Assembly: GCF_011801145.1 (NCBI RefSeq)
Contig: NZ_CP046172.1
Location: 4,092,001 to 4,156,000 of the forward strand
Length of the DNA stretch: 64,000 nucleotides
DNA from: Nocardia arthritidis
GTDB taxonomy: Bacteria; Actinomycetota; Actinomycetes; Mycobacteriales; Mycobacteriaceae
Reading direction: 5' to 3'
Shown here one piece after another: positions 1-64,000 of the stretch (within the stretch, counting starts at the first letter, position 1; the number at the start of each line of letters is the position of its first letter). The notes below the pieces were generated by a model, which saw nothing but the letters and a program-made list of their open reading frames with translations, was not told the DNA's origin and searched no databases. A program made the position numbers and the translations under genes.

Positions 1-1473
1 GGTGAGGTCGTCGACCGCGAGCGTCTCGGCGGTGAGCACGATGTAGGCCGCCAGCGCCATTGTTCCGGATTCTGCTGGATATCCCACGACGGCCGCTTCG
101 GTGACAACCGGATGGCTCAGCAGCACCGCCTCGACCTCGGCCGGGACGACATTGCAGCCATCGATGCTGATGGCGTCGTCGGTGCGGCCACGCATCCAGA
201 AGTAGCCGTCGGAGTCGCGGCGGCAGAGGTCGCCGGTCAGCGTCCAGCCGTCTCGAATCGCGGTGAGTTGGCGCGGGTGGTTCAGATAGCGGCATCCGGT
301 AGGGCCTCGTACCGCGAGCTGCCCTATTTCCCCGTCCTGGCATGGGTGACCGTTCTCGTCGACGACCCGGGCCTGATAGCCGGGTACCGGTAATCCGGTG
401 GAACCAGGGCGGATTCGGTCTTCGGTGGCGCCGAGCACGCCGTTGGTCAATTCGGTCGCGCCCATTATGTCGATGATTTTTCGTCCAGTTCTGTCGTGCC
501 ATGTGTGCCACAGGGATTGGTCCAGGTGCTCGCCACCGGACACGTAACGACGAGGGGCACAAGGAATCTCGGTGTCCGGCAGGCCGACTCCGGCCCGGTA
601 GCCGGACGGCGTGGTGAGTACGACATCTGCCCGGTGGCGGGCGCAGGCGTCGAACAGCGACTCGGGACCGGAGTCGTCGGACAGCAGCGACGCGGCACCG
701 AATCGCAACGGCGACAACACAAGTCCGCCGAGGCCATAGGTCAGGGCCATACTCCGATTGCAGGCGACGAGGTCGTCGGGTCGTAGCCGCAGGAGATGGC
801 GGCCGACGGTGTCGCCGACGGCGAGCAGATCGCGGTGAAAATGCAGAGATGCCTTCGGATTACCGGTGGTTCCGGAGCTGATCAGGATGAGCGCGACATC
901 GTCGGCGGCCAGATCCGTTCTCGGACAACCGATAGGATGCCGCGTCAGGCGCCGACGCAGTTCGTCGGTATATTCGAGGACCGGCACACCGGCACCGTGG
1001 AGCGCGTCCAGGCTGTCGGCATCGCACAGCGCGGCCGACGGGTCGACCGCATCGACGATCGAGTTCAGTTCATGGCCGCGCACGATGGGTGGCAGCGGCA
1101 CCGCGACCGCGCCGGCCTCGAGAATCGCCAGCAGACAGGCGATGAACCAGGGCGAGTTCGCGCCCATCAGCAGCACACGATTGCCGGATACGACTCGCAG
1201 GTCGTCGTGGAGCACGTGTGCGATCTGGTTGGCGCGGGCCAGCAGCTCCGCGTAGCTCCATACCGCGGATTCGGTGACGATCGCGCGGCGCGCCCGCCCG
1301 TACCGTGCCGCGGTGTCATCGAGCAAGGCGGTGGCGGCGTTGAATTGCTTCGGATATCGCAGGTGCGGCGAGGTGTGGATCAGGTCCGGCCATGGGCGCA
1401 CCGCGAGCGCGTGGCGTCGGGTGAACCTGTCCACGTGCATCGACGGTGTCAGATTCGGGGCGTTGTCGGTCAT
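1..1473 (-). CDS. AMP-dependent aryl-CoA ligase (benzoate/cinnamate-CoA ligase-like), C-terminus cut by window edge
   Basis: ANL-superfamily enzyme expected to adenylate an aromatic carboxylic acid and transfer it to CoA. About 491 residues are readable before the frame runs off the window. The P-loop SSGTTGNPK is at residues 199-207, followed by an acceptor region with GATEL, TGDL and a GRTDDAISIDG hinge; the C-terminal catalytic lysine is not in view. The fold order resembles the benzoate- and 2-aminobenzoate-CoA ligase group. The ATG overlaps the stop of the 58-aa zinc-ribbon gene (ATGA), so it is the last visible gene of the ammonia-lyase operon. A cinnamate- or coumarate-type substrate is inferred from that context, not from the sequence. 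Confidence 0.85.
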   Translation of the reverse strand, partial: MTDNAPNLTPSMHVDRFTRRHALAVRPWPDLIHTSPHLRYPKQFNAATALLDDTAARYGRARRAIVTESAVWSYAELLARANQIAHVLHDDLRVVSGNRVLLMGANSPWFIACLLAILEAGAVAVPLPPIVRGHELNSIVDAVDPSAALCDADSLDALHGAGVPVLEYTDELRRRLTRHPIGCPRTDLAADDVALILISSGTTGNPKASLHFHRDLLAVGDTVGRHLLRLRPDDLVACNRSMALTYGLGGLVLSPLRFGAASLLSDDSGPESLFDACARHRADVVLTTPSGYRAGVGLPDTEIPCAPRRYVSGGEHLDQSLWHTWHDRTGRKIIDIMGATELTNGVLGATEDRIRPGSTGLPVPGYQARVVDENGHPCQDGEIGQLAVRGPTGCRYLNHPRQLTAIRDGWTLTGDLCRRDSDGYFWMRGRTDDAISIDGCNVVPAEVEAVLLSHPVVTEAAVVGYPAESGTMALAAYIVLTAETLAVDDLT

Positions 1474-1646
1474 GCGGGCAGCGCCTCGGAGACGATCACG
1501 CGATGCACGTCACCGATGTCGGAAGTTCGCCCGCAGCCGGTGCACCAGCAGCAGAACCAACGCTCGTCACGAGCCCAGAATTCTTGCACCAGTGCCGAAT
1601 TCGGATATCTTCGCCCGCACCACGGGCAGTAGGTCGGCGTCGTCAT
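1470..1646 (-). CDS. 58-aa zinc-ribbon-like protein
   Basis: A 58-residue frame joined by ATGA overlaps at both ends: its ATG overlaps the stop of the Rieske oxygenase gene and its TGA overlaps the start of the CoA ligase. It has CPWC at residues 7-10 and a CCWCTGC stretch at 32-38, giving two CxxC pairs suited to binding one zinc (or another metal). The tight coupling makes it very likely translated. The family is not recognised. Possible roles are a small metal-binding partner of the oxygenase or a maturation factor; it does not look like a plant-type or bacterial ferredoxin because the Cys spacing is wrong for a 2Fe-2S cluster. Confidence 0.75.
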   Translation of the reverse strand: MTTPTYCPWCGRRYPNSALVQEFWARDERWFCCWCTGCGRTSDIGDVHRVIVSEALPA

Positions 1647-2911
1647 GAGACCGCCTCCGCGAGGTCCGATCCCAGATCCAGCCCGACTTCGCCGTAGCGG
1701 CGGGCGATTTCGGCGCGCCGCGGGCTGAATCGGGGGTATGCCGCGGACAGGAAGTCGCGGACGAAATCGATGCCGGATCCGAACTTCTCGATCTCCTGTG
1801 GGATATCGATGATCTCATCGGCGCCGCGGTGCACGCCGAGCGGATCACGTCCTTCCGCGACGGCGGTCATGGCTTGGAAATACATGCGGCGCAACAGGAT
1901 AATCCCGCGATCGACGGTTCCGAGGTGTTCCTTGGAGCGATCGGCGATCCGGCCCTGGGTCACCCAGGCCATGATGTCTTGGCCCTCGACGTGATCCACG
2001 CGATGTTCACCGTTGGGCCAGCGCCACGGCACCTCGAATGACGCGATCGGGCCGGGGTCGGGCACCGGCAAACCGCCGGGGCGCCACGCGGTATACCACA
2101 GCACCCAGGTGTTCTCGTCATCGATGGGCACCCGTAAGTGATAGTGCGAGCTACCACCGCCCCCGAGCCGGAGCATGTGCGGAAAGATCAGCGGGTGCCC
2201 GATCGACCAGTCGTCGGCGTCGGCCCCTTGGCCGTGCAGTTGACGGCGCATGAGGATGCCGTGCTCGAATTCCTCGAACGCCACTTCGCGATTGAGCTTG
2301 GCGAAGGTCGCCGGGATGCGCACCGCATGGCCGCGATCGGCCATCCACCGGCTGTACCGTCCGTGCAACCAGGCCACGTGATCGAGGTCGACCGCGTTCT
2401 CCATGATCTGCACGAAATTGCAAGGCACCGTTGCGTATCCGATGTCGCGGATGGCGTCGTCCCAGCAGAACAGGTCGTAGCGCGGCAGGGTCGGCGCCGG
2501 TTCGGGCCCCAGATACGCGAAGACCAGACCGCCCAATTCCCTTGCGGGATAGGCCCTCGCGGTGACCCGGTGCGCGAAGGTGGATTCGTCGGGTTCGCCG
2601 GGTTGCTCCAAACAGGTTCCGGTGCCGTCGAAAAGCCATCCGTGATACGGGCATCGCAACCCGTTCGCTTCGACGATCCCGTGGGAGAGCGCGGCGCCCC
2701 GATGGGGACAGCGATCCTCCAGCACGTGCACGCTGCCGTCGGTGAGCCGGTAGAGGACGAGGTTCTCGCCGAGCAGCCGCACCTTGCGCACCTCGGGTGC
2801 CGGGAGGTCGGCGGAGATGGCGACCGGCCACCAGTAGCGTCGCAGCAGCTCGCCCATCGCGGTGCCCGCGCCGAAGCGGGTGAGCAGCTCGTTGCGTTCC
2901 GTCGAAAGCAT
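1643..2911 (-). CDS. Rieske non-haem iron oxygenase, alpha subunit
   Basis: A 422-aa aromatic-ring hydroxylating or O-demethylating oxygenase of the phthalate-dioxygenase/VanA type. The N-terminal Rieske 2Fe-2S centre is C68-P-H70 and C87-P-Y-H90. The mononuclear iron site is D175-L-D-H178-x4-H183, with the bridging Asp and both His ligands present. It begins one base after the ammonia-lyase stop and overlaps the next gene by ATGA. No reductase or ferredoxin gene is visible nearby, so electrons must come from a partner encoded elsewhere. Substrate is inferred to be an aromatic acid made by, or parallel to, the ammonia-lyase step. Confidence 0.9.
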   Translation of the reverse strand: MLSTERNELLTRFGAGTAMGELLRRYWWPVAISADLPAPEVRKVRLLGENLVLYRLTDGSVHVLEDRCPHRGAALSHGIVEANGLRCPYHGWLFDGTGTCLEQPGEPDESTFAHRVTARAYPARELGGLVFAYLGPEPAPTLPRYDLFCWDDAIRDIGYATVPCNFVQIMENAVDLDHVAWLHGRYSRWMADRGHAVRIPATFAKLNREVAFEEFEHGILMRRQLHGQGADADDWSIGHPLIFPHMLRLGGGGSSHYHLRVPIDDENTWVLWYTAWRPGGLPVPDPGPIASFEVPWRWPNGEHRVDHVEGQDIMAWVTQGRIADRSKEHLGTVDRGIILLRRMYFQAMTAVAEGRDPLGVHRGADEIIDIPQEIEKFGSGIDFVRDFLSAAYPRFSPRRAEIARRYGEVGLDLGSDLAEAVS

Positions 2912-2912
2912 C

Positions 2913-4607
2913 TCAGACCTCCTCGATGCTCACGCGCCGCAGCTCGCCGGATCGGATGAGTTCGACCAAGGCCGCGATATCGGTGTCCGATCGCCGATCC
3001 GCGTCCAGGAACGCGACGCGCTTGCGGACCGCGCGAAACGCCGCCAGCGTGCCGCGTCCGAGCCGCTCGTGCCCACGCAATTCGACGGCCTGGCACAGTG
3101 CCGCCAGGTGAATCGCGGTGATGTTCTGCACCAATTCGACGATCGTGCGCGCATCGCGGGCGGCGATGGTACCCATGCTGACCTTGTCCTGGTTGTGTGC
3201 CTCGGTGGACCGGGAGAACACTGTCGCCGGAGCGGCCAGCTTGAGCGCCTCGGCCGTGAGCGCCGAACAAGCCAGCTGCATACCTTTGAATCCGTGGTGC
3301 AGCCCCGCCTGATAGTCGTCGTCGGCGAAGCGTGGAATGAGGTTCGGCGTCAGCCCGCGGTTGAACTTCTCGTCGACGATGAGCGCGAGCTGCCGGTCCA
3401 GGAGATCGCCGACGCTGGCCACCGCGACCTTGAGACTGTCCATCGCCTGCCCGACGTGCCCGCCGTAGAAGTTCCCGCCGTTGTACACACTCTGCGTGTC
3501 GACATCGAACAGGGGATTGTCGTTGGTGGAGTTGATTTCGGTATGCAGCCACGGGCGCACCCAGTCCAGCGTGTCCAGCAGAACACCGGTGACATGGGGT
3601 GCGCAGCGGATCGAATAGCGATCCTGAATCGGATGGGTCAGCTGGACGTATCCCTGGTCGCCGAGCTCCGGATTCTCCGCCAGCACCTGAGGTTGGTCGC
3701 GGCACAGTTGCGATCCGGCCAGCAGTGCGCGAATGCGCGCGGCGCTGCGCAGCTGGCCGGGATGCGGTTTCTGCGTGTGGATCACCGCCTCGAAATGACC
3801 GCGATTGCCCAGCAGCGCCTCGACCGCCAGCGCGGTGCACACATCGGCCGCCGCGGCCAGCTCGGTGGCGTCCGCCGCGGCCAGGACGGCGAACCCGGAC
3901 ATGAACGACGTGCCGTTGATCAGCGCGAGAGCTTCCTTGGCCTGCAACACGATCGGTCGCAATCCGGCCTCGGCCAGCGCCCGCTCGGCCGGCCACAGCG
4001 TCCCCCGGAACCGGACCTCGCCCGCGCCGGTCAGCATATTCGCCAAGTAGCACAGGGGAACCAGGTCACCGCTCGCACCGACCGAGCCCCGCTCCGGAAT
4101 GACCGGCAGGACATCGGCATTCAGGCAGTCCAGCAGCAGCCGCACCACCTCGGGCCGGACGCTGGAGTAGCCACGAGCCAGACAGTTGGCGCGAATCAGC
4201 ATCGTGGCGCGCACCACCTCCGCGGCCGCGTCCGGCCCGGATCCGTTGAGGTGGTAGCGAACCAGGTTGCGCTGCAACTCGATTACCTTGTCCGGGCTGA
4301 TCTGCCGGATACAGCTGTCGCCGAAGCCGGTGGTGACGCCGTAGATGGGCTGGCGGTCGGCGATGAGCCGGTGCTTGAGCGCGACCGAGTTACGCATCCG
4401 CGCGATCGCGCCCTCGTGCAGCCCGGCCCGCCGCTGGCGGGGATTCCTTGCCAGACATACAGTTTCGCCGATGGTCAGGTTGTCCGCACCCACCTCCAGC
4501 TCGTCGGGCGCGACGTTTTTCACCATGACCAGCGGCCCGGTGTCGTTGACGGTGCATCGTTTGCTGGTGAAGGGGGCGGTTCGACGAGGTTCCGGGTTCC
4601 GTGTCAT
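2913..4607 (-). CDS. MIO-dependent aromatic amino acid ammonia-lyase (HAL/PAL/TAL family)
   Basis: A 564-aa member of the histidine/phenylalanine/tyrosine ammonia-lyase family, or a related 2,3-aminomutase. The catalytic Tyr loop YGVTTGFGD starts at residue 89. The MIO cofactor is formed from A178-S179-G180 in GSVGASGDLVPL. The substrate-selecting pair after LQRNLV is Tyr118-His119; this differs from the Ser-His pair typical of histidine lyases, the His-Leu pair of tyrosine lyases and the Phe-Leu pair of phenylalanine lyases as I know them, so substrate cannot be assigned. An AAGGG precedes the ATG. The first 27 residues before M28 look like an unstructured extension. It is the first gene of an operon with an oxygenase and CoA ligase. 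Confidence 0.9.
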   Translation of the reverse strand: MTRNPEPRRTAPFTSKRCTVNDTGPLVMVKNVAPDELEVGADNLTIGETVCLARNPRQRRAGLHEGAIARMRNSVALKHRLIADRQPIYGVTTGFGDSCIRQISPDKVIELQRNLVRYHLNGSGPDAAAEVVRATMLIRANCLARGYSSVRPEVVRLLLDCLNADVLPVIPERGSVGASGDLVPLCYLANMLTGAGEVRFRGTLWPAERALAEAGLRPIVLQAKEALALINGTSFMSGFAVLAAADATELAAAADVCTALAVEALLGNRGHFEAVIHTQKPHPGQLRSAARIRALLAGSQLCRDQPQVLAENPELGDQGYVQLTHPIQDRYSIRCAPHVTGVLLDTLDWVRPWLHTEINSTNDNPLFDVDTQSVYNGGNFYGGHVGQAMDSLKVAVASVGDLLDRQLALIVDEKFNRGLTPNLIPRFADDDYQAGLHHGFKGMQLACSALTAEALKLAAPATVFSRSTEAHNQDKVSMGTIAARDARTIVELVQNITAIHLAALCQAVELRGHERLGRGTLAAFRAVRKRVAFLDADRRSDTDIAALVELIRSGELRRVSIEEV

Positions 4608-4744
4608 GGATCAGCCCTTCGCGGAGGAAAGCCGGCCAGATGGTCATCACCGCACGGCGCCGAATTTTGTTGCGCGCCTGCGGGAGATCGTTGCGATACA
4701 GATAAAGTGTGTCGGCGCTGGGCAGGTGCGGCCCAATCCCAGGT

Positions 4745-4767
4745 GGCCATGCCATCAGGGCATGGCC
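4745..4767. promoter_or_regulatory. Perfect dyad with T-N11-A core, likely LysR operator
   Basis: In the divergent gap between the ammonia-lyase operon and the LysR gene, two 9-base arms (GGCCATGCC and GGCATGGCC) are separated by ATCAG. T4750 and A4762 form the T-N11-A spacing typical of LysR-type binding sites. It lies about 50 bases upstream of the LysR start and 140 bases from the lyase start, so binding could control both directions. Confidence 0.6.
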
Positions 4768-4817
4768 CGGTGTTCGTAAATGGCTTGTCAAGGAGGGTTT
4801 TTCACTAGCATCCCGGT

Positions 4818-5771
4818 ATGGAGTTGGAAGTGCGCCACCTACGGATGCTCTGCGCGATCGCGGACCACGGCAGCCTGACCCGGGCCGCCGCGGCGCTCGG
4901 CATGTTGCAGCCGGCTCTGACCAGGCAGCTGCAACGCCTCGAACACGGGCTCGGCGGCCCGCTGTTCACCCGCAGCGGTAACGGATCGGTGCCGACGCCG
5001 CTGGGTGAATATGTGCTGTCCAGAGCCCGTGCGGTACTGCCCGCACTGGATGGGATCAACAGCGACGCCCTACGCGAGGCGGCCGGCGCCGACATCCCGA
5101 GCCGGATCCGCTTCGGTGCGGTGCTCGGGCCGTTGGCCGCTGGGCTGCTGCCACCGTTGCGGCGCCTGCTTCCCGCGGCGGAAATCCGGTTGCTCACCGA
5201 ACCGTCCAACGCCGTGCTGACCGATCTGGTGGCCGGGGGACGACTGGAGCTCGCGGCGATCCTGGAGTTCCCGGGCTATGAGTTGCCGATGAAGCCCGAT
5301 ATGCGACGGCACGTCATCGCCACCGAACCGGTGTTCGTGCTGCTGCCCGATGACCATCCCGCGGTCGGGTGGCCCGAGGTCTGCCTCGCGGAGCTGGCGC
5401 GAGAAGACTGGGTTCTGGAACCGCCCGACGACAACAGATTTCGCGAGTACGTCACGATGGCCTGCCGCGACGCGGGCTTCATGCCGCGTGTGTGCTACGA
5501 GGCCGAAGCGGGCAGTTTGACGGATCTGATCAGTAGCGGTCAGGCAATCGGCCTGGGACAGGCCACATTTCGGGTGACCCCGCGGATCGTGGTCAAACCG
5601 CTGGCAGGGAACCCACTGTGGGCGAGCCACGCACTGGTCTGGCAGAAATACGGTCCGATCGCCGGGCTCGCACCGAAGCTGATCAGCGCGGCGGAAGAGG
5701 TCTACGAGGCTGCGGTGGACCGCAGTCCGACCTTTCTGGAGTGGCGAGACCGCCGAGCCCAACAGTCGTGA
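4818..5771 (+). CDS. LysR-family transcriptional regulator
   Basis: A 317-aa regulator with an N-terminal winged helix-turn-helix (residues about 4-62, including the TRAAAALGMLQPALTRQLQRLE helix region) and a C-terminal periplasmic-binding-like effector domain. It is transcribed divergently from the ammonia-lyase operon, the classic LysR arrangement, so it most likely senses an aromatic intermediate and controls that operon. The AAGGAGG upstream is about 20 bases from the ATG, which is long; however, the helix-turn-helix begins immediately after this ATG, so a later start is unlikely. Confidence 0.9.
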   Translation: MELEVRHLRMLCAIADHGSLTRAAAALGMLQPALTRQLQRLEHGLGGPLFTRSGNGSVPTPLGEYVLSRARAVLPALDGINSDALREAAGADIPSRIRFGAVLGPLAAGLLPPLRRLLPAAEIRLLTEPSNAVLTDLVAGGRLELAAILEFPGYELPMKPDMRRHVIATEPVFVLLPDDHPAVGWPEVCLAELAREDWVLEPPDDNRFREYVTMACRDAGFMPRVCYEAEAGSLTDLISSGQAIGLGQATFRVTPRIVVKPLAGNPLWASHALVWQKYGPIAGLAPKLISAAEEVYEAAVDRSPTFLEWRDRRAQQS

Positions 5772-5806
5772 GTCGGGCGGAATCCGTTGCTGTTCAACCG
5801 GTTTCC

Positions 5807-6334
5807 TCAGGCGATGATTGGTGCCAGTCTGGGTTCGGCGAGCCGTAGGTAGTCCGCGGTGGCGACGGCGACCGAGCGGTCGAGGCGGGCGGCGTTGAAA
5901 TACAGCTCGGGCGCGTCGAGCAGGGCCGGGTCGGCGATGACCTCGAGATCGGGATGGTAGCTGACCGGCAGCACGGTACCGCTGACGCTACCGGCCAGTG
6001 CCTCGGCCTTCTCCTTGCTCGCGAACGCGACATAAGTGCCGTCGAGCAGTGTTTTGATCGCGTTCAGGTCGAGTCGCGCGTCGCCCGGGACCACTGCCAG
6101 CACATGCCGGGTCACCTTCTTGCCGACCTTCACCATGACGATCAGGCATTTGGCCGCATGCGAAATATCGTGTCCGCGTAGGGCGCTCACCAGTTCGGTA
6201 CGGCCCTCGGGCGCGTGATCGATGATCCGGTACTCCGCACCGCACGCCTCCAGATCGGCGATCAGCCGCCCGTACAAACCACTATCCACCGCTCGACATC
6301 CCTTGCGCCTCGGCCAGTTCCAGCAGGAAGGCAT
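5807..6334 (-). CDS. YbaK/ProX-type aminoacyl-tRNA deacylase domain protein
   Basis: A protein of up to 175 aa with the YbaK/prolyl-tRNA-synthetase-associated fold, which hydrolyses mischarged tRNAs such as Cys-tRNA(Pro). The segments HAAKCLIVMVKVGKK, RLDLNAIKTLL, GTVLPVSYHPDLEVIADPAL and LYFNAARLDRSV follow the order seen in the family. The first 15 residues of the open frame are Trp/Arg/Cys rich and not typical, so the true start may be the GTG at 6289, giving a 160-aa protein. It is convergent with the LysR gene. Exact tRNA specificity cannot be read. Confidence 0.75.
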   Translation of the reverse strand: MPSCWNWPRRKGCRAVDSGLYGRLIADLEACGAEYRIIDHAPEGRTELVSALRGHDISHAAKCLIVMVKVGKKVTRHVLAVVPGDARLDLNAIKTLLDGTYVAFASKEKAEALAGSVSGTVLPVSYHPDLEVIADPALLDAPELYFNAARLDRSVAVATADYLRLAEPRLAPIIA

Positions 6335-6428
6335 TATGGCAAAAAGCTAATTGCCTTGTCCATATGGTCGAGGCCCGTCGCGGTCGCGAACCGGAGCGAT
6401 GGGTTATGACCTTCGGCGCGCCGAGTTC

Positions 6429-6731
6429 CTAGTCCGAGCCGATCACATCCCTTGGCGCGCAGACGAAGGTCTCGTGGTCCTTCTCGTCGGCGGCCAGGTT
6501 CTTGGTCCAGTCGGAGCAGACGGTGGGATTGCCCCGAGTGCGAACCGTGATGGTCGCCGGGCGATTACAGCGGTTGTGGTAGTAGACGGTGACGGTCGCG
6601 TTGTCGTCCTGCTCGTCGAAAGACCAAGAGATACAGCCCGAAACGCCTCGATCGGCGGAGGCGGTACCGGTGGCGATTCCGAGCCCGGCGGCTGCCATAG
6701 CAAATACCGTGGCAATCTTTACGATTCGCAT
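6429..6731 (-). CDS. Small secreted four-cysteine protein
   Basis: A 100-aa protein starting at the ATG preceded by AAGGATGTT. It has a clear signal peptide (MRIVKIATVFAMAAAGLG with an ASA-type cleavage site near residue 26), leaving a mature domain of about 74 residues with four Cys (in GCISW, NRCNR, TVCSDW and FVCAP) that could form two disulphides. Similar small exported proteins are common in Nocardia. No function is recognised. A longer open frame upstream is ignored because it lacks a signal peptide at its own N-terminus. Confidence 0.65.
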   Translation of the reverse strand: MRIVKIATVFAMAAAGLGIATGTASADRGVSGCISWSFDEQDDNATVTVYYHNRCNRPATITVRTRGNPTVCSDWTKNLAADEKDHETFVCAPRDVIGSD

Positions 6732-6988
6732 AACATCCTTCGAATTGTTTTCGGGCATGAGCGCCCTCGGACCGCGCAGGACGGTTGTGCCCCCGACGAT
6801 CGCACTTCTCCGTGCGAACGCCCCCGTACCCACACGATCAACGATGCTAGAAGTGGGCGGTGGGCCCGAATTGCCGGTGCGCGCACGAATGTTGTCGCCG
6901 CGCGCAGCACCTGCCCGGCCGCATAGCGGATGACCGTTCGGTGCAGCGACTTTCGGGCCTACGGTCATGTCCGCATGAGCCGATGGCA

Positions 6989-7960
6989 TCACGCGCGAGG
7001 CTCCGATGGTGGTGTGCCATGGCGAATATCGCGGGGAGTGACGCCGAAACGGTGGCGGAAGGCGGTGCTGAAACTACTCGCGGAACCGAAACCCAGGTCC
7101 AGACCGACGGTGGCGATGCTCTGGTGGCGATACGCGGGACTTTGCAAACGGGCGCGCGCGAGCCGCAGGCGTTCTTCCTTGATGAGTTCGCGAGGTGTGG
7201 TGCCGCCGCGTTGGAGGGCGAGTTGAACCTGGCGCAGCGACCAGCCGAGGTCGCGGGCTACTTTGGCGCCGATCAGTTCGGGATCGTGGGCATGTTGTCG
7301 AATGTATTGGCGGACCGTTGCTTCCACGGCATCGAGGTGATGCGGTTCGGTGGGCTGGTCGCCGAGGATCTGCATGCACAGCAGTTCGACCAGTCGTTCG
7401 GCGACGGCGTCGAACTGGTGCTGGGTGAGGACGTCTCGTTCGGCGACCAAACCGGTGGCGAGATCCGCGACCACCCGTCCGATGCCCGATCCGAAATTCA
7501 GTAGCTGCGCCGGTTGCCTGCGGTCGAGGCGATGATCGATCTCGCTCCGGGGAATGGTCATGGTAAGGCCCTCGGTGCCATCGATCTGGCTGAAGGCGAA
7601 CGGTTGATCGACGGTCACCAGACAGCCGATGCCCGGTGTCAGGGTCGCGGGCCGATCGGGCTGCCAGATCGCGACGCGCCCGGTGGTGGGCAGCATGAGG
7701 CGGTAGTCCTCGTCGGAATCGGCGCGCACGAGGCCAGGAGTGCGGTAATAGGTGACCGCATCGGCTCGCCAGCCGATGATCTGATAATTGGTGGTGCGCC
7801 GAAGTACGGTGTGCCCGTGAAAGTCTCGTCGGCGCGGGAAGGCGTGACCGATGCGACGGCCGTGGTGCGATTGAATCAGCGCGGCCCAGTAATCCATGCG
7901 CTCATGGGGAGCGACGGTCCGCGTCGTCGCGGACTCGACGAGATCGACTCCGTCGTTCAT
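6989..7960 (-). CDS. AraC-family regulator with cupin-like AraC N-terminal domain
   Basis: A 323-aa regulator. The N-terminal two thirds is an AraC-binding-like sensor domain (about residues 20-195) and the last 100 residues hold the two helix-turn-helix motifs, with IGAKVARDLGWSLRQVQLAL and the second motif ending FGSASSFSTAFRHRFGVTPRDIR. It is divergent from the DUF6506 gene across a 156-base gap, which makes that gene or a shared promoter its likely target. Effector unknown. Confidence 0.9.
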   Translation of the reverse strand: MNDGVDLVESATTRTVAPHERMDYWAALIQSHHGRRIGHAFPRRRDFHGHTVLRRTTNYQIIGWRADAVTYYRTPGLVRADSDEDYRLMLPTTGRVAIWQPDRPATLTPGIGCLVTVDQPFAFSQIDGTEGLTMTIPRSEIDHRLDRRQPAQLLNFGSGIGRVVADLATGLVAERDVLTQHQFDAVAERLVELLCMQILGDQPTEPHHLDAVEATVRQYIRQHAHDPELIGAKVARDLGWSLRQVQLALQRGGTTPRELIKEERLRLARARLQSPAYRHQSIATVGLDLGFGSASSFSTAFRHRFGVTPRDIRHGTPPSEPRA

Positions 7961-8116
7961 CGGCTTCCTCCTCGATAGTGGTCAGCTGAGAGCGCCACGC
8001 AGGATAGTTGGCCGACCTTGCGTGCGGCCACAACTTTTCTGCGTGTATCGAAAACGCTGGCCCCGCGCAGTAGCTATAGCGTCGAAATCTCGACTGACAG
8101 AAGAGGTTGCAAGACC

Positions 8117-8416
8117 ATGGCGCTGACTCACTGGGGATTCATCTATATCGCGGACGGCTGCGATCCGACCCGCGACGTCTCCGTCATCGATACCGGCGCC
8201 AGCCGCACCGTATTGGTCGGTGTCGGCAAACCCGACCAAGCCCTCACTGTCGCAGCGAAATTGGTCGCCGACGGCGCCCAATTGATCGAGTTGTGCGGCG
8301 CATTCGGACCGACATGGACGGCGCTCGTGATAGAGGAGATCGACTCGGCGGTCCCCGTCGGCGCCGTCGGCTACGGACCCGAGGCAATCGGCCCACTGCA
8401 CACACTGTTCGGCTGA
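8117..8416 (+). CDS. DUF6506 family protein
   Basis: A 99-aa protein starting MALTHWGFIYIADG. The pattern of a short beta strand, VIDTGASRTVLVGVGKPDQA and LIELCGAFGP is what I associate with DUF6506, a small alpha/beta family of unknown function. AAGAGG lies 10 bases before the ATG, which supports this start over the frame opening farther upstream. It is divergent from the AraC regulator and convergent with the duplicated unknown gene. No catalytic residues are known to me. Confidence 0.7.
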   Translation: MALTHWGFIYIADGCDPTRDVSVIDTGASRTVLVGVGKPDQALTVAAKLVADGAQLIELCGAFGPTWTALVIEEIDSAVPVGAVGYGPEAIGPLHTLFG

Positions 8417-8508
8417 CTCACCCGCGGCGAACTGTCGATCGCCGAGCTGCCCGAAACCCGGAAATGCCCGTGCTTCGTTTCTGGTTGGATACCCCCTGGA
8501 AGCCTCGG

Positions 8509-9357
8509 TCAGCCCTCTGTTTCCGCGTCTTGGTCGAACCTGAATCCGAACTTCTGGCTGGGTCGATCGTGTTCGATGGTGATGTAGTAACCGTGCCGGA
8601 GGAAGAAGAATCCGAGGATGTTGGCCAATCGATCCAATACGACCCTGGAGAACCGGGCGAGCAGCCGAGTGATCTGTTCTGGTTCGAGGTCACCGAGCTG
8701 ACCGGTCGCCGGGTCTCGGCGGCAGACGAGGGCCGGTCCGCGGACGAATACGCGTTGTGTGGGAATGAGTGTGGCGCAGATGTAGTCGGCCGTGTAGTTA
8801 CGGTCGTCCGCCGATAACGGGTCGTGCAGCATGAGCATATCGGCGTCGAGTTCGCGGAACTCGACCCGAGCGAACGAAGTGCCGAGCCGGGCGGCGATCC
8901 AATCCTGTACCTGGTCCGAGGGCATGTGGACATGGTCGCCTACCGTGACCGGACCGGGTTGCGTGAGAATGCTTACGGTTTCAGGAATTTCGGCGGCGCG
9001 CGGGGAGTCCGTTTCGAGGTCCCGACCGAACCGCTCGATGATCCGGTCTATTTGCGCCACGAACAGATCGTGCACCATGCCGCTCTTGGAATCATTCCGG
9101 CAGAGCGCGACTGGACCGCGAATAGTGCCGGGAAGCGGTGCCGAATAGGCGTGGGCCATGCTGTTGGCAACGGTGTTCTGGTCCCGGTCGGAATATCGAT
9201 CGAAATAGAGTCGTATTTGCGGTCCTAGCTGGATGTAGTCGATGGCCGCTGCCGCAAGTACGGTCCGCAACCAAGTTTCCGAATCGGTGGTGTCGAGCTC
9301 TCGATACTCGATATGGCGCGTTTCATGTATTACCACCGTGGCCGGTCGAGTGGCCAT
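8509..9357 (-). CDS. Unknown protein with an internal domain duplication
   Basis: A 282-aa protein with start chosen at the ATG directly after GGGGGGAGAC. Each half carries the same layout: a strand ending in EYRELD or EFRELDAD, a variable segment, then a segment reading IRGPVALCRNDSKSGMV in the first half and VRGPALVCRRDPATGQL in the second, followed by a helix (AQIDRIIERFGRD and EQITRLLARFSRV). The duplication is therefore direct and visible. There is no signal peptide or membrane helix. The family is not recognised. Confidence 0.7.
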   Translation of the reverse strand: MATRPATVVIHETRHIEYRELDTTDSETWLRTVLAAAAIDYIQLGPQIRLYFDRYSDRDQNTVANSMAHAYSAPLPGTIRGPVALCRNDSKSGMVHDLFVAQIDRIIERFGRDLETDSPRAAEIPETVSILTQPGPVTVGDHVHMPSDQVQDWIAARLGTSFARVEFRELDADMLMLHDPLSADDRNYTADYICATLIPTQRVFVRGPALVCRRDPATGQLGDLEPEQITRLLARFSRVVLDRLANILGFFFLRHGYYITIEHDRPSQKFGFRFDQDAETEG

Positions 9358-9754
9358 GTCTCCCCCCTGAAAGATAAGTCCCCGCGATGTATCCGAGAGC
9401 CGACGGCAGCCGTCATAAGGAATCAGGACGGCATAGCCGAGATGCACCCCAATGCTAGTGGTTTCGAAACCTGAGCAAATAAACCCCAATTCCGATGGGT
9501 TGACTGGTCTGCTCTTGGTAGTGGCCGAATTCCGGGGAGGACGGTACCGGCGTAGTGTCCATGGCCTCGTTGCGGCCGGTCGGGTTCGGCAGGCGATCCC
9601 GATGCGAGATTTGCATCGGGTGATGCGTAAACGGTTGCGCCACAATGCTGTTCACGCACTCGAATCCAGCGGGACAATAGTAGCCTGCGGTCAGCTGGTC
9701 GATGCCGAGATCGCTTGGGGTGCTGCGGTTTTCGGCTCCGAACAATAGGGGAGT
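9358..9754. other. Intergenic, divergent promoters
   Basis: About 400 bases between the minus-strand duplicated protein and the plus-strand secreted lyase-like gene. Short open frames exist in both strands but none has a ribosome site and a protein-like composition. Nothing else supported. Confidence 0.4.
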
Positions 9755-10477
9755 ATGCGCATGCGTTCGAGATTTGTAGTGATCGTGCTGTCGGCGACAT
9801 TGTGGTCGATCGCGTGGAGCCCGGCGGCGCACGCATCGGTGATCTGGTCCGGCGATCCCGCCCAGGGCACCGGCGTGTTCGGGAACCTCAACTGTGATTC
9901 ACCGGGCAGCATCACCGTCGGGCAGGATCCGGACCATGGCGCGGTCTGGCAGTACCAGAAACCGGCGGGCGACAATCGCTGTGAAAGCCATGGCATCTCG
10001 GTCGACGGGCAGAAATATCATTTCCAGAACGACTCGACCTACTATTTCGGCTGGTGGAGCAAGCTGAGCAGCTCGGCCGACGACAATGCCAACTTCCAGT
10101 GGAAGTCGTACGGGGACGGCATGACTCAGAACTGGCCGTTCGTCATCAAGGTGAAAGACGGACGCATGGTGGTGTTGCAGCGCCAGCCCGGCAACCAGCA
10201 GCAGATCGTCTGGACCTCGAACCCGATCACGACCGACACCTGGTATCACTATGTGGTCGGCCTCCATACGTCCGATGATCTGACCGGCGGCTGGATCCAG
10301 TTGTGGTTCAACGGCCAGCCCCAGACCTTCAGCGACGGCACCACCCAATACAGCTGTCGCACATGGGATGTCAGCAACGATCCGAAGTGGGGCGTCTACG
10401 GCGCGGAGGATACCGACTTCACCAATACCGTTGCGGGCCTGAAACTCGGCACCGGCTACGACGACGTCTCGAATTAG
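9755..10477 (+). CDS. Secreted polysaccharide lyase-like beta-jelly-roll protein
   Basis: A 240-aa exported protein. Residues 1-28 form a signal peptide ending AAHAS. The mature part has the beta-sandwich features of the heparin lyase I / PL20-like 'polysaccharide lyase' family: YYFGWWSKLS, NFQWKSYG, WPFVIKVKDGRMVV, TWYHYVVGLHTS and WIQLWFNGQPQ, in family order. Such proteins cleave uronic-acid polysaccharides. Substrate cannot be deduced, and the catalytic Tyr/Lys pair cannot be assigned with certainty. It stands alone. Confidence 0.75.
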   Translation: MRMRSRFVVIVLSATLWSIAWSPAAHASVIWSGDPAQGTGVFGNLNCDSPGSITVGQDPDHGAVWQYQKPAGDNRCESHGISVDGQKYHFQNDSTYYFGWWSKLSSSADDNANFQWKSYGDGMTQNWPFVIKVKDGRMVVLQRQPGNQQQIVWTSNPITTDTWYHYVVGLHTSDDLTGGWIQLWFNGQPQTFSDGTTQYSCRTWDVSNDPKWGVYGAEDTDFTNTVAGLKLGTGYDDVSN

Positions 10478-10749
10478 GGCCTGCGCTGCCTGGACGAGCG
10501 GAGGCCTGAGCGCCGGACGGGGAGCCATGCAGAGCAGGTGCCGACACCCGGACAAGGTCACTCGGGCACTTCTGACGGGCTCTGTTGCCATGGAGCCGAA
10601 GGATGACCCGGCACCGTTCTAGAGGAGGACGGCGGGTGATACCTGGGCCTCGACCAAAGTACGAATCGGGTCGGGACTCGTGGGCGATGTGGCGGCGGTA
10701 TCGAATGCCGAAGATCTGAAGGGCACACATACCGATGGGAGGAACGTCT

Positions 10750-11118
10750 GTGAGTAGCAACGAGTTCGACGGTTACCGGAGTGCCGGGGCGGATCGCATG
10801 ATCATCAGCACAATGAACGACCTGCCCGGCTACGAGGTGGTGGAGGTGCTGGGGGATGTCGTCGGCCTGACGGTCCGCAGCAGGCACCTGGGTTCGCAGA
10901 TCGGTGCGGGCATCAAGTCCATGTTCGGCGGCGAGCTCAAGGGCATGACGAAGATGTTGTACGACAGCAGGATCGAGGCCAGGGACCGGTTGATCGAGAA
11001 CGCACGGGAGCAGGGCGCGCACGCCGTACTCGCAATGCGCTTCGACGCCAACGACTTCGGCGGCGACGGCCAGGAGATCTGCGCCTACGGCACCGCGGTC
11101 AGGATCCGGAAGCTGTAG
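10750..11118 (+). CDS. YbjQ/UPF0145 family protein
   Basis: A 122-aa protein with a GTG start placed 6 bases after a GGAGGA; an ATG 15 bases upstream overlaps that ribosome site and is rejected. The family pattern is clear: IISTMNDLPGYEVVEVLGDVVGLTV, a Gly-rich segment, then AREQGAHAVLAMRFD and AYGTAVRI. YbjQ proteins form pentameric rings of unknown function. It converges on the ThDP enzyme gene with only 10 bases between stops. Confidence 0.9.
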   Translation: MSSNEFDGYRSAGADRMIISTMNDLPGYEVVEVLGDVVGLTVRSRHLGSQIGAGIKSMFGGELKGMTKMLYDSRIEARDRLIENAREQGAHAVLAMRFDANDFGGDGQEICAYGTAVRIRKL

Positions 11119-11128
11119 TGTCCGTTGA

Positions 11129-13453
11129 TCATTCGACGAGGTCCAGCGCGGCCCGCACGATGCTGTCGGTATCGATGCCGTGGTGGCGGTAGACGTCGTC
11201 GAGCGATCCGGACTGTCCGAACGCGCTGACCCCGAGGGCGGCCGCGGCCACGGAGTTGACCCCGGCGAGGAATGCGAGGGTGTGCGGGTGGCCGTCGAGA
11301 ACGGTCACCATCGGCGTGGCCCGCTCGGCCGGGAAGATCTGGCCGAGGATCCACGACGGACCGTCCGCCAGCCCGCGCCGGGCCTGCAACGCCCGGAACA
11401 GCAGGCCGGGACTGGTGACGCACACGACGTCGGCGGCAATGCCTTGTTCGGCGAGTCGGTCTGCGGCGCAAAGGGTTTCGGTGATCATCGCACCCATGCC
11501 CACCAGGGTGACGGCGGGGTTCGCCGGATGCCGCAGGACGTACCCGCCCGCGACGACCTGCCGACGCCGGCGCTCCCGTGCCGCGGCATCGCCCGGCACC
11601 GCGGCCAGCGTCTGATCCACCGGCCGGGTCGACAGGCGCAGATAGGTGGAGCTGCCATCCGGTCGGCCCAAGCGGCGGATGGCGTCGAGCAGGGACCATT
11701 CGACATCGATCGCGAAGGCCGGTTCGTATCCGACGCATCCCGGCTGCTCCAGTCCGATTGATGGGGTCGTGATCGATTGGTGCGCACCGCCTTCCGCGGC
11801 GAGGGTCACCCCGGACGGGGTGCCGACCAGGATCGACCGGCCGCCCGCGTAGATACCGTACGACCAGGGCTCCAACGCCCGCTGGATGAACGGGTCGTAC
11901 ATGACGCCGATCGGGAAAAGCGGCTGGCCCCAACGGCTCCAGGTCGCGCCGAGCTCACCGATCAGCCCGACGAGATTCGTTTCGGCGATACCGAGTTCCA
12001 TATGCTGACCGGCCGGTGTCTCCCGCCAGTGCATGATGGTCTCGGCGTCGTCGGCGAACCAGTCCCGCCGTTCGTTCGGCGACCACACGCCGACCTTGTT
12101 CAGCCAGCCGGCCAGATTCGTCGTCGAGCTGACATCCGGACTCACCGTGACGACTCGCCGAGCGGCCTCGGGCGCCGCCCTGCGCAGATCGAGCAGCACC
12201 CGCCCGAGCGCCGCCTGGGTCGACGAGGTGCCCGCGGGTGTGCGGCCGATATCGGTGGGCACCGTCGGAGGCGCTGTGGGAGTGGGATTTTCGCGGCTGA
12301 GCCGTTGCGCCGTTGCCAGGCATCGAGCCGCGGCGGCGCTGTCGGGGGCGAACCGCGTCCACGGATTCGCCGGATCCACGCCGAGTTCGGCGGCCAGTTG
12401 TTCGTACTGCCGCACCGTCAGCAGTGACGAATGATTTTGCGGGTGGCCCTGTGTCGGCAGTCCGTAGCCCTTGATGGTGTAGGCGATGATCACCGTTGGC
12501 CGGGTGTCATCGATCTGCGCATATGCCTCGCGCAGCGCGTCCAGATCGTGGCCGCCGAGGTTGCGGATGGCGCGCGTCAGGGTCGAGTCGTCGAGATCGC
12601 CGATGAGCGCACCGATTTCGGCGGCATCGGATCCGTTGCCGGGCAGTCGCTTTCGGATCTCCTCGGCATCGCACCGCAGCAGCCGTTGATATTCCGGATT
12701 GGGCATATCGAGGATCCGGGTGCGCAGCGCCTGTCCGCCGGGCCTGGTGAACAGTGACTCGAGCAGCGCGCCGAAGGTCACGGTGATCACCTGCCAACCG
12801 GCGGCGGTGAACATACCCGCGAGGCGGCCCGCGGCGATATTGGGCACGACCCGATCCAGCGACTGCCGATTCAGATCGACGATCCAGACGATTTCGCCGA
12901 GTTCGGTGACCGAGGGGTCCAGGATGGCCTCCCACACCGCGCCCTCGTCCAGCTCGGCGTCGCCGACCAGCGAGTACTGCCGACCGGTTCCGGCTCGGCC
13001 GAATGCGGCCTCGACGTACCGGCGCGCGATGGCGCCCCAGATCGGCGCGGTCGCCCCGATGCCGACCGAACCGGTCGAATAGTCGACGGTGTCAGGGTCT
13101 TTCGCCCGGCTGGGGTAACTCTGCAGACCGCCGAATTCGCGTAGCGTCGTCATCTGGGTGTCGTCGAGTTCACCGAGCAGATAATTGATCGCGTGCAGGA
13201 CCGGGGAGGCGTGCGGTTTGACCGACACCCGGTCGCCCGGCCCCAGCTGTTCGAACCACAGCGAGGTCATGATCGACACCATCGATGCGCACGAGGCCTG
13301 GTGGCCGCCGACCTTCAAGCCCGACGGATTGGGCCGAATCCTATTGGCGTGGTGGATCATCGACGTCGACAACCACAGCACGCGCCGCTCGATCTCCGCG
13401 AGCGCGTCCGTGGCCTGCCGGGTGGACGGGGCGTCGAGCGTCCAGGCGGTCAT
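11129..13453 (-). CDS. ThDP-dependent transketolase-like enzyme related to pyruvate dehydrogenase E1
   Basis: A 774-aa cytoplasmic enzyme; the start follows AAGGACCACAGCA. The ThDP/Mg site is GDAELDEG followed 30 residues later by DLNRQ (residues about 160-195), and the N-terminal HQASCASMVSIMTSLWFEQLG matches the homodimeric AceE-type E1. The pyrimidine-binding half (LGIAETNLVGLIGELGATW) and a transketolase C-terminal domain (VTLVGMGAMITETL) follow. It is about 110 residues shorter than E. coli AceE, and no E2 or E3 genes are adjacent, so it probably acts alone on a 2-oxoacid or sugar phosphate. It lies downstream of the symporter in the same direction with a 165-base gap. Confidence 0.8.
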   Translation of the reverse strand: MTAWTLDAPSTRQATDALAEIERRVLWLSTSMIHHANRIRPNPSGLKVGGHQASCASMVSIMTSLWFEQLGPGDRVSVKPHASPVLHAINYLLGELDDTQMTTLREFGGLQSYPSRAKDPDTVDYSTGSVGIGATAPIWGAIARRYVEAAFGRAGTGRQYSLVGDAELDEGAVWEAILDPSVTELGEIVWIVDLNRQSLDRVVPNIAAGRLAGMFTAAGWQVITVTFGALLESLFTRPGGQALRTRILDMPNPEYQRLLRCDAEEIRKRLPGNGSDAAEIGALIGDLDDSTLTRAIRNLGGHDLDALREAYAQIDDTRPTVIIAYTIKGYGLPTQGHPQNHSSLLTVRQYEQLAAELGVDPANPWTRFAPDSAAAARCLATAQRLSRENPTPTAPPTVPTDIGRTPAGTSSTQAALGRVLLDLRRAAPEAARRVVTVSPDVSSTTNLAGWLNKVGVWSPNERRDWFADDAETIMHWRETPAGQHMELGIAETNLVGLIGELGATWSRWGQPLFPIGVMYDPFIQRALEPWSYGIYAGGRSILVGTPSGVTLAAEGGAHQSITTPSIGLEQPGCVGYEPAFAIDVEWSLLDAIRRLGRPDGSSTYLRLSTRPVDQTLAAVPGDAAARERRRRQVVAGGYVLRHPANPAVTLVGMGAMITETLCAADRLAEQGIAADVVCVTSPGLLFRALQARRGLADGPSWILGQIFPAERATPMVTVLDGHPHTLAFLAGVNSVAAAALGVSAFGQSGSLDDVYRHHGIDTDSIVRAALDLVE

Positions 13454-13618
13454 TGCTGTGGTCCTTTCGACAAGGTTCCGGCGCCTGATCCGAGCTGCGT
13501 GTGCAGAACTCCGCCCATAGCCGATCATCGACGCACAGTTTGGGCAATAGTGGTCGCGAAAATTGAGCATTCTGCACGCCGTGGCGCGCAGGCGGCAGGC
13601 TGGAGGTTGGCAGTATGG

Positions 13619-15058
13619 TCAGGCCACCGGACTGCTCTGCGCACGCTCCGGTACCGGATGACGCGCCCGCCGGACGGATATCTCGACCAGCGCTGCCACC
13701 AGGATGTTGATACCGAGTGCCGGGATTCCCGCGTTCACATTCGCCAGACCGATTTTCCACAGCGTCACCCAGATGACGAACGCTTCTCCCGCGACGATGC
13801 CCGCGATGATCGCCGGTGCGCTGAGCCGCGGCCGTTCCCGCAGGCCGGCCACCAGACCCGGGGCGAATTGCACCAACCCGCTGTAGGTGAGCAGCAGCAG
13901 GTTGGCCAGTGCGTTCGGCCGGACCAGGTCCAGGACCAGTGCCAGCGCCAGAATCACCACGACCGCACCATGATTGGTGAAGAACTGCACCCGTGGGTTG
14001 CTCGTGCGAATTACGTTGCGGGCCATGTTCGACGACATGCCCAGGATCATGGCCGACGCCGGGACCATCGCCGCGGCGGCGCCCGCGACGGCGATGAGGC
14101 CGACCAGCCAGCCCGGCAGCGCCAGCGACGTCAGGGTGAGCAGCGCACCGTTGGCCGACGATCCCTTCGGCAGCGCCAGAATCGCCACGAATCCGATCAT
14201 GATGGGCAGGATCAGCGTGATCTGGTACAGCGGCAACAGAATCCAATTGCGGCGCAGGCTTTTCACGCTGTCCGCGGACAGCACCGCGGGCCAGGTGTGC
14301 GGAAAGGTGAACAGCGCGACGCCGATCGTGCTGGCGATCATGCTGGTGGTCCACCACACCCGATCGTTGGTGCCGCGATGCACGGTGAGCAGGTCCGGGT
14401 GCAGGCGCGAAACCTCGTGGAAGGCATGGCCGAGCCCGCCGGTGAAGTGCAGCGGAATCGCCACCGCGAGCACAACGACGGCGATCAGCATCAGCGCGTC
14501 CTTCAGATACGAGGTGTTCGCGGTGCCCCGGATCCCGGCCCACAGCACGAAGGCCGCGGTCAGCACGGTTCCGATGACCTCGCCCCAGATCCCGGATCCG
14601 GTGTCGTGGGTGACCAGCTTGATGATCAGCCCCATCCCGGCGATCTGCAGCTGCAGGTAGGGCAGCATGAAGACCACCGCGAACAGTGCCACGAGCGTGC
14701 CGAGAGCCTTGCTGCCGTAGCGCTTTTCGTAGAAGTCGGCCTGGGTGATGTATCCGTCCCGGCGGCCGAGCCGCCAGATCCGCGGCCCGATGAAGTACCA
14801 GACGACGCAGGCTATCGGGACATAGGGAATCGCGTAGGTGGCCGCGACGCCGCCGCTGAAGGCGAGTCCGGCCATACCGAGGAAGGTGAAGGTGGTGAAG
14901 ACCTCGCCGGCCTGGAGGAACCAGATCGTGACGGCGCCGAAACGCCGTCCGCCCAAAGACCATTCGGCCAGATCGAGGGTGGGCTTGCGGCGGCCGAGCA
15001 GACCCACCGCGGCGATCACCACCATACCGAGCAGTGCTACTACCAGTACGACGCTCAT
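13619..15058 (-). CDS. Sodium/solute symporter (SSS family)
   Basis: A 479-aa integral membrane transporter with about 13 hydrophobic helices. SLGGRRFG and the following WFLQAGEVFTTFTFLG match the SSS N-terminal sodium-site region, as does YGSKALGTLVALFAVVFMLPY. The ATG overlaps the DUF3311 stop (ATGA), the usual pairing in this family. Substrates of the subfamily are carboxylates, amino acids or sugars; the neighbouring M20 amidohydrolase suggests an amidated or N-acylated compound. Confidence 0.9.
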   Translation of the reverse strand: MSVVLVVALLGMVVIAAVGLLGRRKPTLDLAEWSLGGRRFGAVTIWFLQAGEVFTTFTFLGMAGLAFSGGVAATYAIPYVPIACVVWYFIGPRIWRLGRRDGYITQADFYEKRYGSKALGTLVALFAVVFMLPYLQLQIAGMGLIIKLVTHDTGSGIWGEVIGTVLTAAFVLWAGIRGTANTSYLKDALMLIAVVVLAVAIPLHFTGGLGHAFHEVSRLHPDLLTVHRGTNDRVWWTTSMIASTIGVALFTFPHTWPAVLSADSVKSLRRNWILLPLYQITLILPIMIGFVAILALPKGSSANGALLTLTSLALPGWLVGLIAVAGAAAAMVPASAMILGMSSNMARNVIRTSNPRVQFFTNHGAVVVILALALVLDLVRPNALANLLLLTYSGLVQFAPGLVAGLRERPRLSAPAIIAGIVAGEAFVIWVTLWKIGLANVNAGIPALGINILVAALVEISVRRARHPVPERAQSSPVA

Positions 15059-15273
15059 TCCGGATCCTTCTTCTCCAACACCCGGGTGCGTCCGAATTCG
15101 ACGGCGGCCAAGGCCGGAACGATCATCAGAACCCAGAACGAGGTCCACACCAGCATCGCGGGCAGGCCCAGCCACAGGTGGGCGGAATTGACCATCGGCA
15201 GGAAAGGGGTGGCCACCAGTGCCGTCGTGGGGATCAGCGGTAGCAACAGCAACAGGTCACGACTGGTTCGCAT
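15055..15273 (-). CDS. DUF3311 small membrane protein
   Basis: A 72-aa protein with two transmembrane helices (LLLLLPLIPTTALVATPFLP and LVWTSFWVLMIVPALAAVEF). DUF3311 proteins nearly always sit immediately before an SSS symporter and are thought to be an accessory subunit. Its ATG overlaps the 3' end of the M20 gene by 17 bases and its stop overlaps the symporter start, so the three are translationally coupled. Confidence 0.9.
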   Translation of the reverse strand: MRTSRDLLLLLPLIPTTALVATPFLPMVNSAHLWLGLPAMLVWTSFWVLMIVPALAAVEFGRTRVLEKKDPE

Positions 15274-16471
15274 GTGCGGCCTCTCGCTCCAGTCGCCGAA
15301 TCGCCAACTCGGCCAGCAACGTTGCGCCATCGGGCAGCACAGCGTCGTCGAAGATTGCATAGGGCGAATGGTTGGACGGCGCGGTCTGTGGGTCGGTGCC
15401 CTCCGGCGCGGCGCCGAGCATGGCGAAACTGCCTGGCACAGCGTCCAATACGCGGGAGAAATCCTCGGATGCGGTGAGCGGGTTCGCCATCGGCTGGAAG
15501 CGCTCGGGGCCGAAGACTTCGGCGACGGTCTCGGTGAGGAAGTCGGTCTCGGCGGAATCGGTTGCCGTCACCGGGTATTCGTTCGCGTACTCGACGTCGA
15601 CCTCGAGTCCGTGCGCGGCGGCGATCCCACGGACGACGGCAACCGCGGCATCGGTGATGCGGGCCTGGGCGGTTCGGGTGAAGCTGCGCACGGTCGCCTC
15701 GAAGAAGGCGGTGTCGGGAATGATGTTGCGTTTGGTGCCCGCCTGTACGAGACCGATGGTGAGCACCACCGGGTCGAACACATCGAATTGGCGGGTGACG
15801 ATGGTCTGCAGTGCGGTGATCATCTCCGCCATGGCGGGTACCGGATCCTTCGCCCGGTATGGCGCCGACCCGTGCCCGCCCGCGCCGCGAACCGTGACGG
15901 TGAGACGGTCGGAGGCGGACAGCATCGGCCCGGTTCGTGATGCGAAAACGCCCCGCGGGAAACTCGCCGCGGAGACGTGCAACCCGTAGGCGGCACTGAC
16001 CCGCCGGCCCGCGCCGTCCAGCACGCCCTCCGACAACATCGCGCCGGCCCCGTCCCACCCCTCTTCCCCGGGCTGAAACATGAAAACGACATCGCCGCAA
16101 AGGGTTTCGCGCCGCGCGGCCAGCAGATGCGCCGCGCCGACCAGCATAGCCACGTGCAGATCGTGGCCGCAGGCGTGCATGGTGTCGCCGGTCTGGGAAG
16201 CGTAGGACACATCGGCCCGCTCGGTGAGCGGCAGCGCGTCCATATCGCCGCGGAGCAGTACCGCGGGGCCGCCGGGCCTGCCGCGCAGCACCGCGGTCAC
16301 CGAGGTGAGCGCGCTTCCGGTGCTGATCTCCAGCGGCAGGTCCGCGAGCGCGGTGAGCACCCGCTCCTGAGTTCGTGGCAGATCGAGTCCGACCTCCGGT
16401 ATTCGATGCAGGTCACGCCGCAGGCGAACGAGGTCGGGGGATAGCGCGGATGCATCGTCACGCAGGGCCAT
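15257..16471 (-). CDS. M20-family amidohydrolase/aminoacylase
   Basis: A 404-aa metal-dependent hydrolase of the hippuricase/IAA-amino acid hydrolase group. Metal-site motifs are seen: HACGHDLHVAM, FQPGEEGWDGA and a C-terminal SEDFS. The start at MALRDDASALSPDLVRLRRD matches the family N-terminus. It heads an operon with DUF3311 and a sodium symporter, so the cell likely imports an N-acyl amino acid or a similar amide and cleaves it. Confidence 0.9.
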   Translation of the reverse strand: MALRDDASALSPDLVRLRRDLHRIPEVGLDLPRTQERVLTALADLPLEISTGSALTSVTAVLRGRPGGPAVLLRGDMDALPLTERADVSYASQTGDTMHACGHDLHVAMLVGAAHLLAARRETLCGDVVFMFQPGEEGWDGAGAMLSEGVLDGAGRRVSAAYGLHVSAASFPRGVFASRTGPMLSASDRLTVTVRGAGGHGSAPYRAKDPVPAMAEMITALQTIVTRQFDVFDPVVLTIGLVQAGTKRNIIPDTAFFEATVRSFTRTAQARITDAAVAVVRGIAAAHGLEVDVEYANEYPVTATDSAETDFLTETVAEVFGPERFQPMANPLTASEDFSRVLDAVPGSFAMLGAAPEGTDPQTAPSNHSPYAIFDDAVLPDGATLLAELAIRRLEREAAHANQS

Positions 16472-16782
16472 GGCGCAGCCTCTCGTCGAGCAAAGTTCGG
16501 TGCACAGCACCGAACTGGTGAACAGAGTTGTGATCTTCCCCGCACAGCAGCGGGCGCACAAGATCGAACCCACGGCGCGTTCGCGGCAGGGAAGCCCGGC
16601 TCGACGGCGGTGACCTCACATCATCGGATAAGAATCGAGGAAAGTCGTCCAAGCTTTGGGCGCTCACTTCGCCTGACGGCCTTCGGTCGAACAGTAGCCA
16701 CTCGATTCATCAATACCGATAACACTTGGTAGGCCATCATATTCGCCAATTTTCAGGCGGCCGGGAATAGCGCGGAACCAAT

Positions 16783-16938
16783 AAGGCGAATATCGCCTCG
16801 TTCGGCGGCGATCCGGGCCGCGTGACCATCGGCGTCCCATCGGAGGACTGGCATCCCTTCCGCGACGACAACGACCTGCGCGTATTCGGCCCTCCGGCGT
16901 CGCGCGACACGACCGTCCTGGAGGCGTGGAGCTACTGA
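16783..16938 (+). pseudogene. Relic resembling a type-B carboxylesterase
   Basis: A short plus-strand reading frame begins ANIASFGGDPGRVTI, which is the stretch just before the nucleophile elbow in type-B carboxylesterases, then jumps to GVPSEDWHPF and LRVFGPPA without the Gly-Glu-Ser-Ala-Gly motif and ends in TGA. No start codon is in frame nearby. This fits a decayed gene with an internal deletion. Identification rests on one motif only. Confidence 0.4.
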
Positions 16939-17032
16939 CCGACACCCACACCGCCGCCGAGGGTCCTGAACAATGCACGGGCTCCCGACCGGGCAACCGG
17001 TGCACTTCAGCACCTTGCTACAGCATCTCAAC

Positions 17033-17182
17033 GGCACTTTCGGGATCGACCGAGTCGGCGGGACCAGCTTGGCCGCATCGCTGTTCGCCGTTATGGAGGC
17101 TGGCATCGTGCAGAGGCGCGGCGGCCGTCCGATCGGTTTCGCCAACTCGGTCTCTATCGGCTCGCTGATCCCTGCGGCCCGG
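17033..17182 (+). pseudogene. Relic of a sedolisin (S53) serine peptidase C-terminus
   Basis: The frame reads FGIDRVGGTSLAASLFAVME, then GGRPIGFANSVSIGSL, which matches the C-terminal region of sedolisins around the catalytic Ser in GGTSxASP followed by the conserved GFANP-x-LY. Here SP has become AS, and FANP has become FANS. No upstream catalytic domain is present. It ends against the M64 peptidase gene on the opposite strand. Confidence 0.55.
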
Positions 17183-17183
17183 A

Positions 17184-18143
17184 TCAGGGTTGGCTGGTCG
17201 GATTCTTGCGCTCGATCGCGGCTTTCATCGCGTCCAGGCCGATCAGGTTGTACGGATGGCCCAGCGTCCGCATCAGCGAGTTCTCCGTCGGCCGGTACAC
17301 GCCGTACTTGTGGTAGACCGCGCCCTCGTAGGTGTCGACCACACCGCCGTCGGGCGACTGCTTGCCCAGATACCGGTACCACTTGGTCTGGTTCTGCTGC
17401 ATCTGTGCGGCGGTGTAGGTGGAGGCGTTGGGTTCGCGCGGCTCCGGCCCGGTATAGGTGTCGTCGGGGTAGTCGTACTCGTCGGCCAGGCCGCCGATGG
17501 AGTGCCCGAGCTCGTGCAGCACGATTTGTCCTGCCTTGACGTTCTGGCCGGACGATGTCGCGACCCGTCCGCCCGCGCCGCCGTACTTGGTGGTGTTGGC
17601 CAGCGCGATCACCTGGTCGGCCGCGGGCGCGAGCCCGGCGAACTGCAATGCCTTGGTCTCGTTGACGCACAGCAGACGTTCGATGCCGTCGCACCAGAAC
17701 GTCATTTCCAGGGCGGTGCTCCGGTGGGTGCCCTGCGGATCGTTGGAGACGCCCGACTCCTGGGACACCACGTTGACCGCCCAGACGTCGAAGGAGTTCT
17801 GCTCCGATTTGAACGGTTCGACCTGGATCATCTCGTTCCACCGGTTGAGCACGTCTTGCTTGTACTTGTCCAGTTCATCCGAGGTGTACCCGTCACCGAC
17901 GAACACCAGGTCGAACCGTTGATCGGACGGCCCGGTCACCTGGATCGGTACGACGTCGGCCCGCACGGCGGACTGCGGCGCCGGGACTTCGTCGTGGACG
18001 GGCGTGACAACACGGCTGATAGTGCCGTCCTCCGAGAACACTTCCCGCTCCTGCTGCGCAGTTGCCGATCCGGGAGCGGCGGACAGTCCGGCGATGGCCA
18101 ACGCACAGACAGCGATCGTGGACAGATATCTTGACAAGGGCAT
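17184..18143 (-). CDS. Secreted M64-family metallopeptidase
   Basis: A 319-aa exported protease. The start at MPLSRYLSTIAVCAL follows CAGGAG and opens a signal peptide ending near ATA/QQ at residue 30. The zinc site HELGHS and the nearby LADEYDYPDD, about residues 209-225, are typical of IgA-peptidase-type M64 enzymes, as is the FVGDGYTSDEL segment near the N-terminus of the mature domain. It is monocistronic. The natural substrate is unknown. Confidence 0.85.
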   Translation of the reverse strand: MPLSRYLSTIAVCALAIAGLSAAPGSATAQQEREVFSEDGTISRVVTPVHDEVPAPQSAVRADVVPIQVTGPSDQRFDLVFVGDGYTSDELDKYKQDVLNRWNEMIQVEPFKSEQNSFDVWAVNVVSQESGVSNDPQGTHRSTALEMTFWCDGIERLLCVNETKALQFAGLAPAADQVIALANTTKYGGAGGRVATSSGQNVKAGQIVLHELGHSIGGLADEYDYPDDTYTGPEPREPNASTYTAAQMQQNQTKWYRYLGKQSPDGGVVDTYEGAVYHKYGVYRPTENSLMRTLGHPYNLIGLDAMKAAIERKNPTSQP

Positions 18144-18814
18144 GACGGAACTCCTGGAGTGAGTCACGAATTCGATCCGGACAGCGGCGTTCTGTACGTC
18201 GGTGTGCCGAATTCTCCGTCAAGGAACCATATTTGGGCGATGATCTCGACTGGGGGGCAGTGGGGAGTGACTGGCCGTTCGACGAAAGTTGTACTGTGCC
18301 TTCAGTAATAGCGCGACGAACCGGAGATGGGCAGATCCGCCTGGCCATACCAGTGAGGTTAGCCAGAGTATTGCGGAAGTCTCGGTAACTGCCGTGGAGT
18401 GGAAAATGCCGTACTGCGCGGGACTGTTCGGCATATCCATGTCGTCGCGTCCACCTCGGGAAGATGTATTTGTTTGGGACATCACGACTCTTCGTATTTG
18501 GTCTACTTGTCAACCCGACCTTCCCCTGTGCTGGGGTGGATCGATAGCGGGTATCCGTCTTGATTGAGCCCGATGTGAACAAAGTTGGCATTTGTCCTAT
18601 TCGTCATTCATCTGTCGAATCTCGAGAAGTTCGAGCGAATAGGAGAACGCCGCGGAGGTGAGCGATGAGCGAATGTCCGGCCTAGAAGAGGGCGGGCGAA
18701 TCGATCGGCGAGTTGTCGTCGTTGGAGCGGGGTGCGGATCCCCGTATTCGTTCGGGGCAGCGTCGCTTTTGCCGGTCACTTCGAGAACGGTCGGACCGGG
18801 CGGCCGGCGCGAGG
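18144..18814. other. Gene-free stretch
   Basis: About 670 bases upstream of the M64 peptidase and downstream of the AraC gene. It includes a somewhat AT-richer part around 18260-18620. Short frames on both strands lack ribosome sites and coding character, so I call nothing here. Confidence 0.4.
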
Positions 18815-19864
18815 CTAATGCGGGCGTGCTTTCGGAATCGTTCGATGCGTGCGGCGGAAATCGCTGGGCGGATGGCCGTTCCACCGCACATAGGCGCGCC
18901 GGAACTCGCGCACATCGCCGTATCCGGTTTCCGCGGCGATCTGCGTGACCGTCAAGAGGGTCTCCTCCAGCAGGATCGCCGCACGCCGTTGCCGCACACG
19001 GTCGCGAATGTCGTTGAATCGCTCACCGGCGGCATTCAACTGCCTGCGCAGAGTTCGTTCGGTCAGACACAGGCGGTCGGCGACCTCGACCATCGTGATC
19101 TGGCTGCGCAGGTTCTCGGCCACGATGGCTTCGACCGCCGCGACTACGTCCTGGCGGGCGTTACCGTCATCCAGAAGCCGGTAACAGGCTTCGACGGCTG
19201 CGAGCCGGTTGGCCTCGTTGCGCGTGGCGATCTTCCGCTCGAGCATCCGGGTGGCGAAGCTTACTGTGTTGGTCGGAGCGTCGAATACCACTGGGCAGCG
19301 GAATATCCGCTGATATTCGGCGGAATAGTCCGGTTTCGGGTAGCCGACCGTGATTCGTGTCGGCGCGGCGTCCTCGCCGAGCAACGACCGCGAGAACAGA
19401 GTCGCGGCGGATAGGAATTCTTCGCACAGGAACGGGAGGAGTTCGGGGTCGGCCATGCGCTCCTGGAGTTGCACGGTGGTCGCCTCCCCACGGCCGGTCA
19501 GTTCGAAGTTGAGCAGGCTGCCGGCGCATCGGTGCAGCTCGAGTGCCAGCTCGAGGGCCTCGGCGGCGGTCTTGCAGGACCGGATCGCGAAACCGAGCAG
19601 ACCGAACGCGTCGCGGGCGTCGCGCGCACCCACCCGCAATCCGATCGGTTCGCCGGGGAACGTCCGTAGTGCCCGCCGGATGACCGTCGTGGCTTGCCGG
19701 AAGGACACCCTGGCATCCGGAGTGGTCAGCTGGTCGGGCGATACGCCGGTGCCGGCGAACCATGGGCCGACGTCGTATCCACGCTCGGCGGCAACGGCGC
19801 GCAGTCGGGCCAGAATCGTTGGCGGGATGGTGGCCTCACACAGTTCGGAGTCACGGATCTCCAT
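18815..19864 (-). CDS. AraC-family regulator, Arabinose_bd-type N-terminal domain
   Basis: A 349-aa regulator with a perfect AAAGGAGG ribosome site. The N-terminal 200 residues carry the 'arabinose-binding' domain of the OruR/MmsR-like group (GPWFAGTGVSPDQLTTPDARVS, FGLLGFAIRSCKTAAEALEL). The C-terminal helix-turn-helix pair contains VADRLCLTERTLRRQL and IAAETGYGDVREFRRAYVRWNGHPPSDFR. Its immediate neighbours give no hint of the regulon; it may regulate itself. Confidence 0.9.
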   Translation of the reverse strand: MEIRDSELCEATIPPTILARLRAVAAERGYDVGPWFAGTGVSPDQLTTPDARVSFRQATTVIRRALRTFPGEPIGLRVGARDARDAFGLLGFAIRSCKTAAEALELALELHRCAGSLLNFELTGRGEATTVQLQERMADPELLPFLCEEFLSAATLFSRSLLGEDAAPTRITVGYPKPDYSAEYQRIFRCPVVFDAPTNTVSFATRMLERKIATRNEANRLAAVEACYRLLDDGNARQDVVAAVEAIVAENLRSQITMVEVADRLCLTERTLRRQLNAAGERFNDIRDRVRQRRAAILLEETLLTVTQIAAETGYGDVREFRRAYVRWNGHPPSDFRRTHRTIPKARPH

Positions 19865-20353
19865 CGGAACGCCTCCTTTCTCGCGTTCGGCACCTGCGCC
19901 GCTGTCCCGGAAGCAGGAGGAGATCTGAGGTAGTTGGCCAGCGGCTGGTTTGCTGATGTCGTCGTGTCTCTGGTTCGACCATCGTTCGCGGTGTCTTTGT
20001 CCAGGTCAAGCCACTCTGTGTAGATAGCCGAGTATTCGCTGGTCGATGGGCGTTTCCGCGTGATCCGGACTCTCTGGTTGCTCGTCGTTATCTGGAACCG
20101 CTTGCCTGCGATTCTGGTAGCTGATCTCGAAGATCGCGGGATCACCTGCCGACCGGTGACGGCGGCGAGGGCCGCAACGGTCAATACGGGGGAGTAGCGG
20201 ACAGATCGGCCGGGCTGGGAATCGTATGTGGTGGCGCCGACCGTCCCGAATGCATTTTTGACGGAAAAGATATCGACCCCGCTGTCCGGTGAAACCCGGA
20301 TCTGTCCGGTGCTGCCCTGCCCGCGATAACTGCGCGACGGATATGTTCAAAAA
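19865..20353. other. Gene-free stretch
   Basis: Roughly 490 bases upstream of an AraC gene and before an AT-rich dyad. Antisense and sense frames here are short and without plausible starts. No RNA gene is recognised. Confidence 0.4.
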
Positions 20354-20383
20354 ATGAAATCAGCTAATTATTAGCAATTTCAT
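20354..20383. promoter_or_regulatory. AT-rich nested inverted repeat, possible operator
   Basis: An inner perfect dyad GCTAAT-T-ATTAGC (20363-20375) is flanked by a second pair ATGAAAT (20354-20360) and ATTTCAT (20377-20383). The local AT content contrasts sharply with the rest of the window. It lies about 190 bases before the secreted glycine-zipper gene. Confidence 0.4.
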
Positions 20384-20573
20384 ATGAAGTTGCGATTGCC
20401 GCTATCCTCCGGGAATTTACCGGGCTTGTGGGCAATCAGCATATCCGCAGCGACAGGAGATTTTATTCCCGATCGTCGGCAAAGGCGATGAGAAATTGCT
20501 GTCGATCTGTCGCGATTGGATTCCCCATCCGCAAATGAGCTGGATCGTCAGTCGAACGGAAGGTTGTGATCGC

Positions 20574-21176
20574 ATGAAGATCAAGAAGTTCATGGCTACA
20601 TCGGTTCTCGCCATAGCGGCAACCGGCATCGCGTCCACCGTCGCACACGCCGACCCCGCGGCCGCCTCCCCGCTGAGCGGTACCGACCAGGGGATCGCGT
20701 ACACCACATCGCTGGCCGATAACCATATGGGTGTGACGACCCATCTGACCGGCGGGTCGTTCTCGGTATCGAATGGTCAACTGGCCGTGAAGAACTCCGA
20801 CGGCGCAACGGTCGAACACGCGCCGCTGAGCTATCAGGTCGCCGGGCGTACGGTCGGCCTGACGCCGCAGGTGAGCGCGGACGGCAGCACCCTGACACTG
20901 GGTACCCCGGACTGGAACGCCCCGGTCAACGGCGCGACATTCGACAACGGCATGCGCGATGTCGTGATGCCGCAGGTGCGGGCCAGCCTGCCCGGTGAAC
21001 ACCAGGTCGGCCTGATCGGCGCCTCGGCGGGCGCGATCATCGGCGTCGCGATCGGCGCCTGCGTCGGCTTCGCACTGGGCCTGCCGTTCTTCGTCGTGGG
21101 CGCCATCCCCGGCATGTTCATCGGCGGCGCGGTCGGCGGCGCGATCGGCGCCGTGGTCGGTGCCATCGTGCTCTGA
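20574..21176 (+). CDS. Secreted protein with C-terminal glycine-zipper
   Basis: A 200-aa exported protein. The start at MKIKKFMATSVLAIAATG opens a signal peptide cleaved near AHA/DP. The middle 100 residues form a beta-rich domain (GIAYTTSLADN, LTGGSFSVSNGQLAVK, SYQVAGRTVGL). The last 55 residues alternate Gly/Ala and Ile/Val (GASAGAIIGVAIGACVGFALG and GGAVGGAIGAVVGAIVL), a glycine zipper likely to insert in membrane. This architecture is frequent in Nocardia. Function unknown. Confidence 0.75.
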   Translation: MKIKKFMATSVLAIAATGIASTVAHADPAAASPLSGTDQGIAYTTSLADNHMGVTTHLTGGSFSVSNGQLAVKNSDGATVEHAPLSYQVAGRTVGLTPQVSADGSTLTLGTPDWNAPVNGATFDNGMRDVVMPQVRASLPGEHQVGLIGASAGAIIGVAIGACVGFALGLPFFVVGAIPGMFIGGAVGGAIGAVVGAIVL

Positions 21177-21487
21177 CGATCAACCGCCGGGCGCCGACGT
21201 CGTGCGGGCTGCGAACCATTCGCAGCCCGCACGCCGACCTGATCTATGCACTGTCCGTCCGAGCCGCGCTACCGACAGTGGCCTGCCGTTGAATTCCCGG
21301 GCCGAACCAACCGTCGACGCGGTGAGCTTCCGAGGCCGGTCCTGGCTGCCTCGGTCTCGATGAGGAGGTCGGGAGTCGGCAGCGGAAGCAGGCCGCGGCC
21401 CCGTGCGGTCTCGATTTGATCAAAGTATGCGCTCGGAAAAGTTGTTTCCGCCCCCATCGCGGCCATTTCCGATCTGCGGAAGTTAGC
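21177..21487. other. Gene-free stretch
   Basis: About 310 bases after the glycine-zipper gene. Short frames only; nothing supported. A terminator hairpin is possible around the repeated GCTGCGAACC/GCAGCCCGC segment just after the stop, but pairing is weak. Confidence 0.3.
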
Positions 21488-21754
21488 ATGACCGCGCACG
21501 AAGTCTCTCATACGATTCGGAAGCGTAATCGGGACTCTTCGAGGGAGATGGAAATGGATGATAACGAGCTCACCGACAAATCTCCATCGGGTCGGTACAT
21601 GACCGGGGCGCCCGAGTTCGAGCCACCACGCGCCCCGGGAATGGATATCGTGTCAGCGTCGGAGACCGAAATGGGCGATGCCTGCTGGGAGTTCCGATGC
21701 GAAGTCTGGCATCGCGCGGGAGAATATTTGAACCGAGCCGGGCAGGTGCATTAA
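21488..21754 (+). CDS. Possible small hypothetical protein
   Basis: An 88-aa frame starting MTAHEVSHTIRKRNRD with a weak GGAAG site 8 bases before the ATG. It is charged, lacks a signal peptide and lacks membrane helices, and its last codons abut the transposase relic on the opposite strand. The composition is neutral rather than clearly coding, so this may be spurious. Confidence 0.25.
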   Translation: MTAHEVSHTIRKRNRDSSREMEMDDNELTDKSPSGRYMTGAPEFEPPRAPGMDIVSASETEMGDACWEFRCEVWHRAGEYLNRAGQVH

Positions 21755-21911
21755 GACCGTGTCTCATGTCGCTGATTTCGCCAGTTTCTGTAGCAGATCA
21801 ACGCCGCAGCCAGGGTGAGGAAGCCGAGGCGTTCCGATTTGCGCCGACGCCGGCCACGCCGCGACCGCACATCCGGTACCGCCTTCGCCTCGTACACCAG
21901 GCCGAAACGAT
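21751..21911 (-). mobile_element. 3'-end relic of an insertion-sequence transposase
   Basis: A minus-strand frame without a start reads RRRKSERLGFLTLAAALICYRN and ends NQRHETRS before TAA. This matches the C-terminal end common in actinobacterial IS transposases, with a leucine-rich final helix and a CY(R/K) pair. No catalytic DDE residues or terminal repeats remain. It marks an old insertion next to the PPOX gene. Confidence 0.45.
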
Positions 21912-21972
21912 CACATCAGCGTGCCGAGCGGGCGGCGCTCGAGGAGCGTGTCCGCGGGGTCTGGGCGCAAGG

Positions 21973-22443
21973 TCAGGCTATGACGTGAGCGGGCTGGATG
22001 TGGAGGATCACCCGCTCGACATTCCGTCTCTGCTCGTAGGGGTAGGTGTCCAGATCCAGGTATTTGCGTGCCAATTGGTCCAGGAATGCTTTCTCGGGAT
22101 CTGGCTCGATCTTGACGACACGGCCGCGGACTTCCAGGTAGCGATAGGGGTCGTCGGGATCGAGGATCGAGACCGACACCCGCGGATCCCGCTGGATGTT
22201 GCGGTATTTCTGCCGGTCGGTGCCGGTCGAGACGAGCAGCCGCCCGTGGGCGGCATCGAAGTCGAACCATACCGGGTGTGATTGCGGCTCACCGTCGGGC
22301 CCCAGAGACGCCAGGTGCGCGAAGCCCTTCTTGTACAGGATGTCGGTGTGGCTGCTGGAGATCGTGGCAGGCCGTGTGTTCCCGTGGCGTGTTCGCCGGT
22401 TGATGTCGTCGAGATCGTCCGCCGTGTTGCGGCTCTCAGCCAT
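21973..22443 (-). CDS. PPOX-class (F420/FMN) oxidoreductase, split beta-barrel
   Basis: A 156-aa protein of the pyridoxamine-phosphate-oxidase-like, F420-dependent group. The start after AAGGGGCAACG opens MAESRNTADDL. Family features include KKGFAHLASLGPDGEPQSHPVWFDFD, VSTGTDRQKYRNIQRDPRVSVSI and DDPYRYLEVRGRVVKIEPD. These enzymes reduce small substrates using F420H2. It is divergent from a MarR regulator across a 120-base gap with two operator-like dyads, so it is the probable target. Confidence 0.9.
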   Translation of the reverse strand: MAESRNTADDLDDINRRTRHGNTRPATISSSHTDILYKKGFAHLASLGPDGEPQSHPVWFDFDAAHGRLLVSTGTDRQKYRNIQRDPRVSVSILDPDDPYRYLEVRGRVVKIEPDPEKAFLDQLARKYLDLDTYPYEQRRNVERVILHIQPAHVIA

Positions 22444-22521
22444 CGTTGCCCCTTGCCGTCGTGAATATGGAGCCGAAGCCGGGCGACCGCACCCTTTCGG
22501 GGGGATCACTCACCTTCGGTA

Positions 22522-22564
22522 TGTCAGCATGTTGACATACAGATTCTGTGTCAACATGCTGACA
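22522..22564. promoter_or_regulatory. Pair of mirror-image operator dyads for the MarR regulator
   Basis: Two 16-base dyads, TGTCAGCATGTTGACA (22522-22537) and TGTCAACATGCTGACA (22549-22564), each with TGTCA/TGACA arms, are exact reverse complements of each other and 27 bases apart. The second ends on the A of the MarR ATG. Binding would block MarR translation or transcription start and could cover the divergent PPOX promoter. Confidence 0.7.
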
Positions 22565-23019
22565 TGAGTCAAGAGGAGACCGTGGGCGAACTAGAGCAGT
22601 CGGTGGGCTATGTCCTCAAACAGGCCCAGGCCGCGCTGCACTCCGCGATGGACGCGGCGCTGCGGCCGCTGGAGCTGACCGTCTCGCAATACGCCTGCCT
22701 CGAACTGCTCGGCCAGAACCCCGGAATATCCAACTCCGAACTCGCCCGTGGCGCGTTCGTCACCCGCCAATCAATGAACCTCGTCCTGCGCGGATTACAA
22801 GACCGTGGCCTGCTCACCCGACCCGAGCAAGCCCCCCACGGCCGCGTGCTGCCCACCCGGCTCACAACCTCCGGGCAGGAAAAACTGCACGCCGCCAGCG
22901 TGGCCGTGCGCGCCATCGAACGGCAAATGTTCTCCCCACTGTCCGCGGAAGAACAACGTCGGCTGCGCAACGACCTTGCCGTCTGTGTTGCCGCCATTCC
23001 CCCGGCCGCACCCAAGTAG
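22564..23019 (+). CDS. MarR-family transcriptional regulator
   Basis: A 151-aa dimeric winged-helix regulator. Residues 35-105 contain the DNA-binding domain: LTVSQYACLELLGQNPGISNSELA, then VTRQSMNLVLRGLQDRGLLTR and the wing. The start codon is partly inside a 16-base dyad, suggesting tight autorepression. It is divergent from a PPOX-class oxidoreductase, the usual arrangement for a MarR repressor that senses an oxidant or an aromatic compound. Confidence 0.9.
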   Translation: MSQEETVGELEQSVGYVLKQAQAALHSAMDAALRPLELTVSQYACLELLGQNPGISNSELARGAFVTRQSMNLVLRGLQDRGLLTRPEQAPHGRVLPTRLTTSGQEKLHAASVAVRAIERQMFSPLSAEEQRRLRNDLAVCVAAIPPAAPK

Positions 23020-23370
23020 GAACCCAGCCACTACGGCACCGCCCTCGCCGCCGCATCGGTCCGCTGCAGAAGACCGGCGAAATCGACGACATGAGACACG
23101 ATCTAAGGCCGCATTCGAAATTCTCGGGCCGCTCACCGCGACGGCTGGTACGCCTCTATCCGCTGGGCGATCTGGCCGGGTCGGACGCCGTGCCACCAGC
23201 TCGGATCGGCCGAGCCGACGGTGACGGCGCCGTCTGTGTGGTGGTAGTGCCGTTCGTCTCGGTCGGCGTCGAATTCGCCGTCCAGCGCGTGCCTGCCTGG
23301 CTTATGTGACAGATCGACCGTCACAATGATCCGCTGATATATGTAGGCCGACCGACCATAGGAGACATCG
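23020..23370. other. Intergenic region with a possible minus-strand peptide frame
   Basis: About 350 bases. A minus-strand frame here (stop at 23133) ends with a segment reading GSADPSWWHGVRPGQIAQ that has protein-like character, but its only start candidates overlap the 5' end of the phosphatase gene on the other strand. It may be the remains of a gene. Not called as a CDS. Confidence 0.3.
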
Positions 23371-24306
23371 ATGCGCCATAGGTTGTTGCGCGGTACCGGC
23401 GCGGTTCGGCTGACTGCCTTGATCGTCACGGTCGGGGTTGTGCTCGTCGGCTGCGGGCATTCGGCGGCGCCGGCAGAGAGCGGTCGGGGGACGCTGATCG
23501 TCGACTTCCTGAATCAGCCCGGGCTGCCTGCGAACTTCCGGACCACCGGCATGCCACTGGGGTCCGACGGTGGGCCGGCTCCGAGTGTCGCCGGACTGGT
23601 CGAGCTGCACGAGTCCGGGAGCACCGCGCCATCGGCCGATGGGTTTCGCGCCATACAGGAGACGCTGCCGCCAGGGCGGCACATCGATGTGGATTTGCGC
23701 CAGGAGACGCATCTCTACGTCAACGGCATGGTCGTTTCCTGGTACGGCCCCGGCGACGACGCGAATATGGGTATGAGCAAGCAGGCCGTGCTGAACCTGC
23801 AGGACCAACGGGCGCGACAACTTCACGACGATCGCGAAATCACCTTCGGTGGTCCGCACGGCAAGCCGATACCGCCGATCACCGGCCCCCGCACCGTACA
23901 GACCGAACAGCAAGCCGCCACCGAAGCCGGGATGGAATACGCGTATTTTCCGGTGCCGGACCGCCACATGCCCGATCCGGGCACGGTCGACGATTTCGTC
24001 GCCTTCGTGCGCGACCTGCCACCCGACACCTGGTTGCATTTCCATTGCCGGGCGGGCCACGGCCGGACGACAACCTTCATGGCCCTGTACGACATGATGC
24101 GCAATGCTAAACAGGTGTCACTGGCTGATATCCTGCGCCGTCAATACCTCATCGACCCGCCCCACGCGGGTACCAAAGGCGCGGCGAACCTCGAAAAGGA
24201 ATCCGCCGCACACCCATTTGTCGATCAGTTCTACCAATATGCCCACGACAACAATGACGACTTCCGGACGTCGTTCACCGCCTGGTTGAAAGCCCACTCC
24301 GGATAA
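23371..24306 (+). CDS. Lipoprotein cysteine phosphatase (PTP/phytase-like)
   Basis: A 311-aa protein with a lipoprotein signal (LVGC, lipidated Cys28). The Cys-phosphatase P-loop HCRAGHGRT is at residues 225-233, with nucleophile Cys226, Arg232 and Thr233. An upstream PVPDRHMPDPG may supply the general-acid Asp. The layout is that of bacterial phytase-like or dual-specificity phosphatases exported to the cell surface. The preceding GGAGACATCG gives a plausible ribosome site. Substrate could be phosphotyrosine, inositol phosphate or a phosphoinositide. Confidence 0.8.
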   Translation: MRHRLLRGTGAVRLTALIVTVGVVLVGCGHSAAPAESGRGTLIVDFLNQPGLPANFRTTGMPLGSDGGPAPSVAGLVELHESGSTAPSADGFRAIQETLPPGRHIDVDLRQETHLYVNGMVVSWYGPGDDANMGMSKQAVLNLQDQRARQLHDDREITFGGPHGKPIPPITGPRTVQTEQQAATEAGMEYAYFPVPDRHMPDPGTVDDFVAFVRDLPPDTWLHFHCRAGHGRTTTFMALYDMMRNAKQVSLADILRRQYLIDPPHAGTKGAANLEKESAAHPFVDQFYQYAHDNNDDFRTSFTAWLKAHSG

Positions 24307-24451
24307 CCGGCCCTGCTCTGGCCGATGATTCGGGTTTTCCGGGTAATTGAGGAGTCGGAAAACGTCCGGATATCGTCAGTTGGGCCGCAGACTCTTCCGC
24401 AAACGGGCTCATGGTCCCCTGGCTCTCGGCCCTGAAAAACTAAGGGGCGCT

Positions 24452-25081
24452 TCACGGTATGGGCCGTACCTGGTCGAACGTTACGGCCCTACCGTTCGAT
24501 GTTTCTCGCACAATTCCGAGCCCCTTGACGCACCCTGTCACGAAACCCTGGAATGCTCCTGCCATTCCGGCGAGCGCCGCACCGGTAACCACCCCCATCG
24601 GACCGGACGGAAGAGCGGTGAGGCCACCGGTTATCGCGGCGATGATGCCCGATATAACCGCCGATGGAAGACCTTCCTGGACACATGCCGACATCATGTC
24701 ACCGGCATGTGAGACGAAATTCGCGAGAACCTTCGCCCCTTCTCGCAATCCGTCTTCGACGAACGCACGCAATCGCCTGCCATTGTCCTCGATCGCGATC
24801 TTCAATCGCCGCGTCGTCCGATCAACAGTTACCAGCGGAACAATCTGCTCGATCAGCCGATCCGCGGAATCGACGACATCGACGACACCCGTCACCGCAT
24901 CCTCGACGAATCGCCCGGCCGAAACGGCGAGCAGCGCTCCGGAGTTCTCGATATTGGTCGCCAGAACCGTCGCCGCATCGGTGATCGGATCCGCTCGTGC
25001 GATACGCACATCCGACCCGCCGACAAATACCACGCAAGCGGCGACGACCAGCACCGAGTTCGCGAGCCGACGGATACGCAT
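24452..25081 (-). CDS. Exported protein of unknown function
   Basis: A 209-aa protein with signal peptide MRIRRLANSVLVVAACVVFVGG cleaved near ARA/DP. The mature part is helical with several acidic-basic segments (DSADRLIEQIVPLV, LRAFVEDGLREGAKVLANFVSHAG) and ends with a Gly/Ala-rich hydrophobic helix region (SAVISGIIAAITGGLTALP, GAALAGMAGAFQGF). An ATG five codons upstream (25096) is equally open. The family is not recognised; it resembles small exported proteins of Nocardia with a membrane-active C-terminus. Confidence 0.6.
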   Translation of the reverse strand: MRIRRLANSVLVVAACVVFVGGSDVRIARADPITDAATVLATNIENSGALLAVSAGRFVEDAVTGVVDVVDSADRLIEQIVPLVTVDRTTRRLKIAIEDNGRRLRAFVEDGLREGAKVLANFVSHAGDMMSACVQEGLPSAVISGIIAAITGGLTALPSGPMGVVTGAALAGMAGAFQGFVTGCVKGLGIVRETSNGRAVTFDQVRPIP

Positions 25082-25291
25082 CGTCACAGCGAACATAGTG
25101 CGCCATATTCATCGGAATTCTCCGGCGACCGCTACCTGCGGCGATTTGCGCGAATGCGGGAATTTCCGAATGCTGGCACGATTTTCGCGGGAGCTGGCGG
25201 GGCTCCGCCCATTGATGGTTGCGATCCGGGGCACGCTCAGGAGAACTGGACGTCGATCGGCCGCGGCCGGATCCCTCCCGACGCTGGTCCG

Positions 25292-25990
25292 TCATGTGGT
25301 GCTCGATTTCTGGCCGCTCGAATCGGGCGGCAGATGGGCGAGGAGGCTGCGGCGGGCCGTGTGGACATGTTCTTCGGCGCAGTGGGCCAATGCTTCGCGG
25401 TCGCCGCCGCGCAGCAGGGCCACCAGTTCACGGTGCTCGTCGACCACACGTTCGCGATAGTGCTCGTAGCCGAAGGCGACCCGGCGCGTTTGGAACAGGT
25501 AGACCTGTGAGCGCACCGCCTGCCAGGCCCGGTTGAGTCTGTCGTTGTCGGCGGCTTCGTATATCCGGTCGTGAAAGGCGATGTCGAGCGCGAGCAATCG
25601 GGGTGCCGACGCCGCATCGCCGAGTTCCGCCGTCATCGCCTCGACCAGGGCGTCGAGTTCGGCCCATTGCGCCGGGCCGGCCTTGGCCTGGGCGGTGACG
25701 GCCGCGAGCCGGTCCAACGCGGAGCGCAGTGTGTAAACCTCTTCGACATCGCGTGCGGTGATCTCGATAACGCTGGTGCCGCGGTGCCAGCCGCCTCGAA
25801 TGAGTCCCTCGCGTTCCAGCAGCGCCAAGCCCTCGCGCACCGAGCCGCGGCTGATTCCCAGCGCGGCGGCGAGCTGAACCTCCCGCAGCGGCGCCCCCGG
25901 CGGGAAATCGCCGGAGAAGATCGCTTGGCGAATGAGATCGGCGGCCTCGTGTGCCAGGCCGCGACGGGGCACCTTGGGCAGCGTTGTCAT
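25292..25990 (-). CDS. GntR-family regulator (FadR/FCD subfamily)
   Basis: A 232-aa regulator. The winged helix lies at residues about 8-70 (LIRQAIFSGDFPPGAPLREVQLA, LGISRGSVREGLALLEREGLI) followed by the all-helical FCD ligand domain (ALDIAFHDRIYEAADNDRLNRAW, YRERVVDEHRELV) with the Asp/His residues that bind metal in this family. It is divergent from the VOC and SDR genes. The start codon falls inside a 26-base dyad. An upstream ATG (26014) is also in frame. Confidence 0.9.
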   Translation of the reverse strand: MTTLPKVPRRGLAHEAADLIRQAIFSGDFPPGAPLREVQLAAALGISRGSVREGLALLEREGLIRGGWHRGTSVIEITARDVEEVYTLRSALDRLAAVTAQAKAGPAQWAELDALVEAMTAELGDAASAPRLLALDIAFHDRIYEAADNDRLNRAWQAVRSQVYLFQTRRVAFGYEHYRERVVDEHRELVALLRGGDREALAHCAEEHVHTARRSLLAHLPPDSSGQKSSTT

Positions 25991-26014
25991 GTCTGAATGT
26001 TGACATTCGGACAT
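25989..26014. promoter_or_regulatory. GntR operator dyad overlapping the regulator's start
   Basis: ATGTCTGAATGT and ACATTCGGACAT are separated by TG and match as inverted repeats at 11 of 12 positions. The dyad covers the GntR start codon and lies about 70 bases upstream of the VOC gene. This suggests autoregulation plus control of the VOC-SDR pair. Confidence 0.65.
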
Positions 26015-26080
26015 TCGATGCCGCAAGCTCGAACCCGCTCCGCTTCGCAGGAGCAGATCGGATCGAAGGGAGAAGTCATC

Positions 26081-26503
26081 ATGGCGACCCGTCCCGCGGT
26101 ACATCTGGCGATACCGGTCGACAGCCTGGATGAGGCCCGCAAGTTCTACCGCAATGTGCTCGGCCTCGACGAGGGACGCTCCACCGACCATTGGATCGAT
26201 TGGAATCTGCGTGGTCACCAATTGGTGACGCACCTGGTGCCGGGCGGCCGGATCCCGCCGGGAACCAGTGAGGTCGACGGGCATGACGTGCCGATCCCGC
26301 ATTTCGGACTCCTGCTGACGCCGGACGACTTCCATGCGCTGGCCGACCGGTTGCGCGCGGCCGGGATCGAATTCGTGATCGAGCCCTATCTCCGCTTCCC
26401 TGACCGGCCGGCGCGGCAGTGGACGATGTTCTTTCGCGATCCCGCCGGAAATGCGTTGGAGTTCAAGGCATTCCACGACGAGTCGCAGATATTCGCCCGA
26501 TGA
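26081..26503 (+). CDS. VOC-superfamily extradiol-dioxygenase-like protein (COG3565-like)
   Basis: A 140-aa paired beta-alpha-beta-beta-beta protein. Family landmarks: PAVHLAIPVDSLDEARKFYRNVLGL, the GRSTDHWIDWNLRGHQLVTH segment with a metal-ligand His, PHFGLLLTPDDFHALADRLRAAG, and the terminal DPAGNALEFKAF with the metal-ligand Glu. A GAAGGGAG lies before the ATG. The stop overlaps the SDR start by ATGA, so the two are co-translated and likely act on one substrate. Confidence 0.85.
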   Translation: MATRPAVHLAIPVDSLDEARKFYRNVLGLDEGRSTDHWIDWNLRGHQLVTHLVPGGRIPPGTSEVDGHDVPIPHFGLLLTPDDFHALADRLRAAGIEFVIEPYLRFPDRPARQWTMFFRDPAGNALEFKAFHDESQIFAR

Positions 26504-27261
26504 GGAACGTCCTTGTCACCGGAGCCTCGCGTGGGATCGGCCGGGCCGTGGCGCTGGCATTCGCCGAGTGCGGTGATCGGGTGGCGGTGCATTACGGGAG
26601 CGATCGCACCGGCGCCGAGGAAACAGTGCGGCGGCTACCTGGAATCGGGCACACGATTGTGACCGGCGATGTCGCCGATCCCGTTGCGGCGCAGCATATC
26701 GTCGACCAGACCGCGCGTGCGCTCGGTGGGATCGATGTCCTGGTCAACAATGCCGCCATCGCGCCGGGCGCCGACAACCGCCACGCCGTGACGGAGGTGA
26801 ACTATCCCGAGTGGCAACGGATTTGGCGGCGAATGATCGATGTCGACCTCCTGGGCGCCGTCCACCTGACCTACTGCACCGCTCGCCATCTCATCGACCG
26901 CGGTGCGTCCGGCAGCATCGTCAATATCGGTTCGCGCGGTGCGTTCCGGGGTGAGCCGGATTTCCCCGCCTACGGTGCGAGCAAGGCCGCACTGCATGCT
27001 TTCGGGCAGTCGATGGCCATCGCGCTTGCCCCGCACGGGATCGCGGTGACTTCCGTAGCGCCCGGAATCGTCGGCACCGAACGCCAGGAGTCGTCCCTGG
27101 CCGCTCCGGCCGGTGCGGCGATTCGCGCCCAGAGCCCCTTCGGGCGTGTGGGGACGCCCGAGGAGGTCGCCGCCGCGGTCCGGTATCTGGCCTCGCCCGA
27201 GGCGGCCTGGGCGTCCGGGACGGTACTCGACCTCAATGGTGCTTCCTACCTGCGGACCTGA
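26500..27261 (+). CDS. Short-chain dehydrogenase/reductase
   Basis: A 253-aa NAD(P)-dependent oxidoreductase of the classical SDR type. The cofactor motif GASRGIG is at residues 8-14, NNA follows near residue 86, and the catalytic YGASK is near residue 160 with an upstream Ser in IVNIGSRG. The start shares ATGA with the VOC stop. Together with the VOC protein and the divergent GntR regulator it forms a small catabolic unit of unknown substrate. Confidence 0.9.
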   Translation: MRNVLVTGASRGIGRAVALAFAECGDRVAVHYGSDRTGAEETVRRLPGIGHTIVTGDVADPVAAQHIVDQTARALGGIDVLVNNAAIAPGADNRHAVTEVNYPEWQRIWRRMIDVDLLGAVHLTYCTARHLIDRGASGSIVNIGSRGAFRGEPDFPAYGASKAALHAFGQSMAIALAPHGIAVTSVAPGIVGTERQESSLAAPAGAAIRAQSPFGRVGTPEEVAAAVRYLASPEAAWASGTVLDLNGASYLRT

Positions 27262-27303
27262 CGATCCCGCACCCTGCCGTATCCGGGATTCACTCGCTAC
27301 GTG

Positions 27304-27459
27304 CGAGCTCGTATCGTCGCTCAAATCGCCCACGAATCGTTCCAGCGTGCCGACGAAGTGCTCGGCGTCTCCTTCCGGCCAATCGGCGACAACCTCTTCG
27401 AAGACCGCGGCCAGGGTCTGGCGTGATTTCGCGATTGCTCGTTCGCCGCGCGGCGCCTC
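27304..27459 (-). pseudogene. C-terminal relic of a MarR-family regulator
   Basis: Immediately after the stop of the AfsR-type gene, in another frame, the minus strand reads ERAIAKSRQTLAAVFEEVV, then ADWPEGDAEHFVGTLERFVGDL. This is the dimerisation-helix end of a MarR protein ('LTPxGRxAIxxSRxTLAxVFxEVxADW...LERFxxDL'). There is no DNA-binding domain and no start. The AfsR gene seems to have replaced the N-terminal part. Confidence 0.6.
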
Positions 27460-30220
27460 ACGAGTAGCCCAGTGCGGCCATCTGTTTCGCCATCCGCTCG
27501 GCGTCGTCCTTACGGTGTTGGCTCTGGAACAGCTCCAGGGCCTCCTGCCAGACGGCCAACGTTTGGTCGGGCCGACCGAGGGCCCGGTAGGTGTGACCTA
27601 TCTGATCGAGAGTGGCCGTCAACCCGAAATCCATACCGAGTTCGCGGTCGATCGCGAGGGCCTGCTGGTAGAAGGTCAGGGCATCGGTGTGACCGCCGCT
27701 GTGGTGGGCGATGTAGCCGAGGGTGTCCAGCGTCATCGCCTCGCCGAGTCGGTTGCCGTGACGTCGGCAGAGCTCCAGGGCTGTGGTGGCGTCGGCGCGG
27801 GCGCGGTCGTAATCACCCAGATGGGCGAAAAGCCATGCGACGCTGTTGAGTTCCTCCCCCTCCCAATCCGATCGGCCGAGGGTCTGAAACAGCCGCAATG
27901 CGTGGGTGGCGTGCTGGACTGCCCGGTGCGGATCGCTGCGGCCCATATCCCAGTAGCAGCAGAGGAGATGGTGGGTATGGGCCTGGCCTGCCAGGTCGCT
28001 CGTCTGCTCGTCCAGCGCGAGAGCCTTTTCGAGATGTTCGCGCATTTCCACCCACAGCCCGACCGTGCTGCAGGCTTGGCCGAGGAGCCGGTGTGCATGG
28101 GCCTGGGCGACGGGGTCGCCGAGCTCGTCGGCCGCGGCCATGCCTGCCCGGCAGACGGCGAGATCGGCGGACAAATGGCCGCGCTGGCAGTGGAACTGGC
28201 GCAGAGTCGATGCCAGCTGCCATACGGCTTGGTGCAATCCCTGGGTGATGGCCAGTTCTTGGGCCGCGGTCACATTGAGATGCTCGGCATCGAACCACGC
28301 GAACGCGGCGGTGTGATCGTGCAACGGGCGCGGGTGACAGCCCGGCGATGGGAAGTCCGGCCGGAACAAAATCCTGGTCGGTCGTAGCAGCCGGTCACCG
28401 GCGTAGGCGGTGTGCAGATAGAAGTCCACCAACCGTTGCGCGCACTGTCGTCGGCTGTCCGGAGTTTCCTCGGCGAGCATGGTGGCATGCGCGTGATCGC
28501 GCAGCAGATCGTGGAAACGGTAGCGACCGGGCCGGGGCTGCTCGAGCAGGTGGGCGTCGACCAGACTCTCCAGCAATCGCTCTGCGGCGTCGAGGCCGAT
28601 CGCGGCCAGGGACGAGGCCGCCCAGATGTCGATATCCGGGCCGCGTACCAGGCCCAGCAGTCGGAACATCCGCCGCTGCTGCGGATCGAGATGCTGGTAG
28701 GACAGGGTGAAGGCGGCGGCTACGCTGCGGTCGCCGACCGCCAGTTCGCCGAGCCGACGCTGCTGATTACGCAACCGGTCGGCAAGATGCCGCACGGTCC
28801 AGGCGGGCCGGGCGCGGAGTCGGGAAGCGGCCAGCCGGATCGCCAGCGGCAGCTGCCCGCAGAGCGCTGTCACCTCGGCGACCACGGTGCGTTCGGCGAT
28901 GACGCGAGCGTCATCCACGATCCGGGTGAACAGGTCTATCGCCTGCTCGGAGGACAGCACGTCGATGGAGAGCGCACGCGCACCCTCCAGATCGGCCAGC
29001 CGCCGTCGGCTCGTCACCAATGTCACGCAGGTGCCCGCGCCTGGGAGCAGCGGCCGGACCTGACCGCTGTCGGCGGCATTGTCCAACACCAAAAGCATGC
29101 TGTGCCCGGTGGTTTCGGCGCGCCAGAGCGACGCACGCCGGTCCAGCGTGGCGGGGATGATCTGACCGGGCACGCCGATCGCGCGCAGGAGAGCTTCCAG
29201 GGCGGTCATGGGGTCCAGGGAGTCGTGCTCGCTGTGGCCGCAGAGGTCGATGTACAAGTGAGCATCGGGGCAGCGATCGGCCAGCCGGTGTGCGGCGTGG
29301 ACTGCGAGGGTGGTCTTGCCGACACCGGCCATGCCGTCGATGGTGACGACTCCGCCCGTGGTGGCATTGTCGTCGCCCTGACCGAGAACGGACATCAGGC
29401 GGGCCAATTCCTGTCCACGTCCAGTGAAATCCGGTATGTCCCTGGGAATGTCTTTACGGCCGATTTGTCTGGTGGATCGCTGTGTGGTCGGAATCGGGGA
29501 GCCACGCAGGATGGACTGATATTGCTGTTGAAGCTGTGGTCCGGGGTCGACGCCCAACTCCTCGGCCAGCCGGCCACGCAAGTCGTGGAATACCTGCAAC
29601 GCCTCGGCTTGTCGGCCGTTGCGCCGCAACACATCCATCCACTGGCCGATCAAACGTTCATCCAGCGGATGTTCGGCAACCCACGTGGGCAGCACGCCGA
29701 TCAGTTCCGGATGCCGCCCTGCCCGCAGCATCCGGTCGATCCATTCGCCTTGTACCGCAATATGTTCGGCCTCCCATCGATCGGCCACCTCGGCGAGCCA
29801 TGGGCTGTCCAACCCGGAAAATGGTGTACCACGCCATAATTGCAGTGCCTGGCCGAACAAGTCGGCGGCTCGAACGTCATCGTCGACCCGGCGTGCGTCC
29901 TCGGCCAACTGCCTGAAGTGGTACACATCCACAGCCGCCGGCACAGCCTCGATCACATAGCCGCCCGTCCGCCGGCGCAACGTCACATCTACCGTCTCCA
30001 GCACGCGACGCAACCGAGATGCGTAGCCGCGCACGGTCTCTCGCGCCCGCATCGGCGGGCGTTCACCCCACAACCGATCGATCATCACGTCCACGGATAC
30101 CGGCCGGCCGACCTCGACCAGCAGTACGGCCAGCGCCGACCGTTGCCGCGCATGTCCCAGATCGACTGGACTACCACCGACCACCACTTCGACGGGTCCC
30201 AGCACACGGAACGTCGCCAC
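27458..30220 (-). CDS. AfsR-type SARP regulator with NB-ARC ATPase and TPR repeats
   Basis: A 920-aa regulator. Residues about 1-90 form the OmpR-like winged helix (FRVLGPVEVVVGGSPVDLG, RSALAVLLVEVGRPVSVD), about 95-245 the bacterial transcriptional activation (BTAD) domain, then an NB-ARC module with the P-loop GMAGVGKTTLA, LLVLDNAADSGQV (Walker B-like) and TSRRRL, then TPR repeats to the end. The start is a GTG eight bases after GAGGGG; a start ten codons upstream is possible. It is divergent from the E1-like gene across 166 bases and is the likely controller of that locus. Confidence 0.9.
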   Translation of the reverse strand: MATFRVLGPVEVVVGGSPVDLGHARQRSALAVLLVEVGRPVSVDVMIDRLWGERPPMRARETVRGYASRLRRVLETVDVTLRRRTGGYVIEAVPAAVDVYHFRQLAEDARRVDDDVRAADLFGQALQLWRGTPFSGLDSPWLAEVADRWEAEHIAVQGEWIDRMLRAGRHPELIGVLPTWVAEHPLDERLIGQWMDVLRRNGRQAEALQVFHDLRGRLAEELGVDPGPQLQQQYQSILRGSPIPTTQRSTRQIGRKDIPRDIPDFTGRGQELARLMSVLGQGDDNATTGGVVTIDGMAGVGKTTLAVHAAHRLADRCPDAHLYIDLCGHSEHDSLDPMTALEALLRAIGVPGQIIPATLDRRASLWRAETTGHSMLLVLDNAADSGQVRPLLPGAGTCVTLVTSRRRLADLEGARALSIDVLSSEQAIDLFTRIVDDARVIAERTVVAEVTALCGQLPLAIRLAASRLRARPAWTVRHLADRLRNQQRRLGELAVGDRSVAAAFTLSYQHLDPQQRRMFRLLGLVRGPDIDIWAASSLAAIGLDAAERLLESLVDAHLLEQPRPGRYRFHDLLRDHAHATMLAEETPDSRRQCAQRLVDFYLHTAYAGDRLLRPTRILFRPDFPSPGCHPRPLHDHTAAFAWFDAEHLNVTAAQELAITQGLHQAVWQLASTLRQFHCQRGHLSADLAVCRAGMAAADELGDPVAQAHAHRLLGQACSTVGLWVEMREHLEKALALDEQTSDLAGQAHTHHLLCCYWDMGRSDPHRAVQHATHALRLFQTLGRSDWEGEELNSVAWLFAHLGDYDRARADATTALELCRRHGNRLGEAMTLDTLGYIAHHSGGHTDALTFYQQALAIDRELGMDFGLTATLDQIGHTYRALGRPDQTLAVWQEALELFQSQHRKDDAERMAKQMAALGYS

Positions 30221-30386
30221 TATGCCACCCCTCGATGGATAGACCACCATCGCGCCTTTACCAGCGAATTCTACGTTCCCACAACGATTGCGCGCGGGTG
30301 AACGAGCACTCTCTGATCACCCGCCGATTCGGCGGGAGAACGCACGGTCAGGGTGGCGGCCACGATATCCGGAGGAGACGAGGGGC

Positions 30387-31475
30387 ATGTCGGTCCAGCT
30401 TATGGTGCGGCCACGGATCAAAGAAATCTTCGGTGTCCTGCTACTGGCTCGGAGGATTCGTCTCGACGCGGGCGAGGGGTACGCGGCCGAGATCGGTGAT
30501 CCCGAGGGCAGGTATCGCCGGCTCGTTGTGCTGCTGGATGGCAGCAGGACGATCGGACATTTGAAGGACGAACTCCGCGACGTACTGACTCCCCGGGAAG
30601 TCGATAACGCTCTCCACGAACTCGATGAATCCGGATATCTGGAGGATGCGGTGGAGCCGGATATGTCCCGAGATGAATTGGAAGGATACCTGGACAACCT
30701 GAGCTTCTTCGATCTTCTCGGTCCGATGGGCGAATCCAAATATCGGCACCAGCGCTCACTGAAGCAATTGCGCGTCGGACTGATCGGCATGGGAGATATC
30801 GGGTCCAATGTTGCGATCGCGTTGGCACAGTTGGGCGTAGGTGTAGTCAGAGCGGTGGACTTCGACAAAGTCCATTTTAGTGATCCGAATAGACAAGGCT
30901 CGACCTCCGCTGTCGACGAGTTGGAGGCAGGCGTCAGCCACCTTCGCACCGGATTCGATACCGACTTCGCCGCGTCAGCTCGCCGGATCCGTTGGGCGGA
31001 AGACGCGGCCGATTTCATCGATGACGCCGCACCCCATGTAGTTGTCTGCGTTGCCGACAAGCTCGACGGCTTCATCAACCGATGGGTCAATAATGCTTGC
31101 GTCGATCGCGGCATCATCATGATCGCCGGCAGCGTCGCAGCCGGAATCGGCAATGCATATTCCGTCACGCCCGGCCGCTCCGGGTGCTACAACTGCCTGG
31201 TTGCGGAAAAGCGCGCTCCGAAATTCGCCCAGGAACTCAGCTGTACTCGAGGCAGCGATTTCAACGTCGCGAACGGGGCGGCCGGCATGTTCCATGCCTA
31301 CTTCCTGGTGTACGAAATGTTGCGATTGACACTAGGGATCGCCCCGCCACTGACTTTCAACAGACTCTTCGAAATAAATTTCGTCACATTCGAGCAACAT
31401 TTCACCGAGTTCCGAAAACTCGGCCATTGCAAGGTATGCGGCACGGCGAGCGACGCCGCAGATGATCGCTCATGA
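30387..31475 (+). CDS. E1-like ATP-dependent adenylating enzyme (ThiF/MoeB/HesA) with N-terminal winged-helix (RRE/PqqD-like) domain
   Basis: A 362-aa enzyme starting after GGAGGAGACGAGGGGC. Residues about 25-90 (VLLDGSRTIGHLKDELRD, NALHELDESGYLED) look like a PqqD-type RiPP-recognition or winged-helix domain. From residue 128 the E1 Rossmann fold starts with GMGDIGSN (134-141), followed by the acidic AVDFDKVHFSDPNRQG loop. Two CxxC pairs (CYNC near 267 and CKVC near 350) form the structural zinc site of MoeB-like proteins. Such enzymes adenylate a peptide C-terminus (as MccB does) or a side chain or sulphur-carrier. The stop overlaps a 26-codon frame by ATGA. Confidence 0.85.
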   Translation: MSVQLMVRPRIKEIFGVLLLARRIRLDAGEGYAAEIGDPEGRYRRLVVLLDGSRTIGHLKDELRDVLTPREVDNALHELDESGYLEDAVEPDMSRDELEGYLDNLSFFDLLGPMGESKYRHQRSLKQLRVGLIGMGDIGSNVAIALAQLGVGVVRAVDFDKVHFSDPNRQGSTSAVDELEAGVSHLRTGFDTDFAASARRIRWAEDAADFIDDAAPHVVVCVADKLDGFINRWVNNACVDRGIIMIAGSVAAGIGNAYSVTPGRSGCYNCLVAEKRAPKFAQELSCTRGSDFNVANGAAGMFHAYFLVYEMLRLTLGIAPPLTFNRLFEINFVTFEQHFTEFRKLGHCKVCGTASDAADDRS

Positions 31476-31552
31476 TCAATGTGCATTCTGCGCCAGATCC
31501 GGTATTCGGCCGGAATCGCCACAGGCCGTTGCCGAACCTGGAAGGGGCGTGA
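31472..31552 (+). CDS. 26-aa frame start-stop coupled to the E1-like gene, candidate peptide substrate
   Basis: An ATG sharing ATGA with the E1 stop opens a 26-codon frame beginning MINVHSAPDPVFG, containing a basic middle (RNRHRP) and ending LPNLEGA. Overlap of this kind usually means translational coupling. It has no Cys or Thr and a single Ser, so heterocyclisation is unlikely, but C-terminal or Asn/Glu-directed adenylation is possible. It could also be a chance frame: it has no ribosome site of its own and is only inferred as a peptide by position. Confidence 0.4.
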   Translation: MINVHSAPDPVFGRNRHRPLPNLEGA

Positions 31553-31573
31553 GTCGACTGCGACACTGGATGC

Positions 31574-32371
31574 ATGCCTCATGTCGAGATTTCGAACCCG
31601 TTTGTGTCGAGCCCGCTCGGGCCCGAGATCGCCGCGCTCTATCCGGAAGTTGCCGTTGCGGGGAGCCTGGATCTGGTGCTCCAGGCGGAACTACGTCGTG
31701 TCGGTTTCGACCTGGCGGTGGTTCCGTCTGAATCTCCGGGTTGGCGGTATGTCGGAGCCACGGTTCGCAACGATCGTCGGTATGTGAGCATCTTGCTCGC
31801 CATCAAGGAGCGGTGGTTTTCTCTCCAGTTCTGGGAGCGCGGCGTCATGATGGCCAGCGGAGGGACTGTCGAACTGGACGCCGCCGCTGGCGCTGTCGGT
31901 CTTTGGCAATCCGGCGCCACATTGCGGGACCTGCGAAACGGGTGGTCGTTCGTCCGTTACAGCGAGCTCGCCGAAGCCTATGAGCACGGCGATCCCGTCG
32001 CCGTTACGTGGAAATCCTATCGTCGGACCCGAGCATCGCATATCGACCACGACCTGATCGAAGCGGCTTACGCGCAACCACGACTGCGGGTCCTGTTCCC
32101 CTTCACCAGCCACGAGTCACTGCGTCTGAGCCGCTGCACCCGGTTTCCCTACAGCCGCGACCTCCCCGTGATCTGGCCTTTGAAGGACGGCAGATACCGC
32201 GTGGTCAGGCAGGGCATTCCGCACCGTGAGCCAGTTGAGCTCGGACTGGTCGACACCCCCGACGAGGCGGTCGCGCTGCTCGTTGCCCACCTTCCCGACA
32301 ATTGCGGCCCAGCCATCGACGGCACCGCCGAGGATCTCGACAGAACAGATTCCACAGAAACATCAAAATGA
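31574..32371 (+). CDS. DUF6193-type natural-product-associated protein
   Basis: A 265-aa cytoplasmic protein. The segments ALYPEVAVAGSLDLVLQAELR, SILLAIKERWFSLQFWERG, VGLWQSGATLRDLRNGWSFV and LRVLFPFTSHESLRLSRCT are in the order I associate with DUF6193, which is described as natural product biosynthesis-related. It begins 98 bases after the E1-like gene in the same direction. Its biochemical role is unknown. It may recognise or modify the peptide handled by the E1-like enzyme. Confidence 0.65.
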   Translation: MPHVEISNPFVSSPLGPEIAALYPEVAVAGSLDLVLQAELRRVGFDLAVVPSESPGWRYVGATVRNDRRYVSILLAIKERWFSLQFWERGVMMASGGTVELDAAAGAVGLWQSGATLRDLRNGWSFVRYSELAEAYEHGDPVAVTWKSYRRTRASHIDHDLIEAAYAQPRLRVLFPFTSHESLRLSRCTRFPYSRDLPVIWPLKDGRYRVVRQGIPHREPVELGLVDTPDEAVALLVAHLPDNCGPAIDGTAEDLDRTDSTETSK

Positions 32372-32443
32372 TCAAGAGGCAGATGTGAGACATCTTCTCG
32401 ATCCGTGATGTCGTCATGGTGGTTTCGGTGCGGCATCCGTTGA

Positions 32444-32644
32444 TCAGGTTGGGGCGGTGATGGATTCGGCATGGGCGGGCTGCGTCGGCACGAAGGCGAG
32501 GGTGCCGAGAGCTACGGCGCCGAGGGCCAGGCATCCTGCCTGTACCAGTCCGGCACGCGGGACCCGGCCGCATACGGTCAGAAGAAGTGAAGCGATGGCC
32601 GCGCCGATGCCCATCACCAGCAGCCACACTCCAGGGGGCGTCAC
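32444..32644 (-). CDS. Small membrane protein
   Basis: A 66-aa frame with a GTG start (VTPPGVWLLVMGIG) and two hydrophobic helices (WLLVMGIGAAIASLLLTVCG and AGCLALGAVALGTLAF), ending HAESITAPT. The hydrophobic pattern and Arg-rich loop (GRVPRAG) are protein-like. It is divergent from the larger membrane-protein gene across about 40 bases. The start is uncertain because the frame stays open upstream. Confidence 0.5.
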   Translation of the reverse strand: MTPPGVWLLVMGIGAAIASLLLTVCGRVPRAGLVQAGCLALGAVALGTLAFVPTQPAHAESITAPT

Positions 32645-32684
32645 AGCCAGCGCACTCGGTAGTCTGGGTTCAGGAGGGGATCCG

Positions 32685-33236
32685 ATGGGCGCACTGAACG
32701 GTGGACGATCGCGGCTGTCGCAAGGCATCACGGCGGTGATCTTCGGCTTCTTCAGCTTGATGTGGTTCGGCTGGGGGCAGGAAGCTCCGCCAGGATGGCT
32801 GAAATTCTGGCTCGACATCGGCACGGCACTTGCCGTTGTCGTCGGAATCGCCGGTGCCGCAGTCTGTTTCCGCAATCGAGGCGGCGACACCGTTGTGCGG
32901 GACGCCGCGGCGAGCCGCCACTACGCCATTATCGTCGGCGTCGAATTCGGTCTGATCGCGGTTCTCGCCGCCGTTCTCGGAGCAACCGGGAACTCGGCTT
33001 TCATCCCGGTCGCCGTCGCAGGCGTAGTCGGGGCCCATTTCTATCCGCTCGCAGCACCTTTGAACGATCCAGGCCTCCAACCCCTGAGCGTCCTCACCTG
33101 CCTGGTCGCCCTAGCCGGTCTCGTCACAGGCCTCGCCACGGCTGTTACCCCCAGCGCGGTCGTCGGCCCGGGTATCGGGATCTTGCTGACCGGTTACGGC
33201 GCACTAGGACTCGTGGCGCCCGCCCGGTATCGGTGA
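32685..33236 (+). CDS. Multi-pass membrane protein, unknown function
   Basis: A 183-aa protein starting MGALNGGRSRLSQGI after AGGAGGGGATCCG. It has about six hydrophobic segments (AVIFGFFSLMWFGWG, IGTALAVVVGIAGAAVCF, YAIIVGVEFGLIAVLAAVLG, AVAGVVGAHFYPLAAPL, LTCLVALAGLVTGLATAV, GIGILLTGYGALGLV). No catalytic motif is seen. It lies just before the decayed CRISPR array. Confidence 0.75.
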   Translation: MGALNGGRSRLSQGITAVIFGFFSLMWFGWGQEAPPGWLKFWLDIGTALAVVVGIAGAAVCFRNRGGDTVVRDAAASRHYAIIVGVEFGLIAVLAAVLGATGNSAFIPVAVAGVVGAHFYPLAAPLNDPGLQPLSVLTCLVALAGLVTGLATAVTPSAVVGPGIGILLTGYGALGLVAPARYR

Positions 33237-33303
33237 GACCGTGCTTTATATGCATTCCTATCGGTTTGTGTCGCTGAGTTGGCTGTCACACGCTGCCATG
33301 CTG

Positions 33304-33452
33304 GTCCGGCCCGCGCCCGCGGGGATGAGCCCTGTTCTGAAACCCGTTGCGGGACCGGCTAGTCCGCCCCGCGTCTGTGGGGATGAGCCCCCTCGGGATC
33401 TATCACGGTCGCCAGGGCGGGCGTCGGCCCTGCGCCTGCGGGGGATGAGCCC
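33304..33452. CRISPR. Decayed three-repeat type I-E-like CRISPR array without cas genes
   Basis: Three imperfect copies of an actinobacterial type I-E-like repeat end at 33332, 33390 and 33452, each finishing GGGGATGAGCCC. Copy 1 (33304-33332) has the intact CGCGCCCGCG stem; copy 2 (33362-33390) has three C-to-T changes; copy 3 (33423-33452) has an extra G. The two spacers are 29 and 32 bases; 32 is the standard length for this type. No cas gene is nearby. The predicted peptide across it contains CGDEPP-like strings, a known false-gene signature of such arrays. Confidence 0.7.
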
Positions 33453-33626
33453 AGGGCTGGTGCTGGCGCTCTGTCAGCTCACGCCGGTGGGATGTCAGTG
33501 GTTCGTCGGGAATTCGAGCTAGCTGACCGCAACGGCGAATCATGTTGTGGTAGCAGATGTTTGCGCGTGCTCATGCTGAGACCGACTGTTAGACTCGGTA
33601 GGTCTCGCGGACTGGATGTTTGAGCA

Positions 33627-34313
33627 ATGAGCAGAGCCTATGTGGTGTACACCATCGCATTGGTGGGGGCGGTCGCCATATGTGGAGCGATTGTTTTCCT
33701 TTCGGCCTGGACGCTGAACTACTGGCAGGCATGGGCGCTGATGGCAGCGATGCTCGGCAGCTACAGCGCGGCGATCCTGGCTTCTTTCGCGCGTCGTGAC
33801 GAAGCACCGTCGTGGCGGCGAAGGTCGGGTGAATCGCAGCGCGAAACTCTGACGAGTCAGCGGCTCATCGTAATCCTCGCGAGGCTCGGCTTCTGCGCCC
33901 TGCTCGTCGTCCCCGGCTTCGACCATCGGTTCGGCTGGTCATCGGTCCCGCCCTCGATCAGCCTCGCCGCCGACCTCCTCGTCGCCGCGGGCCTGCTGAT
34001 CACCTACCGCGTACGCCAGGAGATCCTCCGCCGCGCCACCTCCGTGACCACCGAGGCGCCGCAGGATCGGCGGATGATCTCGACCGGCCCCTTCGCCGTC
34101 GTCCGCTCCCCCATGCACGCCGGGGTCCTCCTCTACGCGGCCGCGATACCCGTCGCCCTCGGATCCTGGTGGGGCCTGGTCGTTTTCGCCGGCATGGTGC
34201 CGCTGTCATTGATGCGGATGTCCTACGAGGAGAAGGTCCTGCGCCAGATATTCACCGACTACTCCGATTACACCCAGAAGGTCGAATACCGTCTGCTCCC
34301 ACACATCTGGTGA
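33627..34313 (+). CDS. Isoprenylcysteine carboxyl methyltransferase-family membrane protein
   Basis: A 228-aa integral membrane protein of the ICMT/phospholipid methyltransferase (NnrU/DUF1295-like) group. About five helices precede the family signature: STGPFAVVRSPMHAGVLLY (RHPxY-like, here RSPMH), then SLMRMSYEEKVLRQIFTDYSDYTQKVEYRLLP, matching the E-E-x-L-x-x-x-F-x-x-Y-x-x-Y motif that binds S-adenosylmethionine. The methyl acceptor in bacteria is usually unknown. It stands alone. Confidence 0.8.
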   Translation: MSRAYVVYTIALVGAVAICGAIVFLSAWTLNYWQAWALMAAMLGSYSAAILASFARRDEAPSWRRRSGESQRETLTSQRLIVILARLGFCALLVVPGFDHRFGWSSVPPSISLAADLLVAAGLLITYRVRQEILRRATSVTTEAPQDRRMISTGPFAVVRSPMHAGVLLYAAAIPVALGSWWGLVVFAGMVPLSLMRMSYEEKVLRQIFTDYSDYTQKVEYRLLPHIW

Positions 34314-34718
34314 TCGGTGACCAACTTTCAAACGCACCTTGGGTCGGCTCCGGTTGTAGGCATTGGTTCTCCGGACCGCGGTGACCGGGCTCTCCGGGTA
34401 GATGGCCATCGGGGGTTCGGTGGTGGTGTGGTTCGGATGCATTGTGGTGATCGTGTTCGAGGTATTCGATGCCGATGCTGTCGTCGATGGCGGGGCAGCC
34501 GATGCGGATGCGATGCGGTCGCCTTCGGGTACGAGCGTTCTGCGTCGCCTTGACCTTCGGCATACCGGGCTCACCTGGCTCGCCGACGCTAGCTCCTGCC
34601 GCACCGGCTACAACAGATCGCTGGCCACTCCGATCCCAGTATCACGCAGCGTCACCTGCACTCCGACATCAAGGCTCTTCAAGACGACGGTGCGATGCTC
34701 TCCTTACCCCTGCAAAGA
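34314..34718. other. Gene-free stretch
   Basis: About 400 bases after the ICMT-like gene. A minus-strand frame beginning MPKVKATQNARTRRR and overlapping the ICMT 3' end is His/Pro-rich and not convincing. Nothing else supported. Confidence 0.3.
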
Positions 34719-35009
34719 TCAAGCTGGTCCCAAAGTGGTCCCCAAGGCTCCGAATCGTCCGCAGTAGATGTTGGCGACCAAGTCGATGCGAGCCACGGTG
34801 CCGAATTCGTCGAGTGTGTCCCAGGTGAGAGGAACGCGTTGTGCCGCAGTGTAAGTCGGCCGTGGTTCACGGGCGTCGTGGAGGGTTGCGAGTTGAGAGC
34901 TGGTGGAGGCCTCGCTTACCGAGGTGAGACTGGCCTGATGCAGCAATTGTTGAGCGGCGTCGAGCCGATCGGCATAGTAGAGGGATAGAAATATGAGCCG
35001 GAGCTGTGA
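34719..35009 (-). pseudogene. Open frame with protein-like sequence but no start
   Basis: Minus-strand frame of 96 codons bounded upstream by a TGA, with no ATG or GTG at its beginning. It reads SQLRLIFLSLYYADRLDAAQ at its N-terminal end and RIDLVANIYCGRFGALG near its stop. The amphipathic helix start and even composition suggest the C-terminal remnant of a gene. The family is not recognised. Confidence 0.3.
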
Positions 35010-35064
35010 TCAGTGGTTCTGGAATGCCCTGTCGACCGAGCTTCTGTAGCGATCGATGGGTTGA

Positions 35065-35610
35065 CAACGATTACGAGATACGAGGCTTGGCATCGGTGGG
35101 AGCCTGTTCGGAGTCAGGGCGGGTATTTCCAACCGTGGATTCGGAGGTGGCATCGGCCCGTTCTCGGTCGGTGTCTCGCGCCATCGACGACGTAACCGAA
35201 GTCGTGGGAGAACAACACGAACTTCGCGGACCGGTACAGAGAAACCCCCGAACGCAAGCTCATTCCTTGAGTTTGTCCTGGTCCTGGTTGTCATCCTCTG
35301 CTGGCTGGTACCACGCGTCTTGCGATTGGTGCGCTATTTGATCGTGACTTATCCGAAATCCACGGCTGTAGTTGGTATCGCGCTTGGTATCACCGTGTGC
35401 GTCAGTACCGCCGCAACCGGTCATTATCCACAGATCGCGTGGGGTGTATTGCTGGTAATCGCATCAATTTCGGCTTGGGTGTGGCTTATGAGAAGGGAGC
35501 ACGTAGCCGCAATTGCGGAGATCGCCGCTCGTGCGGATGCTCAGCACGCCGCTTATCTTCGAGGTGCGGACTTCGAAATTTACGGCGATCAGGGGCGCCT
35601 GGAACTGTAG
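35065..35610 (+). pseudogene. Membrane protein with DUF4236-like N-terminus and no canonical start
   Basis: A 181-codon open frame. The N-terminal part is Gly/Arg-rich (RLGIGGSLFGVRAGISNRG, GIGPFSVGVSRHRRRR), like surface-layer or phage-associated DUF4236-type domains. Three hydrophobic helices follow (FLEFVLVLVVILCWLVP, STAVVGIALGITVCVSTAA, IAWGVLLVIASISAWVWL) and then an Ala-rich helix. No ATG, GTG or TTG occurs before the TTG at 35320. Either the true start was lost (pseudogene), or a shorter 96-aa form starts at 35320. Confidence 0.45.
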
Positions 35611-35733
35611 CCGAACTTCAGTACCCAATTGCCAATCTTCGATGCACGTCGGTCAGCACTTTAATGTCGGCGTGAATATCACGTCTCCGGCAAACTATAC
35701 TTTCGAGCTGTGGCACCATGCAAACGGTGTGAT

Positions 35734-36867
35734 CTAGAGACCTGGATCGGCATTCTCGGGAGGGGTGAACCCTTTCGGCCACGTCGTATCGTTGTTGTAA
35801 TGAACGTGCTCTAATTTCGCCTGGCCTAGATTCTTCGCCGCAGTCGAATGCTCTAAATTAACCTCCGGGGCAAAGTCTGCGCCGGATAGATCGGAGAAGC
35901 TGATCTCCAAGCCCTTGAGGTCTGCTCCTAAAAAGACCGCGTTGATCAAGGGGCAATTGATCATTTTGGCGCTACGAATATTGCCATCCTCCATTAATGC
36001 GGCGGTAAAGTTCACGACCTCAAATCTTGCCTCTTCCAAGTTCACGCCATTCATGTATGCACTGTGAAAATTCGCCAAGTGTACTGTTGCCCCTTGAAGA
36101 TTTGCGTGCCGCATGTCGGCCCAAACGAGGCTGGAGAACTCCAGGTCTACGTTCCGTAGGTCTGCGAACCTAAGGTCAGCTCCTTTAAGGCAGGTGCGGG
36201 AAAGATCCACGTGGCCAACGCTCGGGGTATCGCGTCGACCGATCACCGTTATGGCGGATTGGATATCGGGTGCTAGCCTAGGAAGGTCGTCGGGGTTTGG
36301 ATGCGGTGGCGGTAAGGTAGAGCATTCGGGAGTATTTGGTGCCCGCGTTCGGACGAAGGCGCCGAGCACATCGAATACTGTTGATCGATCTGCTGGGGAG
36401 TCATGGGCAATCCGCTCGAGCGAATAAATCGCACCGATTCTGGTATCGAGATGGTCGCTGTCGAGTTGTTCGACGGCCTTCGAGAATCTGTTCGTAACTT
36501 CCGCCTGCTCGGCCACCCCGAGCTGTCTATTGGTGGCGTCAAGTGAGTGTGAAGTGAACCAGAGTCCGCCGAGCACTCCGGATGCGGTGGCGATCGCACC
36601 GAGTTTCAGCCAGCCGTCCCACGTGACTCCGGCGTGAATCCACCTTCCTAGTCGCCGAATACCGGTCGAGCGTTGGCGAACTGGGGTGGCAATTCGCATG
36701 CGACGACTGCGTTGTGGTCGACGCCTCCTCACCGGGTCCGCATGTCTATGTTTTGTTACCAACCTCCTTATTCGCAGTAAGCGTTTCTGAAGGCGACTGC
36801 GGGGTCTTGGGCGTTCGAGCTGCGGGACTCGACCGACCGGACGCCGCTGCGAGGCAGCAGAGTTCAC
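35734..36867 (-). CDS. Membrane-anchored pentapeptide-repeat protein
   Basis: A 377-aa protein. Residues 1-75 are Arg-rich, then one hydrophobic segment (LGAIATASGVLGGLWF, near residue 90), a coiled-coil-like stretch (TNRQLGVAEQAEVTNRFSKA) and, from about residue 215, pentapeptide repeats of A(D/N)LxF type (CLKGADLRFADLRNVDLEFS, ADMRHANLQGATVHLANF). This architecture is common in actinobacteria. An internal ATG at 36699 could be the start and would remove most of the basic tail. Function unknown; no resistance role can be shown. Confidence 0.8.
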   Translation of the reverse strand: MNSAASQRRPVGRVPQLERPRPRSRLQKRLLRIRRLVTKHRHADPVRRRRPQRSRRMRIATPVRQRSTGIRRLGRWIHAGVTWDGWLKLGAIATASGVLGGLWFTSHSLDATNRQLGVAEQAEVTNRFSKAVEQLDSDHLDTRIGAIYSLERIAHDSPADRSTVFDVLGAFVRTRAPNTPECSTLPPPHPNPDDLPRLAPDIQSAITVIGRRDTPSVGHVDLSRTCLKGADLRFADLRNVDLEFSSLVWADMRHANLQGATVHLANFHSAYMNGVNLEEARFEVVNFTAALMEDGNIRSAKMINCPLINAVFLGADLKGLEISFSDLSGADFAPEVNLEHSTAAKNLGQAKLEHVHYNNDTTWPKGFTPPENADPGL

Positions 36868-36975
36868 GCCTCGATGATCGACCGAATCATGTTGTGAAGA
36901 TAAGGGTCTTGGGACACTTCAACGGTCTGCAGTGTCATCACACCGTCGTGCTGTCGTAATCAACGACACGACGGC
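36868..36975. other. Start of a 350-base gap between two minus-strand genes
   Basis: The gap 36868-37221 contains only the doubtful zinc-ribbon frame described next. No promoter is clear. Confidence 0.3.
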
Positions 36976-37218
36976 GTGGTCAACGACAGAATCCCCGGAC
37001 GCCTGGCAGGGTGGAGATACCGGCGAATCCGGGGATTCTGGTGTAGAAAACGTCGGCAGCGGAAGCGGATTGAAACCAGCCGCCGTCCAACCCACTGTGT
37101 GGACTGCGGGCTGACCCGTACACGGCGCTTGCCCGGCCACGTGCTTCCCCAAGCGCATGGCTACTGCGCCAGGTGTTACACGGCCGCCGGGCGTGCACAG
37201 AACTATGGCGCTGCGTGA
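36976..37218 (+). CDS. Possible small zinc-ribbon protein
   Basis: An 80-aa plus-strand frame whose C-terminal half reads THCVDCGLTRTRRLPGHVL, then GYCARCYTAAGRAQNYG: two CxxC pairs 22 residues apart, a credible zinc ribbon. The N-terminal half is Arg-rich and less convincing. It ends four bases before the stop of the oppositely oriented ligase gene. It may be a remnant of a larger protein. Confidence 0.35.
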   Translation: MVNDRIPGRLAGWRYRRIRGFWCRKRRQRKRIETSRRPTHCVDCGLTRTRRLPGHVLPQAHGYCARCYTAAGRAQNYGAA

Positions 37219-37221
37219 CCG

Positions 37222-38757
37222 TCACCGGCCGTCGGCGGCAAGGTATCGAAGAGCCGTGCGGTCCGGCTTGCCGCTACTGATGGTCGGCATCTCGGGCAGA
37301 ATCAGCACGACCTCGGGTGCGTAAGCTTCTCCCATTTCGGCCCGTACCCAATCCATGACCTCATGCTCGGACAGCTGGTGCGATGCTTTGGGAACCACTG
37401 CGGCGGCGATCTTTTCATCCCGCACAGCGCCGACGGTTACGCCGAACACGGCGGACTGCTGAATTCGGGGATGCCGGTTCAGGACCTTCTCGATCTGGGC
37501 CGGATACACGGTCTCGCGGACACCGACGATCGTGTCCTTGCTGCGGCCGACGACATTGAGATAGCCGTCGCCATCGAGAAAACCTAGATCACCGGTGTGA
37601 AGCCAGCCGTCGCGCAGCACTTGGGCGGTCAGCTCCGGCAGTTTGTAGTAGCCGCTCATCAATCCCGGTCCACGGACGCAGATTTCGCCGGTCTGGCGGG
37701 TGGCCAGTGGCTCGTCGTTGACGTCGCGGATACTCACCTCCACGCCCGGTACTGGGCGTCCGACGGTGTTGAGTAGTTCAGGATGCTGGTGTTCGGCTGG
37801 GCTGAGCATGGTGATCTGGCCGATTTCGTAGGTGCCGTATCCGGAGGAGATGATCGGCCCGAATCGGTTGACCGCCTGAGCCATTCGTTCTGGCGTTGTG
37901 GGACCGCCGGTGATCATCAGCGAGCGCAGGCTCGAGGTGTCGACGGACTCCAGGGCCGGATGGTCGAGCAATTGGTGCAGCATCGCCGGTTGCATCCAGA
38001 TGAAGCCGATCCGTTCGCGCTCAATGGATTCCAGGACGTGACCTGGATCGAAGGCGTTCTCGCCGTGCAGCACCACGCGCCCGCCCGCGGTGAGAACGAC
38101 TTCGGCGAGCTGCCCACCGAGGTGCCCGACCGCGGTGGAAAGCAATTGGGTGAAGTTCCAGGCTTGCAGCGCGGCCGGACTGTAATAGACCGGCAGAGCG
38201 AACGTGTGTGGGATGCCTTTGGGTGTTCCGGTGCTGCCGCCGGTGAGCCGAATCGACGAAAGATCCTGGGGTCGCGCTCGGACGGTGACCGGTTCTCCGG
38301 ACTGGGCGGCGGCCAAATCCGCGAGGTTCACCGCGTCCGGATGCGGGCCCAGCGCGAGTGCCGCAGTGCCCGGCATCTGCTTGACCACCGCCAGCAGATG
38401 GTCATCGTCAGGGCCGGGAATGAACACGACCGCGGCCGGTTCGACATAGCTCAGCATCTCGGTCAGCAGCGACGGTCCGAGGCCGTCATAGATGATCCAA
38501 ACGGCGCAGCCGAGGGCGTTGGCCGCGAACTTCAGGGCGAATGTGTCCGGGTCCGCGCCGGTTGCCAGCGCGACGACGTCGCCGGGTTTCAATCCTCGAG
38601 CAGCGAGAGAGCGCGCCATCCGGTGAACCCGGTCAAGCAGCTGCCCGTACGTCCATTCCCCTCCGTTATAAGTGATTGCCACTTGCGGTGAATTCCGTGC
38701 GAACGCGGCGAGGGTGAAACCGACGGTGGTCTCGTATGCGGCGGAAGTTGTTGTCAT
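37222..38757 (-). CDS. Acyl-CoA synthetase/ligase (ANL superfamily)
   Basis: A 511-aa enzyme starting MTTTSAAYETTVG after GAAAGG. Motifs: P-loop LTGGSTGTPKG near residue 175, GYGTYEIGQ as the acceptor motif (normally YGxTE), TGDLGFLDGDGYLNVVGR, and the C-terminal PTISSGKPDRTAL with the catalytic Lys. The A8 hinge reads KDTIVGVRETVYPAQIE, with RET in place of the common G-x-N. It probably activates a fatty or aryl acid. Its position next to the NRPS/FAS-I cluster makes a role in starter-unit supply possible, but the tRNA fragment lies between them. Confidence 0.85.
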   Translation of the reverse strand: MTTTSAAYETTVGFTLAAFARNSPQVAITYNGGEWTYGQLLDRVHRMARSLAARGLKPGDVVALATGADPDTFALKFAANALGCAVWIIYDGLGPSLLTEMLSYVEPAAVVFIPGPDDDHLLAVVKQMPGTAALALGPHPDAVNLADLAAAQSGEPVTVRARPQDLSSIRLTGGSTGTPKGIPHTFALPVYYSPAALQAWNFTQLLSTAVGHLGGQLAEVVLTAGGRVVLHGENAFDPGHVLESIERERIGFIWMQPAMLHQLLDHPALESVDTSSLRSLMITGGPTTPERMAQAVNRFGPIISSGYGTYEIGQITMLSPAEHQHPELLNTVGRPVPGVEVSIRDVNDEPLATRQTGEICVRGPGLMSGYYKLPELTAQVLRDGWLHTGDLGFLDGDGYLNVVGRSKDTIVGVRETVYPAQIEKVLNRHPRIQQSAVFGVTVGAVRDEKIAAAVVPKASHQLSEHEVMDWVRAEMGEAYAPEVVLILPEMPTISSGKPDRTALRYLAADGR

Positions 38758-39189
38758 CAAGCGCCTTTCGATGATCCACGGTCGGCATCGTGTGGTTCGC
38801 GTTGTCGCCCCGCCGGGTGGCGAGCACGAGGGCAGCGTCACCGGGCTGTCGTAGTATCTACCGGTCAGACGGCCGGTACGGGACAATAGCTGTCGACTTC
38901 CTTCAAGCTGACCTCGACATGGTTCTCCGTCAATTCTTTCAGCTCGGTACCTAGAGTGAGAAGCGTTGCAGCCAGCAAGGTTTCGGTACGGTACGCCCGA
39001 CTATATCGGTATCGCCGGTAGTATTCGGCGATGTTCCATCGGCTCCGTGAACGGGCTTGCTCTGGCGTGTCCGCCGTGGCTCAGCCGGAGGACTTGGAGG
39101 CGGCGGGCGCGTCTCTGTTCGGCTGAACTGTGATCGCGGCGCGCCGGGCGTCGGCAGGATCTTGGAGGGATGGTCCCCGAGCCGAGAGC
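38758..39189. other. Intergenic region with a leader-like peptide frame
   Basis: Upstream of the ligase gene on the minus strand is a 71-codon open frame (38865-39080) with no ATG or GTG. From a TTG at 38978 it would encode 37 residues with an acidic middle (TELKELTENHVEVSLKEVD) and a SYCPVPAV tail. It may be a small peptide gene, or the end of a decayed gene. No other feature is seen. Confidence 0.3.
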
Positions 39190-39229
39190 GTGCAAACCCC
39201 TCCGACCGCTGGTCGGCAGGGGTTTGCAC
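39190..39229. terminator. Strong hairpin, probable terminator of a tRNA gene
   Basis: GTGCAAACCCCT (39190-39201) pairs perfectly with AGGGGTTTGCAC (39218-39229), and CCGACC with GGTCGG, leaving a three-base loop and one bulged C: an 18-bp stem. On the minus strand it directly follows the tRNA 3' fragment, where a terminator is expected. Confidence 0.7.
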
Positions 39230-39230
39230 C

Positions 39231-39259
39231 GTCGGGCTGACAGGATTTGAACCTGCGGC
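39231..39259 (-). other. tRNA-Pro-like 3'-end fragment, putative attachment site
   Basis: The minus strand reads CGCAGG-TTCAAAT-CCTG, a complete T arm, followed by TCAGCCCGAC, the 3' acceptor strand and discriminator of a tRNA, most like a proline tRNA. The 5' half, which should contain CGGGCTG and an anticodon arm, is absent: the upstream bases do not fold as a tRNA. A bare 3' end next to its terminator is the usual mark left by an element integrated into a tRNA gene. Confidence 0.6.
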
Positions 39260-39868
39260 AACTCGACCTCGGTCGAGGAATGGGTACCCGATATAGAAAA
39301 TTCGGGCGCGAAATGCTCGATATGCACGCGCGCATAATGAGCGAAATCGTGCCATAGCTCGGATATATAAAAATAAAATACCTAACAGTTGGTTTCTGTT
39401 GGAAATGATCTTGAAGGAAACTGTGCTCGAAATGTGCACGGGGATCGGGTTGACAAAATCCTGTCAACCCCCTTGAGCGAGTCGTTGCCTGAGTATAGTC
39501 TGTGAGGGCAGCAGGGGAGTTTCAAATAGGGAGGGACTCATTGCGCGTCTCGAAGTTATTTGTCCGATTGCTCGATGGAATTATGCATTCAATGCATCGG
39601 TGTGATGACTTATGATTCAGGTTGCCTGACGGCGCCGAAGCGTGACGATTTTCGATTACCATCATCGTAATCGAAACCGGTATCAATTCAGAACTTTGCC
39701 GAAGTCGAAAGACTTTGACCATGCATTATATCCACGGGTGAGAGCCTTCGTTCGGCTATCTATTGCATCATAGTGGGACAGGAGGTGATTCGATCATACC
39801 GAGGTCGGCGGGCGTCACGGTATGTGCTTCGGCTGGTCAAGGATTATATTTAATCAGAAAGAACCTCA
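39260..39868. promoter_or_regulatory. AT-rich control region of the SARP gene with three dyads
   Basis: Upstream of the SARP gene are three perfect inverted repeats: GGGTTGACA/TGTCAACCC with a 6-base spacer (39447-39470), ATGCATT-C-AATGCAT (39583-39597) and TTTCGATTAC/GTAATCGAAA with a 7-base loop (39650-39676). A TATAGT at 39494-39499 could be a -10 element. A GGGAGGGACTCA followed by TTG (39541) could start a 24-codon leader peptide. The region is notably AT-rich for this genome. Confidence 0.5.
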
Positions 39869-40702
39869 ATGCGAAACCATCTCAGGTTCCATATCCTCGG
39901 CCCGCTCGAGGTCTGGGGCGAGCGCAGGGTGCGCATCAACAGCCGTCGGGACCGGGTCGTCCTTTCCATGCTGCTGTTGAAGCCGGATCAGATCGTCTCG
40001 GTCGATCGCCTCATCGACGGTGTTTGGAAGGACTATCCGCCGACGACTGCACGGCGGCAGATACAGTCGTGCATCATGCGACTTCGCCGAAGTCTCTGCC
40101 CCGACGGCGATGGCGAAATAATAGAAACCGCTCATCCCGGATATGTTCTCGAGCGCTCCGATCATTTCTTCGATCACTACGAGTTCGTCGAGCGGATGAG
40201 TAAGCTGGTGTCGGCTACCGAGCGTGGTGCCATGGACTGGCCTGCGATCTCCCGAGGTGTCCGAGGAGCACTCTCGTTATGGCGGGGGCACGCTCTGGAT
40301 GGGGTGGTAACACCCTTGGTCGAGGGCGAGGCCGCCCGGCTCGATGAAATGAGATTGGCGGCTGTCGAGTGGTTGATGGATGCGGAGTTGCTGGCGGGCA
40401 AGGACTGTGAGTTGATTGGTGAGCTGATCCCGCTCACCAATAATTATCCTTATCGGGAGCGTTTTCGTCAGCAATTGATGATAGCGCAATACCGCGCAGG
40501 TCGGCGAGGTGACGCATTGACAACTTATCGGACGACTCGTCAGCTGATGCTGGACGAGATCGGAACGGAACCCGGGGATGAATTGAGAATGTTGCACGAC
40601 GCGGTGCTGCACGATGATCTGGCCCGTATCGTCGTCAGAATACCCTGGGTCGAAGGCGCGGATAATGAGCTGTACAGCGAGGGGCCGAGCTTTGTCTGGT
40701 AG
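39869..40702 (+). CDS. SARP-family pathway-specific activator
   Basis: A 277-aa regulator. Residues 1-95 form the OmpR-like winged helix (LRFHILGPLEVWGERRVRI, RDRVVLSMLLLKPDQIVSVDRLIDGVW, PGYVLERSD) and residues 100-255 the BTAD domain (MRLAAVEWLMDAELLAGKDCELIGEL, RYREQ-like YRERFRQQLMIAQYRAGRRGDAL, LDEIGTEPGDELRML). It has no ATPase domain, the usual size for a cluster-situated activator. It is the first gene of the NRPS/FAS-I cluster and runs in the same direction. Confidence 0.9.
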   Translation: MRNHLRFHILGPLEVWGERRVRINSRRDRVVLSMLLLKPDQIVSVDRLIDGVWKDYPPTTARRQIQSCIMRLRRSLCPDGDGEIIETAHPGYVLERSDHFFDHYEFVERMSKLVSATERGAMDWPAISRGVRGALSLWRGHALDGVVTPLVEGEAARLDEMRLAAVEWLMDAELLAGKDCELIGELIPLTNNYPYRERFRQQLMIAQYRAGRRGDALTTYRTTRQLMLDEIGTEPGDELRMLHDAVLHDDLARIVVRIPWVEGADNELYSEGPSFVW

Positions 40703-40853
40703 TGCAAATAAGTTACGCACGATTCGCCGGTCGGCAATATTTCCAACGTTCCGTGCTACCATCGCATGAGCGGTGGACAAGTTTGCGATCTCAGCGATTC
40801 ACGATTCGAAATTTCATGGCACTGCGCATCGACTACGCGAGGGGGTTGTAGTA

Positions 40854-41612
40854 GTGGCCAATGATCACCCGGGTGCCGGAGACGAGTCGGCGACAATCGA
40901 CACGGAGTCGGCCGTCGTATCCGGCAGCCGAACCGAGCTTCATTCGGATACTGCGGCGTTGGTCTTCGAGGGAGTGACGAAGACGTATCGCCGTGGGGGC
41001 GAGACGATCTCGATCCTCGACCAGGCCGACCTCGAAGTTCGCTCCGGTGAAATCGTCGCACTGATCGGGCGAAGCGGTTCGGGTAAATCCACGACGCTGT
41101 ATCTTGCTGCGGCACTGGATGATCCGGACAGCGGGCGAGTGGCTGTGCACGGCGCCGAGCTACGGCCGATGAGCGCCTCGGCACGCGCCGAACTCCGCAG
41201 GCGTCATGTGGGTTTCATCTTCCAGTTCTTCTATCTGATCCCCAGCCTGACCGTACTCGAGAACGTCGCGCTTCCGCTCGTTCTCGATCACCGCAGGGGT
41301 CGCGAGGCCGCGATGAAAGCGCTTGACAGCGTTGGGCTTTCCCATCGGGCGGCCCATGTGCCGAGCGAGCTCTCCGGGGGCGAGATGCAGCGCGCGGCCA
41401 TCGCCCGTGCCATGGTCGGCGAGCCGACGCTGCTGCTCGCCGACGAGCCGACGGGCAGTCTGGACGCCGCGACCGGTGAACGCGTGATGAACCAGTTGGT
41501 GGCGGCTTCCCGCAGGCAGGGCTGCGCGGTTCTGCTTGTCACGCACGACCTCGGCGTAGCGCAGGCGGCGGACCGGATCGTGCGGCTCGAGGGCGGACGG
41601 CTGGTCCAGTGA
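40854..41612 (+). CDS. ABC transporter ATPase, MacB/LolD type
   Basis: A 252-aa ATP-binding subunit. Walker A GRSGSGKST, Q-loop FQFFYLIPSLTVLENVALPL, signature LSGGEMQRAAIARAM, Walker B LLLADEPTGSLD and H-loop LLVTHD are all intact. A GTG start after GAGGGGG is chosen; an earlier in-frame GTG (40773) would add 27 residues unlike the family. The stop overlaps the permease GTG (GTGA). Together they would form a type VII exporter, likely moving the product of the adjacent NRPS cluster. Confidence 0.9.
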   Translation: MANDHPGAGDESATIDTESAVVSGSRTELHSDTAALVFEGVTKTYRRGGETISILDQADLEVRSGEIVALIGRSGSGKSTTLYLAAALDDPDSGRVAVHGAELRPMSASARAELRRRHVGFIFQFFYLIPSLTVLENVALPLVLDHRRGREAAMKALDSVGLSHRAAHVPSELSGGEMQRAAIARAMVGEPTLLLADEPTGSLDAATGERVMNQLVAASRRQGCAVLLVTHDLGVAQAADRIVRLEGGRLVQ

Positions 41613-44131
41613 CGGCTTTGCTCTGGCTTTCCATCAGAAGGGTCTGGCGCCAGCCTATCCGCACAGTGCTGGCCGTGCTCGCGGTCACAGGGGGTGTCGG
41701 GCTCAGTGTGGCGGTGTTGGTCGAGGCACGCAGCGTCGATGCCGCCAACGAAAGCTTCAACGTCCAGATGGGTGGTGGCGATCTCGATGCCGTCCGGGTC
41801 GTCGGACCGACTCGAAGGGGCGGAATCACCCCGAGCGATATGGCCCGCATCGAGTCAACCGCGGGCGTTGCGACGGCTGTGCCTGTGGTTCAAGCGATTA
41901 CGCTGGTAGAGACCGGCGATGCGACGAGGACCGTACTCGCGCTCGGGATCGACTGCCGCAGCCAGGCGCTGGTCGGCCAGGTCGGTTGCGTCGACGCCTT
42001 GATCGCGAACGCGAAGGACTCCGACCCGCCGATTCTCTCGGATAAGCTCGCGGGTGCGATCGGTGCCGGAAGTCGGCTGCGCACAGATCATGCCCGAATT
42101 CCGATCGATCCCGAGCGTGCGGTGCCGCAACTCGATGCGCTCAACGACGGTGGCGTCGTCGCGCTTGCATTACCTGTCGCGCAGCGCGTATTCGATCGCG
42201 GCGATAACGTCGATGTCGTCTACGTTCGTCCGCAACCGGGAGTATCGAAAGAGGAACTGCGGCAACGACTCGTCGAGTCCAGTCGGCCCCAGCTCGCGAT
42301 TCTGCGGCCGACCGATCGATCGCCAGGGGTGAACGTCACCGGACAGGTGTTGCCGCTGATCGGTGTCGTCGGTCTGTTCGCCGTCGGGATCGGTGCGATT
42401 CTCGTATTCAATATCGTCGGTCTGTCCGTTGCCGAACGCCGCCGTGATCTCGCCGTGGTGGCCGCTCTCGGCGGGAGTCCGAGGACCGCGGTGTTCGGGG
42501 TCCTCGGTGAGGCTGCGGTATTGGGCACGCTCGGCGGAATTCTCGGCGGGGGCGTCGGGGTTCTGCTGGCACAGCCATTGGTGGCGAGTATGTCGACGTT
42601 GTCCGAGCGGTTCGTCGGGTTGCGCATCAGGCCGGTGATCGAAACCCCATCCCTGGTTTCGGGGATATTGATGGGTGTCGTTGTCGCCGTGCTGGCCGCG
42701 CTTGTCCCGGCATGGCGAGCGGGCCGGACGAATGTTGTTGCGACCTTGACAAATCGGGACGTTGGCGCGGAAAGCCGCGGCCGCCCGCTACGTGGCCGTG
42801 CTGCGGCCGCAGTGATCGTCGTCGGCATCGCCGTGTCGATATCGGAAGCGACGCGCCGGGGTGGCGGACTGGCCTGGTGGCAGTCGCCGACCAGCGCGGT
42901 GGTGTTCGGTATCGCCACTGTCGCAACGCTATTGGCGGTGACTCAGTTGACGGCGATGGTCCTCGGGATCGTCAACCGCCGGATGGGCGATCGGGCCGGC
43001 GTCTTCCGGGTGGCGCTCGCGAACATCGCATCGGATCCTCGGCGTACCTCGGTGATGGCGTCGGCCGTCGCCGTTGCCGTCGCACTGTCGACGATTCTGG
43101 CGATGCTGATACCGGCAATGAAGAATGCGTCTTCGGCGACCACCGGTGCGTACGCCGACGGCCGAGTCGCGGTGAACGTACTTCCATTTTCGGATTCGTC
43201 CGAATTCGATGCGAAACTTTCCCCGGAACTCATCGATCGGTTGGCCCGCATTCCGGGGGTGGCCGCGGTCGAACGAGAATCGTATATGGAGGTCGGCAGC
43301 GACGGCGCCGATCAGATCGCGGTCACCGCGGCAGAGCATCCGACTTTTCCGTTCGCCGTGGTAACCGGAGACGCAGGAGCGGCGGTGCTGGCACGGGGAG
43401 ATGTGCTCGTCGGCGCGATGCTCGCAAGGGAACGCGACTTGGCGGTCGGATCCACGCTTTCGATTCCCACCGGCAACGGCGACCTGAAGGTGACCGTCGG
43501 TGCAATCTGGGAGAACGCCAATAACGCCGGACGGATCGTGACCGTCCCTTGGCAGATGTTCGAGCGAATATGGGGGCCGCAGCCGCCCGATCCTTTGTTC
43601 CTCAGACCGGCGCCGGGTGTCACCGTTGACCAGCTGGCGTCGAACGTCCGAGCCGCGGACGTGGACCCGGCGCTTCGGGTGGCGACCCCGACCGAGCTCG
43701 CGGCCGAGGGCGCCGACTCGACCAAGCCCTATCTCACTCCCTTTTGGGCGCTGCAGCGGGGGCTCCTCCTCGTGGCATTCATCGCGACAACTTCGAGCCT
43801 CTTGCTCATCGGGTTGCAGCGACGCCGAGAAGTCGGGGTGCTCTCGGCCTTGGGTCTGTCTCCGGCCGCGCTGGGGCGTCTCGCTATCTACGAGGCCGGT
43901 GCGGTCGGCATCGTCGGCGCATTATTGGGTGCTGCGGGCAGCCTGATCATTTACGAAGCCCTCCGGAACCAGGCGCTGTTTCTGGTCGGGTTCCGGCCGC
44001 CGTTCGATATCGACATCGCCGATGTGCTGCTCTATGTTCTGCTGTCGATCGCCGTTGTGCTGGTCGGCACGGTCGTCCCCGCGATCCGGACAGCGCGGCA
44101 GCCGATCGTGGAGGCCCTCCAGTACGAATAG
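41609..44131 (+). CDS. ABC transporter permease, FtsX/MacB type
   Basis: An 840-aa permease with a GTG start overlapping the ATPase stop. It has an N-terminal helix and extracytoplasmic domain, then two FtsX-type helical bundles (VLPLIGVVGLFAVGIGAIL, LSVAERRRDLAVVAALGGS, and in the second half RGLLLVAFIATTSSLLLIG, LQRRREVGVLSALGLSPAALG), ending RTARQPIVEALQYE as usual for the family. The duplicated FtsX layout is typical of actinobacterial antibiotic or lipopeptide exporters. Confidence 0.9.
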   Translation: MTALLWLSIRRVWRQPIRTVLAVLAVTGGVGLSVAVLVEARSVDAANESFNVQMGGGDLDAVRVVGPTRRGGITPSDMARIESTAGVATAVPVVQAITLVETGDATRTVLALGIDCRSQALVGQVGCVDALIANAKDSDPPILSDKLAGAIGAGSRLRTDHARIPIDPERAVPQLDALNDGGVVALALPVAQRVFDRGDNVDVVYVRPQPGVSKEELRQRLVESSRPQLAILRPTDRSPGVNVTGQVLPLIGVVGLFAVGIGAILVFNIVGLSVAERRRDLAVVAALGGSPRTAVFGVLGEAAVLGTLGGILGGGVGVLLAQPLVASMSTLSERFVGLRIRPVIETPSLVSGILMGVVVAVLAALVPAWRAGRTNVVATLTNRDVGAESRGRPLRGRAAAAVIVVGIAVSISEATRRGGGLAWWQSPTSAVVFGIATVATLLAVTQLTAMVLGIVNRRMGDRAGVFRVALANIASDPRRTSVMASAVAVAVALSTILAMLIPAMKNASSATTGAYADGRVAVNVLPFSDSSEFDAKLSPELIDRLARIPGVAAVERESYMEVGSDGADQIAVTAAEHPTFPFAVVTGDAGAAVLARGDVLVGAMLARERDLAVGSTLSIPTGNGDLKVTVGAIWENANNAGRIVTVPWQMFERIWGPQPPDPLFLRPAPGVTVDQLASNVRAADVDPALRVATPTELAAEGADSTKPYLTPFWALQRGLLLVAFIATTSSLLLIGLQRRREVGVLSALGLSPAALGRLAIYEAGAVGIVGALLGAAGSLIIYEALRNQALFLVGFRPPFDIDIADVLLYVLLSIAVVLVGTVVPAIRTARQPIVEALQYE

Positions 44132-44299
44132 CCGCACTACCACTCGACAGCGAACCCGCTGACCTCCGTGTGGGTCAGCGGGTTTCTGTTTTCTGAAAGT
44201 CGTTGCGCGAAAACAGAATAGAGCTCAGCTGAGAACGTGATGATGCCGGCTGTGGCTAGGGTCGCTCCTAACGTCGAGCACAGCAGGGAGGGGCCGGAG

Positions 44300-47200
44300 A
44301 TGGACACTTTGTGGGGATTGGTCGATGGGGTGGCAAAGCGATCTCCGTCGCGCACCGCGGTGACAGGTGCGGATGGGGCATTCACCTACGAGGAATTGAT
44401 GCGGCGGGCGCGGGACATTGCCGCGGGGATTCGGGCACACGGGCTCGGCCGAGGCGATGTGATCGGTGTGGCCATGGACCGCACCAAGCAGCTACCCGCT
44501 GTCCTGCTCGGAATCTTGGGTGCGGGTGCGGCATATTTGCCACTGGATCTCGAATGGCCGAAAGCGCGCATTGAAACGATGGTGTCCGAGGCTCAGGCGA
44601 AAATGGTGATCGTCGAGGACTTCTCCTTCGATCCCACAATCGAAGTACCGATCGTGTGCGCTACCGATCTGCACAATGGATCGTCGATAGATAGCAGCGA
44701 CGCCACTGCCGAAGATCTCGCGTACGTGATTTTCACTTCCGGCTCGACCGGAAAACCCAAAGGGGTCATGGTGGAGCACGCCGGTGTGATCGGCGTGCTG
44801 GAGTCCTTCGCCGAAATTCTCCAGCTCGATTCGGACTGGACGTTGGTAGCGGTGACCACGTTGACCTTCGATATTTCGGTGCTCGAGATCTTCTTGCCGC
44901 TGGTGACCGGGGGCAGTCTCGCCATCGCGACGGAGCGGCAGCAACGGGATCCGAACCTGCTGGCCGAGCTGCTCGACCGAGCCGAAGCAACGGTGTTGCA
45001 GGCGACCCCGATCACCTGGCGGTTGCTGTGCGAGGCGGGCTGGCCGGGCCGGCCGGGATTGATCGGGTTGTGTGGCGGTGAGCAGATGCCCGCCGACCTG
45101 ATCGCGCCGTTGCTCGAGCGTGGCGTACAGCTCTGGAATGTCTACGGCCCCACCGAGACAACGATCTGGGCGACAGCGGAGCGAATCACCGAAGCGGTGC
45201 CCCGCCCATCTATCGGCAGGCCCTTGCCCGGGTATTACGCCTACATCCTCGACAGGGCGCTGGAGCCGATGCCGATCGGTGCGCGCGGCGACCTGTGGAT
45301 CGGCGGCAGCGGCGTGGCACGAGGCTATCTGGGCGCCGCGGCGAAGACCGGTGCGGACCGTTTCCGAACCGACCCATTCGCGCCTCAGCCGGGTCGGATG
45401 TATCGGACCGGAGATCGGGCGCGATTTCTGCCCGACGGCCGGATCGAATTCCTGGGGCGCGAGGACGACCAGGTGAAGATCCGCGGTTTCCGTATCGAAC
45501 CAGGGGAAATCGAAGCCGCACTAGCGAGGCATCCGCAGGTCCAGGCCGCGGTGGTCACGGCGCCCGAATTGCCGGATGGTGAACGCAGGCTGGTGGCTTA
45601 CGTTCGAACCGATTTGGCGGCCGACGAGCTCGATATTCTCGCCGATCATGCCAGGACGCTGCTGCCGAGCTATATGGTTCCGGTCGATTGGGTGAAAGTC
45701 GGCTCGTTCCCGCTGAACACCAACGGAAAGATCAACCGCGGCGCGCTGCCCGCGCCGCAGCCAACGGCCGGGCGAGCCCCGAAGTCGCCGCCGCGGACCG
45801 ATATGGAACATGAGATCGCCCGACATTTCAGCCGAGTTCTGCGGAAAGCCGATATCGGTCGGGATGAAGACTTCTTTCGGCTCGGCGGTCATTCGCTCTT
45901 GGCAATCGAGGTCTGTGCGGGCCTCTCGGAAATGACCGGTCGGGATATCAGCCCGTATCTGTTGTTCGAGAATCCCACCGTGGCGGGCCTGGCGGCATTG
46001 TTCGCCGATCCTGGAGCGTTGTCCACTGTCACCACAATTGAGCGGGCACCCGAAGACTTGCCGAGGCAACCGTCGTTCGCGCAGCAGGGTTTGGCATTCC
46101 TGAATATGATGACCGGCGGCGATCCGGACGCGTTCTTCAACCAGCGCACCGCTTTCCGGATTCGCGGCCGCTTCGACAAGGCCCGGTTGGATCTTGCGCT
46201 CACCGAGCTCATCGCACGGCACGAGGTGCTGCGCACAACCATCCACGGCGAACCGATCACCAATGTGGAACTGCACCCGGCGCGGCCGTACGTATCGGAT
46301 TTCCTCGATGTGAGCACGCTCCCGGAGAAGGAACGGGTGGCTGCCGCAGTGGCGGCGGCCACCACGGCCTCGGAGACTTCGTTCGACTTGACCAGTACGC
46401 CGCTGCTGCGCTGTCTGCTGATCCGGATCGGTCCCGACGACCATGCGCTGATGTTGTCCCTATCCCATTTCGCCGCCGACTGGGAATCGCTGGCGATCGC
46501 ATTTCGTGAGATCGCCGAGGTGTACGAAAACGGCGTCGGCACATTGCCCGAATTGCCGATCCAATACCACGATTACGCGCAATGGCAGCGTGGTCTGGCG
46601 ACCACGGAGCTGCCTCGTCAGTTCCAATACTGGAATGACCGCTTGAGCGGCATACAGCCGATGCGGCTGCCGGAGTCGAAACCGTGGCCGGGCCAGGCGT
46701 CCCCCAACGGACGATCGATACAATTCGACATTCCGGACACGCTGCGCGAGGCGGTGGTGCGGCTCGCGCAGCAACATCAGGCCACATTGTTCATGACCCT
46801 GCTCAGCGCGTTCTATACCCTGATCTATCAACGGACCGGATGTGCGAAACCGCTTGTCGCGGCCTTCGCGCAAAACCGCCTTCGTCCCCAGACGCGTCCG
46901 CTGATCGGTATCTTCCCGAATATCTATGGGTTGACCGCCGATCTCAGCGACGAGTTGCGGTTCATCGACGTCGTAGACCAGGTTCGGGCGGCGACACTGG
47001 ACGCCGCACACAATGCCGACGTTCCGTTCCATATGCTCCTCGCCATCGAATCGGTCGCGAAGGCGCTGGATCGGGGCTTGTCGAATTCCGTCCTCTTCTA
47101 CGTCATCGAGGGACGGCCGTGGAATCTCGAGCTGCCTGGTTTGGCTATCGATCCATGGGCCGAAGAGATCGAGTCCACAGAATATCCGCCCGCCGCGAAT

Positions 47201-47431
47201 GGCGAGCCCGATGAGATCAATATCGGGCCGGTGGATCTCGATCTCACCTTCCATGCGGACGCCAGTTCGCTGGTAGGTACCTTGGCCTTCAACAATACGG
47301 TTTTCGACGAGGCCGACATGACGCGATTCGTGGTCGACTATCTCGTTCTGCTGGAGGCGGCTGTCGAGAATCCGGAATCGGATCTGCGCAGTATCTGTGC
47401 GTTCGTCGACCTATCCGGGGCGAGCCGATGA
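44300..47431 (+). CDS. Nonribosomal peptide synthetase, A-PCP-C, predicted glycine-activating
   Basis: A 1,043-aa NRPS starting after GGGAGGGGCCGGAG. The A domain (about 10-490) has FTSGSTGKPKG, YGPTETTIW, TGDRARFL and NTNGKINR with the catalytic Lys. Specificity residues read by eye from the core motifs are D-I-L-Q-L-G-V-I-W-K, one change from the textbook glycine code. The PCP serine is Ser532 in LGGHSL. The C domain (about 575-1040) has SHFAADW (His723, Asp727) instead of HHxxxDG: the second His and the Asp are kept but Gly is Trp. Stop and next start share ATGA. Confidence 0.9.
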   Translation: MDTLWGLVDGVAKRSPSRTAVTGADGAFTYEELMRRARDIAAGIRAHGLGRGDVIGVAMDRTKQLPAVLLGILGAGAAYLPLDLEWPKARIETMVSEAQAKMVIVEDFSFDPTIEVPIVCATDLHNGSSIDSSDATAEDLAYVIFTSGSTGKPKGVMVEHAGVIGVLESFAEILQLDSDWTLVAVTTLTFDISVLEIFLPLVTGGSLAIATERQQRDPNLLAELLDRAEATVLQATPITWRLLCEAGWPGRPGLIGLCGGEQMPADLIAPLLERGVQLWNVYGPTETTIWATAERITEAVPRPSIGRPLPGYYAYILDRALEPMPIGARGDLWIGGSGVARGYLGAAAKTGADRFRTDPFAPQPGRMYRTGDRARFLPDGRIEFLGREDDQVKIRGFRIEPGEIEAALARHPQVQAAVVTAPELPDGERRLVAYVRTDLAADELDILADHARTLLPSYMVPVDWVKVGSFPLNTNGKINRGALPAPQPTAGRAPKSPPRTDMEHEIARHFSRVLRKADIGRDEDFFRLGGHSLLAIEVCAGLSEMTGRDISPYLLFENPTVAGLAALFADPGALSTVTTIERAPEDLPRQPSFAQQGLAFLNMMTGGDPDAFFNQRTAFRIRGRFDKARLDLALTELIARHEVLRTTIHGEPITNVELHPARPYVSDFLDVSTLPEKERVAAAVAAATTASETSFDLTSTPLLRCLLIRIGPDDHALMLSLSHFAADWESLAIAFREIAEVYENGVGTLPELPIQYHDYAQWQRGLATTELPRQFQYWNDRLSGIQPMRLPESKPWPGQASPNGRSIQFDIPDTLREAVVRLAQQHQATLFMTLLSAFYTLIYQRTGCAKPLVAAFAQNRLRPQTRPLIGIFPNIYGLTADLSDELRFIDVVDQVRAATLDAAHNADVPFHMLLAIESVAKALDRGLSNSVLFYVIEGRPWNLELPGLAIDPWAEEIESTEYPPAANGEPDEINIGPVDLDLTFHADASSLVGTLAFNNTVFDEADMTRFVVDYLVLLEAAVENPESDLRSICAFVDLSGASR

Positions 47432-50400
47432 ACAGCCTGGACGAGATCGTCGCGCAGGTCGCGGCACAAATGCCGCAGCGCTGCGCCATCGAATCGCAGT
47501 CGGGCAGTGTGACATACCGCGAGTTGCACCGCCGCTCCGCCGAGGCATGTGACGCACTGCGATCCGCCGGTGTAGGGATCGGTTCGCGAGTGGTGCTGAG
47601 TGCGGAACTCGACATTGATTGGCTTGTCGCGATGTTGGGAATCCTGCGGGCCGGAGCGATCTGTGCGCCGTTGGACCCGCGCCATCCGTCGGCGCGGCGA
47701 GAGTTGTTGTGCGGCAGGCTTCGTCCGGCCGCGGTGCTCACCGCGGATCGGACGGACGCCGCGCTGTCGGCGCACGGGACGGTATTACCGCTGTCCGAGC
47801 TGGCCGGGTCGGCCGATATCGAGTCGGTGACCGGGGATGCCGCGTTCATCCTGCACACCTCCGGCTCGACTGGTGTCCCCAAGGGGGTCGTCCTCTCCCA
47901 TCTCGGATTGCTCAATCACTGCGAGGCCGCCGCGCGATTGCTCGCCCTCGGCGCGGGCGATCGGGTGGCGCTGCTCAGCAGGCCGGGTTCGGACATCATG
48001 CTCGAGGAGGTGTTCCCGACCTGGCGATGCGGGGGCACAGTCGTTCTGTTGGACGAGGCGACTCCACTGCTCGGACAGGGCTTCAACGATGCGGTCGAAA
48101 GCCGTGGCGTCACCGTGCTCGACCTACCGACCGGCAGATGGCGGGAATGGCTCATCGATATGGAGCGCAGCGGCGCGCCGCTGCCGGAAGGCCTGCGGAC
48201 GATCGTCGTCGGTGGCGAATCGGCCACGGCCGCCGACTACAAAAGATGGCTGCGCGTGGCAGGCTCCGCGATTCGCTGGATCAATACGTACGGACCGACG
48301 GAGACCAGCGTGATAGCCACCGCGTGGGTCGGCGACGGTGTGCCGAGCGACGATGACCCGCCGATCGGATCGCCGCTGCCCGGAGTCCGGGTGCGGGTGT
48401 GCGACCAGAGCGGGCTGGAAGTTCCTGACGGTGTGCCGGGCGAGCTGCACATCGGTGGTGTCGGTGTCGCGCTGGGATATTTCGACGCTCCGGCCGAAAC
48501 CGCCGCGGCGTTCGTCCGAGGCGGCCCGGATGACGCGGTCTGGTACCGCACCGGAGACCGGGTACGGGGCTCCGCGGGTGTGCTCGAATTCCTGGGCCGG
48601 ATCGACGATGAGGTCAAGATTGCCGGCGTCCGTGTGCGGCCCAGGGAGATCGAGGCGGTACTCCGGCAGTGTCCCGTCATCCGGGATGTCGCGGTGGTCG
48701 CGGTTCCGCGTCGCGATCGGTCCGCGATTCTCGCCGCTTTCGTCGTTCCCGGAGATGGGATCGATCATGGCCGAGCCGAGCTTTCCGGTGCCGAAGCCGA
48801 ACAGGTGAGCCGATGGCGCGAAATCTATCAGCAGGACCTGGAAGCGGATCGACCCGTCGACGAGGCTTTCGATATCGACGGCTGGAACAGCAGCTATACC
48901 GGCGTACAGCTGCCGGAAGCGGATATGCGGGAGTGGGTCGAGAACACCATCGCGGCACTGCGTTCGGTGCCACATGATTCGGTTCTCGAGATCGGTTGTG
49001 GCACAGGACTTTTGCTGTTCCGACTCGCCCCGTCCACGACCCGATACGTGGCGAGTGACTTCGCCGAGCACACCCTGCGCAGGGTGGCGACGCATGCGGA
49101 GCGCCTGGGACTGTCACAGGTACAGACCAGAATCGCGGAGGCGACCGACGATACCGGACTGCGCGACGGCGAATTCGATCTCGTGGTGATCAACTCGGTC
49201 ACCCAGCATTTCCCGAGTGAGCGATATCTGGACGCGGCAATTGATCTGGCGCTGCGGGTAACTCGCGAGGGCGGGCACGTATTCGTCGGTGACGTCCGGA
49301 ATTTGGCGCTGCTGCGTGACCACCATACATCGGTCGAGCTTTACCGGGCGGAGCCGGAGGAGCCTGTCTCGGCGATCCGCGCACGGGTCGCCCGCGCCTG
49401 CGCCGATGAGCGCGAGTTGCTCATCGATCCGGGTTGGTTCTACGCACTGGCCGAGCGGGATCCCCGAGTGGGCGGTGTGGACGTGGCGCCGAAAATGGGC
49501 AGGCGGCGCAACGAGATGAACCGCTTCCGCTGCGATGCGCTGATCCGCAGAGGAAGTCGGCGTGCGGTCGCATCCGACATTGTCCGGTGGGATCGGTCGC
49601 ACGGTCTGGACCAGGTGGATCGGATACTCGCCGAACTGCCCGAACATATCGTGCTTGCCGAGATTCCCAATGGCCAGCTGATGGACGTGGTTCGGCCCGC
49701 ATCGTTGGACATGATGCCCGATGATGGTGCCGCGCATACGATTGCGGCCGCCGATCGGGGAGTTCATCCGGCCGATCTGGCCGCTCGGATACGAGCGCAT
49801 GGATACGATCCGCACTGGGCCATGGGGTCAGGTGCGGCCGGTCGTGTTTTTACCGTGCTGCTTAGTCGGCGTGGAGCCGCGCCGTTCGATATCCGTGAGC
49901 GCGTCGGAGGCCGCGAGCTGGTGAATTCGCCTGCGGCCAACATGATTCGACCGGTGCTGCGCGCGAATGCGATCAACGAGTCCCGTCGCTGGCTGGCGGC
50001 GCGGGTGCCGGAGTCGCAGGTACCTGCGGTGCTCGAAGCCGTTGATGCGTTGCCGCTGACCGACCGCGGCAAGGTCGACGTCCGCGCACTCGTGGACCGG
50101 GCCACGCACCTCGCGGACGATGCGGGTGACTCGACCGACGCCCCGTATCACCACGCGGTCGCGGCGATCTGGTGTGAAGCGCTCGGGGTGGGAACCGTTG
50201 GTCCGCGAACGAACTTCATAGCGGCGGGCGGGGATTCGCTGCTCGCGGCCAGGATGCTGGCCCGGGTCCGCGACGAACTCGGATTCGCCGTGGAGCTGCG
50301 AACATTGTTCGAGCATCCGACACTGGCCGAGTTCTGTTCGGCTGTCGCCGAATTGCCAAGCGGATCAGTAGATTTCGATCGTGCTCCGACTGCGCGATAC

Positions 50401-51714
50401 CTGACCGCCCGCACCCGTCCGCTGAGCTCGGCGCAGCTTCGCATCTGGCTTGCCGAGCGAATGTCCCAGCCTTCGGCGCGCCTGACATTATGGGCCGTGT
50501 ATCGGCTGACCGGATCCGTTGACTCGGAGGTGCTTGCCGCCGCCGTCGGCGATCTGGCGATGCTGCATCCGGCGCTCAGCATGCGCGTCGTCGAGGACGG
50601 CGGTCGCCCCGCGCAGGTTTTCGACCGCGCACCGAAACTGGAGCTGCGCACGTCCGCCGACAGCCGACAGGAGGCGCGGCGGATAGCGAGCGAACCGTTC
50701 GATCTCGCGGCCACCGGTCCATTCCGCGCCGTCTTGTCGACCTCGGCGGTGGAGAGCGTGTTCGGGTTGTACCTGCATCACATTGCCGGCGACGAAGCCA
50801 GTTTGGACATACTCGCCGCGGATTTGGGACGGTGCTACGCGGCTCGGCTCGGTACAGTTCCGGTTCCGCGACCCGAACCGGTCGGCACGCCGGACGAACT
50901 CGACCGCGCGATCGATACGGACAGCGAAACCCATTGGTGGCGAGCCACTTTGGCGGGACTGCCACCGCGGACGCCGCTCCCGCTCGACCGGCAGCCCGGT
51001 CCGGTCCGATCCGGCGACTGCGGCGAGATGCGCACAATCGTCGACCCCGCCGCTCTGCGGGAGCTGCGCGCACACTGCACCGAAACCGGAACGACGCTGT
51101 TCATGGTCATGCTGGCGGGGTTGGTGGCCTTGCTGGCGAGGTACGAGGACGCGGACCGCATCGCGGTGGCGACGGCGCTTTCATCACGAACCGGCGGTAA
51201 ATCCGAGCGAATCGTCGGTCCGGCGGTCAATCCGTTGATTGTCGCGGTCGAGGTGGATGCGCGGACCACCTTCGCGGATCTGCTGCTGCGCGTCCGGGAT
51301 CGAGCGCTTTCCGCTTTCGACCATGGTGGCCTGCCGTTCCAGCAGGTGGTCCAGGCCGCGGCCCCGCAGCGCCGGGCGGGCGTGCAGCCGCTGTCCCAGC
51401 TTCTCTTCCAGGTGGTCCAGCCGTTCGCCGAACGGATCGTGCTGGGCGAAGCCCTGGCCGAACGCTTGGATCTCCCAGCGGTCGCGGTGCGGTTCGATCT
51501 GGAGATCTTCGCGATGGATCGCGGTGCCGATATCGAACTCGCGTGGGCCTTCGCCACCGATGTCCTCGACCTCGGCACCGTCCGGCGGATGGCCGGGTCG
51601 TACCACCGGTTGTTGAGTGCCGCGCTGGCCGACCCGCTGCGGCCGATCGGTCGGCTGGAACTGCTCGATTCGGATGAACAGAAGAAATTGAGATCGTTTT
51701 GGGGAATCCGCTGA
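47428..51714 (+). CDS. Nonribosomal peptide synthetase, A(methyltransferase)-PCP-C
   Basis: A 1,428-aa NRPS coupled by ATGA. The A domain has LHTSGSTGVPKG and YGPTETSVI; after the A8 motif (DDEVKIAGVRVRPREIEAVL) a methyltransferase is inserted (about 455-830) with SAM motif EIGCGTG at 521-527, and the A domain then resumes with LTDRGKVD. Specificity residues by eye are D-I-E-D-V-G-T-V-I-K, which match no substrate I know; E and D suggest a basic side chain. The PCP serine is Ser937 in GGDSL. The terminal C domain has HHIAGDE (His1117, His1118, Asp1122), with Glu replacing Gly. Methylation is most likely on the amide N. Confidence 0.9.
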   Translation: MNSLDEIVAQVAAQMPQRCAIESQSGSVTYRELHRRSAEACDALRSAGVGIGSRVVLSAELDIDWLVAMLGILRAGAICAPLDPRHPSARRELLCGRLRPAAVLTADRTDAALSAHGTVLPLSELAGSADIESVTGDAAFILHTSGSTGVPKGVVLSHLGLLNHCEAAARLLALGAGDRVALLSRPGSDIMLEEVFPTWRCGGTVVLLDEATPLLGQGFNDAVESRGVTVLDLPTGRWREWLIDMERSGAPLPEGLRTIVVGGESATAADYKRWLRVAGSAIRWINTYGPTETSVIATAWVGDGVPSDDDPPIGSPLPGVRVRVCDQSGLEVPDGVPGELHIGGVGVALGYFDAPAETAAAFVRGGPDDAVWYRTGDRVRGSAGVLEFLGRIDDEVKIAGVRVRPREIEAVLRQCPVIRDVAVVAVPRRDRSAILAAFVVPGDGIDHGRAELSGAEAEQVSRWREIYQQDLEADRPVDEAFDIDGWNSSYTGVQLPEADMREWVENTIAALRSVPHDSVLEIGCGTGLLLFRLAPSTTRYVASDFAEHTLRRVATHAERLGLSQVQTRIAEATDDTGLRDGEFDLVVINSVTQHFPSERYLDAAIDLALRVTREGGHVFVGDVRNLALLRDHHTSVELYRAEPEEPVSAIRARVARACADERELLIDPGWFYALAERDPRVGGVDVAPKMGRRRNEMNRFRCDALIRRGSRRAVASDIVRWDRSHGLDQVDRILAELPEHIVLAEIPNGQLMDVVRPASLDMMPDDGAAHTIAAADRGVHPADLAARIRAHGYDPHWAMGSGAAGRVFTVLLSRRGAAPFDIRERVGGRELVNSPAANMIRPVLRANAINESRRWLAARVPESQVPAVLEAVDALPLTDRGKVDVRALVDRATHLADDAGDSTDAPYHHAVAAIWCEALGVGTVGPRTNFIAAGGDSLLAARMLARVRDELGFAVELRTLFEHPTLAEFCSAVAELPSGSVDFDRAPTARYLTARTRPLSSAQLRIWLAERMSQPSARLTLWAVYRLTGSVDSEVLAAAVGDLAMLHPALSMRVVEDGGRPAQVFDRAPKLELRTSADSRQEARRIASEPFDLAATGPFRAVLSTSAVESVFGLYLHHIAGDEASLDILAADLGRCYAARLGTVPVPRPEPVGTPDELDRAIDTDSETHWWRATLAGLPPRTPLPLDRQPGPVRSGDCGEMRTIVDPAALRELRAHCTETGTTLFMVMLAGLVALLARYEDADRIAVATALSSRTGGKSERIVGPAVNPLIVAVEVDARTTFADLLLRVRDRALSAFDHGGLPFQQVVQAAAPQRRAGVQPLSQLLFQVVQPFAERIVLGEALAERLDLPAVAVRFDLEIFAMDRGADIELAWAFATDVLDLGTVRRMAGSYHRLLSAALADPLRPIGRLELLDSDEQKKLRSFWGIR

Positions 51715-51772
51715 ACCCGCGTTGCCCGGTATATGACTGGTCCGATCTCGGTAGATAAATTATGGGGGGAAT

Positions 51773-52660
51773 ATGGGCCTTCGAATAGTCGCCACTGCCG
51801 TGAACACCGATCAGGACACGGCAAGTTATATCGAACGTGCGGCTCGGGCCGCCATCGCCTGCCTCGATGCGGCCGGCATCGGCGCAGGCGATATCTCGAT
51901 GCTGCTGAATACCGGGGTATATCGGGATTCGAATATCTCTGAGCCCGCTGTCGCCGCGCTGGTGCAGAAACGCGCCGGCATCGGTTTGACATATCGTCGC
52001 AGGCAGTCGCCGACGATGGCGTTCGACGTGATGAACGGCCCGTGCGGCTTCCTGAACGCCGTCCAGATCGGTGCCTGCTTCCTGGTGCGGCCGTCATCGC
52101 GGCGCTGTTTGGTGGTTGCGGGTGATACGCATCCTTCCCTGACCAGGGACCGGCCGACTCCCGACTTCCCCTATATAGGCACCGGAGCCGCCGCGATCCT
52201 CGAACGAGCCGACGACGACTCGGGATTCGGCCCGGTGCACAGTGCGGCGGGCGCAATGAGCGTGACCGGATCGGGCGGCTACGTCGATACCGCCGTCATG
52301 GGCGCCGCCGGCCGGTCACAGGTGACGATTTCGGTCGACGACGGTGCGGAGTGGGATGTGCTCGGTGCAGCCTGCCAAGCGGCGAGAAATTGTCTTCGAA
52401 AGAATGCGCTGGCTCCCGAAAATACCGTCCTGGTCACGTCCGAACCATTTCCTGACTTTGCCGAGCGGATCCGGTCCGGGCTCGGCTTGCAGGGGCAGGT
52501 GTGCCTACCGGATACGAGTGGGAATCCGCATACCTCCGGACTGATATTTGCTTACCACGCCGGGTTGCGGCGTGGATTTCCAGATGACTGCCGGCATCTG
52601 CTGTTCGTATCGGCCGGAAATGGTCCGACGGCGGCGTCCGCTGCGTATCGAATCCGATAG
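51773..52660 (+). CDS. KAS III-like condensing enzyme or acyltransferase, first copy
   Basis: A 295-aa thiolase-fold protein following a GGGGGGAAT site. The nucleophile is Cys91 in FDVMNGPCGFLNA. A His in GNPHTSG and an Asn in SAGNGPTAAS take the positions of the FabH His and Asn, though the loop around His is shorter than in FabH. It is about 25 residues shorter than a usual KAS III. In secondary-metabolite clusters such proteins may condense malonyl units, load starters, or transfer acyl groups to oxygen or nitrogen (CerJ/ChlB3-like). It precedes FAS-I by 14 bases. Confidence 0.8.
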   Translation: MGLRIVATAVNTDQDTASYIERAARAAIACLDAAGIGAGDISMLLNTGVYRDSNISEPAVAALVQKRAGIGLTYRRRQSPTMAFDVMNGPCGFLNAVQIGACFLVRPSSRRCLVVAGDTHPSLTRDRPTPDFPYIGTGAAAILERADDDSGFGPVHSAAGAMSVTGSGGYVDTAVMGAAGRSQVTISVDDGAEWDVLGAACQAARNCLRKNALAPENTVLVTSEPFPDFAERIRSGLGLQGQVCLPDTSGNPHTSGLIFAYHAGLRRGFPDDCRHLLFVSAGNGPTAASAAYRIR

Positions 52661-52674
52661 CGAGGTCGAAAAAT

Positions 52675-55600
52675 ATGAAAATCGGAAACTCTGCGGAGCG
52701 GGTGCATTCCGGGTGGCGGCCGCTGAACCGGTCCACCGATGGCGTTCGCATCCCATTGTTGGATCGGATCGCCAACGGCGAGCGGTACGCGCTGGCCTTC
52801 GGTGGCCAGGGCTCGGACTGGCTCGATTCGCTGGCCGCGACAGTGCAGGACAACGGACTCGAGCGCGAACTGGGCCGGCTGGTCGACGAGGCGGCAACCA
52901 TCGTCGAGCCGCTCCGCCCGCAATTGAATCTGGTTTGCCCGGACGGATTCGACCCGATTACCTGGATCGGTGTCGGCGATTCGGATACGGCGAGCACACG
53001 GCCACCCGACGCACTGACATCGGTCGCGATATCGGTTCCAGGCACATTGCTCGCGCAGCTGGCGATCATGCGCGCGCTGAAGACATACGGCCTGGATCCA
53101 CTGGTCACACCGCCTGCGCTGGTGCTCGGCTATTCGCAAGGGGTGCTCGGCGTACAGTCCGTCGTCAACCGGGACAAGGCCGACGTCCAGTTGCTCGCGA
53201 CGGCACAGGTGATCGGAGCGGCCGCGCGGCTGGTCGCGCGGCGTCGCGGGTTGATCTCGATCGGCGAGCGGATGCCGATGTCGGCGGTCTCCCAGGTGGA
53301 TCCGGATCGGCTGCGCGCCGTGGTGATGGAGCTGGGCGCCGGGGTCGACGCCGGCGTGGCGCCGGTGGTTGCGATTCGCGCCGGTCGTCGCAGGGCCGTC
53401 GTGAGTGGCCCGCCGGATCAGTTGGACCGCGTGCGCCGCCGGTGCGCGCAGATCGCGACGAACGAGGAGCGGCAGCGGGCGGCGAAAGTGCGGGGCGGGG
53501 CATTGTTCGCTCCGGTCTTCGAGGACCTGCCGATCGAGGTCGGCTTTCATCATCCGGGGTTGGCGGAAACGATCGAACTGGTCGACCAGTGGGCCGCGCG
53601 CTGTGGTTTGGACACCTCCACCGCGGTGCGGTTGGCATCGGAGATATTGATCGAGCCGGTCGACTGGGTCGCCTCGGTCGAACGGGTCGTCGAGACCGGC
53701 GTGACCTGGGTGCTCGATATCGGCCCGGGTGACGCACTCACCCGCATGACCGCGCCCACCGTGCGCGGCCGCGGTGTCGGCCTTGTGGCCGCGTCGACGC
53801 GAGATGGGCAGCGGAGCTTGCTGACGCCCGGCGCCGCGCCCGAAATTCCGCCCGCATGGTCGAAGTTCGCACCCCGACCGGTGACATTGCCGGATGGTCG
53901 CACGGTCACCGAGACGGCGTTCACCAGATTGACCGGGCGTTCGCCGATCCTGCTCGCCGGCATGACACCGACTACGGTCGATGCGAAAATCGTTGCGGCC
54001 GCGGCGAATGCGGGGTACTGGGCGGAATTGGCCGGCGGCGGTCAGGTGACCGAGCAGATTCTCGCCGATCGGCTGGTCGAGCTGCGGTCGCTCCTGGAGC
54101 CGGGGCGGGCGGCGCAGTTCAATACGCTGCTGCTCGATCCGTACCTGTGGAACTTGCATTTGGGCGGCAAACGTCTTGTCCAACGGGCAAGGGCGGCCGG
54201 CGCCCCGATCGATGGTGTCGTGGTGAGCGCGGGTATCCCGGAACTGGACAGGGCGGTGGCGCTGATCGAGGAACTGTCCGATGCCGGTATCGAACATGTG
54301 GCCTTCAAACCGGGGACGGTGCCGCAGATACGGGAGGTACTGCGCATCGCGCGAGAGGTTCCCAAGCGCATGGTGATCGTGCATATCGAGGGCGGGCGCG
54401 CCGGTGGCCACCACTCCTGGGAGGACCTCGACGATCTATTGCTCGAGACCTACGCCGAACTGCGTGCCCAGCGCAATGTCGTGATCTGTGCGGGCGGGGG
54501 AATCGGCACGCCGGAGCGAGCCGCGGAATATCTGACCGGAACGTGGTCGGTCGCCCACGGATATCCGATCATGCCGGTGGACGGTGTGCTGGTCGGCACC
54601 GCGGCGATGGCGACACTCGAGGCGACCACCAGCCCGCAGGTGAAGCAAATGCTGGTCGAGGTGCCGGGTACCGCGGATTGGGTGAGCGCGGGCGCGGCGT
54701 CGGGCGGCATCGCGTCCGGTCGCAGTCAATTGGGCGCCGATATCCACGAAATAGACAACACGGCCTCACGGACCGGCCGATTGCTGGACGAAGTCGCCGG
54801 TGACGCGGATGCGGTCCAGGCTCGGCGGGCGGAGATCATCGCCGCGTTGAACAGTACCGCCAAGCCGTATTTCGGTGATGTCGCGACAATGACATACGTT
54901 CAGTGGTTGTCCCGCTATGTCGAGTTGTCGTACTTCCCGGTCGACAGCGGCGCGAACTGGGCGGACATCTCGTGGCGGGATCGATTCGCCGAGATGCTGC
55001 AGCGCGCCGAGGCTCGCCTGCATCCGGCCGACGCCGGACCGATTCCGACCCTGTTCACGGATCCGGACCTGCTCGATCGCGCCCGGGACGCGATCGATTG
55101 CTTGATCGAGGCGTATCCGCAGGCTGCGGCCACTGTCCTGCATCCGGCCGATTCGGCCTTCTTCATTTCGCTGTGCAAGAAGCCGGGCAAGCCGGTGAAC
55201 TTCGTCCCGGTCATCGATGCCGATATCCGACGGTGGTGGCGGTCGGATTCGTTGTGGCAGGCCCATGATCGGCGGTATCCCGCAGATCAGGTCTGTGTGA
55301 TTCCGGGTCCGGTGTCGGTGGCCGGAATCACGCGGGTGGACGAGCCGGTCGCGGATCTGCTCGGCCGCTTCGAACGCGCGACGACCGATATCCTGCTCCA
55401 GCGCGGGCACGCACCGGTCGCGGTATCGGCGCGGCGTTGCGTTGACGGCGCGGTCGGGTCGATCGAGGTGGTGCTTGTCGCTCCCGATGTGTACTGGGCT
55501 GGCAGGACAACAGTCAATCCGGTGCGTCGGCTCGGGAGCATCGATGAATGGGTGTTCCAGGACACGGAGTTCGGCGCGTCCCGGGCAGCGGTCCATACCG

Positions 55601-58600
55601 CGACCGGCGCGATGCTGGTGGAACACCCAGTGAATGGACAGGGGACACAGGTCGAGTTGACCGTCCCATTGTCGGCTGCGGGTCAGGCGGCGGTACTCGA
55701 TCTGCGTATCCGAATCGGCGTGCCGCCCTCGGCGCTGACGGGTGGGGCGCCGGTGATCACCGCCGCGGATGCGGAATCCGCGATGGCCCGACTGCTGGTC
55801 GTCGCGGCCGGATGCGGCGGCGGTGCCCGCGCCGGATTGCCGGAGGTTCGGTTTGACGGCGGTGCACCGGTCGCTCGGCTCGAGGTGCGCTGGACACCGG
55901 AGGTAATCGCCGACCACGCCGGGGCCACGGCAGGCGGCCCGGGGAATTCGTCCGGCGAGCGCGGCCGGGTTGTGCCGGACGTGTTGGTCGGCGTCTGCTG
56001 GCCTGCGGTGTTCGCCGTGCTCGGCGCGGCGACCGGTCCGGACGGCACGAGGGTCATCGAAGGAATGCTCGATCTCGTTCATCTGGATCATCAGGTGCGA
56101 CTGCTGGCCGACGTGCCCGAGCGGGAAACGGGTCTGATGATCCGAGCGGAGGCAGCCACGGCGGTCGACACCGATCTGGGACGAATCGTCGAGGTACGGG
56201 TGCGGGTCGACGCGAGTTCCGGCGACGGCGGACCCGCCGTACCGACGGCGGAGTTGGTGGAGCGATTCGTGGTCCGCGGGCGAACCGGTGATGCGATAGT
56301 GCCCGAACCACCCAGGGCCGCAGGCACGGTCGGCGACTCCGTAGCCGCCACCGCGCGGCGCCGTCGGTGCGACCGCACGCTGACGGCGCCCCGCAACATG
56401 TCCGCATTCGCGGAGGTGTCCGGCGATCACAATCCGATCCACACCAGCGGGGCGGCCGCGCTGTTGGCGGGCTTGCGGGAGCCGATTGTGCACGGCATGT
56501 GGCTGTCCGCCGCGGCGCAGCACGCGATCTCCGCAGGCGACAGCGATGAAAACCGGCCCGCCAGCACCATTACGGCGTGGACCGTCCGTTTCGTTGCGCC
56601 GGTGACTCCCGGTGCGACGATCGCGTTACGGGCCGATCGAACAGCCATCGACGCGGGCGCCGAAATCCTGGAGGTTTCCTGCCGGGTCGACGGCGAGATC
56701 GTGCTGTTGGCCACCGGACGGGTGGCGCCGCCGCGGACCGTTCTCGCCTTTCCCGGCCAGGGGGTGCAGCGCAAAGGCATGGGGTTGGCGGCATGCGCCA
56801 GATCGCATGCGGCCAGGCAGATCTGGGCACAGGCCGACCGTCATACTCGCGTCGAACTGGGTTTCTCCATCTTGGCCGTGGTGCGCGACAACCCCGTCGC
56901 GATCACTGTCCGCGGCATCGAACACCGTCATCCCGATGGCGTGCTGAACTTGACGCAGTTCACCCAGGTCGCCCTGGCAACCCTCGCCTGCGCCCAGGTC
57001 GCCGAACTTCGTGAGGCCGGTGTGCTGGTGGCGGACCCGCCGCTGTGCGGACATTCGATCGGCGAGTTCAGCGCCCTGGCCGCGGCGGTCGGTGTCATGT
57101 CGCTGGAAACCCTGCTGACCGTTGTGTTCCGGCGCGGAACCCTGATGCATGCGCTCGTACCGCGTGATCCGCTGGGGCGCAGCAACTATCGAATGGCCGC
57201 GATCCGACCGTCCGAGTTCGGGTTGTCCGATGCGCAGGTGATTCCCTTCGTTGCCGAGATAGCCTCTGCCGCAGGGGAATTCCTTCAAGTTGTGAACTTC
57301 AATGTGCGCGACGCCCAATATTCGGTTGCCGGGACCGTCGCCGGGCTAACCGCCCTGGCGGCCGAAATCGACCGCCGCCGAGCGGAATCCGGTGGCAAAC
57401 GGGCGTTCATCGAAGTTCCCGGCATCGACATACCATTCCACTCCGATGTGCTGCGGCCCGGTGTCACGGAGTTCCGTACGGCGCTGACCGAGCTGCTACC
57501 CACCGCGATCGACCCGAAACAGCTTGTCGGACGCTACATTCCAAATCTGCTGCCCCGGTTGTTCGCACTGGATCGGTCCTTCGTCGCGGAGGTCGCGGCG
57601 CTGGTGCCATCGGAACCACTTGCACAGGTGCTCGCCGACTTCCAGGCTTGGTCGGCCCGCCCGGCAGAGCTCTGCCGGATCCTGCTTATCGAACTGCTCG
57701 CCTGGCAGTTCGCCAGTCCGGTGCGTTGGATCGAAACTCAGGACCTGCTTTTCACCGAAATCGAAGGCGGTGGTCTCGGCATCGAGCGATTTGTCGAGGT
57801 CGGTCTGGCCGAGGCGCCGACAGTCGCCAATTCGGCTGCCGCGACGGTGAAGGCTCGGGGACCAGCGTGGCCGGTGGCGATACTCAATGCCGAACGCGAC
57901 GCGGCGGTCCTATTCGGTGCCGACACCGATCCGGACACCGAGGCCGAAGTAGCCGAATCGGATGACGAGAGATCGGTAGCGGCGCCCCCACCGATGACGA
58001 CATCGGTCCCGGCCGATGAACTTCCGGTGCCCGTGCCGAGCGGTCAACGGCCCGAGGACATCTCGTTCACCGCTGCGGACGCCACCAGGGTATTGCTGGC
58101 GACGTGGGCCAAGCTGCGGATAGACCAGATCGGCTCAGCGGACACAATCGAGACGCTGTGTGACGGAGTGTCGTCACGGCGCAATCAGGTGCTGGTCGAT
58201 CTGGGCGCGGAATTGTCACTCGGCGCGATCGACGGCGCCGCGGACGCGGATATGGTCGCCCTGTCGGCGACGGTCAACAAAATGGCCCGCACTTACAAGC
58301 CATTCGGTCCCGTGTTGACGGGATCGCTCGACGGACACCTTCGCAAACTGCTCGGCCCGTCCGGTCGCCGACCGGACGGGATTGCCGAGCGAGTCCGTAA
58401 TCATTGGCTACTCGGCGCGGGGTGGGCTGCACATGTGACAGCGGAGCTGGTGCTGGCCACCCGGGACGGGAACAGCGCGCGCGGTGGTGAATTGGGTGAT
58501 CCGGCCTTGATCCGGCCTGGTGACGGACCCGCGGTGGATGCGCTCATCGATGCCGCGGTGCATACGGTCGCGAACCGGCACGGAGTAGTCGTCGGATTGC

Positions 58601-61600
58601 CCGCTGACACCTCGGGTGCGTCGAGACCGGCGGTAGACGCCGCTGCACTCGACGAACTCGGCGCGCGTATCGCGGGCCGGGACGGCGTGCTGGCCTCGAT
58701 GGCTCGCCTCGTCCTGGACAAGCTGGCCCTGACCGAACAGCCGGTGGAGCCGATGCGGATGGACAACACCGAGCTGGTGGACCTGGTGTCCGCGGAATTG
58801 GGCTCGGAGTGGCAACAGGTGGTAACCCCGGTTTTCGATGCGCGTCGAGTCGTCCTATTCGACGATCGGTGGGCGAGTGCCAGAGCAGATCTGGCCGATA
58901 TCTGGGTGGATTCCGGCGCGAACGCCGCCGGTCGCAATTTTGCCGGAGCCGGCGAAATCGTTGCCGCGCAAGCGCGATGGTGGCGCAACCGGGCCGACGC
59001 CGCGGCCGCATCGGAACTCGCCGAGCTCTACGAACGGATCGAACTGGCGGCTTACGACTGCGCCGCGGGGGAGTTCGCCGCGGACGTCGCGGTGGTGACG
59101 GGAGCCAGCGCGGGTTCGATCGGAGCCGCGGTGATCAGGCGATTGCTGGCCGCGGGTGCCACGGTGGTCGCGACGACGTCACGGCTGGACGAGCAGCGGC
59201 TGACCTTCTATCGCGACCTGTACCGGGACAATGCCCGGGTCGGGGCCGCACTGTGGGTGGTACCGGCGAATATGGCGTCGTTCTCCGATGTCGATGCGCT
59301 GGCCGCCTGGATCGGCGAGGCCGTCGTCGACCATTCCGGTGGGAGTTCGGTCCCGGTCAAACCGGCGCTCATCCCGACGCTGCTGTTCCCGTTCGCCGCC
59401 CCGCAGGTGCTGGGAACGCTGTCGGACGCGGGCGCTCGTACCGAGTTGGAAATGCGCGTACTGCTCTGGTCGACGGAACGACTCATCGGCGGGCTGGCCG
59501 CGCTCGGCGCGGATACCAGCGTCGATGCCAGACTGCATGTCGTACTGCCGGGATCGCCCAACCGCGGCATGTTCGGCGGTGATGGCGGCTACGGCGAAGC
59601 CAAGGCGGCACTGGACGCCATCGTCGCGAAGTGGACCGCCGAGCGCGGCGACCGCGGTGCGCACGGGTGGGCCGATCGCACCACCTTGGTGCACGCCCAG
59701 ATCGGTTGGGTTCGTGGCACCGGGCTGATGGGTCACAACGATCCGTTCGTGGACGCAGTCGAAGCCGCCGGAGTCCGCACCTGGTCCCCGGACGAAATAG
59801 CCGAGCAGTTGCTTGTCTGGTGTAAGCCCGACGCCCGAGCGCGTGCGGCCACTGAGCCGTGCTTGCCCGATCTCACCGGTGGACTGGCCGAGGCGGAGCT
59901 GCATCTGGCCACCCGTCCAGCGGGATCGGACAGCCCTGGGGATGGCGCGATCGGCGGTAACGCGGCGCCAACCATCGCCGCGTTGCCCGCCCCGCCGATG
60001 CGTCCTACGGAGTTGCCAGTGCCGGATTGGCCCGAGGTCGCGGCCGCCCCCGAGGAACTGGTGGTCATCGTGGGCGCGGGCGAATTGGGTCCATGCGGTT
60101 CGGCGCGTACCCGGTTCGAACTGGAGGTCGAGGATCGATTGTCGGCTGCCGGTGTCGCCGAGCTGGCCTGGGTCACCGGCATGATCACCTGGGAGCACAC
60201 CCCGGAACCCGGTTGGTACGACACCGCGACCGGAGACCCGGTACCCGAGGCAGAGGTCTGCGAGCGATACCACGACGCCGTTGTCGCACGCTGCGGCATC
60301 CGCCCGTACGCCGACGACGGCGAAATGACCGTCGGCCCCGATGGTTCGGTGACGGCGCCCTTGTTGACGTCGGTGTACCTCGATGAGGATCTGACATTCG
60401 CGGTCCGCGGCGAGGAGGACGCGCGCGCCTTCCAGATCGCCGATCCGGAGCACACGGTGATCGCACCACTCCCGGACTCGACCGACTGGCAGGTCACCCG
60501 CAGGGCTGGTACGGAGATTCGAGTGCCGCGGCGGCTCAAACTGACTCGGACCGTCGGTGGACAGGTCCCGACCGGATTCGACGCCACCCGGTGGGGTATC
60601 TCGCCCGACCTGGCGGCCTCGATGGACCGGGTCGCGCTCTGGAACGTCGTCACCACCGTCGACGCGTTCCTGAGTGCCGGATTCAGCCCGGTCGAGTTGA
60701 TGCGCTGGGTGCATCCGACGATGGTGGCCAACACCGTCGGAACCGGAATGGGTGGCGCGCGGTCGGTGCGGCGGATGAACGTCGATGTGCTGCTCGGCAC
60801 GGATCTACCGAACGATCTACTCCAGGAGATGCTGCCGAATATCGTTGCCGCGCATGTCGTCCAGTCGTACATCGGCAGCTATGGGCCGATGGTGCATCCG
60901 GTGGCGGCATGTGCGACGGCGGCCGTTTCGGTGGAAGAAGGAGTCGATAAAATCCGCCTCGGTAAGGCCGATTTCGTGGTTGCGGGCGGTGTCGACGATA
61001 TCGACATCTTCTCGGTCGTCGGATTCGGTGCGATGTCGGCCACCGCCGACTCCGCGGAGATGGCGGCCAAAGGTCTTGCCCCACAGCAATTTTCCCGCGC
61101 CAATGACCGCAGGCGCGGCGGGTTCGTCGAATCTCAGGGCGGCGGAACGGTTCTGCTCGCGCGCGGAAGCGTCGCGGCCGAGCATGGGTTGCCGGTGCTC
61201 GGCGTCGTCGCCTATGCCCACTCGTTCGGGGACGGAATTCACACCTCCATCCCGGCGCCCGGGCTCGGAGCGCTCGGCGCGGCGCGCGATGGTGCGGAAT
61301 CGGAGTTGGCCACCCGGCTACGCCGGTTGGGGGTCGCTCCGGACGATGTCGCGGTGGTGTCGAAACACGACACGTCCACACTCGCGAACGACCCGAACGA
61401 GGCCGAACTGCATGAGCGACTGGCGGATGCACTGGGTCGGTCGGACTCCGCACCGTTGTTCGTCATTTCGCAGAAAGCGCTGACCGGTCATACCAAGGGC
61501 GGCGCGGCGATATTCCAATTGATCGGGCTGTGCCAGGTCCTGATGCACGGCATCATCCCGCCGAATCGCAATCTGGATTGCGTCGACGCGGTCATGTCCG

Positions 61601-61980
61601 AGTATCGCCACCTGGTGTGGCCGACCGAACCGCTGCGCTTCGACGGCCGGTATCCGCTCAAGGCCGGCCTGGCCACCAGCCTCGGCTTCGGCCACGTGTC
61701 GAGTGTGCTGGCCGTGGTGCATCCGGAGGCGTTCGTGCAGGCTATCCCGGCCGAGCGGCGCGCCGACTATCGGAGGCGTGCCGGTGATCGTGCGGCGGCG
61801 GGCCGACAGCGAATGGCCGAGGCGATGTGCGGTGGCGCCCCACTCTATGACCGGCCGGTCGATCGCCGGCTCGGCGACGACGGTGAACCGGCCGATCGGC
61901 TGCGCGATCAGGAGGCCAGGATGCTGCTCGATTCGGCCGCCCGCCTCGGCAGCGACGGTGTGTACACCGTTGATCATTGA
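52675..61980 (+). CDS. Multifunctional type I fatty acid synthase (mycobacterial FAS-I architecture)
   Basis: A 3,101-aa enzyme, near the roughly 3,070 of mycobacterial Fas. Domains with active residues: acetyl transferase (GYSQG, Ser154), FMN enoyl reductase (SPILLAGMTPT at 423, EGGRAGGHHSWEDLD near 570), hot-dog dehydratase (GDHNPIH, His1252/His1256), malonyl/palmitoyl transferase (FPGQG near 1357; GHSIGEF, Ser1461), ACP (DGVSSRRNQ, Ser1833), ketoreductase (TGASAGSIG at 2142, Tyr2306, Lys2310) and ketosynthase (Cys2746, His2898, Lys2934, His2939). All look intact. In mycobacteria this gene is usually followed by acpS; here it lies between two KAS III genes behind NRPS genes, so a dedicated role in the cluster is inferred. 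Confidence 0.93.
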   Translation: MKIGNSAERVHSGWRPLNRSTDGVRIPLLDRIANGERYALAFGGQGSDWLDSLAATVQDNGLERELGRLVDEAATIVEPLRPQLNLVCPDGFDPITWIGVGDSDTASTRPPDALTSVAISVPGTLLAQLAIMRALKTYGLDPLVTPPALVLGYSQGVLGVQSVVNRDKADVQLLATAQVIGAAARLVARRRGLISIGERMPMSAVSQVDPDRLRAVVMELGAGVDAGVAPVVAIRAGRRRAVVSGPPDQLDRVRRRCAQIATNEERQRAAKVRGGALFAPVFEDLPIEVGFHHPGLAETIELVDQWAARCGLDTSTAVRLASEILIEPVDWVASVERVVETGVTWVLDIGPGDALTRMTAPTVRGRGVGLVAASTRDGQRSLLTPGAAPEIPPAWSKFAPRPVTLPDGRTVTETAFTRLTGRSPILLAGMTPTTVDAKIVAAAANAGYWAELAGGGQVTEQILADRLVELRSLLEPGRAAQFNTLLLDPYLWNLHLGGKRLVQRARAAGAPIDGVVVSAGIPELDRAVALIEELSDAGIEHVAFKPGTVPQIREVLRIAREVPKRMVIVHIEGGRAGGHHSWEDLDDLLLETYAELRAQRNVVICAGGGIGTPERAAEYLTGTWSVAHGYPIMPVDGVLVGTAAMATLEATTSPQVKQMLVEVPGTADWVSAGAASGGIASGRSQLGADIHEIDNTASRTGRLLDEVAGDADAVQARRAEIIAALNSTAKPYFGDVATMTYVQWLSRYVELSYFPVDSGANWADISWRDRFAEMLQRAEARLHPADAGPIPTLFTDPDLLDRARDAIDCLIEAYPQAAATVLHPADSAFFISLCKKPGKPVNFVPVIDADIRRWWRSDSLWQAHDRRYPADQVCVIPGPVSVAGITRVDEPVADLLGRFERATTDILLQRGHAPVAVSARRCVDGAVGSIEVVLVAPDVYWAGRTTVNPVRRLGSIDEWVFQDTEFGASRAAVHTATGAMLVEHPVNGQGTQVELTVPLSAAGQAAVLDLRIRIGVPPSALTGGAPVITAADAESAMARLLVVAAGCGGGARAGLPEVRFDGGAPVARLEVRWTPEVIADHAGATAGGPGNSSGERGRVVPDVLVGVCWPAVFAVLGAATGPDGTRVIEGMLDLVHLDHQVRLLADVPERETGLMIRAEAATAVDTDLGRIVEVRVRVDASSGDGGPAVPTAELVERFVVRGRTGDAIVPEPPRAAGTVGDSVAATARRRRCDRTLTAPRNMSAFAEVSGDHNPIHTSGAAALLAGLREPIVHGMWLSAAAQHAISAGDSDENRPASTITAWTVRFVAPVTPGATIALRADRTAIDAGAEILEVSCRVDGEIVLLATGRVAPPRTVLAFPGQGVQRKGMGLAACARSHAARQIWAQADRHTRVELGFSILAVVRDNPVAITVRGIEHRHPDGVLNLTQFTQVALATLACAQVAELREAGVLVADPPLCGHSIGEFSALAAAVGVMSLETLLTVVFRRGTLMHALVPRDPLGRSNYRMAAIRPSEFGLSDAQVIPFVAEIASAAGEFLQVVNFNVRDAQYSVAGTVAGLTALAAEIDRRRAESGGKRAFIEVPGIDIPFHSDVLRPGVTEFRTALTELLPTAIDPKQLVGRYIPNLLPRLFALDRSFVAEVAALVPSEPLAQVLADFQAWSARPAELCRILLIELLAWQFASPVRWIETQDLLFTEIEGGGLGIERFVEVGLAEAPTVANSAAATVKARGPAWPVAILNAERDAAVLFGADTDPDTEAEVAESDDERSVAAPPPMTTSVPADELPVPVPSGQRPEDISFTAADATRVLLATWAKLRIDQIGSADTIETLCDGVSSRRNQVLVDLGAELSLGAIDGAADADMVALSATVNKMARTYKPFGPVLTGSLDGHLRKLLGPSGRRPDGIAERVRNHWLLGAGWAAHVTAELVLATRDGNSARGGELGDPALIRPGDGPAVDALIDAAVHTVANRHGVVVGLPADTSGASRPAVDAAALDELGARIAGRDGVLASMARLVLDKLALTEQPVEPMRMDNTELVDLVSAELGSEWQQVVTPVFDARRVVLFDDRWASARADLADIWVDSGANAAGRNFAGAGEIVAAQARWWRNRADAAAASELAELYERIELAAYDCAAGEFAADVAVVTGASAGSIGAAVIRRLLAAGATVVATTSRLDEQRLTFYRDLYRDNARVGAALWVVPANMASFSDVDALAAWIGEAVVDHSGGSSVPVKPALIPTLLFPFAAPQVLGTLSDAGARTELEMRVLLWSTERLIGGLAALGADTSVDARLHVVLPGSPNRGMFGGDGGYGEAKAALDAIVAKWTAERGDRGAHGWADRTTLVHAQIGWVRGTGLMGHNDPFVDAVEAAGVRTWSPDEIAEQLLVWCKPDARARAATEPCLPDLTGGLAEAELHLATRPAGSDSPGDGAIGGNAAPTIAALPAPPMRPTELPVPDWPEVAAAPEELVVIVGAGELGPCGSARTRFELEVEDRLSAAGVAELAWVTGMITWEHTPEPGWYDTATGDPVPEAEVCERYHDAVVARCGIRPYADDGEMTVGPDGSVTAPLLTSVYLDEDLTFAVRGEEDARAFQIADPEHTVIAPLPDSTDWQVTRRAGTEIRVPRRLKLTRTVGGQVPTGFDATRWGISPDLAASMDRVALWNVVTTVDAFLSAGFSPVELMRWVHPTMVANTVGTGMGGARSVRRMNVDVLLGTDLPNDLLQEMLPNIVAAHVVQSYIGSYGPMVHPVAACATAAVSVEEGVDKIRLGKADFVVAGGVDDIDIFSVVGFGAMSATADSAEMAAKGLAPQQFSRANDRRRGGFVESQGGGTVLLARGSVAAEHGLPVLGVVAYAHSFGDGIHTSIPAPGLGALGAARDGAESELATRLRRLGVAPDDVAVVSKHDTSTLANDPNEAELHERLADALGRSDSAPLFVISQKALTGHTKGGAAIFQLIGLCQVLMHGIIPPNRNLDCVDAVMSEYRHLVWPTEPLRFDGRYPLKAGLATSLGFGHVSSVLAVVHPEAFVQAIPAERRADYRRRAGDRAAAGRQRMAEAMCGGAPLYDRPVDRRLGDDGEPADRLRDQEARMLLDSAARLGSDGVYTVDH

Positions 61981-61991
61981 AAGGAGTCATT

Positions 61992-63041
61992 GTGCCAACT
62001 CCAAGATTCGAATCCATTGGCGTACACCTGCCGACGGCATCACTCTCGACCGCCGAAATGCTCGCGGAGATCGGCGATCGGCTGACCGTGGACCTGGCCC
62101 GGGTCACCGGTGTCCGGGAACGGCGGGTATACAGTCGCACCGAAAACGACTACGAGGATTCGTTCGCGCTGGCGAAAAAGGCCGCGAATATCTGTTTGGC
62201 GAACTCTCGATACAGTGCGCGGGATCTCGACATCGTGATCTCGACATCGATTACCCGCACCAGGGATCGGACCAAATTCTGCTTCGAGCCGCCATTCAGT
62301 CTGATGCTCCGCAATGAACTCGGCGCACCGGAAGCCGCGTATTTCGATATTTCCAATGCGTGCGCCGGGATGATCACCGGTGTGATGGTGCTGGATCGAA
62401 TGATTCGCGCGGGTGTGGTCGAAAATGGGCTCGTGGTCAGCGGGGAGCAGATCACGCCGATCGCCGAGACCGCGGTTCGGGAGATCGTCGGTGACCTCGA
62501 CCCTCAGTTCGCCGCGCTGACAGTGGGTGATGCCGGTGCCGCCGTAATACTCGACGCTGACGGTGGCCCCGGCGACCTCATCGATTATGTGGAGACGATG
62601 ACCTGTGCCGAATACGCTGAGTTGTGTATCGGTATGCCCAGCGACAAGAGCCAAGGCATCGCGATGTACACCGACAGTGTCTCGATGCACAACGCCAACC
62701 GGTACCTTCAGGGTATTCAGTGGGCCATCGATTATTTAGCGGCACAGGGGAAGTCGTTCGATTCCGAGGGTTTCGACTTCGTCATCCATCACCAGTTCAG
62801 CTCGACTGCGATCGCACAGATCCAGGAAATCAGCGAGCGGGAACTGGGATTACCCATGCCGCGGAGCCTGTTGACACTGGAACGATTCGGCAATACGTCC
62901 TCGACGTCGCATTTCGTTGTGCTGCACGAGTATCTGCGCCGAGGCGTGATCGAGAAGGGCGCGAAGGTGCTACTGGTGCCGACGGCTTCGGGGATGGTGT
63001 TCGGTCAGCTTTCCGCATCCGTATCTCTCACTGTGGCCTGA
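61992..63041 (+). CDS. 3-oxoacyl-ACP synthase III family protein, second copy
   Basis: A 349-aa FabH-like enzyme starting at a GTG seven bases after AAGGAG, 11 bases after the FAS-I stop. The triad is present: Cys124 in DISNACAGM, His in the HHQFSST motif near residue 256, and Asn in RFGNTSSTS. LTVGDAGAAVIL is the usual glycine-rich segment. It is a full-length, canonical KAS III, unlike the shorter copy before FAS-I. It may prime FAS-I, extend its product once, or offload it onto the peptide. It is the last gene of the cluster in this window. Confidence 0.9.
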   Translation: MPTPRFESIGVHLPTASLSTAEMLAEIGDRLTVDLARVTGVRERRVYSRTENDYEDSFALAKKAANICLANSRYSARDLDIVISTSITRTRDRTKFCFEPPFSLMLRNELGAPEAAYFDISNACAGMITGVMVLDRMIRAGVVENGLVVSGEQITPIAETAVREIVGDLDPQFAALTVGDAGAAVILDADGGPGDLIDYVETMTCAEYAELCIGMPSDKSQGIAMYTDSVSMHNANRYLQGIQWAIDYLAAQGKSFDSEGFDFVIHHQFSSTAIAQIQEISERELGLPMPRSLLTLERFGNTSSTSHFVVLHEYLRRGVIEKGAKVLLVPTASGMVFGQLSASVSLTVA

Positions 63042-63121
63042 ACGATGTCGATTACGCTCTACGATCCCGCTCGGGGTGTCGCTGAGGTGCGGGGAGCCTT
63101 GCTCAGCACCCGATGACCGCC

Positions 63122-64000
63122 TCAGACGACGAATTCGGCACCGTCGGAACAGATTTCCACACCTGCCTGCTCGACCAGAGTGCTCGCGGTAGAGCGAGGA
63201 TCCAGGAGGGGGTTGGTGTTGTTGAGGTGGGTGTAGATCCGGCGCAGGTTCGGATGGTGGGCTAGTGCGGCGAGCGTGCCGTTGTGGCCGGTGATGGGCA
63301 GATGGCCCATTCGGGCCTGTTGCGTGCCTGGATGCGAGCCAATGGTGGTGCCCATTTCGTCGGCGCTGAAGAATGTGCCGTCCAATAGTGCGCAGTCGGC
63401 GGAAGTCAGTAGATCGTCCAGGCCGGTCGGCCGTGCGGGCAGGCAGGGGGCGTACAGCAACGCCCGGCCGGTCGCCGTGTCCTCGATTCGCAGGGCGGTG
63501 ACCCAGTGGTCGTCCCTGGCCGCCGCCACGACGTACTTCGGTGTCTTGTGGCCGACCGGGTGAGCGGTCACGCGCAGCCCACCGGCCAGGTCGAAGCCGC
63601 CAGGCCGGACGCTGTCGCGCCACATCCACGGCGCGTAGCGGTCGAGCAGGCCGCGCAGCGGCAGCGAGTCGAGCACCGCCGTTGTGGCGTAAACGGTCAG
63701 ATCCGTTGCACCGCGCAGGATCAGCAAACCCAGTGTGTGATCCACTTCGGCATCGGTCAGCAGCACACCGCGCACGGGAGTGTCCCGTGGTTGCGGGCCG
63801 GGCCGCAGCGCCGGGGTGCCGAGCAGCTGCGCGCGGATGTCCGGAGAGGCATTGAGCAACCACCAGTCACGCGAATTGCCGCTGACGGCAACGCATTCCT
63901 GACTACGTGGCGGCAGCGTCCCGCGGCGAGCCCCGAGACATAATGCGCAGGCACAGTTCCATTGCGGGAAACCGCCGCCCGCGGCGGTGCCGAGCAGAAT
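63122..64000 (-). CDS. pqqB: PqqB-like metallo-beta-lactamase-fold protein, N-terminus cut by window edge
   Basis: The frame runs off the window. The visible 292 residues match PqqB: ILLGTAAGGGFPQWNC with the zinc motif NCACALC, SQECVAVSGNSRDWWLLNASPDIR, LLTDAEVDHTLGLLILRG, and YTHLNNTNPLLDP near the C-terminus. PqqB acts in pyrroloquinoline quinone biosynthesis as an oxygenase of the processed PqqA peptide. Its partners (pqqA, C, D, E) would lie beyond the window. It converges on the KAS III gene across an 80-base gap that contains a possible hairpin (CTGAG near 63072 and CTCAG near 63100). Confidence 0.88.
   Translation of the reverse strand: MLLGTAAGGGFPQWNCACALCLGARRGTLPPRSQECVAVSGNSRDWWLLNASPDIRAQLLGTPALRPGPQPRDTPVRGVLLTDAEVDHTLGLLILRGATDLTVYATTAVLDSLPLRGLLDRYAPWMWRDSVRPGGFDLAGGLRVTAHPVGHKTPKYVVAAARDDHWVTALRIEDTATGRALLYAPCLPARPTGLDDLLTSADCALLDGTFFSADEMGTTIGSHPGTQQARMGHLPITGHNGTLAALAHHPNLRRIYTHLNNTNPLLDPRSTASTLVEQAGVEICSDGAEFVV

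Follow-up and report, generated by a model that had tools for sequence, protein, structure and literature searches.

A second type I fatty acid synthase in a peptide synthetase gene cluster of Nocardia arthritidis falls outside the Nocardia housekeeping clade

Nocardia arthritidis encodes type I fatty acid synthase (FAS-I) at two genomic places, and the copy described here, found in a window of 64,000 nucleotides (the whole stretch of DNA analyzed), belongs to a biosynthetic gene cluster. It sits between the two genes of an LstAB-type KAS III pair, downstream of two nonribosomal peptide synthetases (NRPSs). Its active-site motifs are intact, trees exclude it from the housekeeping clade of Nocardia, and the genome's other FAS-I is the one linked to acpS. 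We favor, with a probability of roughly 0.6, the interpretation that this is a bacterial FAS-I dedicated to the pathway of its cluster, which is probably carried on a genomic island. The enzyme would hand acyl-CoA over to KASA/KASB for a Claisen step, with peptide attachment, SARP regulation, and ABC export completing the pathway. The features of the region are listed below in window coordinates.

37222..38886, minus strand: AMP-binding acyl ligase, 554 aa, divergent, just beyond the tRNA-Pro repeat (PF00501)
39231..39257, minus strand: 27-base copy of the tRNA-Pro(GGG) 3' end (exact sequence match)
39869..40702, plus strand: SARP-family activator (BTAD and Trans_reg_C), 277 aa (Pfam PF03704, E 1.8e-35; PF00486, E 9.3e-10)
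40773..41612, plus strand: ABC transporter ATPase, LolD/MacB-like, 279 aa (PF00005; top NCBIfam match LolD, under its cut-off)
41609..44131, plus strand: FtsX-type ABC permease, 840 aa (PF02687, two stretches; 4-base overlap with the ATPase gene)
44237..47431, plus strand: NRPS1 (A-PCP-C), 1,064 aa (Pfam, alignment, motifs)
47428..51714, plus strand: NRPS2 (A interrupted by a methyltransferase, PCP, C-terminal C), 1,428 aa (Pfam; solved structure 5wmm; motifs)
51773..52660, plus strand: KASB (P0001), LstB-like KAS III partner, 295 aa (alignment to LstB-like proteins; no Pfam match)
52675..61980, plus strand: FAS-I, 3,101 aa, AT-ER-DH-MPT-ACP-KR-KS (Pfam, motif comparison, PDB matches, trees)
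61977..63041, plus strand: KASA (P0002), LstA-like KAS III, 354 aa from TTG (PF08541, PF08545)

By open reading frames and Pfam, the plus-strand run consists of eight genes. An earlier note on this DNA had described seven co-directional genes with overlaps or short gaps. All those that it named (SARP activator, exporter, two NRPSs, KAS III-like protein, FAS-I, and second KAS III) are present, and their direction and tight junctions stand, but the count becomes eight because the exporter is two genes. In gene order, the junctions are a 70-base gap, a 4-base overlap, a 105-base gap, a 4-base overlap, a 58-base gap, a 14-base gap, and a 4-base overlap, as computed from open-frame coordinates with the first possible start codon. 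A listed record of KASA has 349 aa, versus 354 aa when counted from TTG.

The cluster FAS-I carries the AT, ER, DH, MPT, ACP, KR, and KS units on one polypeptide in FAS-I order, according to Pfam and the unit motifs, and its residues 9 to 3097 match solved bacterial FAS-I structures (4v8v, 9pqx, and 6gjc) nearly end to end. The claim that the enzyme is complete, with its active-site residues, held up in a comparison with housekeeping enzymes over 13 motif stretches, in which the letters that we take to be catalytic are kept; the AT nucleophile motif reads GYSQG, not GHSQG. A FAS-I of this kind is expected to discharge its product as acyl-CoA. The enzyme resembles the bacterial FAS-I of mycolic-acid actinomycetes in its nearly full-length catalytic units and intact motifs, but differs in lacking an adjoining acpS, in its biosynthetic setting, and in its position outside the Nocardia housekeeping clade. 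According to PMC3098273, bacterial FAS-I supplies membrane fatty acids and the precursors of mycolic acids.

The genome also holds a FAS-I of the housekeeping type. Over its 10,014,015 bases, the FAS-I marker domain PF08354 was matched three times, the matches falling at two places, the cluster copy and a housekeeping copy 2 Mb away, which has acpS adjoining and shares 63% identity with the cluster enzyme. Around the cluster FAS-I, no real acpS match was found in 94 kb (the best being 45% over 22 aa, E 0.72), with a search that gave matches in all six FAS-I/acpS loci of five genomes used as positive controls. Tree tests rejected a placement of the cluster FAS-I inside the Nocardia housekeeping clade (AU p 9.9e-9), a clade represented by 11 Nocardia FAS-Is that we regard as housekeeping and four of which were seen with adjoining acpS (own genome, G069, G103, and G007), the divergent FAS-I copy of G718 being omitted from these tests. 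A recent copy of the genome's own FAS-I was considered as well, and the sister placement was rejected (p 1.3e-4). Since an acpS-linked FAS-I exists elsewhere in the genome and the trees reject the housekeeping clade, the cluster FAS-I is not the housekeeping enzyme; the earlier note had proposed both the search for a second copy and the phylogenetic comparison, and its refuting case, a sole FAS-I whose close relatives carry the gene without NRPS neighbors, does not apply to this genome. In full-length trees of 29 or 28 chosen sequences, from which the second FAS of G016 (a contig-end fragment) was omitted, the cluster enzyme groups with the second FAS-Is of G069 and G103 (support 99/99). In a KS-only tree, built on 49 of 67 rows after 18 presumed near relatives of kept rows had been removed by hand, this grouping is supported at only 75. 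GC3 is 0.78 for the cluster FAS-I versus 0.879 for the housekeeping FAS-I.

Against this grouping, the cluster FAS-I lies on a long branch, and the sequence composition of one of the two sisters is unusual.

Among 147 other Nocardia genomes, four carry a distinct second FAS-I, which in three cases lies near FAAL-type polyketide synthase (PKS) genes; the FAAL of G103 is deduced from 72% identity to the PKS of G069. Each of the four is next to FAAL-PKS or tailoring genes, and the stretches read around them contained no acpS. These occurrences therefore suggest that dedicated bacterial FAS-I may recur. A count that scored two FAS-I candidates per genome, so that copy numbers are lower bounds, also returned nine genomes of group g6 (2.3 to 3.2 Mb, which we take for Corynebacterium) with at least two FAS-I matches each. 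Duplicate FAS-I is normal in Corynebacterium.

The genes flanking the cluster FAS-I point to its possible function. KASA is 53% identical to LstA-like proteins of lipstatin-type loci by alignment, and its Cys-His-Asn triad is present in the motifs SNACAG, VIHHQF, and RFGNTSS. KASB aligns with LstB-like proteins of Rhodococcus (41%) and Streptomyces (39%); it keeps Glu57-Pro58, aligned with those proteins, and the Cys column is likewise occupied by a Cys. The column that holds the KASA His is without His in KASB, and its Asn column is Asn, unlike that of the aligned LstB-like proteins. The Glu57 of KASB probably corresponds to Glu60 of LstB. PMC12141560 and PMC7064751 describe the role of the Glu, followed by Pro, in the OleA Glu117/LstB Glu60 region of the B subunit, and give acyl-CoA as the substrate of OleA and LstAB. 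We identify the two KAS III genes as an LstA/LstB-like pair of the OleA type, which should join two acyl-CoAs.

In all 22 related loci tested (L057 to L076, L121, and L122, with L077, where A also precedes B, and L078 to L081 left out of the count), A lies directly before B and no FAS-I was seen, whereas the order in the cluster is B-FAS-A, with the FAS-I start 14 bases past KASB and its stop overlapping KASA by 4 bases. The arrangement is not due to chance, since FAS-I splits two genes that lie side by side in 22 other loci and PF08354 occurs at two places only in the genome. The gene order, which the earlier note had suggested looking for in other Nocardia, was found there or in any other genome by none of our searches, whose context reading covered part of the listed KASA relatives, part of the 119 genomes with KASB matches, and 3 of 85 plasmid records; the exact cluster was seen once. 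These observations bear on the idea that the cluster FAS-I is a spare housekeeping enzyme brought in by chance. It could make ordinary fatty acids, given that its active-site motifs equal those of the housekeeping enzyme, and the g6 genomes likewise hold more than one FAS-I match. We nevertheless regard this explanation as very improbable in view of the split pair, the lack of acpS in the surrounding 94 kb, the tree position, and the biosynthetic surroundings of the four other second FAS-Is of Nocardia.

One of the closest known systems is the lst cluster, which encodes the lipstatin synthase LstAB and which we compared through lst-type loci taken from Rhodococcus and Streptomyces plasmids in place of the sequence of the lipstatin producer itself. 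Both have an A/B KAS III pair with Cys-His-Asn in A and Glu-Pro in B and an NRPS nearby; here, in contrast, the pair is split by FAS-I and reversed in order, and the NRPSs number two, one of which carries a methyltransferase. Over 94 kb around the cluster, neither an LstD-like dehydrogenase nor a formyltransferase F gave a match, and no convincing LstC ligase was found, the general AMP-ligase matches reaching 24 to 29% and the best being the divergent ligase. The latter (37222 to 38886) was rejected as LstC, with just 24 to 28% identity to LstC-like ligases; all its listed NCBIfam matches are under cut-off, and its membership in the pathway is possible. Among the loci compared, the nearest relatives of the pair are that of N. 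brasiliensis (L060) and its near-copies L061 and L062, with 61% identity for KASA and 47 to 48% over 254 residues for KASB. The partner of the L060 pair and of the own-genome pair L122 is an ABC1-kinase/class-III aminotransferase fusion, together with a ligase at L060 and a P450 at L122; the flanks read at L060 and L122 contain no match to the cluster FAS-I or NRPSs. With this fusion and ligase downstream, the N. brasiliensis pair was rejected as the nocardiolactone locus. The genome that carries the cluster has, at 6.07 Mb, a locus with A, B, C, and D and, at 1.88 Mb, one with A, B, and an aminotransferase. One may ask whether the cluster encodes an incomplete pathway, in which these other LstAB-type loci would supply beta-keto reduction and ring closure or amination in trans. 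Their presence in the genome makes this conceivable, but each has its own A-B pair and no link to the cluster was seen, so that we consider such a complementation rather unlikely.

The NRPSs provide a further constraint on the product. By Pfam, a starter condensation domain is absent: NRPS1 and NRPS2 each open with an adenylation domain, and both C domains come after PCPs. The NRPS1 A pocket, DILQLGVIWK, was read by eye and appears glycine-like under the specificity key applied; its C motif, SHFAADW, is atypical and could mark a weak C domain. In NRPS2, whose residues 4 to 887 match the solved structure 5wmm, the C motif is HHIAGDE and the A pocket reads, tentatively and again by eye, DIEDVGTVIK, for which we claim no substrate. 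The acylated, methylated short peptide envisaged in the earlier note is not the product that these features suggest. Because the KAS IIIs form an LstAB/OleA-type pair and the NRPS line lacks a starter C domain, the lipid is likelier built as an alpha-branched beta-keto chain, and we propose a peptide-bearing alpha-branched lipid as the product. A conventional lipopeptide, with a FAS-I acyl chain on the N terminus of a methylated short peptide and the KAS IIIs serving only to prime or extend the chain, would fit the co-directional FAS-I, NRPS, and methyltransferase genes and the AMP ligase 1 kb upstream. Nonetheless, NRPS1 opening with an adenylation domain, the LstAB-like character of the KAS III pair, and the position of the ligase, divergent and past the tRNA-Pro repeat, make it an unlikely outcome.

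A possible pathway to the peptide-bearing alpha-branched lipid would start with the cluster FAS-I, which would have to be charged by the AcpS of the housekeeping locus, building acyl chains and discharging them as acyl-CoA through its MPT domain. The KASA-KASB heterodimer, like LstAB and OleA, would condense two acyl-CoAs, probably from the cluster FAS-I, without decarboxylation, to give an alpha-branched beta-keto chain. Combining a FAS-I with an OleA-type pair is chemically sensible, since the expected FAS-I product, acyl-CoA, is the OleA/LstAB substrate. The housekeeping FAS could feed KASAB as well, because OleA-type pairs elsewhere have no adjoining FAS-I. NRPS1, with its glycine-like pocket, and the methylating (probably N-methylating) NRPS2 would make a short peptide. 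The terminal C domain of NRPS2 may then pass this peptide on to the lipid or to a small acceptor, at an amine or hydroxyl group. Activation of the genes would fall to the SARP, and the ABC pair would export the product.

The cluster is bracketed by copies of the tRNA-Pro(GGG) 3' end, 27 exact bases found at window position 39231, at G000:C1:4163155, and within the complete tRNA gene (4166265-4166339). A whole tRNA within the window was ruled out, as ARAGORN found none and Rfam gave just one sub-threshold CRISPR-repeat match on 38700 to 40100; the sequence is a tRNA-Pro 3' fragment. No tyrosine integrase (PF00589) was detected nearby, the nearest match being about 270 kb off, and a search for an empty insertion site in relatives revealed no such site, with no shared genes (more than 45% identity, half length) in 11 stretches of five relatives around or near their tRNA-Pro or its fragments. 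The GC content of the cluster (0.647) is similar to that of the left flank (0.640). We consider that the cluster is probably on a genomic island.

The parallel drawn in the earlier note with the pathway-specific FAS pairs of fungi is fair as an analogy, and four other Nocardia also carry a distinct second FAS-I. As PMC8533459 describes, the fungal HexA/HexB likewise represent an entire type I FAS dedicated to a single natural product. The cluster FAS-I differs in being a single bacterial polypeptide whose partners are an OleA-type pair and NRPSs, while HexA/HexB serve an iterative PKS, and in its hand-over, expected as acyl-CoA, where that source proposes direct ACP-to-ACP transfer. In titles and abstract openings of the open-licence literature, we found no bacterial FAS-I in a biosynthetic cluster. 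We put at about even odds the broader view that Nocardia hold one or more separate FAS-I lineages devoted to secondary metabolism, counterparts of the fungal metabolite FASs. One branch would feed FAAL-PKS lines and another, that of the cluster, the OleA-type heterodimer whose genes it splits. Peptide-bearing alpha-branched lipids of a new class would result, most of their synthesis from malonyl-CoA and amino acids being encoded in a single cluster. The cluster FAS-I may be useful as a marker when genomes are mined for lipid natural products, and the second FAS-Is would offer several examples of how FAS-I changes once freed from primary metabolism. If true, a cluster-borne, non-housekeeping FAS-I suggests that bacteria, like fungi, can devote an entire FAS to one natural product.

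Eight forward-strand genes between 39869 and 63041 make up the cluster, and the run of SARP, exporter, NRPS, KAS III and FAS-I genes that the earlier note had read here is present in full.

Genes of the cluster (window positions)
39869-40702, +, SARP activator
40773-41612, +, ABC ATPase
41609-44131, +, FtsX permease
44237-47431, +, NRPS1
47428-51714, +, NRPS2
51773-52660, +, KASB, the LstB-like KAS III
52675-61980, +, FAS-I, 3,101 aa
61977-63041, +, KASA, the LstA-like KAS III

The same reading, that the FAS-I is complete and carries its active-site residues, agrees with our comparisons: residues 9-3097 match solved bacterial FAS-I structures, and active-site letters are kept across 13 compared motif stretches. 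The sole striking motif change is GYSQG in place of GHSQG in the first acyltransferase, present in 0/8 other FAS-Is in the motif comparison. At L004:3547-10590 (-) and in the FAS-I stretches L170, L177 and L179, most of a FAS-I gene is covered by antisense open frames, 2,347 to 3,183 aa long; they are probably a high-GC codon effect, and represent a pitfall for automatic gene calling.

The window FAS-I is not the housekeeping FAS-I. A PF08354 search of the source genome (10.0 Mb, a single contig, with the window at bases 4,092,001-4,156,000) returned one FAS-I besides the window copy, 3,139 aa long and followed after 11 bases by acpS, which is the kind of second locus that the earlier note had proposed to look for. 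The two enzymes share 63.4% identity over 3,140 aligned positions. No real match to acpS was obtained in 94 kb around the cluster, by a search that recovered the gene in 6/6 FAS-I/acpS loci from five genomes. In a full-length tree, 11 presumed-housekeeping Nocardia FAS-Is, four of them with acpS seen adjoining, formed a clade with 100/100 support, with the window copy outside. Placement of the window FAS-I inside the housekeeping clade was rejected (AU p 9.9e-9), as was its pairing with the FAS-I of its own genome (p 1.3e-4). The second FAS-Is of two other Nocardia, G069 and G103, grouped with it (99/99, and 97/99 in another full-length tree). Since the window FAS-I has the longest branch of the full-length test tree, the residue composition of the G103 copy is unusual and the same grouping reached a support of just 75 in a KS-only tree, the exact sister is unsure.

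FAS-I was found in 147 of 148 Nocardia genomes, including the source genome, and six (the source genome, G007, G010, G016, G069 and G103) gave two matches. The two in G007 lie on two contigs (L159 and L160/L161); because no difference separates them across the KS region compared and acpS stands at both, they represent either a duplicate locus, from recent duplication, or an assembly artefact. The other four genomes each carry a distinct second copy, and acpS was absent from the stretches examined at each.

Second FAS-I genes in four other Nocardia genomes
L117:1608-19461 (G069) and L157/L158 (G103), FAS-I, alpha/beta hydrolase and PKS in a row
L119:3730-12249 and L120:43-5343 (G010), FAS-I near a GMC oxidoreductase and a FAAL-PKS that also has an enoyl reductase
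L162:2-5219 (G016), FAS-I, its stop overlapped by a cyclase-like gene, then a GMC oxidoreductase; upstream side off the contig

The row shared by G069 and G103 (hydrolases 85% and PKSs 72% identical; PKS domains, read in G069 only, FAAL-ACP-KS-AT-DH-KR-ACP) is another type of cluster that includes a FAS-I. A single origin for the window, G069, G103 and G010 copies is possible, and a tree test did not reject it (AU p 0.29). Family-wide, 368 of 401 genomes had a FAS-I match; with at most two candidates scored per genome, copy number is at least two where both match. Outside Nocardia, second matches occurred in nine g6 genomes (2.3-3.2 Mb) and in G514, G636 and G718, those of G514 and G636 being partial or split. 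The G718 copy, from another genus, is whole and very divergent (L192:10474-19461), with genes for a glycosyltransferase-like and an LCP-family protein after it; it might serve envelope glycolipids.

By sequence, the two KAS III proteins of the cluster form an LstAB-type pair. They are 53% (KASA) and 39-41% (KASB) identical to adjacent proteins of lst-type clusters from one Rhodococcus and one Streptomyces plasmid, which carry the lst gene set of A, B, ligase, epimerase-type dehydrogenase, NRPS and formyltransferase. According to excerpts of a review, LstA uses Cys128, His271 and Asn305, and a Glu60 mutant of LstB is inactive (PMC12141560); in excerpts of an OleA study, Glu117 works in the neighbouring subunit and, with two exceptions among the OleA proteins of that study, has Pro as the next residue (PMC7064751). 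In our alignment, KASA has the Cys-His-Asn triad. KASB contains Glu57-Pro58 and a Cys, shows no His at the corresponding place, and differs from the aligned LstB-like proteins by an Asn in the Asn column.

In 22/22 loci tested (L057-L076, L121 and L122; the L069 sequence ends little past B), B directly follows A, with 17-98 bases between matched stretches, and FAS-I is absent from the DNA examined there. The window order is B, FAS-I, A. Within the contexts examined, which cover a minority of the KASA relatives, this arrangement was seen once. A second case in the genus sample would be expected to appear as a second FAS-I, and the gene set, whose order the earlier note had proposed to look for in other Nocardia, did not turn up in the stretches examined of G007, G010, G016, G069 and G103. 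The best non-self match of KASA was 61% identical (among 7,995 scored candidates from a search of 5.8 billion proteins), and non-self FAS matches, among those listed, were 54-59% identical over residues 900-1400.

Partners of related pairs vary. Lst-type neighbours occur at L057, L058, L063, L064, L066 and L067, and at L075, without a formyltransferase match; A, B, the LstC-like ligase and the LstD-like dehydrogenase, with only a partial NRPS match, at L070-L074, L076 and L121; other types at L059, L065 and L068. L121, in the source genome itself (6.07 Mb; L121:7680-13939), is an lst-type locus apart from the window cluster, and one of its proteins, of 397 aa, resembles a portion of the Rhodococcus NRPS. 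An ABC1-kinase/class-III aminotransferase fusion follows an OleA-type pair both in N. brasiliensis (L060:10001-16353) and at 1.88 Mb in the source genome (L122:5668-11768), which suggests amination of a condensed lipid; A and B of L061 and L062 match those of L060, in a comparison covering these two proteins. FAS-I and NRPS, the partners of the window pair, are a further group. KASB groups weakly with L060-L062 and L122 (81/81), and the KASA tree gave no firm placement of KASA.

Release of the product as acyl-CoA by the MPT domain is expected of a bacterial FAS-I. OleA and LstAB condense acyl-CoAs (PMC12141560, PMC7064751), and acyl-CoA from the FAS-I would therefore be handed directly to KASAB, a step supported by the position of the FAS-I gene between the halves of the pair. 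Domain searches read NRPS1 as A-PCP-C and NRPS2 as A(MT)-PCP-C. Since no starter condensation domain was found in either and one C domain lies at the extreme end of the line, release of the peptide to a nucleophile outside the line, perhaps one of the lipid, is likely. The NRPS1 A domain pocket appears glycine-like, as read by eye from an alignment. LstD and formyltransferase were absent, and no convincing LstC was found, in 94 kb around the cluster; because L121 has C and D enzymes, help in trans for the post-Claisen steps is possible.

The cluster is likely on a genomic island. It lies between tRNA-Pro repeats: the 3' 27 bases of tRNA-Pro(GGG) recur exactly at window position 39231 and contig position 4163155, and the whole tRNA is at 4166265-4166339 (L005:11265-11339). 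Other Nocardia (e.g. G014, G051 and G100) have tRNA-Pro 3' fragments near the tRNA, a pattern like that of an integration or island hotspot. No tyrosine integrase was found near the cluster, and 11 stretches compared from five relatives showed no shared genes that would mark an empty site. Its GC (0.647) is like that of the left flank (0.640), with the right flank at 0.685. A 162-aa open frame (38951-39439, -) spans the tRNA-Pro fragment, has no Pfam match and is probably spurious.

The enzyme families are known ones, in a combination that we did not find described: within partial literature coverage, no paper placed a bacterial FAS-I in a biosynthetic cluster. Fungal metabolite FASs, as presented in excerpts of one source (PMC8533459), provide a precedent in function. 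The second FAS-Is make a case for repeated recruitment of FAS-I.
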